A stretch of 48,389 bases of DNA from an uncultured Clostridia bacterium (GTDB lineage: Bacteria; Bacillota; Clostridia; Christensenellales; Borkfalkiaceae). Both the position numbers and the translations under genes were made by a program. Positions within the stretch are counted from its first letter, which is position 1. Each line of letters starts with the position of its first letter. The notes below the pieces were generated by a model. The model had not been told where the DNA came from. It did no database searches and saw only the letters and a program-made list of their open reading frames with translations. This document shows, in pieces, positions 1 through 48,389 of the stretch. The stretch spans positions 1 to 48,389 of the forward strand of contig CALVXB010000014.1 of assembly GCA_944368775.1 (NCBI GenBank). The letters run 5' to 3'.

Positions 1-708
<708 letters not shown>

Positions 709-908
709 ATTGTTTAAAGCTGTTCTTGCGAACAACTGCTCTAACGTTATTTGCTGACTGTTCTTTGAGTACTTGTGTACTAAAAGTTAATTGACAGAAA
801 CTTTCAAACATTCTCTTGCGAAAATGTTTAATTCATTTCCTTCTATTCAATTTTTAATCTGCGTCTGACCGAACTTCGTTCGGTGCCCTCTTGTGAGAGT
901 GCTCATCT

Positions 909-937
909 ATCTTACCATATTCGGAAGAGTTTGTCAA
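909..937 (-). promoter_or_regulatory. rRNA promoter P1 (nearest to 16S)
   Basis: Minus strand: TTGACA at 932-937, a 17-nt spacer and TAAGAT at 909-914. It lies about 200 nt before the 16S 5' end. An A/T-tract region directly upstream of the -35 box (941-975) resembles an UP element. Confidence 0.85.
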
Positions 938-1033
938 GCGTTTTCGTCAACTTTTTTGAAAAAGTTTTTTGAAGCTCGCTTGCCGCCTCGACCATTTATT
1001 GGTGTTAGATGCGCCTCACGCGACAGCCTGTCT

Positions 1034-1062
1034 ATCATATCATATCTGATTTCGTTTGTCAA
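1034..1062 (-). promoter_or_regulatory. rRNA promoter P2
   Basis: Minus strand: TTGACA at 1057-1062, 17-nt spacer, TATGAT at 1034-1039, with A/T tracts upstream of the -35 box. It is the second unit of a 125-nt tandem array. Confidence 0.85.
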
Positions 1063-1159
1063 GCGTTTTCTAAAACTTTTTTGAAGTTTTTTTCAAACCG
1101 CTCGACCCGGGAACCAGGCGATATGTTGGGCTGCGCTTGTCTCACGCGACAGCCTGACT

Positions 1160-1188
1160 ATCATATCATATCCGGTTTTATTTGTCAA
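1160..1188 (-). promoter_or_regulatory. rRNA promoter P3
   Basis: Minus strand: TTGACA at 1183-1188, 17-nt spacer, TATGAT at 1160-1165, with an A/T-rich upstream tract. Third unit of the array. Confidence 0.85.
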
Positions 1189-1284
1189 GCGTTTTTTAAA
1201 ACTTTTTTGAAGTTTTTTGGATCGCCCGACCGGTGGACCGGAGTATGGATGTCGGCGCCGCGCGTCTCACGCGACAGCTTGCCT

Positions 1285-1313
1285 ATAATATTATATTTCC
1301 AAGAAAAAGTCAA
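1285..1313 (-). promoter_or_regulatory. rRNA promoter P4 (most distal)
   Basis: Minus strand: TTGACT at 1308-1313, 17-nt spacer, TATTAT at 1285-1290. The upstream T/A tract (1316-1365 on +) is the longest of the four. The unit is slightly more diverged than P1-P3. Confidence 0.75.
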
Positions 1314-1452
1314 CTGTTTTTTTCGACTTTTTTGGAATTTTTTTCAACTTTTTTGCGATTTTTCGGGCGGTTTTGCGGCTGCCACGAGATGCTGTGTTTT
1401 TGCCGAACGCCGCCCACAAGATAGCGCGCGGCGCGGCGGGACGGAAAACCGC

Positions 1453-1481
1453 TTGCACGCGCGCGCGCGATATGGTATAAT
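1453..1481 (+). promoter_or_regulatory. Promoter of the small membrane protein gene
   Basis: TTGCAC at 1453-1458, 17-nt spacer, TATAAT at 1476-1481 with an extended -10 (TGG before TATAAT). It is followed 37 nt later by the ATG at 1519. Confidence 0.75.
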
Positions 1482-1518
1482 AAGAAAAAACCCCCGAATC
1501 GGCGGGAGCGGAGGAAAT

Positions 1519-1836
1519 ATGTATAAAATTTTGCGCATCATCTGCGCCGTCATCGCGGCCGTTCTGGTCACCGCGTGCATCTTTTTGGCCATCTATATAT
1601 CAGATACGATGGTGCCCGCCCTCGGCTGCGCGGCGGGCGCGCTGCTCTTTTTTGTGCTCTGCCTGCTGTTTAAGCACTTGCAGGAAGAAAAGGAGGGGAA
1701 GAAGGAGGTCGACGCGGTCGAGATCCCCTTTGAAACAAAAAAACCGGACGCCGGACAGACAGCGACGGACGGCCAAGCGGACAACGCCGCCCCTGCCCCC
1801 GGCGCGAACGATCCGCAAGACGACGAACAAAAATAA
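1519..1836 (+). CDS. Small membrane protein with acidic C-terminal tail, function unknown
   Basis: A 105-residue protein starting at ATG 1519, behind GGAGCGGAGGAAAT and a good promoter. A longer reading frame exists upstream but lies in the rRNA promoter array and is not credible. Two hydrophobic segments (about residues 5-27 and 31-51) suggest a membrane hairpin. The rest is a soluble tail rich in E, K, D, A and P and probably disordered. I recognise no family. It is transcribed divergently from the rRNA operon and converges on parB. Two hairpins with T-runs follow it. The protein is probably real given promoter, SD and terminator; the role is unknown. Confidence 0.75.
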   Translation: MYKILRIICAVIAAVLVTACIFLAIYISDTMVPALGCAAGALLFFVLCLLFKHLQEEKEGKKEVDAVEIPFETKKPDAGQTATDGQADNAAPAPGANDPQDDEQK

Positions 1837-1879
1837 TTTTACCCATCCGATCTTAATTATTAAAATCGATACAGTAAGC

Positions 1880-1923
1880 AAAACCCCGCGGCCAGCGCTT
1901 ATGCGTGCCCGCGGGGTTTTCTT
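1880..1923. terminator. Strong hairpin with A/T flanks, probable bidirectional terminator
   Basis: Arms AAAACCCCGCGG (1880-1891) and CCGCGGGGTTTT (1909-1920) pair perfectly. T-runs follow on both strands, so it could stop the small gene on + and parB on -. The same AACCCCGCGG module (H2) recurs in several repeat blocks of this window. Confidence 0.75.
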
Positions 1924-1969
1924 CTAATCGCAGAAATTTGTTTTGTCAGCTCAAAACAAATTCTCCGAG
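1921..1969 (-). repeat. H1 hairpin repeat, copy R1
   Basis: Minus-strand copy of the conserved hairpin: arms AATTTGTTTTG (1935-1945) and CAAAACAAATT (1952-1962) around a TCAGCT loop, with an outer CTCGGAG start at 1969. Oriented downstream of parB, 110 nt after its stop, and joined to the H2 hairpin at 1880-1923. Confidence 0.85.
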
Positions 1970-1981
1970 CTGCACGCGAAC

Positions 1982-2012
1982 GGCGCGCCTCATAAGGGCG
2001 CGCCTTTTGTTT
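1982..2012 (+). terminator. Intrinsic terminator
   Basis: GGCGCGCC (1982-1989) pairs with GGCGCGCC (1997-2004), loop TCATAAG, followed by TTTTGTTTG. Orientation fits termination of + strand transcripts before the convergent parB. Confidence 0.75.
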
Positions 2013-2078
2013 GTATGAAAGGCCGTGCAGCCTTCTTCTATTATTAAAATGTCGCGCGCGCGCTTTATAAGACGCGGC

Positions 2079-3011
2079 TCACTTGCGCGGCTCTTGCTCG
2101 GCAAGCTCGACGATCTCGCTGATGCGGTTGAGGTCGTCGGTGTTGTAGTAGTCGATGTAGATGCGCCCCTTTTTGTCGTTGCCGATGAGGGAGACTTTGG
2201 TTTTGAAGGCGTGGCGCATGCGCTCGACGAGGCCTTTGAGCTCGATGGAGACTTGCTGCTTCTTTTTTTCCTTTTTATCGGCGAGTTCGTCGGGGGTGGA
2301 GAAGTAGTCGCGCACGCTGCGCTCGATGTCGCGCACGGAGAGGCCGTCTTTGATGGCGTCTTGGGCGAGTTTGAGCTGGGCGTCTGCGGGCAGGGTGATG
2401 AGGGCGCGGGCGTGGCCTGCGCTGAGTTTGCCCGCCGCGACGAGGGGAATGACCTCGGCGGAGAGGGAGAGAAGGCGCAGCGTGTTGGTGACGGCGGGGC
2501 GCGACTTGCCGATGCGCTCGGCGAGCTCTTCTTGCGTGAGGTGGTACTCGTCCATCAGCTGCTTCATCGCGGTGGCGGCCTCGATGGGGTTGAGGTCCTC
2601 GCGCTGCAAGTTTTCGATGAGGGAGATCTCTTTGATCTGCCTGTCGTCGTACGCGCGCACGACGACGGGGATCTTGGTCTTGCCCGCGATGCGCGAGGCG
2701 CGGTACCGCCGCTCGCCCGCGATGATCATGTACTTGCCGTCTTGCATCTCGTTGACGACGATGGGCATGATCAACCCGTGCTTTTTGATGGAGTCTGCCA
2801 GCTCGTTGAGGGCGTCTTCGTCAAAATGCTTGCGCGGCTGGTTGGGGTTGGGGCGGATGAGGTCGATGTCCACTTCCGTCAGGTCTTTGATGTCCGCAGG
2901 CAGCGGCGCGGCGTCCTCCTGCGAAAATTTTGCGGCGTTGCCGTACGCTTCTTCTGTGTCGGAAAAGAGTGCGGACAGCCCCCTGCCCAATCCTCTCGGC
3001 GGTGTTTTCAT
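2079..3011 (-). CDS. parB: Chromosome-partitioning protein ParB (Spo0J)
   Basis: ParB binds parS sites, spreads as a CTP-dependent clamp and loads SMC; with ParA it segregates origins. The 310-residue product has the typical N-terminus (GLGRGLSALF, residues 7-16), the ParB/Srx CTPase domain with GERRYRA near residues 99-105, and a helix-turn-helix around 130-190 (LTQEELAERIGKSRPAV). The ATG at 3011 follows AGGAGGAGAAC. The gene is directly downstream of parA, 170 nt apart, in the usual parA-parB order, and its likely targets (parS-like sites) lie at 6.4-7.2 kb. A terminator and an H1 repeat follow the gene. Length is normal. Confidence 0.97.
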   Translation of the reverse strand: MKTPPRGLGRGLSALFSDTEEAYGNAAKFSQEDAAPLPADIKDLTEVDIDLIRPNPNQPRKHFDEDALNELADSIKKHGLIMPIVVNEMQDGKYMIIAGERRYRASRIAGKTKIPVVVRAYDDRQIKEISLIENLQREDLNPIEAATAMKQLMDEYHLTQEELAERIGKSRPAVTNTLRLLSLSAEVIPLVAAGKLSAGHARALITLPADAQLKLAQDAIKDGLSVRDIERSVRDYFSTPDELADKKEKKKQQVSIELKGLVERMRHAFKTKVSLIGNDKKGRIYIDYYNTDDLNRISEIVELAEQEPRK

Positions 3012-3181
3012 GTTCTCCTCCTATGATGCAGCCGCGGATGCGCGGCAAAATGCGGCTTTTTTGAAGGCGCTGCCGTGTGCGCGCTCTGCCCGTATGCGCG
3101 GCGGACGCCTGCGGCGCGGCCGCGCGGCCGAAAGCGCGGCAAACGTTTGCGGGTGAGCGCAGCGAACGCCCGTACGCGCGG

Positions 3182-3955
3182 TCACTGCTTTTTTTCTTCT
3201 CGGGCGAGGTACTCCTGCGTAAGCGCCTTGTAGGCGCGCGCGCCCGTGCACTTGGGATCGTGCAGCATGATGGGCTTGCCGTACGAGGACGCCTCGACCA
3301 GGCGCACGTTGCGCGGCACGACGATCTCGAACAGGCGGCGGGTGAAGAATTTTTTGATCTCGTCGGCGATCTGCTTGGAGATGAGCGCGCGGCTGTCGTA
3401 CATGGTCAGCACGACGCCGTCGACGTCGAGCGCGGGGTTGAGGTGCTGCTTGACGAGCGTGATCGAGTTCATCAGCTGCGACAGCCCTTCGAGCGCGTAG
3501 TACTCGCTCTGGATGGGGATGATGACGGAGTCTGCCGCGGCGAGCGCGTTGATGGTCAACAGCCCCAGCGAGGGCGGGCAGTCGATAAAGATGTAGTCGT
3601 AGTTGTCGCGCACCTCGGCGAGGGCGTTTTTGAGCACCTTTTCGCGGCTTTTATGGTAGACCAGCTCCACCTCCGCGCCGGCGAGGTCGATGTTGGAGGG
3701 GATGAGGTCGAGGTTGGGGATCTCGGTATGCACGATGTGCTCGGACGCCTTTTCGTCGTTGATGAGCACCTCGTACACCGACTTTTTGAGGGTGCTTTTG
3801 CTGATGCCCATGCCCGTCGTGGCGTTGCCCTGCGGGTCGATGTCGACCAGCAGCACCTTTTTGCCCGCGTCGGCGATGTACGCCGCCATGTTCACGCAGG
3901 TGGTCGTCTTGCCGACGCCCCCCTTTTGGTTGGAAAAAGAAACGATCTTGCCCAT
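3182..3955 (-). CDS. parA: Chromosome-partitioning ATPase ParA (Soj)
   Basis: ParA ATPase of 257 residues. It binds nucleoid DNA as an ATP dimer, is released by ParB-stimulated hydrolysis and in spore formers also influences DnaA. The deviant Walker A motif KGGVGKTT is at residues 11-18, VDIDPQGNAT follows at about 38-47, and FIDCPPSLG marks Walker B at roughly 120. The ATG at 3955 is preceded by GAGGTCA at suitable distance. The gene lies between ftsH and parB, all on the minus strand, so the three could be cotranscribed. The protein is short (no N-terminal HTH), which fits the chromosomal Soj type rather than the plasmid type. Confidence 0.97.
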   Translation of the reverse strand: MGKIVSFSNQKGGVGKTTTCVNMAAYIADAGKKVLLVDIDPQGNATTGMGISKSTLKKSVYEVLINDEKASEHIVHTEIPNLDLIPSNIDLAGAEVELVYHKSREKVLKNALAEVRDNYDYIFIDCPPSLGLLTINALAAADSVIIPIQSEYYALEGLSQLMNSITLVKQHLNPALDVDGVVLTMYDSRALISKQIADEIKKFFTRRLFEIVVPRNVRLVEASSYGKPIMLHDPKCTGARAYKALTQEYLAREEKKQ

Positions 3956-4073
3956 GATAATTGACCTCTTCTTTCGTCTCTCACACTATGCGGCTGCGGG
4001 GCGAGCCGCCCGTGCGGACGCCGCACCTTTCGGCCGCGGCGTACCCGCACGGCGGAACGTTGTTCGCGCGGCG

Positions 4074-6227
4074 TTATGCCTGCGCGTCGCCGTCCTTATC
4101 GCCCTTGTCGCCGTCCGGTTTGGAGGGCGCTTCCGCGTCCTCGCCGCCCTTGCCGGCGGGCTGCTCTTCTTGTTCGGAAGGCGCGCCTGCGGGCGCGGCG
4201 GGCTGCTCGTTCACGCCGCCTGCGGGCGCGGATGCAGCCGACGGCTTCGTGCCGGAAGGTTCGCCTGCGGCGGCTGCGGGAGCGGCGGCATCGCTCGCCT
4301 GCTGTTTATCCTTCTCGGCGCTGCGCTCCGCGTAGCGGCGGAAGGGATCTTCCTCCTCGAGCTTTTCGTTTTTATCCATAAAGGCGTACACTTCGTCGAC
4401 GGACGCGCCTTCGAGCAGCAGATCCACCTCGTCTGTGTAGATGGTCTCGCGCTCGATGAGCACGCGCGCCATGTTGTCGAGCACGCGGCGGTTTGCGGAG
4501 AGCAGCTGCACGGCGCGCTCGTGGGCGGCGTCGACGATCTTGCGCACTTCCTCGTCGATGACGCCGGCCGTCTCCTCCGAGTAGCCGCTGTGCGCCTCCA
4601 TATCCCTGCCGAGGAACACGGGGTTATCCGACTTGTAGGTGACCAGGCCGACGCGCTCGCTCATGCCCCACTCGGTGACCATCTTGCGGACGATCTCGGT
4701 GACGCGCTGCAAGTCGTTGGAGGCGCCCGTCGAAACGTCGTGGATGACCAGCTCTTCGGCGACGCGGCCGCCCAAAAGCTCGCACACGAGGTCGAGCAGC
4801 TTTGCCTTGGTCAGGTGGTTGTCGTCGCTGTCGGGGCGAGTCATGGTGTAGCCGGCCGCCATGCCGCGGGCGATGATGGACACCTCCTGCACGGGGTCGC
4901 AATGTTTGCAAAGTTTTGCGATGATGGCGTGGCCGCTCTCGTGGTAGGCGGTGATGCGCTTATCCGCTTCGGTCACCAAACGGCTCTTTTTCTGCGGGCC
5001 GAGCAGCACCTTGTTGATGCCCTCGAACAGCTCTTTGTTGCCGATCAGCTTTTTATTGACGCGCGCCGCGAGGATGGCCGCTTCGTTGAGCAGGTTTTCA
5101 AGATCCGCCCCCGAAAAGCCGCTGGTCATGCGCGCGAGGATCTTGAAGTTGACGTCGGGCGCGAGCGGTTTGTTGCGCGCGTGCACCTTTAAGATCTGCT
5201 CGCGGCCGCGCACGTCGGGCAGGTTGACGTGGATCTGGCGGTCAAAGCGGCCGGGGCGCAGCAGCGCCGGGTCGAGGATGTCGGCGCGGTTGGTCGCCGC
5301 CATCACGATGATGCCGTCGTTGGTCTCGAAGCCGTCCATCTGCACGAGCAGCTGGTTGAGCGTCTGTTCGCGCTCGTCGTGCCCGCCGCCGAGGCCGGTG
5401 CCGCGTTGGCGGCCGACCGCGTCGATCTCGTCGATGAACACGATGCACGGCTGGTTCTTTTTGGCCGCGTCGAACAAGTCGCGCACGCGGGATGCGCCCA
5501 CGCCGACGAACATCTCGACGAAGTCGGAGCCGGAGATGGAGAAAAAGGGAACGTTCGCTTCCCCTGCGACGGCCTTGGCAAAGAGCGTCTTGCCGGTGCC
5601 GGGAGGGCCGACCAGCAAAATGCCGCGCGGGATGCGCGCGCCGAGGTCGGCAAACTTGCGCGGAGACTTCAAAAACTCGACCACTTCGGCGAGCTCCGCC
5701 TTCTCCTCTTCCGCGCCCGCCACATCCGAGAAGCGGACCTTGATGTTGGAGTTGACGCGCGCCTTGGTCTTGGCGTAGTTCATCGCCTTGCTCGAGCCGC
5801 CTTGCGTCTGGCGGATGAGCAACCAGAAGACGACGCACACGAGCACGACGCCGAGCAGCGGGATCAGGTAAGATACCCAGCTGCCCTCGTTGGGGTCTGC
5901 CTGATTGAGCTTGATGCCGTTCTTTTCGGCGGCGGCGATAATGCGCTCGTATTCGCGCGCAAAGCGGCCGATGGTCGTCGTGTAGATGACGTTGACGCGG
6001 CTGCCGTTTGCGTCGACATAGTCGATGGCGCTGACGTTGTACAAGTCGATGCGGATCTCGTCGATGCTGTAGCTGTTGTCCTCCGACTCGATGATGTCAA
6101 AAAATTCGGTATTGTCCACAGCTTCCTGCCGCCCCGAAGTGAGCACGCTGGAGAGCACGATGGATAAGATGAGCACAAGCACGACGCCGAGCATGGCCCA
6201 AAGCAGGATCTTGGATGATTTGCTCAT
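4074..6227 (-). CDS. ftsH: ATP-dependent zinc metalloprotease FtsH
   Basis: Membrane-anchored AAA+ protease that degrades misfolded and regulatory membrane or cytosolic proteins. Of 717 residues: TM1 about 8-30, an extracytoplasmic domain, TM2 about 119-138, Walker A GPPGTGKT at 207-214, Walker B IVFIDEID at 262-269, SRH region near 305-330 and the zinc site HESGH at 429-433. After about residue 610 comes an unusual 100-residue tail rich in A, P, G, E and D, probably disordered and longer than in most FtsH. Start ATG 6227 has AAGGAG upstream with 11-nt spacing. A long GC-rich hairpin (6249-6279) lies just before the SD. ftsH is normally near hpt/tilS; here it heads parA-parB. Confidence 0.97.
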
Positions 6228-6248
6228 GAAATGAATAACTCCTTCTTG

Positions 6249-6279
6249 CCCGCCCGCGGCGCAGCGCCGCCGGGCGGGT
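6249..6279 (-). promoter_or_regulatory. GC-rich hairpin in the ftsH leader
   Basis: On the minus strand CCCGCCCGGCGGCG pairs with CGCCGCGGGCGGG a few nt before the AAGGAG of ftsH. There is no T-run, so it is not a terminator. It may affect mRNA stability or translation; this is inference from position only. Confidence 0.4.
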
Positions 6280-6399
6280 GTGTTGCCTATCCTTTATTTA
6301 TATATAGAAACGGGCAGCCGTCGCTCGACCGCCCCGCCGACGAAAATCTTGTGCGCCCCGTCTGTTTGCGGGCGCAGGCCTCGGCTGCGGCAGAGTGCG

Positions 6400-6415
6400 T
6401 GCTTCACGTGAAATA
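6400..6415. promoter_or_regulatory. parS-like site
   Basis: TGCTTCACGTGAAATA, two differences from the parS consensus TGTTTCACGTGAAACA. Its intact CACGTG core makes it a credible ParB site. Confidence 0.6.
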
Positions 6416-6640
6416 ATTGTTAAGTACTTATTGATTGAAAGGCGCATGCGTCTGTGCTTTGCGCCATTTCTCCGACAAATGCGGCAACGCAGCGCGCAGC
6501 CACGGTCGGCTAGCGGAACGTTCTGCCCCGCCCGAACGATCGGAACGGACGGCACGCGGCGAACCCGCAGACAGCCGCGGGCAAGCGTTTGCTGCGGCCG
6601 CAGCGGTAGTACAAGTATGTGCAAGCGGGCGGCCGATACA

Positions 6641-6838
6641 CATCCGCGCAAAAAAATGCGCGTGCAGCCGTACGGCGAGTAGATGTAGCTCCGCCGCGGG
6701 CAAAAAAGCGCGCAAAAAAATGCGCGTGCAGCCGTACGGCGAGTAGATGTAGCTCCGCCGCGGGCAAAAAAGCGCGCAAAAAAATGCGCGTACAGCCGCA
6801 CAGCGAACCTGCTCACCTCTGCCGCGGGCAAAAAAGCC
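6641..6838 (+). repeat. Three tandem copies of a 64-bp repeat
   Basis: ATGCGCG starts at 6656, 6720 and 6784, giving an exact 64-nt period. Each unit contains GCCGCGGGCAAAAAAG and AAAAAATGCGCGTGCAGCCG; the third is slightly diverged. Any reading frame through it is an artefact of the repeat. It lies between ftsH and the parS cluster. Confidence 0.85.
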
Positions 6839-7022
6839 CGCCAACATAGAAGCCCGCTACTGTATGCAACTATCATACCATACTTTGCATAAAATGACAA
6901 GGATTCCGCAAAAGTTTTTCCCAAAATCGGAAATTTTTATCCCTCTTTCATCCATTTTTCATGTTTTTTGGAAAAATTCTTCTCAGCGCTATGCGATTTT
7001 GAGCCGTTTTGACGGCTCAAAA

Positions 7023-7038
7023 TGTTTCATATGAAACT
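7023..7038. promoter_or_regulatory. Degenerate parS-like site
   Basis: TGTTTCATATGAAACT keeps the TGTTTCA...TGAAAC arms but has CATATG instead of CACGTG in the core. Possibly a weak site or a decayed copy. Confidence 0.4.
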
Positions 7039-7054
7039 CCCCACGAAAAGCAAA

Positions 7055-7070
7055 TGTTTCACGTGAAACA
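7055..7070. promoter_or_regulatory. parS: parS site, perfect palindrome
   Basis: TGTTTCACGTGAAACA matches the bacterial parS consensus at all 16 positions. Located about 4 kb from parB, within a run of related palindromes, as expected for the origin-proximal ParB nucleation centre. Confidence 0.93.
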
Positions 7071-7130
7071 TTTTTTATCGATTCATTTGTTTGGGCGCAT
7101 CAACTAAAAGCTGCTTTTTATACCGTCAAA

Positions 7131-7146
7131 CGTTTCACGAGAAACA
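7131..7146. promoter_or_regulatory. parS-like site
   Basis: CGTTTCACGAGAAACA, two differences from the parS consensus. Confidence 0.5.
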
Positions 7147-7186
7147 TCAGTGGCACATTTCTGCCAAATCTGACAAACGAAAGTAA

Positions 7187-7202
7187 TGTTTCATATGAAA
7201 TA
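7187..7202. promoter_or_regulatory. Degenerate parS-like site
   Basis: TGTTTCATATGAAATA, with the same CATATG core as the site at 7023. The shared variant core suggests duplication. Confidence 0.35.
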
Positions 7203-7302
7203 TAAAAAGTAAAAGGCGACGCAAAGATAACGCGAAAAATGACGTCATTGGTGCAAGTCTGTGAAAAAATAATTATAGACGAACGCAGCACGGTGAAGGT
7301 AT

Positions 7303-7360
7303 TTATCCACAATTCCACGGTGGATTTGTGGATAACCGCGGTGGAAAAGTGTGTGTATAA
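7303..7360. other. DnaA-box cluster (possible second part of oriC)
   Basis: A perfect DnaA box TTATCCACA at 7303-7311, an inverted perfect box TGTGGATAA at 7327-7335 and a one-mismatch box TGTGTATAA at 7352-7360, all upstream of yyaC and next to the parS sites. The region is AT-rich compared with neighbouring genes. It could be one half of a bipartite origin, or a DnaA-regulated promoter of yyaC. Confidence 0.65.
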
Positions 7361-7411
7361 GTTTGCGCAAATGTGTCGATACTCTTGCAAAATTGACGCA
7401 AGGAGCAAACA

Positions 7412-7963
7412 ATGGCTTACTCATTTCATGTCTGGAACAAGATGGCGTGCGTCGGCATCGAGACTGCGTTGCAGGCGATGCTGCACGGAAAGATGCCTGT
7501 CGTCGTATGCGTCGGAAGCGACCTCTCCATCGGAGACAGCGTAGGCCCCGTCTGCGGGTCCATGCTGCTGCAACGCAAAAAAACCGACCTCTTTATCTAT
7601 GGTACGCTGCAAAATACGGTGACCGCAAAAGAAGTCGAGTACATGCACGCATTTTTGCGCGACACACACCCGGGGATGCCCATCGTCGCAGTCGACGCGG
7701 CGGTCGGCGGCGCGGGCGAGATCGGACTCATTAAATTGGCGGAGGGCGGGCTGCACCCCGGTTCGGGCACGAATAAAAAGCTGCGCAGCATCGGCGACGT
7801 CGCTATTTTAGGCATCGTCGCAGAAAGGTCGCTCTTCAACTACGCGCTGCTCAGCCTGACAAGGCTCAAGCTCGTCTGGCAGATCGCTGACCGCATCGCC
7901 GAGGGTATCGCGCGCTACGCAAGCGACGCAGCCGCATCAGCGCAAAGGGCGCACATTGCGTAA
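7412..7963 (+). CDS. yyaC: YyaC-family protein (spore GPR-protease relative)
   Basis: A 183-residue protein of the DUF1256/YyaC family, whose fold relates to the spore germination protease GPR. In Bacillus subtilis yyaC lies beside spo0J (parB), so position supports the call. Recognisable stretches are CVGSDLSIGDSVGPVCG (about 33-49), YGTLQNTV, VAVDAAVG and LHPGSGTNKKL with IGDVAILGIV. ATG 7412 follows AAGGAG at 6-nt spacing. It is the only + strand gene between the rRNA operon and dnaN apart from the small gene at 1519. Its presence suggests a spore-forming ancestry. Its biochemical role is not well known, and I cannot say whether it is proteolytic. Confidence 0.88.
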   Translation: MAYSFHVWNKMACVGIETALQAMLHGKMPVVVCVGSDLSIGDSVGPVCGSMLLQRKKTDLFIYGTLQNTVTAKEVEYMHAFLRDTHPGMPIVAVDAAVGGAGEIGLIKLAEGGLHPGSGTNKKLRSIGDVAILGIVAERSLFNYALLSLTRLKLVWQIADRIAEGIARYASDAAASAQRAHIA

Positions 7964-8173
7964 ATATGCACAATGAGCGCAAAATATAGAGGCGCAATTC
8001 ATTTCAGAAGCGCGAACGTTCAGCGGCGCACACAAGCCGCGCGGCGCAGGCGGATAAAAGCGACAACATGCGAACATTCAAAATATTTCTTGCAAAAACT
8101 CGAAAGATGCGCGTAAAAGCCCGTCAGACGCGCTGAGACAGAAAGATTATTTAATTTCAAGATTTTCGGCGGC
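7964..8173. other. Intergenic, no feature recognised
   Basis: No open frame with a ribosome binding site, no tRNA and no palindrome beyond short ones. The base composition is less GC-rich than in the genes. Confidence 0.5.
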
Positions 8174-8212
8174 AAAAAAAACCGCCCGCCCGACACAGCG
8201 CGTCAGGCGGGC
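8174..8212 (-). terminator. Intrinsic terminator of the DUF1273 gene
   Basis: On the minus strand GCCCGCC (8206-8212) pairs with GGCGGGC (8184-8190), followed by a T-run formed by the A's at 8174-8180. Confidence 0.8.
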
Positions 8213-8307
8213 AAACGGAAAAAAATTTAAAATAACTGCCGCGCGTTCGCGCGACGACAAGCCAAAAGGCAACCCGCCGTCGGACTGCGGCAAATCGGGC
8301 GCGCAGC

Positions 8308-8808
8308 TCAAAGAAAGAGCACCTGCTTGCCCTTTTTTTGCGCATAGCGCATGGTGTAATAGGTGCCGCCGCGCGGCGCAACGAGGTAGGCGAGCAGGCG
8401 GTCGCAGCGGTCGACCATGTATCGGTTGCGAGCGAACATACAGCCGTCGACATAGTGATCGTACAGCACCACGCGCTCGTCGCAGTCGGCGAGGATGCGC
8501 TCGTACTGTTCGCGCCGCGCGCGCGGGTAGTGCGCCGATTGATCGGCGCAGGGGATGCAGGCGACGAGACGCACGTCAAAAGCCGGGCGCAGCGCGAGCA
8601 CTTCATCCGCACAGGCGAGGTCAAAACCGAGCGCCATGCCGCACAAAAAGGTGCGCGTGCCGCACTCGGCCAGCGCGCGCAGGGCGGCGCGCAGCCGCTC
8701 GTACGAAAAGTCGGCGGCGAGCACGCGGTGACCGGTCAGGGCGCACACCCCGTCGGGCAGGGGCGCAAAAAAATTCAGTTGTTCGGAAAAGGAAAATTCT
8801 TCGCTCAT
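8308..8808 (-). CDS. DUF1273/YpsA-like SLOG-fold protein
   Basis: A 166-residue protein with the opening ALTGHR (about residues 22-27) and a later CGMALGFDLACADEVL, both typical of the DUF1273/YpsA group of the SLOG (DprA/LOG-like) nucleotide-binding superfamily. The C-terminal half has RNRYMVDRCDRLLAYL and GGTYYTMRYA, also typical. The family's ligand is uncertain; GpsB/YpsA studies link it to cell division in some Firmicutes. Two starts are possible: ATG at 8808 (9 nt from GGGGAG), used here, or TTG at 8811. It stands alone between long intergenic stretches and has its own terminator. Confidence 0.85.
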   Translation of the reverse strand: MSEEFSFSEQLNFFAPLPDGVCALTGHRVLAADFSYERLRAALRALAECGTRTFLCGMALGFDLACADEVLALRPAFDVRLVACIPCADQSAHYPRARREQYERILADCDERVVLYDHYVDGCMFARNRYMVDRCDRLLAYLVAPRGGTYYTMRYAQKKGKQVLFL

Positions 8809-8811
8809 CAA

Positions 8812-9465
8812 ACAATGCTCCCCAGAGTGCTGCCGCAGCCAAACTGCTCGCCGCGCGGCACAGCGCCCTTACGCGCCCGCCAAATACAAGAGCGGGCACA
8901 CGCAAGCGGTCAAATCAAAATCAGATCGGCAGTATAACGCTGCGTAAAATACAGCGCATAGCAAATGCGGCCATTTGCGGTCATGATCGCAGAGTACGAA
9001 CCATCCGATGCGCCGCGCTCGCCGATGGGATAGCATGGCCCGTCGGCGACAAAGCAATAAACTGCACAAGTAAACCGACAACAGAGCAAGGCACAGCACA
9101 GACAAATCGCTGTAAGGCAATGTTCTGCAAGGCAATCGCGGCACAACCGCGACAAAAAAGGGCGGCGCAAGTATAATAGCGCACGCCGACGCGCTGATCT
9201 GCACCTGAAATTGTACAGATGCTAAACTATATGCACCTCTTTCCGTGGGGCAAGCGGTCGCAAGCGCAAAAACCGCACAAACTATGCGTAAAATCTTAAA
9301 TCGCACAAAATCGGCAAAAAACTGCCGACACGCGGTCGTCAAACAGTTTTCCAAAAAATATAAGGCGAAATACAGCCGCGCACCAAGATTGGCTGAATAT
9401 TGCGCCTACGCCTGCCAAGCGCCGCCCGTTCAAAAAATAGGACAAAACCAAACCGCGCGCCCGCC
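8812..9465. other. Long intergenic region, possibly decayed gene
   Basis: About 650 nt with no convincing gene. A minus-strand frame near 8910-9060 encodes a peptide-like stretch (VADGPCYPIGERGASDGSYS) but has no SD-linked start; it might be a remnant. A TATAAT occurs at 9172-9177 on + with a weak -35, without an obvious gene behind it. Confidence 0.4.
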
Positions 9466-10143
9466 TTACAGCGGCTTGCTGCGCTCTTTGCCCCGCCCGC
9501 GCGGGTAGGCGGCGGGGGTCGGGCGCACTTTTTCAGCCACCACAACCGTGCGCGCACCAAATCCTGCGGGCAGGTCGTGCCGATCGGCGGACAAAAGCCG
9601 CACGCCCAGCACGGAAAAGGCGCGCTCCGCCTCGGCGAGCTCGTCCGCCGCCTCGCCCTTGTAGGCGACAAAGCGCCCGCCGATGCGCACAAGGGGTGCG
9701 CAGTACTCGGCGAGCGTGTTCAGGCGCGCCACGGCGCGGGCGCAGCAGGCGTCAAAGCGCTCGCGGAAGGCGGCATCGCGCGCGACGTCCTCAGCGCGGG
9801 CGTTGACGACCTCGGCGCGCAGGCCCAGATCGCGCACGGCGCGCTCCAAAAAGGCACACTTTTTGCCCACCGACTCGATCAGCACAAACGCGAGGTCGGG
9901 CCGCACGATCATGAGGGGAATGGAGGGGAAGCCGCCCCCCGAACCCACCTCGGCGCAGCGCGCGCCCGGCAAAAAGGCGGGCTCGCCCAAAAGGCTGTCG
10001 TAAAAGTGCTTGATACGGCAGTCCTCCTCGCCGACGATGCGCGTCAGGTTGACTTTTTCGTTGTATTCGGTCAAAAGCGCGTAAAAGGCGGCGAACTTTT
10101 CGCCCGTCTCGCCCTCGGCGATCGCGCGCAGAATATCTGTCAT
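9466..10143 (-). CDS. rsmG: 16S rRNA (guanine-N7) methyltransferase RsmG
   Basis: RsmG (GidB) methylates G527 of 16S rRNA with S-adenosylmethionine. The 225-residue product beginning MTDILRAIAEG has the family core YNEKVNLTRI, HFYDSLL, the SAM-binding CAEVGSGGGFPSIPLMI and VNARAEDVA. Longer frames starting at TTG 10191 lack a ribosome binding site. ATG 10143 also has no SD, but a perfect TATAAT lies at 10150-10155, exactly 6 nt before the ATG, so the transcript may be leaderless. rsmG usually sits with mnmE-mnmG next to parA; here those two are missing and parA is 5.5 kb away. The C-terminus is slightly extended and basic. Confidence 0.95.
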   Translation of the reverse strand: MTDILRAIAEGETGEKFAAFYALLTEYNEKVNLTRIVGEEDCRIKHFYDSLLGEPAFLPGARCAEVGSGGGFPSIPLMIVRPDLAFVLIESVGKKCAFLERAVRDLGLRAEVVNARAEDVARDAAFRERFDACCARAVARLNTLAEYCAPLVRIGGRFVAYKGEAADELAEAERAFSVLGVRLLSADRHDLPAGFGARTVVVAEKVRPTPAAYPRGRGKERSKPL

Positions 10144-10149
10144 GCAGCT

Positions 10150-10178
10150 ATTATACCATAACATCGCGCCGCATACAA
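10150..10178 (-). promoter_or_regulatory. rsmG promoter, extended -10, leaderless configuration
   Basis: Minus strand: TTGTAT at 10173-10178, 17-nt spacer ending in TATGG, TATAAT at 10150-10155. The predicted start point falls on the A of the rsmG ATG. Confidence 0.7.
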
Positions 10179-10194
10179 GTGAACGGCGCAAAAG

Positions 10195-10440
10195 TTTGCC
10201 CGCCGCAGGCCGATAAATTTTTTGTAGCGGAATGTAAAACCGCCGGCCCGCCCGCTTTCCTTATTTATATATAGGGGAGGCGAAATAACGTTGCGTAGGC
10301 GCGCGGACAACGCAAAGCGGCCTCGGCAACGGGAACGGGGGGAGCGAAAAGATAAGACTGATAAGGGGATAGAGGAGCAAAAAGAACGGGAAGTAAGAGA
10401 AATGAGCCCGACAGTCGTGCGGGTGCAAAAATGAGGGCGA
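10195..10440. other. Intergenic, no gene recognised
   Basis: Upstream of rsmG. Contains TTATTTATATATAG (10261-10274), which also occurs before ftsH near 6295. No open frame with an SD is evident. Confidence 0.4.
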
Positions 10441-11060
10441 TCGCGCAGAAAAAAAAAGCAAGACCGCGCCTTTGTGCCAGCGCTCGTCGTCGCTCAACAC
10501 CGCTGCGATTTTCGGGAACACTTTTATTAAAATAATTGAAAAAGCAAAAACCGCGCTTTTTGCTTTTTCCCCCAATTTGCCGTCAGGCTTATGAGGAAAG
10601 AGTGAATTTGCGGCATATAAACAGGGTTCCCAAAAAGTAACTCGCCGCGTTGCGGCGAGAGCTATAGCCCGCCGAACTTTTTGGGAAGAGGAGGAGCCGC
10701 CGCCAAACTGCCGCGCGGGCGGCCAACGGCTGCCCGCGGGCTAACGGCGGCGAGCGACGACGAAAGGTGTGCCCTTAAATATGCCGCAAAGAGAGAAAAC
10801 CCGCCGCAGAGCCGCCCCGATAGGGCTCCCAAAAAGTAACTCGCCGCGTTGCGGCGAGAGCTAAGCCCGCCGAACTTTTTGGGAAGAGGAGGAGACGCCG
10901 CCGAGCACGCCGCGCCTTTTGCAAAAAGCAAAAGGCGGGCAGGCGAAGGCGAGCGACGACGCGTGCAGCGAGGGAGAAAACGCTGCCACGCGCAGCGTGC
11001 GGCGGTGTCTCCCTCAAATCACGAAAATTTCTTTTGTCAGCTCAAAAGAAATTTTGTGAA
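10440..11060 (-). repeat. Composite hairpin-repeat block II with H1 copy R2
   Basis: A mosaic of palindromic modules read best on the minus strand: H1 at 11013-11060 (arms AAATTTCTTTTG / CAAAAGAAATTT), then an H2 module (GAGGGAGA ... TCTCCCTC), an AAAAGGC hairpin near 10915-10945, and two copies of a module with arms CCCAAAAAGT / ACTTTTTGGG (10628-10686 and 10828-10884). Modules like GGGCACACC and TTCACTCTTTCCTC also appear. The same parts recur in blocks at 21, 27, 33, 35 and 48 kb. No gene ends here; the block lies between rsmG and the DnaA boxes. Confidence 0.8.
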
Positions 11061-11072
11061 TAGGGTATATTT

Positions 11073-11361
11073 TGTTGATAACTCCTGTTCCTTTCGGGAT
11101 AACTTCTGCAAAGCGGCGCAAAGCGGGGGGCGCGCGGCGGCGCGGCATAAGCGGCGCGGGCGGGGGGCAAGGGGAAAACTTCCACACATACACAATTTGC
11201 CGACAGCGCTGTCCACAAAAAAATATCCGCTTATCCACACCCGATTTTCCCCCCAAGGGCTTGCTTTTCGGCGGGTTTTTGTTTATAATAATGCTGAAAG
11301 AGGGGTCAGCGCAAGCGCTTTCCACATTTGCACACCCTCTACTATTATATTTACTATAAAT
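11073..11361. other. oriC: Predicted replication origin oriC with DnaA boxes and unwinding element
   Basis: A perfect DnaA box TTATCCACA lies at 11231-11239, with weaker boxes TGTTGATAA (11073-11081), CTGTCCACA (11209-11217) and CTTTCCACA (11318-11326). After the last box comes a short GC stretch and an AT-rich tract (11339-11386). On the minus strand this tract reads TAGTAAATATAATAGTAG, matching the DnaA-trio pattern that lies beside the last DnaA box and GC cluster in Bacillus origins. Gene direction switches here: rsmG, ftsH and parAB to the left, dnaN onward to the right. This makes the region the best oriC candidate although dnaA is absent. Confidence 0.75.
11261..11289 (+). promoter_or_regulatory. 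dnaN promoter within oriC
   Basis: TTGCTT at 11261-11266, 17-nt spacer, perfect TATAAT at 11284-11289. It sits between DnaA boxes, so DnaA could regulate it, as it does the dnaA promoter in other bacteria. The leader to dnaN is about 130 nt. Confidence 0.7.
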
Positions 11362-11428
11362 AAATAAAAATATCTTAGTGTATATTCGCGCCCGCAGGGC
11401 GGGAGGAACAATTTTTCGGGAGGAAGGC

Positions 11429-12529
11429 ATGAAACTTATCTGTGAAGGGGTCGATCTGTCCGACGGGCTTATCAAAACGGTCAAGGCGTGCGCCGCAAAG
11501 GCCATCAACCCCGTGCTCGAGTGCGTCAAGATCGCCGCGCAAAACGACACCGTCACCCTGCTCGCGACGGACGGCGAGATCGCCATCCGCAAAGATCTGC
11601 GCGCGGAGGTGATCGAAGAGGGCGCCGTCTGCGTGCCCGGCAAATTTTTTGCCGACTTCGTAAAAAGGCTTGAAAACGAGCAGGTCACCCTCGCGTCGGA
11701 GGGGGACCGCCTGACCATCAACTACGGCGACGCCGAGAGCGCGCTGCAGGTGCTGCCCGCCGACGACTTCCCCGCCATCGACACCGACATCGCCGAGCAG
11801 CACGTCGAGCTTTCGGCAAAGGACTTCAAAGAGCTGGTCGCGGGAACCACCTTCTGCTGCGCGCAGGACGACTCGCGCCCCGTGCTCAAAGGGGTGCTTG
11901 TCGAGGCGAGCGAGGGGGAGGTGCGCTTCACCGCCCTCGACGGCTACCGCCTCGCCATCTGCCGCCGCCCCGCCGCGGGGTTATCCGGCGACATCCGCAT
12001 CATCTGCCCCGGCCGCACCCTCAACGAGATCGCGCGCATGCTCGGCGGCGACGACGAGAGCGTCTGCCTGTATGTGCAGAAGAATATGCTGCTCGTGCGC
12101 ATCGACGACACCGTGCTCACCAGCAGATTGTTTGAAGGGGAGTTCGTCAACGTGGCGGGCATCGTGCCGCACGCGTTTGCGACGGAGATGAAGGTGGACA
12201 GGGCCCTTCTCGACGAGAGCGTCGAGCGCGCCGCCGTGCTCGCCCGCATCGATAAAAACAGCGTCATCACCTTCGACGTGCACGAAAACGGAATGGGCGT
12301 ATCCTCCAACACGAGCATCGGCCGCGTCGACGAGGCGGTGCCGGTGAGCATGACGGGCAAAGACGTGCGCATCGCCCTCAACTGCAAATTCGTATCCGAC
12401 TGTCTCAAGGCCGCCGGCGACGACGCGGTGCGCTTTTCCTTCAACGGGCCGGTCGCGCCCTGCCTCGTGACGCCGCTGCAGGGGGAGAGATACCTGTATT
12501 TGATACTTCCCGTGCGCACAACGGGCTAA
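11429..12529 (+). CDS. dnaN: DNA polymerase III beta clamp DnaN
   Basis: Sliding clamp that tethers DNA polymerase and binds many clamp partners. The 366-residue product starts MKLICEG at ATG 11429, with GGGAGG 5 nt upstream; the longer frame from 11378 has no SD. It shows the three-domain beta-clamp pattern, including LLATDGEIAIR, DDSRPVLKGVLVE (about 150), FTALDGYRLAI (about 167) and the C-terminal YLYLILPVRTTG, where family members usually end in LPMR. It lies just to the right of the oriC candidate. In most Firmicutes dnaA directly precedes dnaN; here no dnaA is present and the gene is instead followed by rpmH in the same direction. Confidence 0.97.
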   Translation: MKLICEGVDLSDGLIKTVKACAAKAINPVLECVKIAAQNDTVTLLATDGEIAIRKDLRAEVIEEGAVCVPGKFFADFVKRLENEQVTLASEGDRLTINYGDAESALQVLPADDFPAIDTDIAEQHVELSAKDFKELVAGTTFCCAQDDSRPVLKGVLVEASEGEVRFTALDGYRLAICRRPAAGLSGDIRIICPGRTLNEIARMLGGDDESVCLYVQKNMLLVRIDDTVLTSRLFEGEFVNVAGIVPHAFATEMKVDRALLDESVERAAVLARIDKNSVITFDVHENGMGVSSNTSIGRVDEAVPVSMTGKDVRIALNCKFVSDCLKAAGDDAVRFSFNGPVAPCLVTPLQGERYLYLILPVRTTG

Positions 12530-12535
12530 AAACGG

Positions 12536-12565
12536 TTGACAGCCGCACGTTTTTTTGGGTATAAT
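12536..12565 (+). promoter_or_regulatory. rpmH promoter
   Basis: TTGACA at 12536-12541, 18-nt spacer, TATAAT at 12560-12565, starting 6 nt after the dnaN stop. Confidence 0.85.
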
Positions 12566-12593
12566 GGTACACACAATTTAGAATAGGAGTAGA

Positions 12594-12605
12594 ATGTTAA
12601 AATGA
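12594..12605 (+). CDS. Three-codon leader frame (M-L-K-stop) overlapping rpmH start
   Basis: ATG TTA AAA TGA: its ATG lies 4 nt after AGGAGT (12585-12590), and its stop overlaps the rpmH ATG as ATGA. The SD is better placed for this minigene than for rpmH (12 nt), suggesting translational coupling. It could be chance. Confidence 0.35.
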
Positions 12606-12736
12606 AAAGAACGTATCAGCCGAAGAAGAGGCAGAGAAGCAAGGTGCACGGGTTCCGCCAGCGCATGAAGACGCAGGGCGGCAGAAAGACGCTCAAGCGC
12701 CGCCGCGACAAGGGCCGCAAAAAGATCTCCGCGTAA
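12602..12736 (+). CDS. rpmH: Ribosomal protein bL34
   Basis: A 44-residue, very basic protein starting [18 protein letters not shown] and ending GRKKISA, the standard bL34 sequence and length. It is a large-subunit protein made near the origin in nearly all bacteria. Its own strong promoter lies just after dnaN, and rnpA follows 26 nt downstream. In most Firmicutes rpmH points away from dnaA-dnaN; here it is in line with dnaN, showing rearrangement. SD AGGAG is 12 nt from the ATG, with the tiny leader frame between. Confidence 0.97.
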
Positions 12737-12762
12737 CAAGCAGGGCAAAGGCGGGAGCGCGC

Positions 12763-13086
12763 ATGGTGTATGCCAGATTAAAGAAGAACAATGATTTCAA
12801 AAAGTTGTTTACAAGGGGAAAAAAGGCTTTTTCCCCTGCTTTAATTATTCTGTATATGCCCGCAAAACAGACGGCGCTCGGGCTGTGCGTCAGCAAAAAG
12901 CACGGCAAGAGCGTGCAGCGCAACCGCATCAAGCGGCTGCTGCGCGAGGCCTTCCGCCATATGGCGCCGTCGCTCGCGGGGCAGTATGCCTTCGTTCTCA
13001 TCCCAAAGCAGGCAGAGTCGTATTCGCTCGCGGCATTCGAGCGCAGCCTGCGCTCGGCGCTGCGGCGGGAAAAGCTGCTTGCATGA
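12763..13086 (+). CDS. rnpA: Ribonuclease P protein component
   Basis: RnpA, the protein subunit that helps the RNase P RNA bind pre-tRNA substrate. The 107-residue product has the early [14 protein letters not shown] pattern and the signature [23 protein letters not shown] (about 43-65) with the RNR motif. ATG 12763 follows GGGAG by 5 nt. It is directly after rpmH, as usual, and its stop overlaps the yidD start as ATGA. Length is normal for the family. Confidence 0.96.
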
Positions 13087-13367
13087 AGGCGCGCGACTTC
13101 TTCAAAAAACTGCGCCGCACCGTCTTTAAGCCCTATTTGAAGATGGCGTGCATGCGGCTCGTCCTCTTTTACCAGCGGCATTTTTCCAAAAAGACCTGCC
13201 TGTACAAGCCTACCTGCTCGCAGTATATGCTAGAGGCGATCAACAACCACGGCGTGCTCATCGGCATCGCGCTCGGCGCGTGGCGCATTCTGCGCTGCAA
13301 CCCCTTCTCCAAAGGGGGGTACGACCCCGTGCCCGAAAAATTTTTTAAGGTGCGCTGGCTCTATTAG
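13083..13367 (+). CDS. yidD: Membrane protein insertion efficiency factor YidD
   Basis: A 94-residue small protein starting [12 protein letters not shown] at ATG 13083, which overlaps the rnpA stop. It has the conserved [25 protein letters not shown] and [20 protein letters not shown] segments that define YidD, including the cysteines. It acts at the inner face of the membrane and assists YidC-dependent insertion. The order rpmH-rnpA-yidD-yidC-jag is the classical one. A longer frame upstream is shadow reading of rnpA. Confidence 0.95.
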
Positions 13368-13379
13368 GAACGTAAAACA

Positions 13380-14786
13380 ATGATCAACGCATTGCTCGAC
13401 AGCGCGATCCCCCTGTTTACGACGGATATCGCCGAAAGTTTGAACTTTCTCGGCCATATCGTCGAGTGGATCGTCACCTGGCTCCCGTGGACGGGCCTGG
13501 GCATCGTGCTGTTTACCCTCATCTTAAAGACCATCACGCTGCCGCTGGACGCGTATTCAAAGATCTCGATGCGCAAAAACAGCCTGAAGATGGAAAAGAT
13601 GCGGCCGCAGCTGGAAAAGCTGCAAAAACAGTACCAGAACGACCAGCAGACGTACAACGCCAAGATGATGGAGCTGTATAAAAAGAACGGCTACTCCATG
13701 CTCGGCGCCTGCCTGCCCATGATCGTCACGCTCGTCGTGTTCATGGTCGTTTTGGGCGCCTTTTCCGACTATTCAAACTTTGCCAACCTCGACGTCTACC
13801 GCGAAATGACGGCGCAGTACAACGCCGCCATTTTAGAGCATGCGCCGGATACCGGCTCGGCGGGGGCGCTGCTCTCGCGCAGCTATACCGAGGGCAGCGC
13901 GAACGAGGAGGGGAAGGTCGCCTATACCCGCACCGAAGTGTACGGCGGGGAGGGGTACCTCGTCGAGCTCACGCTGGACAAGACCATGTATCTCGACGCC
14001 GCCGGCTTGACCGATGAACAGTTGGACGGCTACGATTGGTACAACGCCGACGCCGAGGCCGGCCCCGTCGCGGAGGTCGCTCCGTACACCGCCTGGACGT
14101 GCACCGTCAAGACGGACGCCGTGCTCGCGAGCACGGATGCAGAAGTCGCCGCCGCGGTCGAAGCCGCGCGCGCCGCGGGCGCATCTTCGGACGACGAAGC
14201 TGCCGCCACCGCCGTCAAAACGCTGGGCAGAAACGCCGCCGAAGCGTCGTACGGCGCATACAATTCGTCCTTCCTTTGGATCAAAAACATCTGGGTGCCG
14301 GATACGTCGTACCGCCACCCCATCGAATATGACGACGCCCTGCAAAACTCCGGCTTGAGCGAAGAAGCCTTCAACGAGGTGACTTACAACCTCGCCGAGC
14401 AGCGCACGCAGGCGAACGGATACTACATCCTCATCATCCTCTCCATCGGCGCCATGTTCCTCTCGCAGTTCATCACCGCGCGCAGCCAAAAGGCGCAGAG
14501 CGAGCTGCAGACGGCGGACGGCAGCGGCAAGCGCACCCAGCGCACGATGATGATCGTCATGCCCATCGTTTTCGGCCTATTCTCCTTCTTTTACAGCGCG
14601 GGATTCAGCATCTACATGATCGTGAGCAGCCTATACAGCATCCTCAGCACGCTGATCATCAATCTGATCATCGACCGCAAGTTCCAAAAAGCAGAGGACC
14701 AGGAGATTCAGGAGAAATATAACAAGAGGATTCCGCAGGCAGTGCGCAAGGCAAATGACGCGCGGAAGGGAGGAAAAACAAAATGA
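13380..14786 (+). CDS. yidC: Membrane protein insertase YidC/Oxa1 with a large extracellular insert
   Basis: YidC inserts membrane proteins alone or with SecYEG. This 468-residue product has the Oxa1 core: TM near 35-55, a cytoplasmic coiled hairpin (about 65-105), TM 108-127, then TMs near 345-365, 390-412 and 415-432. Between TM2 and the conserved FLWIKNIWVPD (298-308) is an insert of about 165 residues (135-297), rich in A, E, D and T, where Gram-positive YidC proteins normally have a short loop. No lipoprotein signal is visible. ATG 13380 follows AGGA by 10 nt. It overlaps jag as ATGA, implying coupled translation. Confidence 0.94.
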   Translation: MINALLDSAIPLFTTDIAESLNFLGHIVEWIVTWLPWTGLGIVLFTLILKTITLPLDAYSKISMRKNSLKMEKMRPQLEKLQKQYQNDQQTYNAKMMELYKKNGYSMLGACLPMIVTLVVFMVVLGAFSDYSNFANLDVYREMTAQYNAAILEHAPDTGSAGALLSRSYTEGSANEEGKVAYTRTEVYGGEGYLVELTLDKTMYLDAAGLTDEQLDGYDWYNADAEAGPVAEVAPYTAWTCTVKTDAVLASTDAEVAAAVEAARAAGASSDDEAAATAVKTLGRNAAEASYGAYNSSFLWIKNIWVPDTSYRHPIEYDDALQNSGLSEEAFNEVTYNLAEQRTQANGYYILIILSIGAMFLSQFITARSQKAQSELQTADGSGKRTQRTMMIVMPIVFGLFSFFYSAGFSIYMIVSSLYSILSTLIINLIIDRKFQKAEDQEIQEKYNKRIPQAVRKANDARKGGKTK

Positions 14787-15841
14787 CAGAGTTGGAATTC
14801 ACCGGCAAGACGGTCGACGAGGCGATCGAGACCGGCCTGCAGCAGATGGGCCTGACCCGCAGCGAGGCGGACATCACCGTGCTCGAAGAGGGCAAAAAGG
14901 GCGGGCTGTTCAGCAAGGGCATCAAGGCGTGCGTGCGCATCGCCCGCAAAAAGACGGACGGCCAGCGCGCCGTCGTATTCCTCGAGGGGATGTTCGACCT
15001 GCTGCACGTCGCCGCCACCACAGAACTGACCGAAAGTGAAGAGAATACCTGCATCAACGTCATCACGCCCAACACCTACGCCCTGATCGGCCACCGCGGC
15101 GAAGTGCTCGACGCGCTGCAGGTGCTCGCGGGCGCCGTTGCCAACATCGGCAGAGAGGAGTACAAGCGCGTCGTCGTCGACTGCGAGGGCTACCGCGACA
15201 AGCGCGAGCAGACGCTCAAGCGCCTCGCCAACAAGTTGGCGGAAAAGGCGATGCGCACCGGCCGCAAGGTCGCCATCGAGCCGATGACCCCCTACGAGCG
15301 GCGCATCATCCACGCCACGCTCGCCGACAGCACCGAGGTCAAAACGACCAGCGAGGGCAAAGAGCCCAACCGCTTCGTCGTCGTCGTCCCCAACAACCTG
15401 CGCCCCGGCCCCGACCGCCGCAGCCGCTTCGACCGCAAGGGCGGCTTTGACCGCAAAGACCGCCGCGACGACCGCAGCCGCCGGCCCTATCCCCCGCGCG
15501 ACGGGTACGAAAAGAGAGAGGGCTACGAAAAGAGAGAAGGTTACGACGGCAGGCGCAGCTACGACCGCCGCGAAGGGTACGAAAAGAGGGATAATTACGA
15601 AAAGCGTGAAGGATACGACCGCCGCGAGGGGTATGAAAAGCGCGACAATTACGAAAAGCGCGACGGGTACGAGCGCGACCGCCGCTACGGCCGCCGCGAC
15701 GACCGCAGAGAGCGCCCGCGCGCGAGCGGGCTGCCCCGTTCCAAGCGCCAGCCCTACTTCGGCACCTACCTCGGCAACAGCAACGACCTCAACAAGACGG
15801 ACGGCGCCGACAATACGACGGAGCCGACGGACGAAAACTGA
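14783..15841 (+). CDS. jag: RNA-binding protein Jag/KhpB with a repetitive Arg/Tyr tail
   Basis: A 352-residue KhpB/Jag protein: Jag_N domain (about 1-52, with EEGKKGGLFSKG), KH domain (about 62-138, motif IGHRGE at 102-107) and R3H domain (about 140-205, RRIIH at 173-177). KhpB binds RNA with KhpA and affects cell division and envelope growth. Residues 206-320 form an unusual low-complexity tail of GYEKRE, GYDRRE and NYEKRD units that looks disordered and RNA-binding. The gene starts at ATG 14783, overlapping the yidC stop, and is followed by a strong terminator. Confidence 0.93.
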   Translation: MTELEFTGKTVDEAIETGLQQMGLTRSEADITVLEEGKKGGLFSKGIKACVRIARKKTDGQRAVVFLEGMFDLLHVAATTELTESEENTCINVITPNTYALIGHRGEVLDALQVLAGAVANIGREEYKRVVVDCEGYRDKREQTLKRLANKLAEKAMRTGRKVAIEPMTPYERRIIHATLADSTEVKTTSEGKEPNRFVVVVPNNLRPGPDRRSRFDRKGGFDRKDRRDDRSRRPYPPRDGYEKREGYEKREGYDGRRSYDRREGYEKRDNYEKREGYDRREGYEKRDNYEKRDGYERDRRYGRRDDRRERPRASGLPRSKRQPYFGTYLGNSNDLNKTDGADNTTEPTDEN

Positions 15842-15856
15842 TACGTCAATTTATAT

Positions 15857-15892
15857 GGCGGCGCAGCTTTAGCTGCGCCGCTTTTTATTTTT
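15857..15892 (+). terminator. Intrinsic terminator of the rpmH-jag operon
   Basis: GCGGCGCAGC (15858-15867) and GCTGCGCCGC (15872-15881) pair perfectly around TTTA, followed by TTTTTATTTTTT. Confidence 0.93.
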
Positions 15893-16034
15893 TCGCGTTT
15901 TTCTCGCCCTTTCCCTGCGCGGCGGGGCGCCTGCCTTTGGCCTGCAGCTCCGCGCCGCCGCGCAGGGCGGGCGCGGCCGCAGGGAGGATATTCCGATTTT
16001 TATAGCAAATGCCGCGGATATTGTCCGGAATATA

Positions 16035-16063
16035 TTGCATTTGTGTAGAAAATGTGATAGAAT
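16035..16063 (+). promoter_or_regulatory. Promoter of the zinc-ribbon membrane protein gene
   Basis: TTGCAT at 16035-16040, 17-nt spacer, TAGAAT at 16058-16063; start codon 28 nt later. Confidence 0.7.
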
Positions 16064-16090
16064 ATAAAGCAGTAAAACTAGGAGGGAAAT

Positions 16091-17827
16091 ATGTATTGTT
16101 CGAAATGCGGACAGCAGATCAATGATACCGACCGCTTTTGCCCCCATTGCGGCGCAAAGGTCGGCGCCGATCATGCTGTCGCCAAAGTTACGAAAAAGCA
16201 GCCGTCTGCCCCGGTGCCGACGCAGTATGCGGCCGTGCAGCCGCAGTACGCGGTGCAGCCGCAGCCCATCATCGCGACCGTGCCTACGCGCCAGAAAAAG
16301 GCGCCCCGCCCCGAAAAAAAGGTAAAAAAGAAGGAACAGGCCCTTCCCGACGCCATCCGGGCGAAGGTGCAGTTTGAAAGCCGCGATTTAGACGTCATCC
16401 AGCTGGCGCAGGGCCCGACGCATAAAGCCGTCCGCTTCGTCGAGGGCGCCGCGATGTTCGTCGCCATCCTGCTGATCAGCATCTTTTCCATGATCTTTTT
16501 CGCCACGCCGACCGACGTGCTGACGGGGGAGGCGGGCGCGTCTGTCGACGTGTTCACCTATGCCTTCTTCGGCGACCAGTCGCTCGTCAGGGTGATGATG
16601 AACATCAAAGACTACGAGGTGCCGATCAGCTATTACTTCCCCTACCTGCTGCAGATCCTGGCCGCCGTGGCGACCATCGTCGGCTCGATCGCGACCGTGT
16701 TTTACGGTCTCGCCGCCTTCATCCGCTACATGAGCGGCAAGCGCGGGCGCAGCATCGTCCCCATCGCCATTGCAGACTTCACCGTGAATGCCGTCGCGGC
16801 CCTCATGCTCGGCTTCTTCGGCAACCTCGCGGTCGACGGGTTCAGCCTCTATATATACGGCCCCGGCGTAGAGATGCAGGCCGCCCTTTGGAGCGGGCTG
16901 GTGCTCATCGTCGCCGTCGCCGTCTATAAGATCGTGATCAGCTACCGCGTCTACCTGATGCCGACCAACCTGCTGCGCACCATCGGCTTTGCCATCGGCA
17001 TCGTCGTCGGCGTGTGCATCGTCGTATTCGGCACGGGCATCGGGCTGCACGTCATGGTGCCTTACATGGTCCCGTTAGAACCCGCCGTCGAGGGGCAGAC
17101 GCCGCTGTTCATCGTCGGCTGCTACGCGATCGCCGTCTTGCTGCTGCTCATCACCATCGCCGCCGCCAACATGGCGCGCAAGTGCATGAGCGCCATCGCG
17201 GCAGAAAATTCGCACGGCTACGGCTTCCGCCTGTATTCTTACTACTATTCCGTCCGCGACTACTGCACCACGACCTGGCTCCTCGCCATCGGTTCCGCCG
17301 TGCTGCTGGTCATCGTCAGTTTCTTCATCGACAGCCAGCTCGGCGGCGTGCTCGACGAGATGGCGGGCGGCACCTACTTCGATAACGTGATGCTCATCCT
17401 CATCTTCGCCATCATCGGCGTCGTCGCCAGCATGGTCTGCAACGGCATGACGGACGCGATGAAGAAGCGCGACGGCGACTACCTGATCGAGTGCCGCCAG
17501 CAGGAGGAGGCGAACGCCATCGACCCCGCAGGCGAATATGTCGCCGGCGATTACGAGGAAGAGGACGAGGAGTACGAAGAAGAAGAAGAAGAAGAGGAGG
17601 AGGATCCGTCTTCCGTCCAATCCATCGTCGTGCAGCCCATCGTGGCGCAGGCGACGCCTTCTCCCATCGTCATCGCACCCATCACGCAGCCGGTGCAGCC
17701 GGTGCAGCCGGTGCAGCCCGTGCAGCGCCCGCTGGAAGAGGACGACTACGTCGTCACCGATGTCGACCCCGCCGATGACGGCCCCGCGCCGAACGGCACG
17801 CAGGGCAACGGCCCCGCCGCGCAGTAA
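16091..17827 (+). CDS. Zinc-ribbon multi-pass membrane protein with acidic and PVQ-repeat tail
   Basis: A 578-residue protein of unknown function. An N-terminal zinc ribbon has C3, C6, C17 and C20. A basic, P/Q-rich linker reaches about residue 100, then about eight hydrophobic segments run from residue 117 to 460. The C-terminal 110 residues are probably disordered: an uninterrupted Glu-rich run, then VQPIVAQ and (PVQ) repeats. ATG 16091 follows AGGAGGGAAAT, a near-perfect SD. It has its own promoter and terminator, so it is a single-gene unit between jag and feo. Zinc-ribbon plus membrane architecture is common in Clostridia, but the role here cannot be stated. Confidence 0.85.
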   Translation: MYCSKCGQQINDTDRFCPHCGAKVGADHAVAKVTKKQPSAPVPTQYAAVQPQYAVQPQPIIATVPTRQKKAPRPEKKVKKKEQALPDAIRAKVQFESRDLDVIQLAQGPTHKAVRFVEGAAMFVAILLISIFSMIFFATPTDVLTGEAGASVDVFTYAFFGDQSLVRVMMNIKDYEVPISYYFPYLLQILAAVATIVGSIATVFYGLAAFIRYMSGKRGRSIVPIAIADFTVNAVAALMLGFFGNLAVDGFSLYIYGPGVEMQAALWSGLVLIVAVAVYKIVISYRVYLMPTNLLRTIGFAIGIVVGVCIVVFGTGIGLHVMVPYMVPLEPAVEGQTPLFIVGCYAIAVLLLLITIAAANMARKCMSAIAAENSHGYGFRLYSYYYSVRDYCTTTWLLAIGSAVLLVIVSFFIDSQLGGVLDEMAGGTYFDNVMLILIFAIIGVVASMVCNGMTDAMKKRDGDYLIECRQQEEANAIDPAGEYVAGDYEEEDEEYEEEEEEEEEDPSSVQSIVVQPIVAQATPSPIVIAPITQPVQPVQPVQPVQRPLEEDDYVVTDVDPADDGPAPNGTQGNGPAAQ

Positions 17828-17842
17828 ACAGACCCAAACGAT

Positions 17843-17873
17843 GAGGGATCTCCCGCAGGGAGGTCCCTCTTTT
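17843..17873 (+). terminator. Intrinsic terminator
   Basis: GAGGGA (17843-17848) pairs with TCCCTC (17864-17869), with an inner CCC/GGG pair, followed by TTTT. Confidence 0.85.
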
Positions 17874-18024
17874 ATGGTTTTCGCATATTTTTCGCCCGTT
17901 TCCCGTCTGGCAAGGCGGGCGATGCGGCAAGGCGGGCGCTTTTTTGCAGCCTCTAAAAAAATACCACGCCAAAAATGTATCGCTTTTTGTCGAAAGCAAA
18001 CAGGGGGGCGCGCCGCCCGCGCAG

Positions 18025-18053
18025 TTGACAAATATCAAAAAAAGTTGTATCAT
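18025..18053 (+). promoter_or_regulatory. feo operon promoter
   Basis: TTGACA at 18025-18030, 17-nt spacer, TATCAT at 18048-18053, 41 nt before the feoA start. Confidence 0.85.
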
Positions 18054-18059
18054 AAATTC

Positions 18060-18075
18060 GTTAAATATGGTTAAC
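18060..18075 (+). promoter_or_regulatory. Candidate metal-regulator operator at the feo start site
   Basis: GTTAAATATGGTTAAC, inverted repeat GTTAA-N6-TTAAC, covers the expected transcription start. A DtxR-type or Fur-type iron regulator is likely from the operon's role, but the sequence does not tell which. Confidence 0.5.
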
Positions 18076-18094
18076 TGTTAGAGGAGGAGTACGC

Positions 18095-18304
18095 ATGCCG
18101 CTGCCCATGGCGCCCGTCGGCGAGGCGCTGACCGTCAAAAAAATATTGGTCGACGAGCGCGACCGCCGCCACCTTGCCGACCTCGGCATCGTGACGGGCG
18201 CGCAGGTCGAACTGATCTCCGCGGCGGGCGGCAGCGTCATTTTGCGCGTCAAGGACGGCCGCCTCGCCATCGACCGCGCGCTCGCGCTCAAGATCCTCGT
18301 CTGA
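18095..18304 (+). CDS. feoA: Ferrous iron transport protein A (first copy)
   Basis: A 69-residue SH3-like protein, family FeoA: pattern DERDRRHLADLGIVTGAQVELISAAGGSVILRVKDGRLAIDR, ending ALKILV. FeoA is a cytoplasmic partner of FeoB. ATG 18095 follows GAGGAGGAG. This is the first of two adjacent feoA genes, a common clostridial arrangement; the two products are only distantly alike. A further in-frame ATG four codons on is possible but poorer. Confidence 0.92.
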   Translation: MPLPMAPVGEALTVKKILVDERDRRHLADLGIVTGAQVELISAAGGSVILRVKDGRLAIDRALALKILV

Positions 18305-18320
18305 AAAATTTTTGCCGAAC

Positions 18321-18417
18321 CGTTCGCATACGCGAACGCGCGGCGGCATACGCTACATCGTCCTCGCGGCGGCATACGATACACCGTCCCCGCGGCGGCA
18401 TACATTGCACCGCTCCC
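18321..18417 (+). repeat. Hairpin and three 26-bp tandem repeats between the feoA genes
   Basis: CGTTCGC-ATAC-GCGAACG hairpin at 18321-18338, then CGGCGGCATA starting at 18341, 18367 and 18393 (26-nt period). No SD-linked frame. It may modulate readthrough to feoA2-feoB, but no T-run is present. Confidence 0.75.
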
Positions 18418-18550
18418 GTGCCGGCGTCTTTTGCGCGGCGGGGGAGAGAGGGGGGATCGGCCAGACATACGGGGCAACGCATTTGGTTTTGCCGCGGGCG
18501 CGCCTTTGGGCATGCCCGTGCAGACATATTCCAAAAAAAGGAAGGAGATT

Positions 18551-18787
18551 ATGGAAAAGAAACTCAACGAGTTCAAGCCCGGCGAGCGCGGCGTGGTGCT
18601 GCGCATCGACGGGGAGGGCAAGATCCGCCGCCGCCTGTTCGACATGGGCGTCACGCCCGGCGCGGAGATCGTCCTTCGCAAGCTCGCGCCGCTGGGCGAC
18701 CCCGTCGAGGTCACCCTGCGCGGGTACGAGCTGACGCTGCGCAAGGCGGAGGCGTCGTGCGTGATGATGGAGGTGAAGCATGCGTAA
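18551..18787 (+). CDS. feoA: Ferrous iron transport protein A (second copy)
   Basis: A 78-residue FeoA protein: FKPGERGVVLRIDGEGKIRRRLFDMGVTPGAEIVLRKLAPLGDPVEV, ending in a TLRKAEASCVMMEV stretch. ATG 18551 is preceded by AAGGAGATT; a longer frame upstream runs through the tandem repeats and lacks an SD. Its last 8 nt overlap the feoB start, implying tight coupling. The second copy fits the canonical FeoA pattern better than the first (RRRLFDMG and PLGDPVE). Confidence 0.93.
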   Translation: MEKKLNEFKPGERGVVLRIDGEGKIRRRLFDMGVTPGAEIVLRKLAPLGDPVEVTLRGYELTLRKAEASCVMMEVKHA

Positions 18788-21068
18788 ATTTGCTTTGGCG
18801 GGCAACCCCAACAGCGGCAAAACGACGCTGTTCAACGCCCTTACGGGCAGCACGGCGCACGTCGGCAACTGGCCGGGCGTCACCGTAGACAAGCGCGAGG
18901 GCGTCTACAAGCGCCTGCCCGAGCAAGTCGCCATCGTCGACCTGCCCGGCATCTACTCCCTCTCGCCGTACACGCCCGAAGAGGTCATCGCCCGCAACTA
19001 TATTTTGGATGAAAAGCCCGACTGCGTCATCAACATCGTCGACGCGACCAACCTCGAGCGCAACCTGTACCTGACGACGCAGCTCCTGGAGATGGACGTG
19101 CCCGTCGCCGTCGCGCTGAACATGACGGACGTCGTGCAAAAGAACGGCGACAAGCTTGACGCCAAGGCGCTCGAAAAGCAGCTGGGCGTGCCCGTCGTCG
19201 AGATCTCCGCGCTCAAGGGCACGGGCATCAAAGAGCTGATGGAGCGCGCCTACAAGGCCTCTTCGCAGGGGCGCAAGGGCAGCACGGTGCTCGCCTCCTC
19301 CCCCCTTGGCCACGTCATCGGCGACGTCACCATCGCCCTCGCAGGGCAAAAGGTGCCCAACCCCCTCTTCCACGCCGTCAAGCTGGTCGAAGGGGACGAG
19401 CTCGAAGTCAAGGCGCACCCCGTCGAAATGGAGACGGTCGCCGCCTTCCAAAAACAGAGCGCGGGCAGCCTCGCCGGGCAGGATTTTGAAGCGCTCGCCG
19501 CCGACGCGCGCTATAAGTACATCACCGCAAACTTCGCGGGCGCCTACACCCGCGCGAAAAAGAAGGGCGAGCTGACCCGTTCGGACAAGGCCGACCGCAT
19601 CCTCACCCACCGCATCTGGGGTATCCCCATCTTTTTGGTCATCCTCTTTGCGATGTTCCACCTCACCTTCGGTACAGACTTTTTGTACCTGAACACCATC
19701 GTCGGCTGGTTCAACGGCGGCGAGGGCTTCGCCTTCGACGTCGCCACGGGCAACGACGTACTCGACTCGTTCACCGCCGTGTTCTTCTGCGCAGACGGCA
19801 TATCCACGCCGGGCGCGATATTGTTCAATTTGATGGACTTCATCACCAGCTGGATCGGCACCGGCATCGCCGCCGGCATGGAGGCGATCGACGCCGCCGC
19901 CTGGGCGCAGGGGCTGGTCAACGAAGGTATCTGGGGCGGCGTCGGCGGCGTGCTCTCCTTTGTCCCGCAGATCCTCACCCTGTTTTTGCTGCTCTCCATT
20001 TTGGAAGATTCGGGCTACATGGCGCGCGTCGCGTTCATTTTGGACAGGGCCTTCCGCAAGTTCGGCCTCTCCGGCCGCGCCTTCATCCCCATGATCATGG
20101 GCTTCGGCTGCTCGGTGCCCGCCGCCATCAACACGCGTACCCTCGCCGACGATAAAGAGCGCGCAATGACCAACCGCGTCATTCCCTTCTTTACCTGCGG
20201 CGCAAAGGCGCCCATCCTCGCCGCCGTCTGCGGCGCGATCGCAGCCGAGTACACCGGCGTCTCGCCCGACCTGCTCGTCTTCGCGCTGTACGTCTTCGGC
20301 ATGGCGATGGCGATCATCATGGTCGCGATCATGCGCCAGACCACCATGCGCGGCGAAGTCGCACCCTTCATCATGGAGCTCCCCGCCTACCACGCACCGC
20401 AATTCCGCAACCTGATGGTGCACATGTGGGATAAGCTCAAGCACTACATCAAAAAGGCGTTCACCATCATCCTCGCCTCCAGCATCGTCATCTGGTTTTT
20501 GCAGAACTTCAGCTGGCAGTGGCAGATGGTCTCCATCGAAGAGAGCATCCTGCACGACGTCGGCTCCTTCCTGACCTGGCTGTGCACCCCGATGGGCTTC
20601 GGCCTGCAGCTCGAAGCGGGCTACGGCTGGGTGTTCGCCGTCGCGGCGGTCGTCGGTCTCATCGCGAAGGAAAACGTCATCGCGGCCTTCTATATCATCG
20701 CCGTCGGCATCGGCTTTGCAGACGTCGGCCAGTCTGAAGACGGCATCGCCGAGGTCGTCTACCTCATGGGCGAAACGGGCATCACCTGGCAGGGCCTCAT
20801 CGCCTACACCGTGTTCAACATGCTCACCGTTCCCTGCTTCGCAGCGGCAGCCACCGTCAAGGCAGAGACGCCCAAAGGCAAATTCCGCTACACCGTCGCC
20901 TTCTGGATGCTCACCTCTTACGTCACCGCGACCGTCGTCTATCTCGTGCTCACCTGGTGGTGGACGGCCATCATCGTCGCAGCCGTCGCCGCAGCGTTCA
21001 TCGCCTACGTCGTGCTGCGCAACAAGGGCGTCATCGGCCGCAAAGTCGGCTCGGAGAATTTGTTTTAA
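18780..21068 (+). CDS. feoB: Ferrous iron transporter FeoB
   Basis: FeoB imports Fe(II). Of 762 residues the N-terminal G domain has G1 GNPNSGKTT (8-16), G3 DLPG (54-57), G4 NMTD (114-117) and G5 SALKG (about 143), followed by a helical linker. The transmembrane part holds two Gate domains with the conserved GFGCSVPA near residue 440 and about ten TMs. ATG 18780 overlaps feoA2. The final codons (GSENLF and TAA) lie inside the 5' arm of an H1 repeat hairpin at 21050-21094, so the repeat sets the C-terminus. A Cys-rich partner gene follows at 21289. Confidence 0.97.
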   Translation: MRKFALAGNPNSGKTTLFNALTGSTAHVGNWPGVTVDKREGVYKRLPEQVAIVDLPGIYSLSPYTPEEVIARNYILDEKPDCVINIVDATNLERNLYLTTQLLEMDVPVAVALNMTDVVQKNGDKLDAKALEKQLGVPVVEISALKGTGIKELMERAYKASSQGRKGSTVLASSPLGHVIGDVTIALAGQKVPNPLFHAVKLVEGDELEVKAHPVEMETVAAFQKQSAGSLAGQDFEALAADARYKYITANFAGAYTRAKKKGELTRSDKADRILTHRIWGIPIFLVILFAMFHLTFGTDFLYLNTIVGWFNGGEGFAFDVATGNDVLDSFTAVFFCADGISTPGAILFNLMDFITSWIGTGIAAGMEAIDAAAWAQGLVNEGIWGGVGGVLSFVPQILTLFLLLSILEDSGYMARVAFILDRAFRKFGLSGRAFIPMIMGFGCSVPAAINTRTLADDKERAMTNRVIPFFTCGAKAPILAAVCGAIAAEYTGVSPDLLVFALYVFGMAMAIIMVAIMRQTTMRGEVAPFIMELPAYHAPQFRNLMVHMWDKLKHYIKKAFTIILASSIVIWFLQNFSWQWQMVSIEESILHDVGSFLTWLCTPMGFGLQLEAGYGWVFAVAAVVGLIAKENVIAAFYIIAVGIGFADVGQSEDGIAEVVYLMGETGITWQGLIAYTVFNMLTVPCFAAAATVKAETPKGKFRYTVAFWMLTSYVTATVVYLVLTWWWTAIIVAAVAAAFIAYVVLRNKGVIGRKVGSENLF

Positions 21069-21265
21069 GCTGTTAAAACAAATTCTTCCGATTTGAAAGA
21101 CAACCCCGCGGGCACGCGCGGGCGCTGGCCGCGGGGTTTTCTCTCTTTGCACGATATTTTAGGGGCACAATATTAAGAAATCGTGCAAATTCACTCTTTC
21201 CTCAAAAGCCTAACGGCAAATAGGGGGCGCTGGCGGAAAAGTGTGATTTTCCTTGCGCGAGTTAT
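21050..21265 (+). repeat. Hairpin-repeat block III with H1 copy L1
   Basis: H1 at 21050-21094 (arms GAATTTGTTTTAA / TTAAAACAAATTC, GCTG tip), H2 at about 21095-21145 (AACCCCGCGG / CCGCGGGGTT), H3 at about 21150-21187 (GCACGAT arms around a GGGGCAC motif), then modules TTCACTCTTTCCTC and GCCTAACGGCAAAT that also occur inverted near 35.65-35.71 kb. It begins inside the feoB stop region and ends at the SD of the next gene. Confidence 0.8.
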
Positions 21266-21288
21266 TTCATAAAAAGGAGGAGCCGTTT

Positions 21289-21492
21289 ATGCTGCAATTA
21301 CTCGCTTCGGCTGTAGGAACGGTCGTGTCCGTGCTCATCGGCGTAGCGGCGGTCGGCATCGTCGTCGCCGTCGTCGTGCTGCACGTCGTGCGCAAAAAGC
21401 AGGGCAAGGGCGGCTGCGACTGCGGCTGCGACGGCTGCCCCGGCTGCCATGCCTGCCACAGTCACACGGATCCAAAGCAGAAAAAAAGCTGA
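21289..21492 (+). CDS. FeoB-associated Cys-rich membrane protein
   Basis: A 67-residue protein with one N-terminal membrane segment (about residues 5-32), a basic RKKQGKGG stretch and a Cys-rich tail (CDCGCDGCPGCHACHSH). Such small proteins are common after feoB in Clostridia and may act in metal sensing or iron hand-over; this is family context, not shown here. ATG 21289 has AAGGAGGAG upstream. The frame could be extended to 21253 but the SD decides for 21289. The gene is separated from feoB by the repeat block at 21050-21265. Confidence 0.88.
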   Translation: MLQLLASAVGTVVSVLIGVAAVGIVVAVVVLHVVRKKQGKGGCDCGCDGCPGCHACHSHTDPKQKKS

Positions 21493-21509
21493 AACGCGAT
21501 AATTAAAAC

Positions 21510-21713
21510 TAACTTTCGCTCACACGGAACTTATTTTTGCTCGCGAAATTTGTTTTGAGCTGTCAAAACAAATTCCTGCGATTTTGAGGGCTCTGCCCTC
21601 TGCGTCGCGCTTTTTGAGGGCACACAGTTGAGAACGCGCGACGCATTCACCCGCGAGGCCGCACTTGCTGCGGTCGGCGGGGTATCAAAATAACTTTCGC
21701 TCACACGGAACTT
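21510..21713 (+). repeat. Hairpin-repeat block IV (H1 copy L2) between 23-bp direct repeats
   Basis: H1 at 21540-21588 (arms GAAATTTGTTTTGA / TCAAAACAAATT), H2-like GAGGG/CCCTC, H3 GCGTCGCGC ... GCGCGACGC with GAGGGCACAC. The block lies between two perfect 23-bp direct repeats at 21510-21532 and 21691-21713, each beginning TAACTTTCGCTCACAC. Direct repeats around a unit suggest insertion or recombination. Confidence 0.8.
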
Positions 21714-21722
21714 TTTCAACGG

Positions 21723-21760
21723 GGCACCCGCCGCAAATTTTTGCGACGGGTGCCTTGTGC
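21723..21760 (+). terminator. Hairpin, probable terminator
   Basis: GGCACCCG (21723-21730) pairs with CGGGTGCC (21747-21754) plus an inner CGCAAA/TTTGCG pair; followed by TTGTGCATCTTATTTTT. It separates the feo region from the convergent epimerase-like gene. Confidence 0.6.
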
Positions 21761-21782
21761 ATCTTATTTTTAGTTTATCGTT

Positions 21783-22631
21783 TTAATAAAAAGTAATGGA
21801 GTGGGTGCCTTCCTTCTTTTCGCCGGGGTCGAGGCGGAGGATGCCCAGCTTGTGCTGCAAAAGGCCGTCCGCGTCGGCGGTGTCGGGCAGGCCGTTCCAC
21901 GGTTCGATGGCGACGTACTGCGCGCCCGGCTTTGTCCAAAGCAGCAGGTGCTCGTAGTCGGCGAACCCGACGCGCACCGTCGGCTCGCCGCGGTAGGCGA
22001 GCGTCACGTACTTCGAGCGCAGCCTGTCAAACAGCAGCGAGTCGTTTTCAAACAGTTTCCAGGAGAGGGGCAGCATGTCCGCGTCATCCTTGTAGGGGAT
22101 GCGCCGCCCGGTCAGCTGGCCCGTCTTGTTCTGCTCGATGAGTACGAGATCTTCCTTCTTTTCAAAATACACCGCCCAATCGGTGAAGTCGCCGTCCGTC
22201 GCGTACGCCTCGTGCGAGCCGAAGTTGCAGTACATGGGCGCGCCGCCCGTGTTTTCCGCCTCGGTGCGCACATATAGCGTGCCGTCCGCGAGGCGGTAGT
22301 GCTGCGTCAGGCGGAAGGGGAAGGGGTACTCGGCGAGCGTCTCCTCGTTCTCGCGCAGGGTAAATATCGCTTCCGTGTCCGAAAGCTGCTCGGCGGAAAA
22401 AGTCATGCGCTGGGCGAAGCCGTGGTTGCCCATGCGGTAGCTTTTGCCGGCGTAGGTGTAGGTGAAGTCGCGCAGCCGCCCGCACACGGGAAAGAGCAGC
22501 GGGCTGTGCTTTGCCCAAAACTGCGGGTCCGCCTGCCAGATGTACTCGCGCGCCCCCTTTTTGACGCTGACGATCTCCGCGCCCCGCTCGGCGATCTGGA
22601 TGCGCACGTCGCCCTCTTGTAACAAGATCAT
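21783..22631 (-). CDS. Aldose 1-epimerase-like protein
   Basis: A 282-residue galactose-mutarotase-fold protein of the LacX/aldose-epimerase-like group. Seen: QIAERGAEIVSVK, WAKHSPLLFPVCGRL (about 40-54), YRMGNHGFAQR (His in the active-site region) and IEPWNGLPD near residue 245. It probably acts on sugars or sugar derivatives; the substrate cannot be told. The ATG at 22631 is preceded by GGGAGG at 6-nt spacing; the longer frame to 22814 passes through a terminator and is not used. A TATACT -10 lies upstream. Single-gene unit. Confidence 0.88.
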   Translation of the reverse strand: MILLQEGDVRIQIAERGAEIVSVKKGAREYIWQADPQFWAKHSPLLFPVCGRLRDFTYTYAGKSYRMGNHGFAQRMTFSAEQLSDTEAIFTLRENEETLAEYPFPFRLTQHYRLADGTLYVRTEAENTGGAPMYCNFGSHEAYATDGDFTDWAVYFEKKEDLVLIEQNKTGQLTGRRIPYKDDADMLPLSWKLFENDSLLFDRLRSKYVTLAYRGEPTVRVGFADYEHLLLWTKPGAQYVAIEPWNGLPDTADADGLLQHKLGILRLDPGEKKEGTHSITFY

Positions 22632-22753
22632 GGTTTTCCTCCCTGTTTTTCTTTTAGTATAGCACGCCCCGCGCGCGTGCGCAAGCCTTTTTTTAAGAAT
22701 TTTCCGCCGCGTCGCCGGTTGTCTGCGCGGGCGGCGGGGAAGTTCCCCGCCGC

Positions 22754-22794
22754 AAAAAAAAGAGAGGGGCGGCGCGCCGAAAGGCGCGCCGCCC
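22754..22794 (-). terminator. Intrinsic terminator of the CCA-adding enzyme gene
   Basis: A perfect 12-bp stem GGGCGGCGCGCC / GGCGCGCCGCCC (22767-22794) around GAAA; on the minus strand it is followed by a T-run (A's 22754-22761). Confidence 0.9.
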
Positions 22795-22880
22795 GCAAGC
22801 GGATACAAATTCAAAAAAAATCAAAAGGAGATGCGTCGGCAAAATGGGCGCGGCAGCTCGGTTTGGCGGGTGCGGAGGGG

Positions 22881-24245
22881 TCAGCCGTCTGTCTGTTCGG
22901 CGGCGAACTCCTTTGCGAGCCGCGCCGCCTCGCGCAGCAGCGCGCCCTTTTCGTTGCGCCGCCCGTCCTGCGCGCACCACAAAAGCAGGGCTTCAAGCGC
23001 CCGCCCCGTCTGTTCGGCGGGCAAAATGCCGCGCAGCGCGTCGCCGCGCACCGCCAGCTCTTTTAAGGTGAAGGGAACGCCCTCGGCGCGCATCTTCTCT
23101 TCGATCCCCCGCCACTTGACGAGGGTCGGGCAGGGGGCAAGGTCGTCTTTGCAGCCGGAGTAGTCCGCCTGTTTTAACAGGAGCAGCGGCTCGTACACGT
23201 CGTAGTTTTTGACGATAAAGCTGCGCACCTTGCCCTCGCGCGCCTTTCCGTCCAAGTCGTACATGTGCAGGGCGGTCAGGCGGCAGACGAGCTCGGTCAC
23301 CTTTTTGGGGGCCTTGAGCCGCTCGAGCACTTCCCGCGCGATGCCCTCGCCCAGCACGTCGTGCCCGTGAAATTTGCCCGTCTCGCGCATCGCCGCGGGC
23401 TTGCCCACGTCGTGCAGCAGGGCGGCGAGGCGGATGCTCTTATCCGCGTACTTGCAGGTGCGCAGCGAGTGCTCGAGCACGTCGTGCGCGTGGAAGTCGC
23501 TGCGCTGCGCCATCCCCTTGCCCGCGGCCAGCTCGGGCAAAATGTACGCCAAAACGTCCGTCGCCTCCAGCACCTGCAGCCCCTCGTAGTGGGCGTAGGT
23601 GCGGCCGTACTTTTCGTCCGCGTGGAGGATCAGCTGCAGCTCGGCAAAGATGCGCTCGGGCACGATCTTGGCGATGCGCGCGGCGTTGAACTTCGCGCCC
23701 AAAATGCACTCGACGGTCGGCACAAACCCGAGCTGCGCCGCCTGCCGCGCCAGCCGCATCAGCCGCAGCCCGTCCTCGGCAAACACCTCGTCCGCATCCC
23801 GCGTCGTCGTGATGCGCCTGTTTTCGATGTCGGAAATACCGCCCAAAGGGTCGGCGAGTTCGCCCGTGCGAATGTTGTAGTACACCGCGTTGCACTTGAA
23901 GTCGCGGCGCAGCGCGTCCTTGCGGATATCCTTGGTGAACTTTACGCTGCTCGGCGCATGCTCGCCGCCGCCGTAGCGGTCGGTGCGGAAGGAGGTAAAC
24001 TCGAGCTTGTTTTCCCCGTCCGTCATGTTCACCGTGCCCGTCGTCTTATACACGCCGTTCACCGCGATGCCCGCTTCTTTTGCCAGGGCAGACAGCTGTT
24101 CGGCGGGCGCGGGGGCGCACAGGTCCACGTCGGGCGAGGCGGGCAAATCCGCCAGCGCGTCGCGCACCGCGCCGCCGACGATATAGAGGGGGAAGGGCGC
24201 CTTCTGTGCCAGCGCGCGCAGCTTTTCAGAAACTTGCAAATTCAT
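22881..24245 (-). CDS. cca: CCA-adding tRNA nucleotidyltransferase with HD domain
   Basis: Adds or repairs the 3' CCA of tRNAs. Of 454 residues: YIVGGAVRDAL (GGAVRD 24-29), the metal-binding DVDL (39-42), RRDFKCNAVYYN (113-124) and FAEDGLRLMRLARQAAQLGF (155-174) are the class II nucleotidyltransferase motifs. An HD domain follows, with HDVLEHSLR and LLHDVGKP (HD at 278-279). ATG 24245 follows AAGGAAAAGTT. It is divergent from the lipid kinase gene. The three tRNA genes in this window encode CCA, so the enzyme mainly repairs those; a poly(A) polymerase activity is a less likely alternative. Confidence 0.93.
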   Translation of the reverse strand: MNLQVSEKLRALAQKAPFPLYIVGGAVRDALADLPASPDVDLCAPAPAEQLSALAKEAGIAVNGVYKTTGTVNMTDGENKLEFTSFRTDRYGGGEHAPSSVKFTKDIRKDALRRDFKCNAVYYNIRTGELADPLGGISDIENRRITTTRDADEVFAEDGLRLMRLARQAAQLGFVPTVECILGAKFNAARIAKIVPERIFAELQLILHADEKYGRTYAHYEGLQVLEATDVLAYILPELAAGKGMAQRSDFHAHDVLEHSLRTCKYADKSIRLAALLHDVGKPAAMRETGKFHGHDVLGEGIAREVLERLKAPKKVTELVCRLTALHMYDLDGKAREGKVRSFIVKNYDVYEPLLLLKQADYSGCKDDLAPCPTLVKWRGIEEKMRAEGVPFTLKELAVRGDALRGILPAEQTGRALEALLLWCAQDGRRNEKGALLREAARLAKEFAAEQTDG

Positions 24246-24311
24246 AACTTTTCCTTATATGGGAGTCGAAAAATTTTTTTCTGCCGATATTATAACAGTT
24301 TTGCGAGAGAT

Positions 24312-24340
24312 TTGCAAATCGTTCGAAATTATTATATAAT
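24312..24340 (+). promoter_or_regulatory. Promoter of the lipid kinase gene
   Basis: TTGCAA at 24312-24317, 17-nt spacer, TATAAT at 24335-24340. The leader is about 95 nt. Confidence 0.7.
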
Positions 24341-24443
24341 AATTGTATCATGGGCGCGGGGGCGGCAGGCTCGCCGCGCGAGAGAGAAAGAGCGGGGGAA
24401 AGGCGGCCTATTCGGCGCGCCCGCACGAAGGAAAAAGTTTTCT

Positions 24444-25316
24444 ATGTACAACGTCGTCGTCAATCCTTGGTCGGGAGAGGGGAAAAAGAGAAAGCTGCAC
24501 GCGCGCGTGCTCGCGCACTTTGCCGCGCTGGGGCAAAAAATCCGCGTGTTCACGCCCGAAAAAAAGGGGCAGATCGCGCAGCTCGTGCGGCAGATCGCGC
24601 AGCGCGGCGATGGCGACGTCGTCGTCATCGGCGGAGACGGCACCCTGCACGCCGCCCTCAACGGCTTTACCAATTTTGACAGGTGCGCATTAGGCCTCGT
24701 GCCCTGCGGCACCGGCAACGACTTCGCCGCCTTTGCGGGCATCCCCGAGGAGCCCGAGCGCGCCGTCGAGCTGATCGTGCGCGGCGCGCCCAAATATACC
24801 GAGTTCATGCAGCTTCCGCAGGGGGTGCGCGGCATCAACGCCGCCGGCACCGGCATCGACGTCGAAATCCTGCGCCGCTGCCGCAAGAGTAAGTGGCTGC
24901 GCGGCAAGCTGCAGTACGTCATCTCCCTCATCATCAGCCTCATCAAGTTCAAAAATTACGAGCTGACCGCCCGTTTGAACGGGCACGAGGTGCATTATAA
25001 AACGCTCATCGCCTGCGTGGGCAACGGCGCGCGCATCGGCGGGGGCATCCGCATGTGCCCCGCGGCGGCGCTCGGCGACAACTTGCTCGACTTCGTCGCC
25101 GTCGACAATGTGAAGAAGTCGCGCATCATCCCCGCCTTCATCAAGCTGATGCAGGGCCGCATCCTCGAAGAAAAATTTTCCCGCTTCGAGCGGTGCAGCC
25201 ATATCGAGATCTTTTCAGATAAACCGCTGACCGTGCAGGTCGACGGCGAGCTGTACGAGGGGCTGCCCTTCGTCGTCGACGTCGTCAAAGATACCCTGCG
25301 CATGTACCGCGGCTGA
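24444..25316 (+). CDS. Diacylglycerol kinase-like lipid kinase (DgkB/YegS family)
   Basis: A 290-residue lipid kinase. It starts MYNVVVNPWSGEGK, has the nucleotide-binding GGDGTLHAALNG (63-74) and PCGTGNDFA (88-96), and the C-terminal RFERCSHIEI and VQVDGELYEGLPF typical of the family. Members phosphorylate diacylglycerol or related lipids in phospholipid recycling. Start ATG 24444 has only a weak, distant AAGGA; the long frame upstream is a shadow of cca on the other strand. Substrate is inferred from the family only. Confidence 0.9.
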   Translation: MYNVVVNPWSGEGKKRKLHARVLAHFAALGQKIRVFTPEKKGQIAQLVRQIAQRGDGDVVVIGGDGTLHAALNGFTNFDRCALGLVPCGTGNDFAAFAGIPEEPERAVELIVRGAPKYTEFMQLPQGVRGINAAGTGIDVEILRRCRKSKWLRGKLQYVISLIISLIKFKNYELTARLNGHEVHYKTLIACVGNGARIGGGIRMCPAAALGDNLLDFVAVDNVKKSRIIPAFIKLMQGRILEEKFSRFERCSHIEIFSDKPLTVQVDGELYEGLPFVVDVVKDTLRMYRG

Positions 25317-25385
25317 CCTCCCGCCCCCGCGGGCGGGGGCGAACCCTTTCCCGGGCGGCGGAAAGGGGCACTTTCGGAGGTAACC

Positions 25386-27086
25386 ATGGAAACTTTAGGC
25401 TACGTCTACCTGCTGCTCTTCGTCGGGCTGATCATCGCGCTCTGCCTGTTCATCAACCGCCTGACGGACAAGCTCAACGTCCCCTCGCTGCTGCTGTTCA
25501 TCGCCATCGGCATGCTGGCGGGCGTGCTGCTGCGCCCCGTGTTCGGCAACGTCACAGACTACGCGATGGGCAACGTCGTCTGCTCCATCTGCCTGGTGCT
25601 CGTCATCTTTTACGGCGGCTTCGGCACCAACTTCAAGGAGGCGCGCCCCGTCGCGGGGCGGGCGCTGCTCCTCTCCTTCGCGGGCACGGCGCTCACGGCG
25701 GGGCTGGTCGGCGTCGCCGTCTGGCTCATCTTCCGCCTGCTCCCCTTCGTGCCAGACATCGGCTGGGTGGAGAGCATGCTCGTCGGCTCGGTCATCAGCT
25801 CGACGGACGCCGCCTCCGTCTTTAACATCCTGCGCTCCCGCCGCCTCAACTTAAAGTACCATACTTCCTCCCTTTTGGAGATGGAATCCGGCTCGAACGA
25901 CCCGACCTCGTACATGCTCACCGCCGTCTTTACCGCCGTTCTCGCGGCGCAATACGGGCTGGAAGGGGCGTCCGGCATGGGCGCTGCCGTGATCGTGCAG
26001 ATGCTGCTCGCGCAGGTCGGCTTCGGCGCGCTCGCGGGCGTCGCCTTCGGCTTCCTCGCCCTCTTCATCCTCAAAAAGATCCCCTTCAACATGGGGCAGG
26101 GGGGCACCATCTTCGTGCTCGCCATCGCCCTGCTCGCCTACGCGGTGCCGAGCGTCCTGCCCGGAAATTGGGCGGGCAACGGATACCTCGCCGTGTACAT
26201 CTGCGGCATCATGCTCGGCAACGCGCGCATCCCGCAAAAGCGCGACTGCGTCCGCTTCTTCGACGCGCTTACCGGCGTCGCGCAGATGATGATCTTCTTC
26301 CTGCTCGGCTTTTTGGCCACGCCCGAGTGGCTCATCTCCCCGCAGGTGCTGCTGCCCGCGCTGCTCATCTTCGCCGCCATGACCTTCCTCGCCCGCCCCA
26401 TCGCGGTCTGCGGCCTGCTCGCCCCCTTCCGCGCGCCCCTCAACCAGCTGGGCGTCGTGTCGTGGGCGGGGCTGCGCGGCGTCGCGTCCATCGTGTTCGC
26501 CATCTATGCCGTCAGCATCCTCGGCGACGCCCTCCCGTACGACCTCTTTTCCATCGTCTTTTGCATCGTCATCATCTCCATCTCGCTGCAAGGCTCGCTG
26601 CTGCCCCTCGTCTCGCGCAAGTGGAAGATGCTCGGCGACAGCGACAACGTCCTGCGCACCTTTACCGACTATCAGGAGGAGAGCGACGTGCGCTTCGTCA
26701 AGATCGTCGTGGGAGAAAGCCACCCCTGGGCGGGCAAGCACCTGCGCGAGTGCGTCATGCCGCGCGAGTTCCTCATCGTGCTCATCCTGCGCGGCAGCGA
26801 GGTCGTCGTGCCCAGCGGAGAGACGGTCGTGCACGCGGGCGACCTGCTCGTCACCGCCGCGCCCGAGTTTGAAAACCGCGAGGAGTTCGGCATGTTCGAG
26901 GAATACCTCGGCGAGGGCCACCCCTGGGCGGGGCAGACGCTGCGCGCCCTCAACCTGCCGCGCGGCACCCTCGTCGCCATGATCAAGCGGGGCGGCGGCA
27001 CCGTCATCCCCACCGGCAAGACGGAGCTTATGCAGGGCGACACCCTCGTGTGCATCAAGTTGAAGGAGAAGGAAAGCGCAGCGTAG
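25386..27086 (+). CDS. Cation/proton antiporter with two C-terminal RCK_C (TrkA-C) domains
   Basis: A 566-residue CPA1-type (NhaP2/CvrA-like) transporter. About 12 TMs occupy residues 5-400, with GSVISSTDAASVFNIL (about 134-149) and LEMESGSNDP (about 163-172) matching the ion-binding TM5-6 region. Two regulatory RCK_C domains follow (about 425-490 and 500-563), each starting with a (G)xxHPWAG motif. K+ or Na+ extrusion is inferred from the family. ATG 25386 follows GGAGGTAACC. The stop is immediately followed by H1 repeat L3. Two RCK_C copies per chain are less common than one. Confidence 0.92.
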   Translation: METLGYVYLLLFVGLIIALCLFINRLTDKLNVPSLLLFIAIGMLAGVLLRPVFGNVTDYAMGNVVCSICLVLVIFYGGFGTNFKEARPVAGRALLLSFAGTALTAGLVGVAVWLIFRLLPFVPDIGWVESMLVGSVISSTDAASVFNILRSRRLNLKYHTSSLLEMESGSNDPTSYMLTAVFTAVLAAQYGLEGASGMGAAVIVQMLLAQVGFGALAGVAFGFLALFILKKIPFNMGQGGTIFVLAIALLAYAVPSVLPGNWAGNGYLAVYICGIMLGNARIPQKRDCVRFFDALTGVAQMMIFFLLGFLATPEWLISPQVLLPALLIFAAMTFLARPIAVCGLLAPFRAPLNQLGVVSWAGLRGVASIVFAIYAVSILGDALPYDLFSIVFCIVIISISLQGSLLPLVSRKWKMLGDSDNVLRTFTDYQEESDVRFVKIVVGESHPWAGKHLRECVMPREFLIVLILRGSEVVVPSGETVVHAGDLLVTAAPEFENREEFGMFEEYLGEGHPWAGQTLRALNLPRGTLVAMIKRGGGTVIPTGKTELMQGDTLVCIKLKEKESAA

Positions 27087-27669
27087 CTCACACTTTTTCT
27101 TTTAAGCTGTTAAAAGAAAAAGTCGTGATTTGAGGGGAAACCCCGAACGGTTTTCCCCTCAGCGGCGCGCTTTTTAAGGGCACACCTTTTTTATGTGCGC
27201 CGCTTTCACCCCTTCTGTGAGCGCTCACGCGCAAATGTGGGTGCGCTAACGCAGAAGCGTGGTTCTGCTTGCGCGAATAATTCAATAAAAAATAAAGCAG
27301 AGTACAGAAAAGCAGCGCGCCCAAAGGCACGCTGCTTTTCTTGGTTCAATATTTCTTGTTCCTTTCCCATAGGAAAGGGAGTGTAAAAGGAAAACCGTAG
27401 TTGGTTCGGCGAAAATGTTGCGCCGCAAAAAACGGCAACTTTCGCCTTTTTTATTAAAATACTCGAAAAAGGCAAAATCGCACTTTTGCCTTTTTCCCAT
27501 TACAGCGCGTGGGCGCTGCAAGGGAAGAGGGTGAAGCCGCACGATTTATTTAATGCGTGCCCTAAATATCGTGCGGCGAGGGAGAAAACGCTGCCACGCG
27601 CAGCGTGCGGCGGTGTCTCCCTCAAAATCGGAAGAATTTCTTTTGTCAGCTCAAAAGAAATTCTCCGAG
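27087..27669. repeat. Complete composite hairpin-repeat element V (H1 copies L3 and R3)
   Basis: This 583-bp stretch fills the space between two convergent genes. It starts one base after the antiporter stop with H1 copy L3 (27087-27134; arms CTTTTTCTTTTAA / TTAAAAGAAAAAG) and ends with inverted H1 copy R3 (27621-27669; arms GAATTTCTTTTG...), 6 nt before the sepF stop. Between them are H2 (GAGGGGAAACCC / GGTTTTCCCCTC), H3 with AAGGGCACACC, a terminator-like hairpin (27317-27342), CGAAAAAGGC modules, an inverted CAGCGCGTGGGCGCTG module and an inverted H3 and H2. No gene is seen inside. Confidence 0.85.
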
Positions 27670-27675
27670 CCTAGC

Positions 27676-27993
27676 TTATTTCGTCTCAATGCCTTGCGGC
27701 GTAAAGATATACATATCCTTCTGCAGGGGGGCCATGCCGCCGCCGAGGGCGTAGATCGCGCCGCTGAGCATATCCGTCACCCGCTGCGCCGTCGCCGCGT
27801 TCACCTCGTTTAGGTACACGATGACGCTCTGCTTTTCGCGCAGGCGGTCGATGATCTCCTCCACGTCCGCAAACGAGCGGGGGTGCCGCAGCTGCATGGG
27901 GCGCTCGCCCGGCCGCCGTTCGGCGGGCCCGGCCGCGTCCGGTGCGCCCTGCGCGTTTTGGCCGCGCGGCGGTTTTTTGCCGAGTCCTGCCAT
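27676..27993 (-). CDS. sepF: Cell division protein SepF
   Basis: SepF crosslinks FtsZ filaments and ties them to the membrane. The 105-residue protein has a short variable N-terminus rich in P, G, R and A, then the SepF core: RHPRSFADVEEIIDRLREKQSVIVYLNEVNAATAQRVTDMLSGAIYALGG, ending DMYIFTPQG. ATG 27993 is preceded by GAGGAGGGAACAC, which overlaps the yggS stop region, so both genes form one operon in the order yggS-sepF typical of Firmicutes. Longer frames upstream are shadows of yggS. The N-terminal membrane-binding helix is not obvious. Confidence 0.93.
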   Translation of the reverse strand: MAGLGKKPPRGQNAQGAPDAAGPAERRPGERPMQLRHPRSFADVEEIIDRLREKQSVIVYLNEVNAATAQRVTDMLSGAIYALGGGMAPLQKDMYIFTPQGIETK

Positions 27994-28004
27994 GTGTTCC
28001 CTCC

Positions 28005-28682
28005 TCATGCGTTTGCGGCGGGCGCTCTGCGCGCGCCGAAGATCGCCGTGCCGAGGCGGACCATATTGCTCCCGCACTCCACGCACAGCCGCCAATCGCC
28101 GCTCATGCCCATCGAAAGGATGCGGCAATCGGCGTCCTTCATTCTTATTGTATCATAAATTTCGCGCATAGACAAGCATAATGCGCGCAAATATGCAATA
28201 TCGTTTGAAACGGGCAGCATCGCCATCAGCCCCTCGAGGTGCAGGTTGGGGTAGGCGGCGAGCGACTTGTAGGCATCCTTCGCCTCGGCGAGGGAGAAGC
28301 CGCTCTTGGATAGCTCGCTGCCGATGTTCACTTCGAGCAGGCAGTTGGCCGTCCAACCCGCGCGCTCGGCCCGCTTTTGCAGCTCGTCTGCAAGCTCCGT
28401 GCGGTCGAGCGATTGGATGAGGTCGGCCTTGCCGACGAGGTACTTCACCTTATTCGTCTGCAAATGGCCGATAAAGTGCCTGCGCCCGCCGCGCACGGCG
28501 TCGAACTTGGCGGTAAACTCCTGCACCTTGTTTTCGCCGACGTCGGCAATGCCCGCTTCGATCGCCTCGTTGATCTCTTCGGGCGTGCGCGTCTTGGTCG
28601 CGGCGACCGGCGTCACCGCCTCGCCCTTTCCGTTCCCGCCCGCAAGCTCGCTTAAAAGTGCGTGTACATTATCAGTGATCAT
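28005..28682 (-). CDS. yggS: PLP homeostasis protein YggS/YlmE
   Basis: A 225-residue PLP-binding protein of the YggS/PROSC family, fold type III, involved in vitamin B6 and amino-acid balance. PLP lysine K30 in VAATKT, then GENKVQE, RHFIGHLQTNKVK and SMGMSGDW are visible. ATG 28682 has AGGAGA upstream. First gene of a two-gene unit with sepF, driven by the promoter at 28788-28817. Confidence 0.93.
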   Translation of the reverse strand: MITDNVHALLSELAGGNGKGEAVTPVAATKTRTPEEINEAIEAGIADVGENKVQEFTAKFDAVRGGRRHFIGHLQTNKVKYLVGKADLIQSLDRTELADELQKRAERAGWTANCLLEVNIGSELSKSGFSLAEAKDAYKSLAAYPNLHLEGLMAMLPVSNDIAYLRALCLSMREIYDTIRMKDADCRILSMGMSGDWRLCVECGSNMVRLGTAIFGARRAPAANA

Positions 28683-28787
28683 AGGAAAAAGTCTCCTGCG
28701 GCCAAGCGGCCGCCGTTTGCCGGCAGGCGGGGCGGCGCTTCTTCAAAATCAAAAGGAAAAGAGCCGCTCGCTGTCTGCTACGGCTCT

Positions 28788-28817
28788 ATTATAGCGCTTT
28801 TTTGTGCGGTCTGTCAA
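28788..28817 (-). promoter_or_regulatory. yggS-sepF promoter
   Basis: Minus strand: TTGACA at 28812-28817, 18-nt spacer, TATAAT at 28788-28793, just after the leuB stop. Confidence 0.85.
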
Positions 28818-28822
28818 CTGCC

Positions 28823-29905
28823 TTAAATGCGCTCGACGATCAAGCGGGTCATCTCGCTGCCCTTCACCTGCTTCATCCCTTCGCTCATGATGTCCGCGGT
28901 GCGGTAGCCCTCGTCGAGCACGGCGTTGACGGCCGCCTCGATGGCCTTGGCCTCTTCGGGCAGATCGAAGGAGTCGCGCAGCATCATCGCGGCGGAGAGG
29001 ATGGTCGCGATGGGGTTGGCGATGTCTTTGCCCGCGATGTCGGGCGCGGAGCCGTGGATGGGCTCGTACAGGCCGCGCTTGGTCGCGCCGAGGGAGGAGG
29101 ACGCGAGCATGCCGATGGAACCGGTGATCATCGCCGCCTCGTCCGAGAGGATGTCGCCGAAGATGTTGGAGGTGAGCACCACGTCGAACTGCGAGGGGTT
29201 TTTGACCAGCTGCATCGCCGTGTTGTCGACGAGCATATCCGTCAGCTCGACCTCGGGGTACTCCTTGGCGACGTTGTGCACGACCTCGCGCCACAGGCGG
29301 GAGGATTCGAGCACGTTCGCCTTGTCGATGGAGGTCACGTGCTTTCTGCGGCGCATGGCGAGGTCAAAGGCGATGCGCGCGATGCGCTCCACTTCCATCA
29401 CGCTGTACTTTTCGGTGTCGTAGGCGAACTCGCCGCCCTCGCCGACGCCGCGGCCGCGGTCGCCGAAGTAGATGCCGCCGATCAGCTCGCGCACGACGAC
29501 GAGGTCGATGCCCTGTTCGGCGATGTCCTTGCGCAGCGGGCAGGCGCCCGCGAGCGCCGGGAAGAGTTTGGCCGGGCGCAGGTTGGAGTACAGCCCCAGC
29601 GCCGAGCGGATCTTCAAAAGCCCCGCCTCCGGGCGCAGGTGGCCGGGCAGCTTTTCGATGCGTTTGTCGCCCACCGCGCCGCCCACGGCGCCCAGCAGCA
29701 CGCTGTCGGAGGCGAGGCAGCGGTCGATGGTGTACTGCGGCAGCGGTTCGCCCGTCGCCTCGATGGCGCACACGCCCATCAGCAGCTGTTCAAATTCAAA
29801 TTCGTGGCCGAACTTTTCGCCCACTTTGTTGAGGACGGCGATGGCGCCGTCGGTGATCTCGGGGCCGATGCCGTCGCCCGCGAGCACTGCGATATGCTTT
29901 TTCAT
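28823..29905 (-). CDS. leuB: 3-isopropylmalate dehydrogenase
   Basis: LeuB oxidises and decarboxylates 3-isopropylmalate in leucine synthesis and can also act on erythro-methylmalate in the citramalate route. The 360-residue product has [32 protein letters not shown] (about 92-112), the [12 protein letters not shown] pattern and the metal site [17 protein letters not shown] (about 245-261), then [16 protein letters not shown] 29905 follows GAGGTAATTTTGTC. It ends the leuC-leuD-X-leuB unit on the minus strand. Confidence 0.96.
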
Positions 29906-29929
29906 GACAAAATTACCTCAAGTCAGATT

Positions 29930-30556
29930 TCAGCGGCCCAATGCGGGGCCGGATATGGTTTCGATGGTGTTGCTGCGGCGCGCCGCTTCCCATTCGCCTT
30001 TACTCGCCGCGAGGCCGTACATGCGCTCGCTGACGAAGATGCGCTTGCCCTCCAAAAAGGGCAGGTCGGCGGGGGTAAAGCGGTCGAATTGGCGGCAGGG
30101 GGAGAGCGCCGCGCGCAGTTGCTTCTCTTCCTCATTGCGGCGCTTCTGCTCCGCCTTGGCCGCCTGCACGTCGTCCTTGCCCGGCTTTTCGCCGACGGGG
30201 CGGTATTCCTTCGCGTAGGCGCGGGCGTCTGCCTCGGCGTAGGCGCGCGCATCTTTCTCGCTGCCCGCGCAGAGCAGCAGGTGCCCATACTCGGTCACGA
30301 CGGCGCAGGGCATCGCCTCGCTCTTGCCCAGCCGCTTGAAGGCGCGCCACGCGGCCGCCCCCAGCGCGATGTAGACGGCCGCGACCGCCGCAAAGGCGCA
30401 CGCGACGCACAGGATAAAGACGCCGAGCGGGTGCGCGAAGAACCAAAATACCGTCGCCAGGGCGAAGAGCGCCGCCGCCCCGATGCCGTAGCGCAGCGCG
30501 TCGGCGCGCAGCTGCCGCCCGCGGCTGCGGGGGGCAGCTTCTTGCTTGGCCGCCAT
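29930..30556 (-). CDS. Membrane protein encoded inside the leu operon, function unknown
   Basis: A 208-residue protein with two adjacent hydrophobic segments (about residues 22-43 and 45-70) and a basic, K/E/A-rich cytoplasmic region with an EKDARAYAEADARAYAKEY stretch, then a folded-looking C-terminus (FDRFTPADLPFLEGKRIFVSERMYGL). No SD precedes ATG 30556. The leuD stop is one nucleotide before it (TGA-A-ATG), so translation is probably by termination-reinitiation. I do not recognise a family. Its retention between leuD and leuB suggests an operon-linked role, but this is inference. Confidence 0.7.
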   Translation of the reverse strand: MAAKQEAAPRSRGRQLRADALRYGIGAAALFALATVFWFFAHPLGVFILCVACAFAAVAAVYIALGAAAWRAFKRLGKSEAMPCAVVTEYGHLLLCAGSEKDARAYAEADARAYAKEYRPVGEKPGKDDVQAAKAEQKRRNEEEKQLRAALSPCRQFDRFTPADLPFLEGKRIFVSERMYGLAASKGEWEAARRSNTIETISGPALGR

Positions 30557-30557
30557 T

Positions 30558-31043
30558 TCAGTTTTTGGAGATGGACTTGATCAGCCCGCCCTTGTCGATG
30601 ATGTTCTGGATGAAGGGGGGGAAGGGCTCTGCCGTAAAGGTCCGGCCAGTCGTCTCGTCCACGATCACGCCCTTGGCGAGGTCGCAGGAGACGGTGTCGC
30701 CAGCCGAGATGGCCGCGACCGCCTCCGGGCACTCGAGGATGGGCAGCCCGATGTTGATGGAATTGCGGTAGAAGATGCGCGCGAAGGAGTTGGCGATGAC
30801 CAGCGCGATGCCGCTCGTCTTGATGGCGATGGGCGCGTGCTCGCGCGAGGACCCGCAGCCGAAGTTGTCGCCCGCGACCATGATGTCGCCCGGCTTCACC
30901 TTATGGACGAACTCCTTGTCGATGTCCTCCATGCAGTGCGCGGCCAGTTCGGTCGCGGAGGAGGTGTTCAGGTAGCGCGCGGGGATGATGACGTCGGTGT
31001 CGACGTCGTTGCCGTATTTGAAAACAGTTCCGCAAACTTTCAT
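30558..31043 (-). CDS. leuD: 3-isopropylmalate dehydratase small subunit
   Basis: LeuD pairs with LeuC to isomerise 2- to 3-isopropylmalate, and in the citramalate route citramalate to methylmalate. The 161-residue product is of the short, archaeal/clostridial type: [35 protein letters not shown] (58-71) and [15 protein letters not shown] 31043 follows AAGGAGATACGAGC. It is 12 nt from leuC. Confidence 0.96.
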
Positions 31044-31055
31044 GCTCGTATCTCC

Positions 31056-32315
31056 TTAAATTTCGTCGGGGCTCGCCAATTTGCCCGCCACCGCGCTCGC
31101 CGCCGCCACATACGGGGAAGCGAGGTACACTTCGCTGTCTACATGGCCCATTCTGCCGACGAAGTTGCGGTTGGTCGTGGCGACCGCCCGCTCGCCCGCG
31201 GCGAGGATGCCCATGTGCCCGCCCAGGCAGGGGCCGCAGGTCGGGGTGGAGACCACCGCGCCCGCGTCGATGAACACGTCGAACAGCCCCTCGTGCATCG
31301 CCTGCTTCCAGATGGTGTTGGTCGCCGGGATCACGATGCAGCGCACCCCCTTGGCGACCTTGCGGCCGCGCAGGATGTCCGCCGCGATGCGAAGGTCTGA
31401 GATGTGCCCGTTGGTGCAGCTGCCGATGACCACCTGGTCGATCTTCACATCCCCCCACGCCTCGGGCGTGCGGGTGTTTTCGGGCAGGTGGGGGAAGGCG
31501 ACCGTCGGCTTGAGCGCCGAGAGGTCGACCTCGATGGTGCGCTCGTACTCGGCGTCTGCGTCCGCTTCGTAGGCGCGGATCTCGCGGGTAAAGCGGCCGT
31601 TCAGGTATTCGCGCGTCACGTCGTCGACGGGGAAGATGCCGTTCTTCGCGCCCGCCTCGATCGCCATGTTGCAGATGGTGAAGCGGTCGTCGATGGAGAG
31701 GTATCGGATGCCGTCGCCGACGAACTCCATCGACTTATACAGCGCGCCGTCCACGCCGATCAGCCCGATGATGTGCAGGATGATATCCTTGCCGCAGATG
31801 TACTTTGCGGGCTTGTTTTTGAGGACGAACTTGATGGCCGAGGGCACCTTGAACCAGCACTTGTTGGTCATCATGCCCGCCGCCATGTCCGTGCTGCCCA
31901 CGCCCGTCGAAAAGGCGCCCAGCGCGCCGTAGGTGCAGGTGTGGCTGTCCGCGCCGATCACGAGGTCGCCCGCGCCGACGAGGCCCTTTTCGGGCAGCAG
32001 CGCGTGCTCGATGCCCATTTCGCCCACGTCAAAAAAGTTCTTTACGCCGTATTTATTGGCGAAGTTGCGCACCGTTTTGACCTGCTCTGCCGCCTTGATG
32101 TCTTTGTTGGGGGTAAAGTGGTCCATCACCATGCTCACCTTTTCGGGGCAGCAGATGCAGGGCGCGTTTGCCCCCTCGAACACCTTGACCGCCACGGGCG
32201 AGGTGATGTCGTTGCCCAGCACCATATCCAGCTCGGCGTCGATCAGCTGGCCCGCCTTCACGCTGTCGAGGTGCGCGTGCGCCGCCAGGATCTTCTGCGA
32301 CATTGTCATTCCCAT
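31056..32315 (-). CDS. leuC: 3-isopropylmalate dehydratase large subunit
   Basis: Aconitase-type large subunit of 419 residues with a 4Fe-4S cluster. Visible: [14 protein letters not shown] start typical of clostridial Leu[14 protein letters not shown] (about 120-132), IGSCTNG and [13 protein letters not shown] supplying the cluster cysteines. The start at ATG 32315 is chosen because the N-terminus matches the family and AAGGAG lies upstream. Alternative ATGs lie two and four codons on. It is the first gene of the leu unit, driven by the promoter at 32398-32427. Confidence 0.96.
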
Positions 32316-32397
32316 AAGTCTACCGTACTCCTTTTTTTGGTTTTGCCGCCCGCTTTCGCCGCAAAGTTGCGCGCGCGGGCGCCGTTTATTTGACTTC

Positions 32398-32427
32398 ATT
32401 ATAGCACAAGTGCTATACTTTTGTAAA
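32398..32427 (-). promoter_or_regulatory. leuC promoter with an overlapping palindromic operator
   Basis: Minus strand: TTTACA (32422-32427), 18-nt spacer, TATAAT (32398-32403). The inverted repeat TATAGCAC-AA-GTGCTATA (32400-32417) fills the spacer and overlaps the -10 box. As the LysR-type gene lies divergently, it is the probable regulator; binding here would be expected to repress, or to act with a second upstream site. Confidence 0.75.
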
Positions 32428-32506
32428 CGATTTATAAAATAGATAATTTTAATTACTATAATCAGAATATCGAATAGCCCGCCGCGGCGGGCGAGGGGAG
32501 GCAGCC

Positions 32507-33379
32507 ATGAACTCGGAGGGGATCCGCACCTTTTTGATGCTCTCAAAACTGAAGAATTTCACCCGCACGGCCGAGCGCATGTACGTCGCGCAGTCTACGG
32601 TCACCAACCGCATCGCCGAGCTCGAAAACGAGACCGGCCGCAAGCTGTTCGCGCGGCGGCAGGGGGGCGTCGAGCTGACGGAGGAGGGGCAGCTGTTTTT
32701 AAGCTACGCCCAGCGCATCAGCGACCTCGAGGACAGCTTCATCCGCGAGGTCAACGCCGCTGCCCGCTACGACAAGGCGCTGCGCGTCGGCTGCATCAAC
32801 GCCGTGTACGAAAGCGGCCTCTACCCCGCCCTCTCCGGCTTCTTTCGCGCCCATACCGACGTCGCCCTCAAAGTCGTGCTCGGCCACTCGGCAGACCTCT
32901 TGCAGATGCTGCAAGAGGGGCTCATCGACGTCGCCTTCACCTACCTCCCCCTCAAAAAGGCGGGCTTCGTCAGCCGCCGCTTCTCCTCCGACCGCCTCGT
33001 GCTCGTCGCCGCGCCCGCCGTCAACGCCTACGCCGGGGGCATCCGCAAGGCGCAGCTTCTCGAGTGCGAGTACCTGATGTGCAACTTCGCCTTTGGCGAC
33101 GCAGGCGAGTTCGTGCGCTCCCTCTTTCCGCCCCGCCACGCCTTCCGTTTTGAAGTAGATAACAGCGGCAAAGTCGCGCAGTACCTGCTCGACGGCCTCG
33201 GCTACAGCTTTCTGCCCTATAAGATGGTAGAAGAATATGTGCAGGCGGGCAGGCTGCAGGTGGTGCGCCCGCTCGACTTCGCCGTGCCCGAGCTTGTCAG
33301 CTACTGCGCGTACCGGAGGGGCGATGCTTTGGCAGAGGAACTAAGGCTCGGAGAATTTGTCACGGGCTCGGAGAAATAG
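32507..33379 (+). CDS. LysR-family transcriptional regulator, likely of leu genes
   Basis: A 290-residue LTTR. N-terminal winged [51 protein letters not shown] (about 4-51). The effector-binding domain runs from about 90 to 285. It is divergent from leuC with a shared 190-nt intergenic region holding the palindrome TATAGCAC-AA-GTGCTATA. Control of leuCDB is inferred from this layout. ATG 32507 follows GAGGGGAGGCAGCC. The last codons (GSEK, TAG) lie within the H1 hairpin at 33367-33415. Confidence 0.93.
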
Positions 33380-33655
33380 TTTTAAGCTGTTAAAACTATT
33401 TCTTCCGATTTTAAGACAACCCCGCGGGCGCGCGCAAGCGCTGGCCGCGGGGTTTTCCTCGCCGCCGCGCGCGTCGTCGCTCGCCTTTGCTTGCCCGCCT
33501 TTTGCTTATTGGCAAAAGGCGCGGCTTGCACGGCGGCTTCACCTTTCCCTGTGCAGCGCCCATGCGCTGTAAAGGGAAAAAGGCAAAAGCGTGGTTTTGC
33601 CTTTTTCAATCATTTTTATAAAAATGGTTCCCGAAAGTCATAGCTGGTCGAAAAC
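33367..33655 (+). repeat. Hairpin-repeat block VI with H1 copy L4
   Basis: H1 at 33367-33415 (arms GAAATAGTTTTAA / TTAAAACTATTTC) overlaps the LysR stop codon. It is followed by H2 (AACCCCGCGG / CCGCGGGGTT), a CGTCGTCGCTCGCC module, an AAAAGGC hairpin, the CAGCGCCCATGCGCTG module within TTTCCC/GGGAAA arms and a GGCAAAAGCGTGGTTTTGCC hairpin. No inverted H1 closes it; the BspA-like gene promoter follows. Confidence 0.8.
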
Positions 33656-33669
33656 GCGACCCTGTTTAC

Positions 33670-33699
33670 TTGGTCGGCGGCGCGGGCAGATGGTATAAT
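33670..33699 (+). promoter_or_regulatory. Promoter of the BspA-like gene, extended -10
   Basis: TATAAT at 33694-33699 preceded by ATGG (extended -10), weak -35 TTGGTC at 33670-33675. The ATGGTATAATA string is shared with the promoters at 1453 and 10150. Confidence 0.6.
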
Positions 33700-33751
33700 A
33701 GAATGACGGGCGCGCGCGGCGCGGCCGTGCAAAAAGGTCAGGAGTTCATAC

Positions 33752-35215
33752 ATGAGCAAAAAAATTATTTTGGCGCTGTCGGCGGCGCTGGCCATCGCCC
33801 TCTGCGCCGCGGTCTTGGCGGCGTGCGGCGGGCACCCGCACGCGCTGACGGCGCACGCGGCGCAAGCGGCGGGCTGCACCGAGGCGGGCAATTCCGCCTA
33901 TTGGTCGTGCGAGGCGTGCGGCAAGTACTTTGCCGACGCGGATGGCAAGACGGAGATCGAGGAGGGCAGCTGGGTGCTCGAGCCGACCGGCCACACCTTT
34001 GCCGAGACCTGGTCGTTCGACGAAACGGCGCATTGGCACGCGGCGACGTGCGGGCACGGCGAGGCCGCCGAAAGAGAGCCGCACACCTTTGACGGGGAAA
34101 TGTGCACCGTCTGCGAATATCGGGCGGACAGTACGGAGGGGCTCGCCTTTCTCCCGTCGGATGACGGGCAGTCGTACGTCGTCGCCGGCATCGGCACGGC
34201 GGAGGGGGCGGATATCGTCATCCCCGCGCAGTACCGCGAGCTGCCCGTCACGGGCATCGTCGATTCGGCCTTTCAGGGGAATGCCGCCATCGAAAGCGTC
34301 TTTATCCCGAACAGCGTCACCAACCTCGGCTGGTATGCGTTTGCCGATTGCACCGCGCTGCGAAGCGTCACCATGGGCAGCGGCGTCACGCTCGTCGGGG
34401 CGGCGGCGTTCGGCGGCTGCACCTCCCTGCGCGAGGTCGCGCTGGGCGAAAACGTCGCCACCCTCGGCGCAAACGCCTTTGAGGGCTGCACCGCGCTGCA
34501 AAACATCTCCCTCCCCGCAAGCCTTGCGCGCATCGAAACGTATGTATTCCGCGACTGCACCGCGCTCGAGCGCATCGCCATCCCGCGCGGCGCTGCGGAG
34601 GTCATGGAGGGCGCCTTCTACAACTGCACCGCCCTCGAAAGCGCCGACCTCGGCGGCGCGGAAGAGATCGCCGCGGGCGTCTTTTACGGCTGCGCCGCTT
34701 TGGAGAGCCTCTCCCTGCCCGCCTCCGTCGCGCGCGTGGGCGACTACGCCTTTTTCGGCTGCGCTTCGTTGAAGGAGATCGCCGTGCCCGCAGGCGCGGC
34801 CTCCGTCGGGCAGTACGCGTTTGCCGACTGCACCGCGCTTGTGAGCGCTTCCCTCGCGGACACCGTCAAAAGCATCGGAACGGGCGCCTTTTCCGGCTGC
34901 GCCGCGCTCGCATCGGTCGACCTCGGCGGCGCGGAAGAGATGGGGCTGTACGCCTTCGAGGGCTGCTCTTCGCTGACCCAAGTCGTCCTCCCCGCAGGCC
35001 TTACGCGCGTTGAGGAGGGGGCGTTTTCCGATTGTACCGCGCTCGAAGCCGTCACCATGGGCGGCGGCGTCACCGAGATCGGGTTCATGGCGTTTTACAA
35101 CTGCACCTCGCTGGCGCACATCCGCTTCGAGGGCACGCAGGCGCAGTGGAACGCCGTCGTAAAGGACCCCGATTGGGCGCTCGGCGCGGGGGAGATAGAA
35201 ATCGTATATGCGTGA
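33752..35215 (+). CDS. BspA-type leucine-rich-repeat lipoprotein
   Basis: A 487-residue predicted surface lipoprotein. A signal peptide ends in the lipobox LAAC (C about residue 25). A small domain with Cys and His/Trp follows (WSCEACGKYF, HWHAATCGHG, CTVCEY). From about residue 155 to 480 come about 13 LRR_5 (BspA) repeats of 22-24 residues with the pattern IxxxAFxGCTALxxVxLxxx. Such proteins often bind host or bacterial partners at the surface, which is family knowledge. ATG 33752 follows AGGAGTTCATAC. The stop is immediately followed by H1 repeat L5. Single-gene unit. Confidence 0.9.
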   Translation: MSKKIILALSAALAIALCAAVLAACGGHPHALTAHAAQAAGCTEAGNSAYWSCEACGKYFADADGKTEIEEGSWVLEPTGHTFAETWSFDETAHWHAATCGHGEAAEREPHTFDGEMCTVCEYRADSTEGLAFLPSDDGQSYVVAGIGTAEGADIVIPAQYRELPVTGIVDSAFQGNAAIESVFIPNSVTNLGWYAFADCTALRSVTMGSGVTLVGAAAFGGCTSLREVALGENVATLGANAFEGCTALQNISLPASLARIETYVFRDCTALERIAIPRGAAEVMEGAFYNCTALESADLGGAEEIAAGVFYGCAALESLSLPASVARVGDYAFFGCASLKEIAVPAGAASVGQYAFADCTALVSASLADTVKSIGTGAFSGCAALASVDLGGAEEMGLYAFEGCSSLTQVVLPAGLTRVEEGAFSDCTALEAVTMGGGVTEIGFMAFYNCTSLAHIRFEGTQAQWNAVVKDPDWALGAGEIEIVYA

Positions 35216-35850
35216 CTCGGAGATTTCTCGGCAGGCTGCTGCCTGCGAAATCTTCCGATTTTAAGACAACCCCGCGGGCGCGCGCAAGCGCTGTCCGCGG
35301 GGTTTTCCTCGCCGCACGATATTGAGGGGCACGCTTTAAATAAATCGTGCGGCTTCACCTTTCCCTGTGCAGCGCCCATGCGCTGTACGGGGAAAAAGCA
35401 AAAAGTGTCATTTTTGCTTTTTCAATTATTTTCATTAAAATATTCGCGCAAGCAGAACCGCGCTTCTGCGTTAGCGCACCCCCATTTGCGCGATAGCTCG
35501 TCGTCGCTCGCCTTCGCTTGCCTGCCTTTTGCTAAAAGCAAAAGGCACGGCTTGCACGGCGGCTTCTCCTCTTCCCAAAAATCTCGCGACGCTTCGCACC
35601 GCTGCGATTTTCGGGAACCCTTTTTATTCTTAAAATAATTGCGCAAGCAAAGTCGCGCCTTTGCGCCAGCGCACTCAATTTGCCGTTAGGCTTACGAGGA
35701 AAGAGTGAATTTGCGGCATTTATTAAATAGAGTGCCCCTAAAAATGCCGCAAAGAGAGAAAAACCACCGCAGAGCCGCATAGCGGCGAACGGTGGGTTGT
35801 CTCTCAAATCACGAAAATTTCTTTTGTCAGCTCAAAAGAAATTTTGTGAA
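35216..35850. repeat. Complete composite hairpin-repeat element VII (H1 copies L5 and R4)
   Basis: A 635-bp element bounded by H1 copy L5 (35216-35265; arms GATTTCTCGGCAG / CTGCCTGCGAAATC, GCTG tip) and inverted H1 copy R4 (35813-35850). In between: H2, H3 (GCACGAT arms with GAGGGGCACGC), TTTCCCTGTGCAGCGCCCATG module, GCAAAAAGTGTCATTTTTGC hairpin, CGTCGTCGCTCGCC and AAAAGGC modules, TCCCAAAAAT/ATTTTCGGGA module, the GCCGTTAGGC module, inverted H3 (GGGGCAC) and inverted H2 (GAGAGA ... TCTCTC). No gene is seen inside. Confidence 0.85.
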
Positions 35851-35856
35851 CCCCTT

Positions 35857-35874
35857 TGTGGATTCTGTGGATAA
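35857..35874. other. DnaA-box pair away from the origin
   Basis: TGTGGATTC (35857-35865) directly followed by a perfect TGTGGATAA (35866-35874), 24 kb from oriC. Could be a regulatory or DnaA-titrating site, or chance. Confidence 0.4.
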
Positions 35875-35900
35875 ACTTGTATAAAAATTGTCTTAAATGT

Positions 35901-35934
35901 AAAATCGGCGCTTAAAAGGCGCCGATTTTGTACG
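35901..35934 (+). terminator. Hairpin terminator
   Basis: AAAATCGGCGC (35901-35911) pairs with GCGCCGATTTT (35919-35929); T's continue at 35935-35939. Confidence 0.7.
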
Positions 35935-35982
35935 TTTTTGGGGAATAGCGGCGTTTATATCCTCCGTTCTGCGCCGAACAGA

Positions 35983-36011
35983 TTGACAAGTACGCACAAT
36001 TACTATATAAT
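35983..36011 (+). promoter_or_regulatory. Promoter of the GT2 gene
   Basis: TTGACA at 35983-35988, 17-nt spacer, TATAAT at 36006-36011, an almost ideal promoter. Confidence 0.88.
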
Positions 36012-36080
36012 TCATTCAAAACGATCAAACGCGGTTTTTGCGCCGCCCTGCGGCCGCGCGCAAACCGCTGCGGAGGTACT

Positions 36081-37079
36081 TTGCATACTATATCAGTTAT
36101 CGTTCCCGTCTATAATGTAGAAAAATATCTGCGCCGCTGTTTGGACAGCATCTTATCGCAGGAGGGCGCAGACGCGGAGATCATCTGCGTGAACGACGGT
36201 TCGACGGACGCGAGCCCCGCGATCCTGGCAGAATACGCGGCAGAACACCCCGATCTGCGCATACTGACGCAGCCGAACCGCGGACTTGGCGCGGCACGCA
36301 ACGCGGGGCTGGATGCCGCCGAGGGCGAATATGTCATCTTTGTCGACAGCGACGATTTTCTCGAGCCCGGCTACTTTGCCGCCGCCGTGCAGAAGTTAGA
36401 AAATGACGGCGCCGATCTCGTCATGTTCAACCCGATCATCTACGACCACCGTACGGGGCAGACGCATCCGTACCGCAGCATGATCGACTTTTACCGGTTC
36501 AGCTGTGCGGGCGGCTTCCCCGTGGAGGAGCATCCGCTGCTGCTCTCCTTCAACGGCTGCTGGGATAAGGTGTGCCGCCGCTCGCTGCTCACAGACAACA
36601 ACATCCGCTTCCCCTGCCCGCGCATCTATGAAGACGTCACCTTCGGCATCTTCGCGCAGGTGTGCGCGCGCAAGATCTGCGTGCACAAGGAGGGCTTTTA
36701 CAATTACCGCAAAAACACGGGCAGCTCGATCACCGACCGCGAGATCAACAACAAGCAATTCCGCGGCGATTTTTTGCAGAATCTGCGCGAGGTGACCGCC
36801 TTTCTGCGCGGCCGCGGCTGCAGCGGCGCGGTGTGGTCGGGCGTGATGCTCTATGCCCTGCGCGACGGAATGTTCCACCTCTGCTATACCCGCCCGCGCG
36901 CGGAGTTTGTCCGCTTTTTCGGGCAGCTGCGCGCCCTCTTTTCGGAAGAAGAGGTGCGCACCGCCCTCGTTTGGGGTTCGGAAAAGATCGATTGGTTTGC
37001 CGATGTGCTGCTGCGCGGCGATGTGCGCGCCTGCAAGCGCGGTATTGTGCGCGCGCTGAACGCGCCGCTCGGCATTTGA
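36081..37079 (+). CDS. Family 2 glycosyltransferase
   Basis: A 332-residue GT-A enzyme that probably adds sugars to cell-surface glycans. ISVIVPVYNVEKYLRRCLDSIL opens the fold, NDGSTD is at 38-43 and the metal-binding DSDD at 89-92. The start is a TTG at 36081, four nt after GGAGG; no in-frame ATG nearby preserves the fold's first strand. The gene has its own promoter. A 20-bp tandem repeat spans its stop codon, so the NAPLGI C-terminus is the repeated unit. The neighbouring opposite-strand gene is also a glycosyltransferase, suggesting a shared surface-glycan role. Confidence 0.9.
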   Translation: MHTISVIVPVYNVEKYLRRCLDSILSQEGADAEIICVNDGSTDASPAILAEYAAEHPDLRILTQPNRGLGAARNAGLDAAEGEYVIFVDSDDFLEPGYFAAAVQKLENDGADLVMFNPIIYDHRTGQTHPYRSMIDFYRFSCAGGFPVEEHPLLLSFNGCWDKVCRRSLLTDNNIRFPCPRIYEDVTFGIFAQVCARKICVHKEGFYNYRKNTGSSITDREINNKQFRGDFLQNLREVTAFLRGRGCSGAVWSGVMLYALRDGMFHLCYTRPRAEFVRFFGQLRALFSEEEVRTALVWGSEKIDWFADVLLRGDVRACKRGIVRALNAPLGI

Positions 37080-37112
37080 ACGCGCCGCTCGGCATTTGAA
37101 CGCGCCGCCCGG
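37058..37112 (+). repeat. 20-bp tandem repeat across the GT2 stop codon
   Basis: Two full copies and a partial third of GAACGCGCCGCTCGGCATTT, 20-nt period. The stop codon lies in the first copy, so repeat gain or loss leaves the protein end unchanged. Confidence 0.9.
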
Positions 37113-37140
37113 CTCGTGTATGCCGCCGCAAACAGAAAAA

Positions 37141-37168
37141 AGCAAGGCAGTTGCCTTGCTTTTTTTTG
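37141..37168. terminator. Intrinsic terminator between convergent glycosyltransferases
   Basis: AGCAAGGCA (37141-37149) pairs with TGCCTTGCT (37152-37160), followed by eight T's; A's precede it (37136-37140), so it may work in both directions. Confidence 0.9.
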
Positions 37169-37202
37169 ATGGCCGATGTCCCGCTGCGGCGGGTGGGGGC
37201 GG

Positions 37203-39092
37203 TCAGTGCCGCCGCACGATAAAAGAATACAGTTTTTTGGCGAGGGCGCGGCGGCGGGTGCCTGCGGGGCACAGCCGCAGCACGATGCGGCGCAGCAGGC
37301 TGCCCTGCGGGCGGGGCTTCGACTGCTTTTCGGCGCGCAGCGTGCAGCCGGCAGCCCGCTCATAATAGGGGGTCTTGCGGAAGTACTCCCAAAAGAGGAA
37401 GGCGTACTCGTTGTCCGGGTACAGCCAAGGCTTTTCGCAGCCGGCAAAGTGCAGGATGCGGATATGGTCTTTCGCGCGCAGGTACGCTTCGAGGTAGGGC
37501 TTGGGCGCAAACGAGCGGCTGTATCCGCGGTAGCTGTCGTCGGGGTCGCCAAAAAAGTTCCAGCCGCTGTCGAGGTAGAGGATCTTGCCCTCGCAGAGTA
37601 TATTCAACAGATCTTGATCCTGAAAGCGGAAATTGCCCTGCTGGGCAAAGTCCAGCAGGTATTTTGCTGAAAAATCCCTGCGCATGGCGGCGGTATCGAT
37701 GAGCAGCACGCCTGCGTTGATGAGCGTAAAGATATTGCGGAAGCGGAATTGCTTATAGTATTCGAGCATTTCTTTGCTGAACCCGTTTACGTTGCCCGCG
37801 TGGCAGATGTCGATCGCGCCGGCGATATAGTTGCCGCCGAGGTCTGTGTCGTACAGCTCGGCTATATCTGTCAGCACGACGAGGTCGCTGTCGAGGTAGA
37901 GGATCTTGTTATAGCGGGGGAAGTGGTCGGGTATGATCAGCCGATAGTACGTCTCTTTGGTGATGGTCGCGCTCTCGTACAGGGTATAGTCGTCGAACAG
38001 GGGCTCCGGGTTCAAAAAGCGGACCGAAACGTTGGCGCGCCCGCGCGCGAGGAAGGAGAGGCGCATACGGTCGTCTTGCGTGAGGTCGTTGTGCAAGATC
38101 ACGACGTCGTAATTGTGCTGCGGGGTGATGTGCTCGAGCATCGATCGCAGCGCCGTCGCGGTGAACATCGCGTATTTGCCGTTGGTAGCAAAAAACACGG
38201 GCACGTTATTCTCTGCAAAGGCGGGTGCGAGGTCCGGCAGGGGATCGGTATTGTCGATCATCAAAATGTTCAGGTTGCGGGCGGGGCAGGGCTCGCGCTC
38301 GGCAATGGCGGTGTAAAAGATGCCGAGCAGCCGCTCGCCGAGGTGCCCCGGCGTGCGCATCGCCTCCGAATTGTAGTGCAGCGCCTCCATGTCGCGCGCC
38401 TCGTAAAAGCGGCGCAGCAGCCCGAACAGCCACGCGCTGTAGCGGCGGAAGAGCTGCCGCTTCATAAAAAACATATTGCCGAGGTACAGCTTGTTTCCGC
38501 TCAAAAACTTTTTGGCGGCGGGCAGGTAGTCGGGCTCGTACTGCCCGATCAGGCGCACGATCGTGTCGAGGTCCTCAATGTGCAGCTTTTCGGCGCACGC
38601 ATATTGGCGGTAGATGCTCACGTCGTAGGTAAACGGCTGCGGCAGCACGATATCGCAGCCGTGCAGCGCGGCGCGGATGGTTGCGGGGTCGTCCAGCCCG
38701 TGCAGCCGCGCCGTCCGCTTGCTCAGATATTTCGCGTGCAAAATGCTTTCGCCCGCCCCCGCGGGCGCGCTCTGCAAAAAGGAAAACAGCCTGCGGTAGT
38801 GGCCGAACCCGTAAATGTCGGCCTCCTCGTACTTCCATGCCCAATATTGGGTCAAAAGTTCGCAGTATTCGTTGGCGTGTGCCGCCATAAAGCGGTCCTC
38901 TTCGGTGCCGTTTTGCAAAAATGCGATCAGGTCGGCCTGCCGTACCGGCCGCACGATCTCGTTTTCGACGGTCATGCAGGGCTTGTGGCAGGAGAGATAA
39001 AACCGAATTTTTTTAGTGGCGGGCGCCTCTTGCCGCAGCGGGGCGGCGGGCGCGGCCTTGTCCGCATGGACTGCCGAATGATTTTTACCCAT
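37203..39092 (-). CDS. DUF4422 - family 8 glycosyltransferase fusion protein
   Basis: A 629-residue two-domain enzyme. Residues 28-270 match DUF4422 (FYLSCHKPCM, YCELLTQYWAWKYEEADIYG, FGHYRRLF at 96-103). Residues 295-560 are a GT8 galactosyltransferase-like domain with FFATNGKYAMF, YYRLIIPDHFP and the DxD motif in YLDSDLVVLTDIAELYD (DSD 401-403), then NAGVLLID. The basic tail may lie at the membrane. It probably transfers two sugars in a cell-wall or capsule glycan. ATG 39092 is preceded by CGGAGGTATT; the 34-codon longer frame lacks an SD. Own promoter at 39145-39173. Confidence 0.88.
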   Translation of the reverse strand: MGKNHSAVHADKAAPAAPLRQEAPATKKIRFYLSCHKPCMTVENEIVRPVRQADLIAFLQNGTEEDRFMAAHANEYCELLTQYWAWKYEEADIYGFGHYRRLFSFLQSAPAGAGESILHAKYLSKRTARLHGLDDPATIRAALHGCDIVLPQPFTYDVSIYRQYACAEKLHIEDLDTIVRLIGQYEPDYLPAAKKFLSGNKLYLGNMFFMKRQLFRRYSAWLFGLLRRFYEARDMEALHYNSEAMRTPGHLGERLLGIFYTAIAEREPCPARNLNILMIDNTDPLPDLAPAFAENNVPVFFATNGKYAMFTATALRSMLEHITPQHNYDVVILHNDLTQDDRMRLSFLARGRANVSVRFLNPEPLFDDYTLYESATITKETYYRLIIPDHFPRYNKILYLDSDLVVLTDIAELYDTDLGGNYIAGAIDICHAGNVNGFSKEMLEYYKQFRFRNIFTLINAGVLLIDTAAMRRDFSAKYLLDFAQQGNFRFQDQDLLNILCEGKILYLDSGWNFFGDPDDSYRGYSRSFAPKPYLEAYLRAKDHIRILHFAGCEKPWLYPDNEYAFLFWEYFRKTPYYERAAGCTLRAEKQSKPRPQGSLLRRIVLRLCPAGTRRRALAKKLYSFIVRRH

Positions 39093-39144
39093 AATACCTC
39101 CGGTATGCCGCACACTTGCGGCGCAATTCTCGTAAGCTCCACAC

Positions 39145-39173
39145 ATTATAGCAGACAAGTGCGTTTGTTGCAA
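39145..39173 (-). promoter_or_regulatory. Promoter of the DUF4422-GT8 gene
   Basis: Minus strand: TTGCAA at 39168-39173, 17-nt spacer, TATAAT at 39145-39150. Confidence 0.7.
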
Positions 39174-39212
39174 GAGAAAAGCATTGTCAACCAAGTGAAA
39201 GTTGGCAGAAAA

Positions 39213-39316
39213 GAGAGAAAACCCGCTGCCGAGCTGCTTGCATAAGCGGTGAACAGCGGGTCGTTTCTCAAATTCGGAAGATTTCGCAGGCGTCAGCTCG
39301 CCGAGAAATCTCCGAG
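39213..39316 (-). repeat. Hairpin-repeat block VIII with H1 copy R5
   Basis: On the minus strand, 10 nt after the cimA stop: H1 (39267-39316; outer CTCGGAG, arms GATTTCTCGGCGAG / CGCCTGCGAAATC) and H2 (GAGAGAAAACCCGCTG ... CAGCGGGT ... TTTCTC). The upstream promoter of the glycosyltransferase gene directly abuts it. Confidence 0.8.
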
Positions 39317-39326
39317 CCTTTCGTCA

Positions 39327-40904
39327 TCACGGCGAGATCTTCGCGAGCCTTCTCATCAAAGCATAATCGATCGAGTCTGTCAGCGCGATCCAGCTCGCCT
39401 CGATCACGTCGTCGGACACGCCGACGGTCGTCCAGCCGTCTGCGCCGCCCGCCGAGGTGATCAGCACGCGCACCTTGGCGGCGGTCGCCTTGTCCGAGTC
39501 GAGCACGCGCACCTTAAAGTCGACCAACGACATGCGCGCGATCTCGGGGTAAAAGTCGGAAAGGGCTGCGCGCAGCGCAAGGTCCATCGCGTGCACGGGG
39601 CCTTCGCCGTCCGCCGCCGCGATCTTCGTCACCCCGCCCACACGGATCTTCACGATCGCCGAGGCGACCTTCCCCTCGATGGCGGGCTGCTCGCTGATGA
39701 TCTTGTAGCTGATCAGATCGAAGGAGTTTTTGTACTTGCCGAGGATCTTTTCCACCAGCAGCACGAAGCTCGCCTCCGCCGCCTCGTATTGGTAGCCGGC
39801 CAGCGCGCGGTCTTTGAGGGCGGATACGATCTTCCCCATCTCCGCGCCGTTTTTATCGAGGGTGGGGAAGTAGTTTTTCAGCTTGTCGTAGATGGCGCTC
39901 TTTCCCGAAATTTCAGACAGCAAAAACTTGCGCTTGTTGCCGATGGCCTCGGGGTCGACGTGCTCGAAGGAGGAAGAATATTTGAGCACCCCGTCCGCGT
40001 GCATGCCCGCCTTGTGCGCAAAGGCGTTCATCCCCACATACGGCTGGTTGGGCCGGATGGCGGCGTTGGCCGTCTCCGCGATCTCCATCGCGCAGCCGTA
40101 CATCTGCTTCAAATTTTCGGGCGGGATGCACTCGTAGCCCCGCTTAAGCTGCAAGTTGCAGATGATCGAGCACAAATTCGCGTTGCCGCACCGCTCGCCG
40201 AAGCCGAGCAGCGTGCCCTGCACCTGCCGCGCGCCCGCAGCCACCGCCGCGATAGAGTCTGCCACGGCGAGGTCGCCGTCGTTGTGGCAGTGGATGGCGA
40301 CGACGACGTCCGGGAAGCGCTCGCAAACGGCGCGCGTGATGCGCTCCGCCTCGTCGGGGAAGATGCCGCCGTTGGTGTCGCACAGACACAGCGTGTGCGC
40401 GCCCGCATTTGCCGCGCTCTCGAGCGCGCGCATCGCGTAATCTGCATCCGCCTTGTACCCGTCGAAGAAGTGCTCCGCGTCAAATACCACCTTTTTGCCG
40501 TGCTCGGTCAAAAAGCGCACGCTCTCGCCGATCATGGCGAGGTTCTCTTCGGGCGTCGCTTTCAGCACGTCCGTCACATGGCGGATGTGGCTCTTGCCGA
40601 AGATGGCGACGTACTCTGTGCCCGCCGCCAGCAGCGACTTCAAATTGCCGTCCTCGGCGGGTTCGACGCCCTTGCGGCGGGTCGAGCCGAAGGCGACGAT
40701 CTTGGCGTGGCGCAGCTTGAGCCCGGCGATGCGCTGAAAAAACTGCATCTCCGCGGGGTTGGAGAAGGGGTTGCCCGCCTCGATAAAGTCGACGCCCAGC
40801 GCGTCGAGCGCGTGGATGACCTTGAGTTTGTCGTCGACGGAAAAGGAAATGTTTGCGCCCTGCGCCCCGTCGCGCAGGGTAGAATCGAAAATTTGTAACT
40901 TCAT
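39327..40904 (-). CDS. cimA: Citramalate synthase
   Basis: CimA condenses pyruvate with acetyl-CoA to (R)-citramalate, a threonine-independent entry to isoleucine. The 525-residue product has IFDSTLRDGAQG (5-16), the catalytic/metal IHCHNDGDLAVA (about 205-216) and GFGERCGNANL, typical of the HMGL-like family, plus a C-terminal LeuA-dimer regulatory domain from about 400. The opening DSTLRDGAQG and overall length fit CimA rather than LeuA. ATG 40904 follows GGGAG; this SD borders the end of repeat element IX. It is the last gene after ilvB-ilvN-ilvD. Confidence 0.92.
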   Translation of the reverse strand: MKLQIFDSTLRDGAQGANISFSVDDKLKVIHALDALGVDFIEAGNPFSNPAEMQFFQRIAGLKLRHAKIVAFGSTRRKGVEPAEDGNLKSLLAAGTEYVAIFGKSHIRHVTDVLKATPEENLAMIGESVRFLTEHGKKVVFDAEHFFDGYKADADYAMRALESAANAGAHTLCLCDTNGGIFPDEAERITRAVCERFPDVVVAIHCHNDGDLAVADSIAAVAAGARQVQGTLLGFGERCGNANLCSIICNLQLKRGYECIPPENLKQMYGCAMEIAETANAAIRPNQPYVGMNAFAHKAGMHADGVLKYSSSFEHVDPEAIGNKRKFLLSEISGKSAIYDKLKNYFPTLDKNGAEMGKIVSALKDRALAGYQYEAAEASFVLLVEKILGKYKNSFDLISYKIISEQPAIEGKVASAIVKIRVGGVTKIAAADGEGPVHAMDLALRAALSDFYPEIARMSLVDFKVRVLDSDKATAAKVRVLITSAGGADGWTTVGVSDDVIEASWIALTDSIDYALMRRLAKISP

Positions 40905-40913
40905 AAAAACTCC

Positions 40914-41056
40914 CTCGGAGATTTCTCGGCAGGCTGCTGCCTGCGAAATCTTCCGATTTGAAGACAACCCCGCGGGCACGCGCGGCGCGCTGGCCGCGGG
41001 GTTGTCTCTCAAAATCGTAGAAATTTGTTTTGACAGCTCAAAACAAATTTCACGAG
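40914..41056. repeat. Minimal complete hairpin-repeat element IX (H1 copies L6 and R6)
   Basis: A 143-bp element made of H1 (40914-40963; GATTTCTCGGCAG / CTGCC...GAAATC), H2 (GAAGACAACCCCGCGG / CCGCGGGGTTGTCTCTC) and an inverted H1 (41008-41056; AAATTTGTTTTGA / TCAAAACAAATTT). It begins CTCGGAG and ends CACGAG. It lies between ilvD and cimA, and the ilvD stop codon (41050-41052) is inside its right end. Confidence 0.9.
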
Positions 41057-42714
41057 CGAAGCGTCGCTCCGCGGCTTGCCGAAGTCACCTGCGCGCGGTA
41101 GCGCTTGAGGTAGCCGGACACCGGCTTTTCGATGGGGGTGAAGGCGGCGAGGCGGGCGGCGAGCTCTTCGTCGCTGATGCGCAGGTCGATGCGTCCCGCC
41201 TCGATGTCGATGTCGATGATGTCGCCCTCTTTCACCACGCCGATGGGGCCGCCCGCAGCCGCTTCGGGGCAGACGTGCCCGATCGCCGCGCCGCGCGTCG
41301 CGCCCGAAAATCTGCCGTCGGTGATCAGCGCGACGTCCGCGCCCAGGCCCGCGCCCACGATGGCGGAGGTGGGGGAGAGCATCTCGCGCATGCCGGGGCC
41401 GCCTTTGGGGCCCTCGTAGCGGATGACCACGACGTCCCCCTTGACGATCTTGCCCGTGGAGATGGCTTCCATCGCCGCCTCTTCGCTGTCAAACACGCGG
41501 GCAGGGCCGCTGTGCTGCAGCATGGCGGGGTCTACGGCGCTCTTTTTGACGACCGCGCCCTCCGCCGCCAGGTTGCCCTTCAAAATAGCGAGCCCCCCCG
41601 TCGGGGAATAGGGCGCGCTCATCGGGCGGATGACCTGCGCGTCCAGCACGCGCGCGTTTTGGGTGCGCTCGCCCTGCGTCACGCCCGAAACGGTCATGGC
41701 GGAGCCGTCAAACAGCCCCGCGTCGATGAGCCGGCGGATGACGGCGGAGATGCCGCCCGCCTCGTTGAGGTCCTCGATGTAGTGCTCGCCCGCGGGCGCC
41801 AGCTTGCAGATGTGCGGCACCTTGGCGCTCACTTCGTTGAATGTATCGATGGAAAAATCTTCCTGCGGCATGCCCATCTCGCTCGCGAGCGCCAAAAGGT
41901 GCAGCACGCTGTTCGACGACGCGCCGATGGCGTTGTCGACGGCCACCGCGTTCTTGATCGCCGTCGGGGTGATGATGCGGGAGGGGCGCAGGTCCTGCTC
42001 GATCGCGCGCATCACCGCCTTGCCCGTCTCTTTGGCGAGCATCAGGCGGCGGGAGTACACCATCGGGATGGTGCCGTTGCCGGGCAGGGATATGCCCAGC
42101 GCCTCCGTCAGGCAGTTGAGGCTGTTCGCCGTGAACATACCCGAGCAGGAGCCGCAGGTCGGGCAGGCCGAGCACTCGTACTCGTGCAGCTCGGCTGCGT
42201 CGATCTTGCCCGCGTTGTACGCGCCCACCGCCTCGAACATGGAGGAGAGGGACAGCCGCCTGCCGTGCATGCGCCCCGCCAGCATGGGCCCGCCCGAAAC
42301 GAATGCGCAGGGCAAGTCGAGCCGCACCGCCGCCATCAGCATGCCGGGCACGATCTTGTCGCAGTTGCCCACAAACACCACGCCCGAAAAGGCGTGCGCC
42401 CGCGCCAAAATTTCGGCGCTGTCGGCGATCACCTCGCGCGAGGGCAGCGAGTAGCGCATGCCCGCGTGCCCCATCGCGATGCCGTCGCACACGCCGATGG
42501 AGGGCACCACCACGGGCATGCCGCCCGCGGCCAGCACCCCTTCTTTGACGGCCTCCGCGACCTTGTCGAGGTACATATGCCCCGGGATCACTTCGCTCTG
42601 CGCGCACACGATGCCGACGATCGGCTTCTGCATCTCGTCGTCCGTCCAGCCCAGCGCGCGCATCAGCGAGCGCTGCGAGGACATCGCCGTTCCTTCCGAA
42701 AAGATATTTTTCAT
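41050..42714 (-). CDS. ilvD: Dihydroxy-acid dehydratase
   Basis: IlvD converts dihydroxy acids to 2-keto acids in valine, isoleucine and leucine synthesis and carries an Fe-S cluster. The 554-residue product has GIVCAQSEVIPGH, GVCDGIAMGHAGMRYSLPSRE, VGNCDKIVPGM (cluster Cys), SACPTCGSCSGMFTANS (cluster Cys) and GPKGGPGMREML. ATG 42714 has a weak AGGT. The last codons and stop (TLRS, TGA) are within H1 copy R6. It follows ilvN on the minus strand; ilvC is absent from the window. Confidence 0.97.
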   Translation of the reverse strand: MKNIFSEGTAMSSQRSLMRALGWTDDEMQKPIVGIVCAQSEVIPGHMYLDKVAEAVKEGVLAAGGMPVVVPSIGVCDGIAMGHAGMRYSLPSREVIADSAEILARAHAFSGVVFVGNCDKIVPGMLMAAVRLDLPCAFVSGGPMLAGRMHGRRLSLSSMFEAVGAYNAGKIDAAELHEYECSACPTCGSCSGMFTANSLNCLTEALGISLPGNGTIPMVYSRRLMLAKETGKAVMRAIEQDLRPSRIITPTAIKNAVAVDNAIGASSNSVLHLLALASEMGMPQEDFSIDTFNEVSAKVPHICKLAPAGEHYIEDLNEAGGISAVIRRLIDAGLFDGSAMTVSGVTQGERTQNARVLDAQVIRPMSAPYSPTGGLAILKGNLAAEGAVVKKSAVDPAMLQHSGPARVFDSEEAAMEAISTGKIVKGDVVVIRYEGPKGGPGMREMLSPTSAIVGAGLGADVALITDGRFSGATRGAAIGHVCPEAAAGGPIGVVKEGDIIDIDIEAGRIDLRISDEELAARLAAFTPIEKPVSGYLKRYRAQVTSASRGATLRS

Positions 42715-42829
42715 AACGCTACCTGTCTTTTGATTTTTGAATATGCCGCCCGCCGCCCGGCCCGCAAATGCCGCCGCGCGCGGCTGCCGCCAAACCTTCT
42801 TCCATATATCAGAAGGAAAGGGGGCCGCC

Positions 42830-43348
42830 TTAAATGAGCTCGTTGTAGTCTTTGCGGTCGTTGAGGCAGCTCGCCCCGCGCGAGAGGGCGGTCACGCCCG
42901 TGCGCGCCATCTCGAGGATGCCGTACGGCTCGATGACGCCGATAAACCCGTCCAGCTTGTTGGGCTCGCCCGTGATCTCGAGGATGAGCGTCTCGGGGGA
43001 GAGGTCGACGATCTTCGCCTTGTACACGTCCTTGATCTCGATGATCTCCGAGCGCTTTTCGGCGGGCGCCTTCACCTTTACGAGCAGCAGCTCGCGGTAG
43101 ACGGACGCGTCCTCGGGCGCGGCGGCGATCTTTTTGACGTCGATCAGCTTGTCAAGTTGCTTTGTCATCTGGTCGAGTGTGTATTCGTCGCCCGCCAGCA
43201 CGATGGTCATGCGCGAGAGCGCCTCGTCCTCCGTCGTGCACACGCACAGGCTCTCGATGTTGAAGCCGCGGCGGGCAAACAGCCCCGAAACCCGCGTCAA
43301 AACGCCGCTCTTGTTGGCGACCAGCGCCGTGATGGTATATTTTTTCAT
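42830..43348 (-). CDS. ilvN: Acetolactate synthase small (regulatory) subunit
   Basis: Regulatory subunit that gives the synthase valine feedback sensitivity. The 172-residue product has the N-terminal ACT domain (ITALVANKSGVLTRVSGLFARRGFNIESL, 5-33) and the C-terminal ALS_ss_C region, ending near the typical TGVTALSRG. ATG 43348 follows AGGAGGACGACC, which overlaps the ilvB stop; five-codon-longer frame not preferred. Also called ilvH in some genomes. Confidence 0.95.
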   Translation of the reverse strand: MKKYTITALVANKSGVLTRVSGLFARRGFNIESLCVCTTEDEALSRMTIVLAGDEYTLDQMTKQLDKLIDVKKIAAAPEDASVYRELLLVKVKAPAEKRSEIIEIKDVYKAKIVDLSPETLILEITGEPNKLDGFIGVIEPYGILEMARTGVTALSRGASCLNDRKDYNELI

Positions 43349-43359
43349 GGTCGTCCTCC

Positions 43360-45012
43360 TCAATCGAGCTTGGTGATGATGTCGTCAAACGACTTGCCCG
43401 GCGCGATCATGGGCAGCACCTTGTCGTCGATGCCGATGCGGCAGTCGACGAGCACCGGCCCCTCCGCCGCAAACGCCTCCGCCAGCACCTTTGGCGCGTC
43501 GGCGGGGTCGGCAAGCAGCAGCCCCTTCGCGCCGAAGGCGTCTGCAAGCTTCAAGTAGTCCGTCTGCCGGTTTAGCGTCGTCTGCGAGTAGCGCTTGCCG
43601 TAAAACAGCGTCTGCCATTGCCGCACCATGCCCAAACAGTTGTTGTTCATCAGCAAAATGACGAGGGGCAGCCGGTGCGTCACCGCCGTGCAAAGCTCGT
43701 TCATGTTCATGTGGAAGGAGCCGTCGCCCGTCACCAGCACCGTCTTTCTCCCCGTGCCGGCGCACGCGCCGATCGCCGCGCCCATGCCGAAGCCCATCGT
43801 GCCCAGCCCGCCGCTCGTAATGAGCGTGCGCGGCTTTTCAAAGGGGTAGTACTGCGCCGTCCACATCTGGTGCTGGCCGACGTCCGTCGCCACCGGCGTG
43901 TCCGCGTCGGTAAAGGCGCGCAGCGCCTGCAAGATGCGCGCCGCCGGCAGCGCCTTGTCCGTATTGGCGGCCTCGTATTCTTTATACGCGGCGACCTCCT
44001 TCAGCCAGTCCGGCCGCTCCGTCTTTTCGAGCAGCGGCAGCAGCGCCTTGAGCGTCTCGTTCACGTCCGCCATCACGGCGATGTCCGCGCGCACGTTTTT
44101 GTCGATCTCCGCCGCGTCGATGTCAAATTGGATGATCGTCTTTCCCTCGCGGAACTTGGCGCGGTCGCCCGTCACGCGGTCGGAAAAGCGCATCCCGCAC
44201 ACGACGACGGTGTCCGCGCGGCGAAATGCCTTGGCAGAGGCGTCCGAGCCGTGCATGCCGATCATCCCGAGGAAGCGCGCGTCCGACGCGGGGAATGCCC
44301 CCAGCCCCATCAGCGTGCTGGATACGGGCGCGTTCAAAATATCGGCCAGCTTGTGCAGGTTTTCGGCCGCCTCCGCGCCGATGCAGCCGCCGCCGGCCAC
44401 GATCAGCGGGCGCTTTGCGCGGCGCAGCGCCTCGGCCGCCTGCTCGACGGCCGCCCGTTCTACCGCGCGCGGCGCGCGGCGGGCGGCGGGTTCGGGCTCG
44501 TACTCGCACGCCTCCGTCTGGATGTTTTTGGGGATATCGATGAGCACCGGGCCCTTGCGCCCCGCATTCGCGATGGAAAAAGCCTCGCGGATGGTCGGCG
44601 CCAGCTTGCGGATGTCCTTTACGATGTAGTTGTGCTTGGTGATGGGCATGGTCACGCCCGCGATGTCCACCTCCTGGAAGCTGTCGCGCCCCAGGTTAGA
44701 TACCGTCACGTTGCCCGTGATGGCGACCAGCGGCACCGAGTCCATGTACGCCGTCGCGATGCCCGTCACCAGGTTTGTCGCGCCCGGGCCGGACGTCGCA
44801 AGGCATACGCCCGTCTTGCCCGTCGCGCGCGCGTAGCCGTCCGCGGCGTGCGCCGCGCCCTGCTCGTGCGCCGTCAAAACGTGCTTCAGCGTCCCGTCGC
44901 GGTAAATGGCGTCGTAAATGTCGAGCACGCAGCCGCCCGGGTAGCCGAACAGCACGTCCGTGCCCTGTTCTTTCAGGCAGCGGACGAGGATCTCCGCACC
45001 GCTCAGTTTCAT
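43360..45012 (-). CDS. ilvB: Acetolactate synthase large subunit
   Basis: ThDP-dependent enzyme forming acetolactate or acetohydroxybutyrate. The 550-residue product has FGYPGGCVLDIYDA, the catalytic-Glu region LTAHEQGAAHAADGYARATG (about 47-66), an FAD-domain and the ThDP motif GDGSFHMNMNELCTAV...NNN (about 430-460). ATG 45012 follows GGAGGAGAAAGCT. It heads ilvB-ilvN-ilvD-cimA with its own promoter at 45086-45115. The leader is only about 70 nt, with a GC-rich hairpin; no T-box pattern is seen. Confidence 0.97.
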   Translation of the reverse strand: MKLSGAEILVRCLKEQGTDVLFGYPGGCVLDIYDAIYRDGTLKHVLTAHEQGAAHAADGYARATGKTGVCLATSGPGATNLVTGIATAYMDSVPLVAITGNVTVSNLGRDSFQEVDIAGVTMPITKHNYIVKDIRKLAPTIREAFSIANAGRKGPVLIDIPKNIQTEACEYEPEPAARRAPRAVERAAVEQAAEALRRAKRPLIVAGGGCIGAEAAENLHKLADILNAPVSSTLMGLGAFPASDARFLGMIGMHGSDASAKAFRRADTVVVCGMRFSDRVTGDRAKFREGKTIIQFDIDAAEIDKNVRADIAVMADVNETLKALLPLLEKTERPDWLKEVAAYKEYEAANTDKALPAARILQALRAFTDADTPVATDVGQHQMWTAQYYPFEKPRTLITSGGLGTMGFGMGAAIGACAGTGRKTVLVTGDGSFHMNMNELCTAVTHRLPLVILLMNNNCLGMVRQWQTLFYGKRYSQTTLNRQTDYLKLADAFGAKGLLLADPADAPKVLAEAFAAEGPVLVDCRIGIDDKVLPMIAPGKSFDDIITKLD

Positions 45013-45085
45013 AGCTTTCTCCTCCGCCCCCGCGCAAACCGGCAAACGCCGCGCGCGCGGGCATAATTGTATCGTAATTTTATCT

Positions 45086-45115
45086 ATTGTAGAACAAAAA
45101 CGCGTCCGCTGTCAA
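45086..45115 (-). promoter_or_regulatory. ilvB promoter
   Basis: Minus strand: TTGACA at 45110-45115, 18-nt spacer, TACAAT at 45086-45091. Confidence 0.85.
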
Positions 45116-45239
45116 GTATTTTTTATTTCGGGCTCGCGCCGCCCCCCGCCCGCGCCGCGCAAAACCCCGCTTTTTCGCGCTTGCCCCGCCGCCGCGGCAG
45201 AACGAACACAAAAAAACTTTCATTCTGCCGCAAAAACAG

Positions 45240-45268
45240 TTGACAAATTTTTGCACTTGCGGTAAAAT
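45240..45268 (+). promoter_or_regulatory. tRNA promoter
   Basis: TTGACA at 45240-45245, 17-nt spacer, TAAAAT at 45263-45268, 28 nt before tRNA-fMet. Confidence 0.85.
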
Positions 45269-45296
45269 AACATAGCATCTTTGCGGATGCCTATAT

Positions 45297-45373
<77 letters not shown>

Positions 45374-45397
45374 CGTCGCTGCACGCTTTCCCGCCGC

Positions 45398-45625
45398 CGT
45401 TTCGGCTTCGCCAAAACGTCCGGCCTGTCAAGCGGCAGCTCCTCTATCCCAAAAAGTTCTGCGATACTTTTTGGGAACCCTGAAAGGGGGCTCGCCTCTG
45501 TGCAAGCATTTCGGCTGCGCCAAAATGCTTGGCCCGTAGGGCGGCAGCTCCTCTATCCCAAAAAGTTCTGCGGGCTGCAGCTCTCGCCGCAGCGCGGCGA
45601 GTACCTTTTTGGGAGCCCTTCTTAC
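45398..45625 (+). repeat. Two 109-bp tandem repeat units between tRNA genes
   Basis: Each unit has a short hairpin (CGTTTCGGCTTCGCCAAAACG in the first; CATTTCGGC...GCCAAAATG in the second, with both ends changed in concert) and then GCGGCAGCTCCTCTATCCCA and a CCCAAAAAGT/ACTTTTTGGG stem. Starts at 45398 and 45507. The CCCAAAAAGT module also occurs in block II. Confidence 0.8.
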
Positions 45626-45663
45626 CAAAGAAGGTTGCCTGCGCCGCACGCGCACGGCAGTAT

Positions 45664-45740
45664 GGCGGCGTAGCTTAGTTGGTTATAGCGATCGGTTCAT
45701 ACCCGATAGGTCGTAGGTTCGAATCCCACCGCCGCTACCA
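45664..45740 (+). tRNA. Elongator tRNA-Met (CAT)
   Basis: A 77-nt cloverleaf with encoded CCA: acceptor GGCGGCG / CGCCGCT, anticodon loop TTCATAC. The body resembles elongator tRNA-Met of Firmicutes rather than tRNA-Ile2, which also has CAT; the latter is not fully excluded. Confidence 0.92.
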
Positions 45741-45802
45741 AACAGTGCCCGGCGCGCTTTGCTTTTGTGCAGAGCGCCGCCCGCACGGCATAACTTCATC
45801 AC

Positions 45803-45878
45803 GGCCCCATGGTCAAGCGGTCTAAGACATCGCCCTTTCACGGCGGTAACCCGGGTTCGAGTCCCGGTGGGGTCACCA
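45803..45878 (+). tRNA. tRNA-Glu (TTC)
   Basis: A 76-nt cloverleaf: acceptor GGCCCCA / TGGGGTC, anticodon stem-loop TCGCC-CTTTCAC-GGCGG, T-arm CCGGGTTCGAGTCCCGG, encoded CCA. Decayed copies follow at 46020 and 46143. Confidence 0.96.
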
Positions 45879-45879
45879 C

Positions 45880-45923
45880 GCAAAACGCGCAGAGCATTCA
45901 GCTCTGCGCGTTTTGCGTGGCCG
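45880..45923 (+). terminator. Long hairpin after tRNA-Glu
   Basis: CGCAAAACGCGCAGAGC pairs with GCTCTGCGCGTTTTGCG around ATTCA. The T-run lies inside the 3' arm rather than after it, so it may be a processing or termination hairpin. Confidence 0.55.
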
Positions 45924-46019
45924 CTTCAACGAAGCGGCGAACCCGGAGGGTTCGTGCTCGAAGAGCTTTGCGGCGCAGCCGCAAGCCCCCGGTGGGGTCA
46001 CCAACTTTCAATTTCATAC

Positions 46020-46126
46020 GGCCCCATGGTCAAGCGGCCGAAGGCTCGCCCTTTTACGAGTGGCAGCCTGCGGTTCGTGCTCGAAGAGCTTTGCGGCGCA
46101 GCCGCAAGCCCCCGGTGGGGTCACCA
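46020..46126 (+). pseudogene. Decayed tRNA-Glu copy
   Basis: Starts GGCCCCATGGTCAAGCGG and ends GGTGGGGTCACCA as in tRNA-Glu. The anticodon loop reads CTTTTAC, the anticodon stem does not pair properly, and the T-arm is replaced by an unrelated 50-nt segment (107 nt in all). It is unlikely to be a working tRNA. Confidence 0.8.
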
Positions 46127-46142
46127 ACTTTCAATTTCATAC

Positions 46143-46185
46143 GGCCCCATGGTCAAGCGGCCGAAGGCTCGCCCTTTCACGCACG
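46143..46185 (+). pseudogene. Truncated tRNA-Glu copy
   Basis: The 5' half only: GGCCCCATGGTCAAGCGG followed by a CTTTCAC anticodon loop, then sequence diverges before the sirtuin stop codon. Confidence 0.75.
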
Positions 46186-46198
46186 GTGCGCGGGGGCG

Positions 46199-47041
46199 TC
46201 AGCGCAGCGCTTGCAGCACGGCGGTCATGTCCTCATCGAAAGAGATCGTCTTGCGGGCGTTTTCTTCGATCGGTTCGGGGTATTCCGCGTTGCAGCGGAT
46301 GAGGCGGACGCCCTCGCCCCGATATGTCATACGTTCAAAGGGAAAGCGAATGATGGTAGGTGTGTTAAAACCGACGCCAAGCTCTAAAAGCACGGTTTTC
46401 CCCTGACAGGCATCTTCACAAAAAGCCTCATATCGCTCAGCGGCACGATACCAATCGGCATCCTGTACGAAATACATATCCTTTCGGATATTCACCTCCA
46501 TATCTCTGCCGCAGACAGGACACTTCGGAACGAGATCGGCAGGAATATGACAATCTTTTTGCTCGGAAACCATCTGACGGACGAGAGACCGGTCGTCATA
46601 TAATCGATCGTGGCAGCCCTTGGCGCATTGAATTTTCCCGTAATCGCCCTGCACGGCAAAAATGCGCTCGGGCGCAAATCCCGCTTTATAAAACTGATGG
46701 TCGACGTTTGTTGTTATGACAAAATACTCTTTGTCTTTTACAAGTTCAAAAAGACTTTTGTATAAAGGCAAAGCGGGGGGAAGAAAGCGATTCAAATTGA
46801 TATGCCGCGACCAATACGCCCACTTTTCTTCCTGCGTCTTAAAGGGATAAAAACCCGCCGAATACATATCGGTCATGCCGTATTTGTCAATAAAATCGGC
46901 AAAGTTGGTCGTAAACCGTTCGCCCGAATATGTCAACCCCGCCGCGGCAGACAGCCCTGCGCCCCCGCCGATCAAAATGCACTCCGCGCCCTCGAGCAGC
47001 GCCTTCGCCCGCGCGAGGCGCGCCTGCAAACTCTCTTTCAT
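46199..47041 (-). CDS. Class-M-like sirtuin (Sir2 family, ADP-ribosyltransferase type)
   Basis: A 280-residue Sir2 protein. NAD-binding GGGAGLSAAAG (25-35), then TYSGERFTTNFADFIDKYG, ITTNVDH (109-115), and zinc cysteines C139, C143, C174, C177. The position normally held by the catalytic His of deacetylases reads VQGDYG (Q131), as in SirTM proteins of staphylococci and streptococci, which ADP-ribosylate a lipoylated GcvH-like protein. Here no macrodomain, GcvH-L or lipoate ligase gene is near. The middle of the gene is visibly less GC-rich than its neighbours and abuts decayed tRNA copies, suggesting horizontal gain. ATG 47041 has GGGAGG 12 nt upstream. Substrate unknown. Confidence 0.88.
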   Translation of the reverse strand: MKESLQARLARAKALLEGAECILIGGGAGLSAAAGLTYSGERFTTNFADFIDKYGMTDMYSAGFYPFKTQEEKWAYWSRHINLNRFLPPALPLYKSLFELVKDKEYFVITTNVDHQFYKAGFAPERIFAVQGDYGKIQCAKGCHDRLYDDRSLVRQMVSEQKDCHIPADLVPKCPVCGRDMEVNIRKDMYFVQDADWYRAAERYEAFCEDACQGKTVLLELGVGFNTPTIIRFPFERMTYRGEGVRLIRCNAEYPEPIEENARKTISFDEDMTAVLQALR

Positions 47042-47104
47042 ACGGTCGCTCGCCCTCCCGATGCCGCCGTCGCGGCATAGTTGTAACTGTTTTGATTACG
47101 TCAC

Positions 47105-47133
47105 AGTATAGCACGCCGCCGCTGTAAAGTCAA
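47105..47133 (-). promoter_or_regulatory. Promoter of the sirtuin gene
   Basis: Minus strand: TTGACT at 47128-47133, 17-nt spacer, TATACT at 47105-47110. Confidence 0.75.
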
Positions 47134-47182
47134 GCATTACAGCGGCAAAGGGGCGGCGGCGATAAGAAAAGAGGGCAGCAAT

Positions 47183-47213
47183 AAAAAAAGCGGGAGAGGC
47201 GTGCCTCTCCCGC
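47183..47213 (-). terminator. Intrinsic terminator of pnuC
   Basis: GCGGGAGAGGC (47190-47200) pairs perfectly with GCCTCTCCCGC (47203-47213); on the minus strand seven T's follow. Confidence 0.95.
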
Positions 47214-47247
47214 GGCTGCGTGCGGCGGTGCGCCCGAGGCGGCTCGT

Positions 47248-48009
47248 TCAGCGCGCGCTGCCCGCCTCGTCACGGGCGGCCGGCTCTGCTGTTGCGGGTG
47301 GGGCGGCGTCGGCGGCGGGGGCGGGTGCGGCCTGCGCGCGGCGCATGCGGTTCCAATTCCAAAATCCGTATAAATCGTTGAAGAAGAAGAGCACGAAGCA
47401 CACGACGACGGAGATATACGAGATGTCTTCGAGCGTCGCCAGCACCCACAGCACGATGAGCACGACGTCGTTGGCGGCGTAGGCGAGGGCGAAGTAGGGG
47501 CTGCGGCGGAAGGTCAGGTACACGGCCAAAAAGCTCGTCGTCACCGAAATGGTGCTGGGCACGAGGTTGGCGGTGTTAAAGGCGTCGAGGATGAACCAAA
47601 AGGCGGCGGTGATGGCGGCGGCGGCGAGCAGCATCCAGATCCACTCGCCGCGTTTGAGCTTGCCGACGGCGACCTGCGCGCGCTGCCCCTTGTAGGGGTG
47701 GCGCAGCCAGGCGATGAGCGCAAACAGCGCCATGGGCGCGGTCATGCCCAGGTAGGTGAGCATTTCGCCGTAGTAGGCGAAGGTGTACGAGATGATGCCG
47801 TACAGCACGCTGAATGCGAGCATCAGCACCTGCCCGAGGGGGTTGCCCTTGGCGCTGAAGATGAGCGACGTCGCCCCCACCAGCGAGGCGGCGAGGGTCA
47901 GGTAGTTGGCGCGGTCAAACAACGCGAAGGCGAGGACGATGAGCGCGAGCGATCCCAGCCACAGCAGCCATTCGCCGACGGTAAAGTAGCGCGCGAGTTT
48001 TTTGAGCAT
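47248..48009 (-). CDS. pnuC: PnuC-family nicotinamide riboside transporter
   Basis: PnuC imports nicotinamide riboside for NAD synthesis by facilitated diffusion. The 253-residue product has about seven TMs between residues 12 and 215, YGIISYTFAYYGEMLTYLGMTAPM (about 69-92) and, near the end, FFFNDLYGFWNWNRMRR, typical of the family (cf. NDxxGxxxW). A disordered A/P tail of 30 residues follows. Some relatives carry thiamine or riboflavin instead, so the substrate is likely but not certain. ATG 48009 follows AGGTGA; the longer frame runs through the leader terminator. It lies beside the sirtuin gene but has its own terminator. Confidence 0.92.
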   Translation of the reverse strand: MLKKLARYFTVGEWLLWLGSLALIVLAFALFDRANYLTLAASLVGATSLIFSAKGNPLGQVLMLAFSVLYGIISYTFAYYGEMLTYLGMTAPMALFALIAWLRHPYKGQRAQVAVGKLKRGEWIWMLLAAAAITAAFWFILDAFNTANLVPSTISVTTSFLAVYLTFRRSPYFALAYAANDVVLIVLWVLATLEDISYISVVVCFVLFFFNDLYGFWNWNRMRRAQAAPAPAADAAPPATAEPAARDEAGSAR

Positions 48010-48056
48010 ACAGTCACCTGCGGCGGGGTTTACGTTTTGCCTGTGCCCCCGCCCGC

Positions 48057-48111
48057 AAAAAAAAGGAGCCAACGGACCAACCATAAAAGCCTGCGGCTGG
48101 CCATTGACTCC
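48057..48111 (-). promoter_or_regulatory. Attenuator-like terminator in the pnuC leader
   Basis: On the minus strand, GGAGTCAATGGCCAGCC pairs with GTTGGTCCGTTGGCTCC (with G-U pairs), followed by eight T's (A's at 48057-48064). It lies between the pnuC promoter and start codon, so transcription must read through it to express pnuC. Confidence 0.75.
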
Positions 48112-48113
48112 GA

Positions 48114-48142
48114 GCATGCCCGCCCCGGCGGGCGGGGCATGC
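48114..48142 (-). promoter_or_regulatory. Upstream hairpin of the pnuC leader
   Basis: GCATGCCCCGCCC and GGGGCGGGCATGC form a strong stem directly before the terminator hairpin. Together they could form a riboswitch or attenuator; no known class is recognised. Confidence 0.55.
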
Positions 48143-48165
48143 AAGTTTTTCGTTCAGTTGCCCCT

Positions 48166-48194
48166 ATCATACCAAAAGGCCGCGCCATTGTCAA
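48166..48194 (-). promoter_or_regulatory. pnuC promoter
   Basis: Minus strand: TTGACA at 48189-48194, 17-nt spacer, TATGAT at 48166-48171; leader about 150 nt. Confidence 0.88.
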
Positions 48195-48212
48195 CCGTTT
48201 GTACAGTATAGG

Positions 48213-48389
48213 CTCGGAGAATTTCTTTTGAGCTGACAAAAGAAATTCTTCCGATTTGAGGGGAAACCCGAGCGGTTTTCCCCTCAGCGGCGCGCTTTTT
48301 AAGGGCACGCCTTTTCGTCGTCGCTCGCCGCCGTTAGCCCGCGGGCAGCCGTTGGCCGCCCGCGCGGCAGTTTGGCGGCGGCTCCTCCT
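48213..48389 (+). repeat. Hairpin-repeat block XI with H1 copy L7 (runs off the window)
   Basis: H1 at 48213-48260 (arms GAATTTCTTTTGA / TCAAAAGAAATTC type, GCTG tip), H2 GAGGGGAAACCC / GGTTTTCCCCTC, H3 with GCGCGC...AAGGGCACGCC, then CGTCGTCGCTCGCC and GCCGCCCGCGCGGC modules that match block II (10690-10780) in the opposite direction. It continues beyond the window. Confidence 0.8.

Follow-up and report, generated by a model that had tools for sequence, protein, structure and literature searches.

The window, a stretch of 48,389 nucleotides from an uncultured Clostridia bacterium, contains 13 copies of a hairpin repeat (H1), seven on the forward strand and six on the reverse. All 13 were located where the initial annotation had placed them, and only the copy given at 35813 shifts, to 35802–35851. 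Many of these copies abut or overlap predicted genes. The H1 at 21049–21098 (+) overlaps the 3′ end of feoB, whose stop codon (21066–21068) lies inside it, and a LysR-type gene and ilvD likewise end within the copies at 33366–33415 (+) and 41008–41057 (−), respectively. The H1s at 27086–27135 (+) and 35215–35265 (+) begin immediately past the stop codons of a Na+/H+ exchanger gene and an LRR_5 gene, respectively, and each has an inward-facing partner, the first at 27621–27670 (−), where the sepF stop codon lies 6 nt before the hairpin, and the second at 35802–35851 (−). Two further copies flank a putative cimA-like gene (39327–40904, −): one at 39267–39317 (−), 10 nt past its stop codon, and the other at 40913–40963 (+), which ends 9 nt ahead of its predicted start codon. 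The H1 at 21539–21588 (+) is located 47 nt downstream of a short predicted gene, and that at 48212–48261 (+) is close to the contig end; the remaining two are at 1921–1970 (−) and 11012–11061 (−).

H1 consists of a TCNN/NNGA base stem, one unpaired pyrimidine in the 3′ arm, a variable main stem, and a GCTG tip. This exact anatomy was found in 110 of the 127 distinct H1 sequences obtained by joining the set from the window's genome with that from its relatives (69 distinct copies); the unpaired base is C in 58 and T in 52, and the other 17 sequences comprise 11 with an inexact base stem and 6 of other forms. The GCTG tip, reported in the initial annotation as conserved, is invariant in all 13 copies of the window. 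Other elements of that description require revision: the shared 5′ CTC occurs in some copies and is TTC in others, the outer stem is present and takes the form of the TCNN/NNGA base stem, and the 3′-side bulge is also present, as a single C or T rather than “one or two bases”. The 3′ end GATTTGAG, described as conserved, is degenerate (e.g., GATTAGAAG in the copy at 1921), and the GAG assigned to the end of H1 is read as the opening of H2, the hairpin that follows.

The paired changes in both arms, interpreted previously as selection or copying acting on structure, hold against shuffles in the window and in relatives, as tested by structure-pair counts. In the 13-copy alignment, 94% of the pair cells are standard (74% in shuffles), and 14 of the 18 pairs changed on both sides (8.9 in shuffles). 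For the 69 distinct copies from relatives, aligned by fitting to the covariance model, 92% of the cells are paired compared to 67% in shuffles and the covariation score is 0.65 compared to 0.19, while both-sided alteration at 16 of the 18 pairs was equalled in 108 of 500 shuffles. Part of this covariation arises because whole H1 types have been swapped at fixed sites. Such swaps, the placement of H1 at gene edges, and the five-hairpin unit to which it belongs were absent from the initial annotation, the interpretation of which is partly supported overall.

The unit is approximately 225 bp long and, as read from the sequence, has the order H1, H2, H3, H4, H5, and an AT-rich end; H1 and H3 are covered by covariance models, and H2, H4, and H5 were recognized by reading. 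H3 has a stem of 10–12 bp and a loop around AAGGGCAC, and occurs in the window at 21146–21189 (+), 21601–21645 (+), 27161–27204 (+), 27536–27577 (−), 35311–35353 (+), and 35710–35753 (−). The first of these lies in a complete unit (H1–H5; 21049–21282, +; ends approximate, by eye), which starts with the feoB-overlapping H1 and fills the spacer between feoB and the next gene up to the ribosome-binding site. The H1 at 1921 is followed by an H2-like hairpin (approximately 1880–1917), with no H3 found there, and the unit of the H1 at 11012 reaches to approximately 10510 and appears, by eye, to contain a second repeat family. An H5 with arms GAAAAAGCAAAAA/TTTTTGCTTTTTC is located at 35392–35423 (+) and was also flagged as terminator-like in a consensus scan of positions 21001–41000, which found 49 sites against 27.8 expected. 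The same scan flagged H2 at 21117 and H5 at 33576, 27496 (−), and 35658 (−).

H1 and H3 occur together. The H3 model (R3) returned 44 rows in the window's genome, corresponding to 42 places and two opposite-strand duplicates, and a same-strand H1 is present upstream of H3 in all 42 places, within 60 nt in 39 and at 154–183 nt in three. Across 37 genomes of the genus, with approximately 100 candidates scored per genome, the counts of H1 and H3 are correlated (rho 0.95); two genomes have H3 without H1 (two and one weak matches in G004 and G005, respectively) and one (G006) has three H1 without H3. Some units are solitary, whereas others lie in tandem or form inward-facing pairs with H1 at both ends. 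Among the 18 pairs of neighboring H1s less than 1 kb apart in the window's genome, 12 face inward, five are in tandem, and one faces outward.

A covariance model (R1) built from the 13 copies of the window, which themselves score 64–77 bits, identified at least 65 strong H1 copies in the genome (E 3.5e-5 or better); this number is a lower bound, as scoring covered 150 of the 605 first-look candidates. Independent support comes from the 52 copies of this strength outside the window. The other 23 of the 88 search rows are weak (E 0.004 or worse) and mostly correspond to the reverse strand of hairpins already counted. Of the 65 copies, 43 lie on three contigs that make up 18% of the genome, a clustering that is not explained by simple transposition.

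Among relatives, which like the window's genome are represented by draft assemblies made up of numerous contigs, H1 was matched in 33 of 37 genomes of the genus and in none of 24 genomes from other families. The hairpin family described in the initial annotation is confirmed. When 297 genomes of the order were searched with 20 candidates scored per genome, matches were obtained in both genus members listed and in four members of a sister genus; the latter carry one to three weak matches each, so a strict restriction to the genus is rejected. The exact H1 pattern was also found in 48 stretches of a one-genome-per-species collection, titled Candidatus Borkfalkia or Clostridia/Firmicutes, and the genus of gut bacteria carrying H1 is likely Candidatus Borkfalkia.

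The placement of H1 relative to genes, the ends of which are predictions of a simple codon-usage gene caller, favors gene edges, and more than half of the copies lie directly at them. In 31 of the 65 copies, H1 has the sense orientation of a predicted gene and its 5′ end falls between −24 and +11 nt of the gene's 3′ end. Seven copies lie 6–12 nt ahead of a predicted start, and two have a gene no more than 20 nt from their inner side. In seven of the 31 gene-end cases, including feoB, LysR, and ilvD in the window, the gene runs into H1 and the stop codon lies inside it. Both neighboring genes were called for 60 copies; in 36 of these, H1 falls between −25 and +15 of the outer gene edge, compared to 10.5% under random placement in the same gaps. 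None of the 65 copies lies 12–46 nt from a predicted 3′ end; however, a depleted zone beside genes is not claimed, as the gap control has three of 60 copies at 16–46 nt against 7.9% expected.

Comparison of orthologous sites between the window's genome (G000) and its relatives suggests how the units arrive and change. The feoB site is filled in G000 and empty in G018 and G031, and the protein tail, compared by eye, reads GRK-VGSENLF in G000, GRK-KIATVRS in G018, and GRK-KRLLARN in G031. The single unit in G000 takes up the gap to the ribosome-binding site, and the last codons, the stop codon, and the native spacer are replaced. The feoB unit is a derived insertion in the G000 line, and the loss of the native sequence there obscures any target-site duplication. 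The Na+/H+ exchanger gene provides no clear case, since G029, which has no element there, has a tail as short as that of G000, with G018 having a longer one.

At the 3′ end of ilvD, H1 is present in 12 of the 30 loci examined (taken from 36 genomes having ilvD) and absent in 17, and one locus is cut by a contig end. In the six filled spacers that were viewed whole (G013, G034, G014, G009, G000, and G018), H1 lies at the ilvD end, and the spacer of G034 contains two complete units head to head. The ilvD tree implies at least five gains or losses, three of which are forced by well-supported branches, and the pattern may reflect losses rather than gains. Between G000 and G018, the H1 types differ at both ends of the ilvD spacer and of a stretch on contig C4 (90073–90672), while at C4 81676–82524 the left H1 is of the same type and the right H1 of another. 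At the LysR gene, the two H1s of G000, which enclose an LRR gene, correspond to a single hybrid H1 in G018. The unit at C4 75849 is almost identical (by eye) in the two genomes, in a stretch with 96% identity overall, which could be due to function or recent exchange.

RNA stems usually contain far more G-U pairs than were found here. The main stems of H1 are Watson-Crick in 1154 of 1168 cells (646 of 652 in relatives and 508 of 516 in the window's genome), with six G-U and four A-C altogether, and those of H3 in 1151 of 1166 cells, with six G-U and one A-C. Taken together, approximately 99% of 2334 main-stem cells are Watson-Crick and only 12 (0.5%) are G-U against five A-C, a small surplus, so the G-U tolerance of structured RNA stems is not seen. 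The H1 count leaves out rows with a longer nested stem (14 of 69 from relatives and 16 of 59 from the window's genome), the innermost tip pair, and the bulge-adjacent pair, where the bulge puts the model out of register and A-C and G-U cells are numerous. The four base-stem pairs, counted apart, are Watson-Crick in 217 of 220 and 164 of 172 cells, with two G-U. The H3 count draws on the 150 best of 168 matches, which gave 118 distinct rows, with mismatches allowed; the model R3 itself was built from perfect-stem sequences, and its 100% pairing is thus by construction. The near-absence of G-U in the main stems points to DNA rather than RNA, between which the initial annotation had not chosen, and the perfection of the stems apart from an unvarying bulge on one arm is consistent with recognition of DNA folded as a single strand.

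The unit could instead be an RNA element of the 3′ untranslated region (a terminator, a stabilizer, or a ribosome-stalling hairpin) selected on the transcript. Such a role would be consistent with the sense-direction placement of 31 of 65 H1s at predicted gene 3′ ends, the terminator-like H2 and H5 in 21001–41000, and the nearly unchanged C4 75849 unit in two species, and ribosome stalling is described for E. coli REPs located no more than 15 nt from a stop codon (PMC12306157). However, in addition to the scarcity of G-U, seven of 65 H1s lie just ahead of a predicted start, where the transcript has the complement, and 17 of the 29 readable ilvD orthologs have no H1. Rfam returned only rRNA and tRNA at the gathering score in the window, and every match in two unit stretches was far below gathering, so that the earlier impression of no known family stands as far as Rfam is concerned. 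An RNA family was therefore rejected as the main reading on the basis of the near-absent G-U and the lack of an Rfam match, and is considered unlikely.

Matching arms may also be produced by palindrome correction, through template switching or gene conversion between copies, with no enzyme or selection acting on the hairpin. The nearly perfect stems, the wholesale differences in H1 type at fixed sites, and the existence of some H1s with non-matching base stems would be expected from this process. On the other hand, correction would erase the one-base bulge, yet it is kept in 110 of 127 sequences, and the process does not provide the insertion step required by the lineage-specific feoB unit or account for the joining of H1 and H3 in 42 of 42 places, which makes it a distinctly unlikely origin of the family.

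Among the closest known systems is REP/BIME with TnpA-REP (RAYT). REPs are bulged palindromes that form inverted dimers and are located downstream of genes (PMC3733652, PMC8266576), in some cases within 15 nt of the stop codon (PMC12306157), and H1 is similarly a high-copy intergenic imperfect palindrome (at least 65 copies) near stop codons, with a bulged stem (one base in 110 of 127) and BIME-like inverted dimers (12 of 18 pairs inward). Unlike REPs, H1 is the first of five hairpins, has a strong gene-edge placement, and by inspection lacks the GTAG/CGTC tag, its conserved ends being (C/T)TC and GATT. The stems of GTAG REPs often contain G-T pairs (PMC3733652), whereas H1 has hardly any. Of 40 genomes of the genus, 23 have Y1 transposase matches, but the number of matches does not track the H1 copy number across 37 genomes (rho −0.12) and none of the 13 Y1 loci examined, of 20 fetched, contains an H1, so the Y1 transposase is rejected as the driver; searches for Y1 revealed no transposase linked to the element. 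Although the element works like a REP or MITE, it is not filed as a REP because the tag and transposase tests fail, and mobilization as a classical REP/BIME by RAYT or an IS200/IS605 Y1 transposase is quite improbable. Next to a Y1 gene on contig C16, the adjoining hairpin has a different sequence (by eye).

The order of stem and bulge in the end hairpin of IS608 resembles that of H1, and among enterobacterial repeats, the name ERIC is tied to the MITE-like repeat units (RU). The ends of IS200/IS605 elements share with H1 an unpaired stem base, which in IS608 (T17) is contacted by the transposase (PMC8266576), but H1 occurs as inverted pairs of ends with no transposase gene inside. The RU are, like the H1 unit, non-autonomous and intergenic (100–170 bp; PMC2759123, PMC2229807), and the H1 unit differs from them in its conserved loops and freely changing paired stems. 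Hairpin elements in the mitochondrial DNA of sponges (and in Allomyces) are mobile-looking intergenic modules that vary between close relatives (PMC2800124); these belong to organelle DNA, and the available part of that source does not mention placement at stop codons or a conserved one-base bulge. Among the literature matches listed for ribosome stalling, hairpin elements, and Christensenellales repeats, there was no account of the element, and none of the listed papers naming Borkfalkia was titled on repeats. A folded recombination site similar to integron attC, exchanging spacers or genes, would explain the one-sided unpaired base on a gene-end hairpin and the hybrid H1 of G018, which by eye is a fusion of a left arm with a right arm, but is highly improbable given that the same next gene follows ilvD wherever readable and that the element is repeated non-coding DNA.

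The best reading is a REP/MITE-like, non-autonomous palindromic mobile element, of which the architecture and the gene-edge placement are new. With a probability of roughly 0.6, H1 is the gene-facing end of the non-coding five-hairpin unit of approximately 225 bp, which likely belongs to the genus Candidatus Borkfalkia, where it likely moves as non-autonomous DNA that a putative enzyme would recognize in the form of a folded single strand. The unit would transpose, with H1 recognized as a single strand, and the old spacer would be replaced at insertion or soon after. H2 or H5, together with the T-rich DNA that follows, may act as a terminator for the upstream gene, and we propose that insertions may be tolerated because of this service.

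A more novel reading, which is possible but less likely than not, is that of a new kind of structure-encoded mobile DNA. The unit would be defined by its five hairpins, with fixed loops and free stems, and not by its sequence; it would take over the spacer from the stop codon to the next ribosome-binding site, supply a new stop and terminator, and be swapped for other units at a fixed gene edge via the bulged, single-stranded H1. If true, a gut-bacterial genus rewrites its gene borders with transposon-like DNA recognized by shape, which would add a second, independent case to REPs of palindromes at stop codons. It would also offer a natural test of whether stop-codon placement results from target choice or selection, a lead to an enzyme that is specific for hairpins and inserts DNA at the ends of genes, and a warning that RNA need not be the explanation of strong covariation among bacterial repeats.

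The proposal that an older H1 is invariably the insertion site of a new unit, with its outer half left in place, was not supported by an enrichment test. A 12/13 match to an H1 half was found in eight of 140 outer windows, with eight of 138 far windows and six of 140 shuffles as controls, showing no enrichment. Striking single cases resembling such remnants are nevertheless present at 33366 and 39267 and at the loci L012 and L068.

H1 hairpins, which form the gene-facing end of the ~225-bp non-coding five-hairpin (H1-H5) units, are unevenly distributed across the source genome. Three contigs (C4, C6, and C14) that make up 18% of the genome carry 43 of the 65 strong copies identified by the covariance model, a total that is a lower bound as 150 of 605 first-look candidates were scored, and the 200-kb contig C1 has no H1 among the matches listed from this search. 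Two single H1 hairpins on C4 (158929-158975 and 64692-64740) have non-matching base stems and are the only copies whose inner side, towards H2-H5, lies within 20 nt of a gene predicted by a simple codon-usage gene caller, as if each were one hybrid hairpin left from the collapse of a whole element.

A second repeat family (CGTCGTCGCTCGCC... CTTCCCAAAAA...GGGAACCCT) is located inside the H1-H5 units, in several cases in the loop of H2 or H3, and occurs in the window at 10689-10765, 33471-33498, 35498-35574, and 48313-48389. The copy at 10689 and the one at the contig end (48389) share 77 identical bp in inverted orientation.

Elsewhere in the window, two near-identical (99%) 110-bp copies at 45801-46181 adjoin a called tRNA-Glu, and both contain a tRNA-Glu-like start, for which ARAGORN made no call. 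Four ~125-bp tandem repeats (890-1343) lie upstream of the minus-strand 16S rRNA gene and are likely tandem rRNA promoters because TTGACA-like and TATGAT-like boxes were read by eye on their minus strand.
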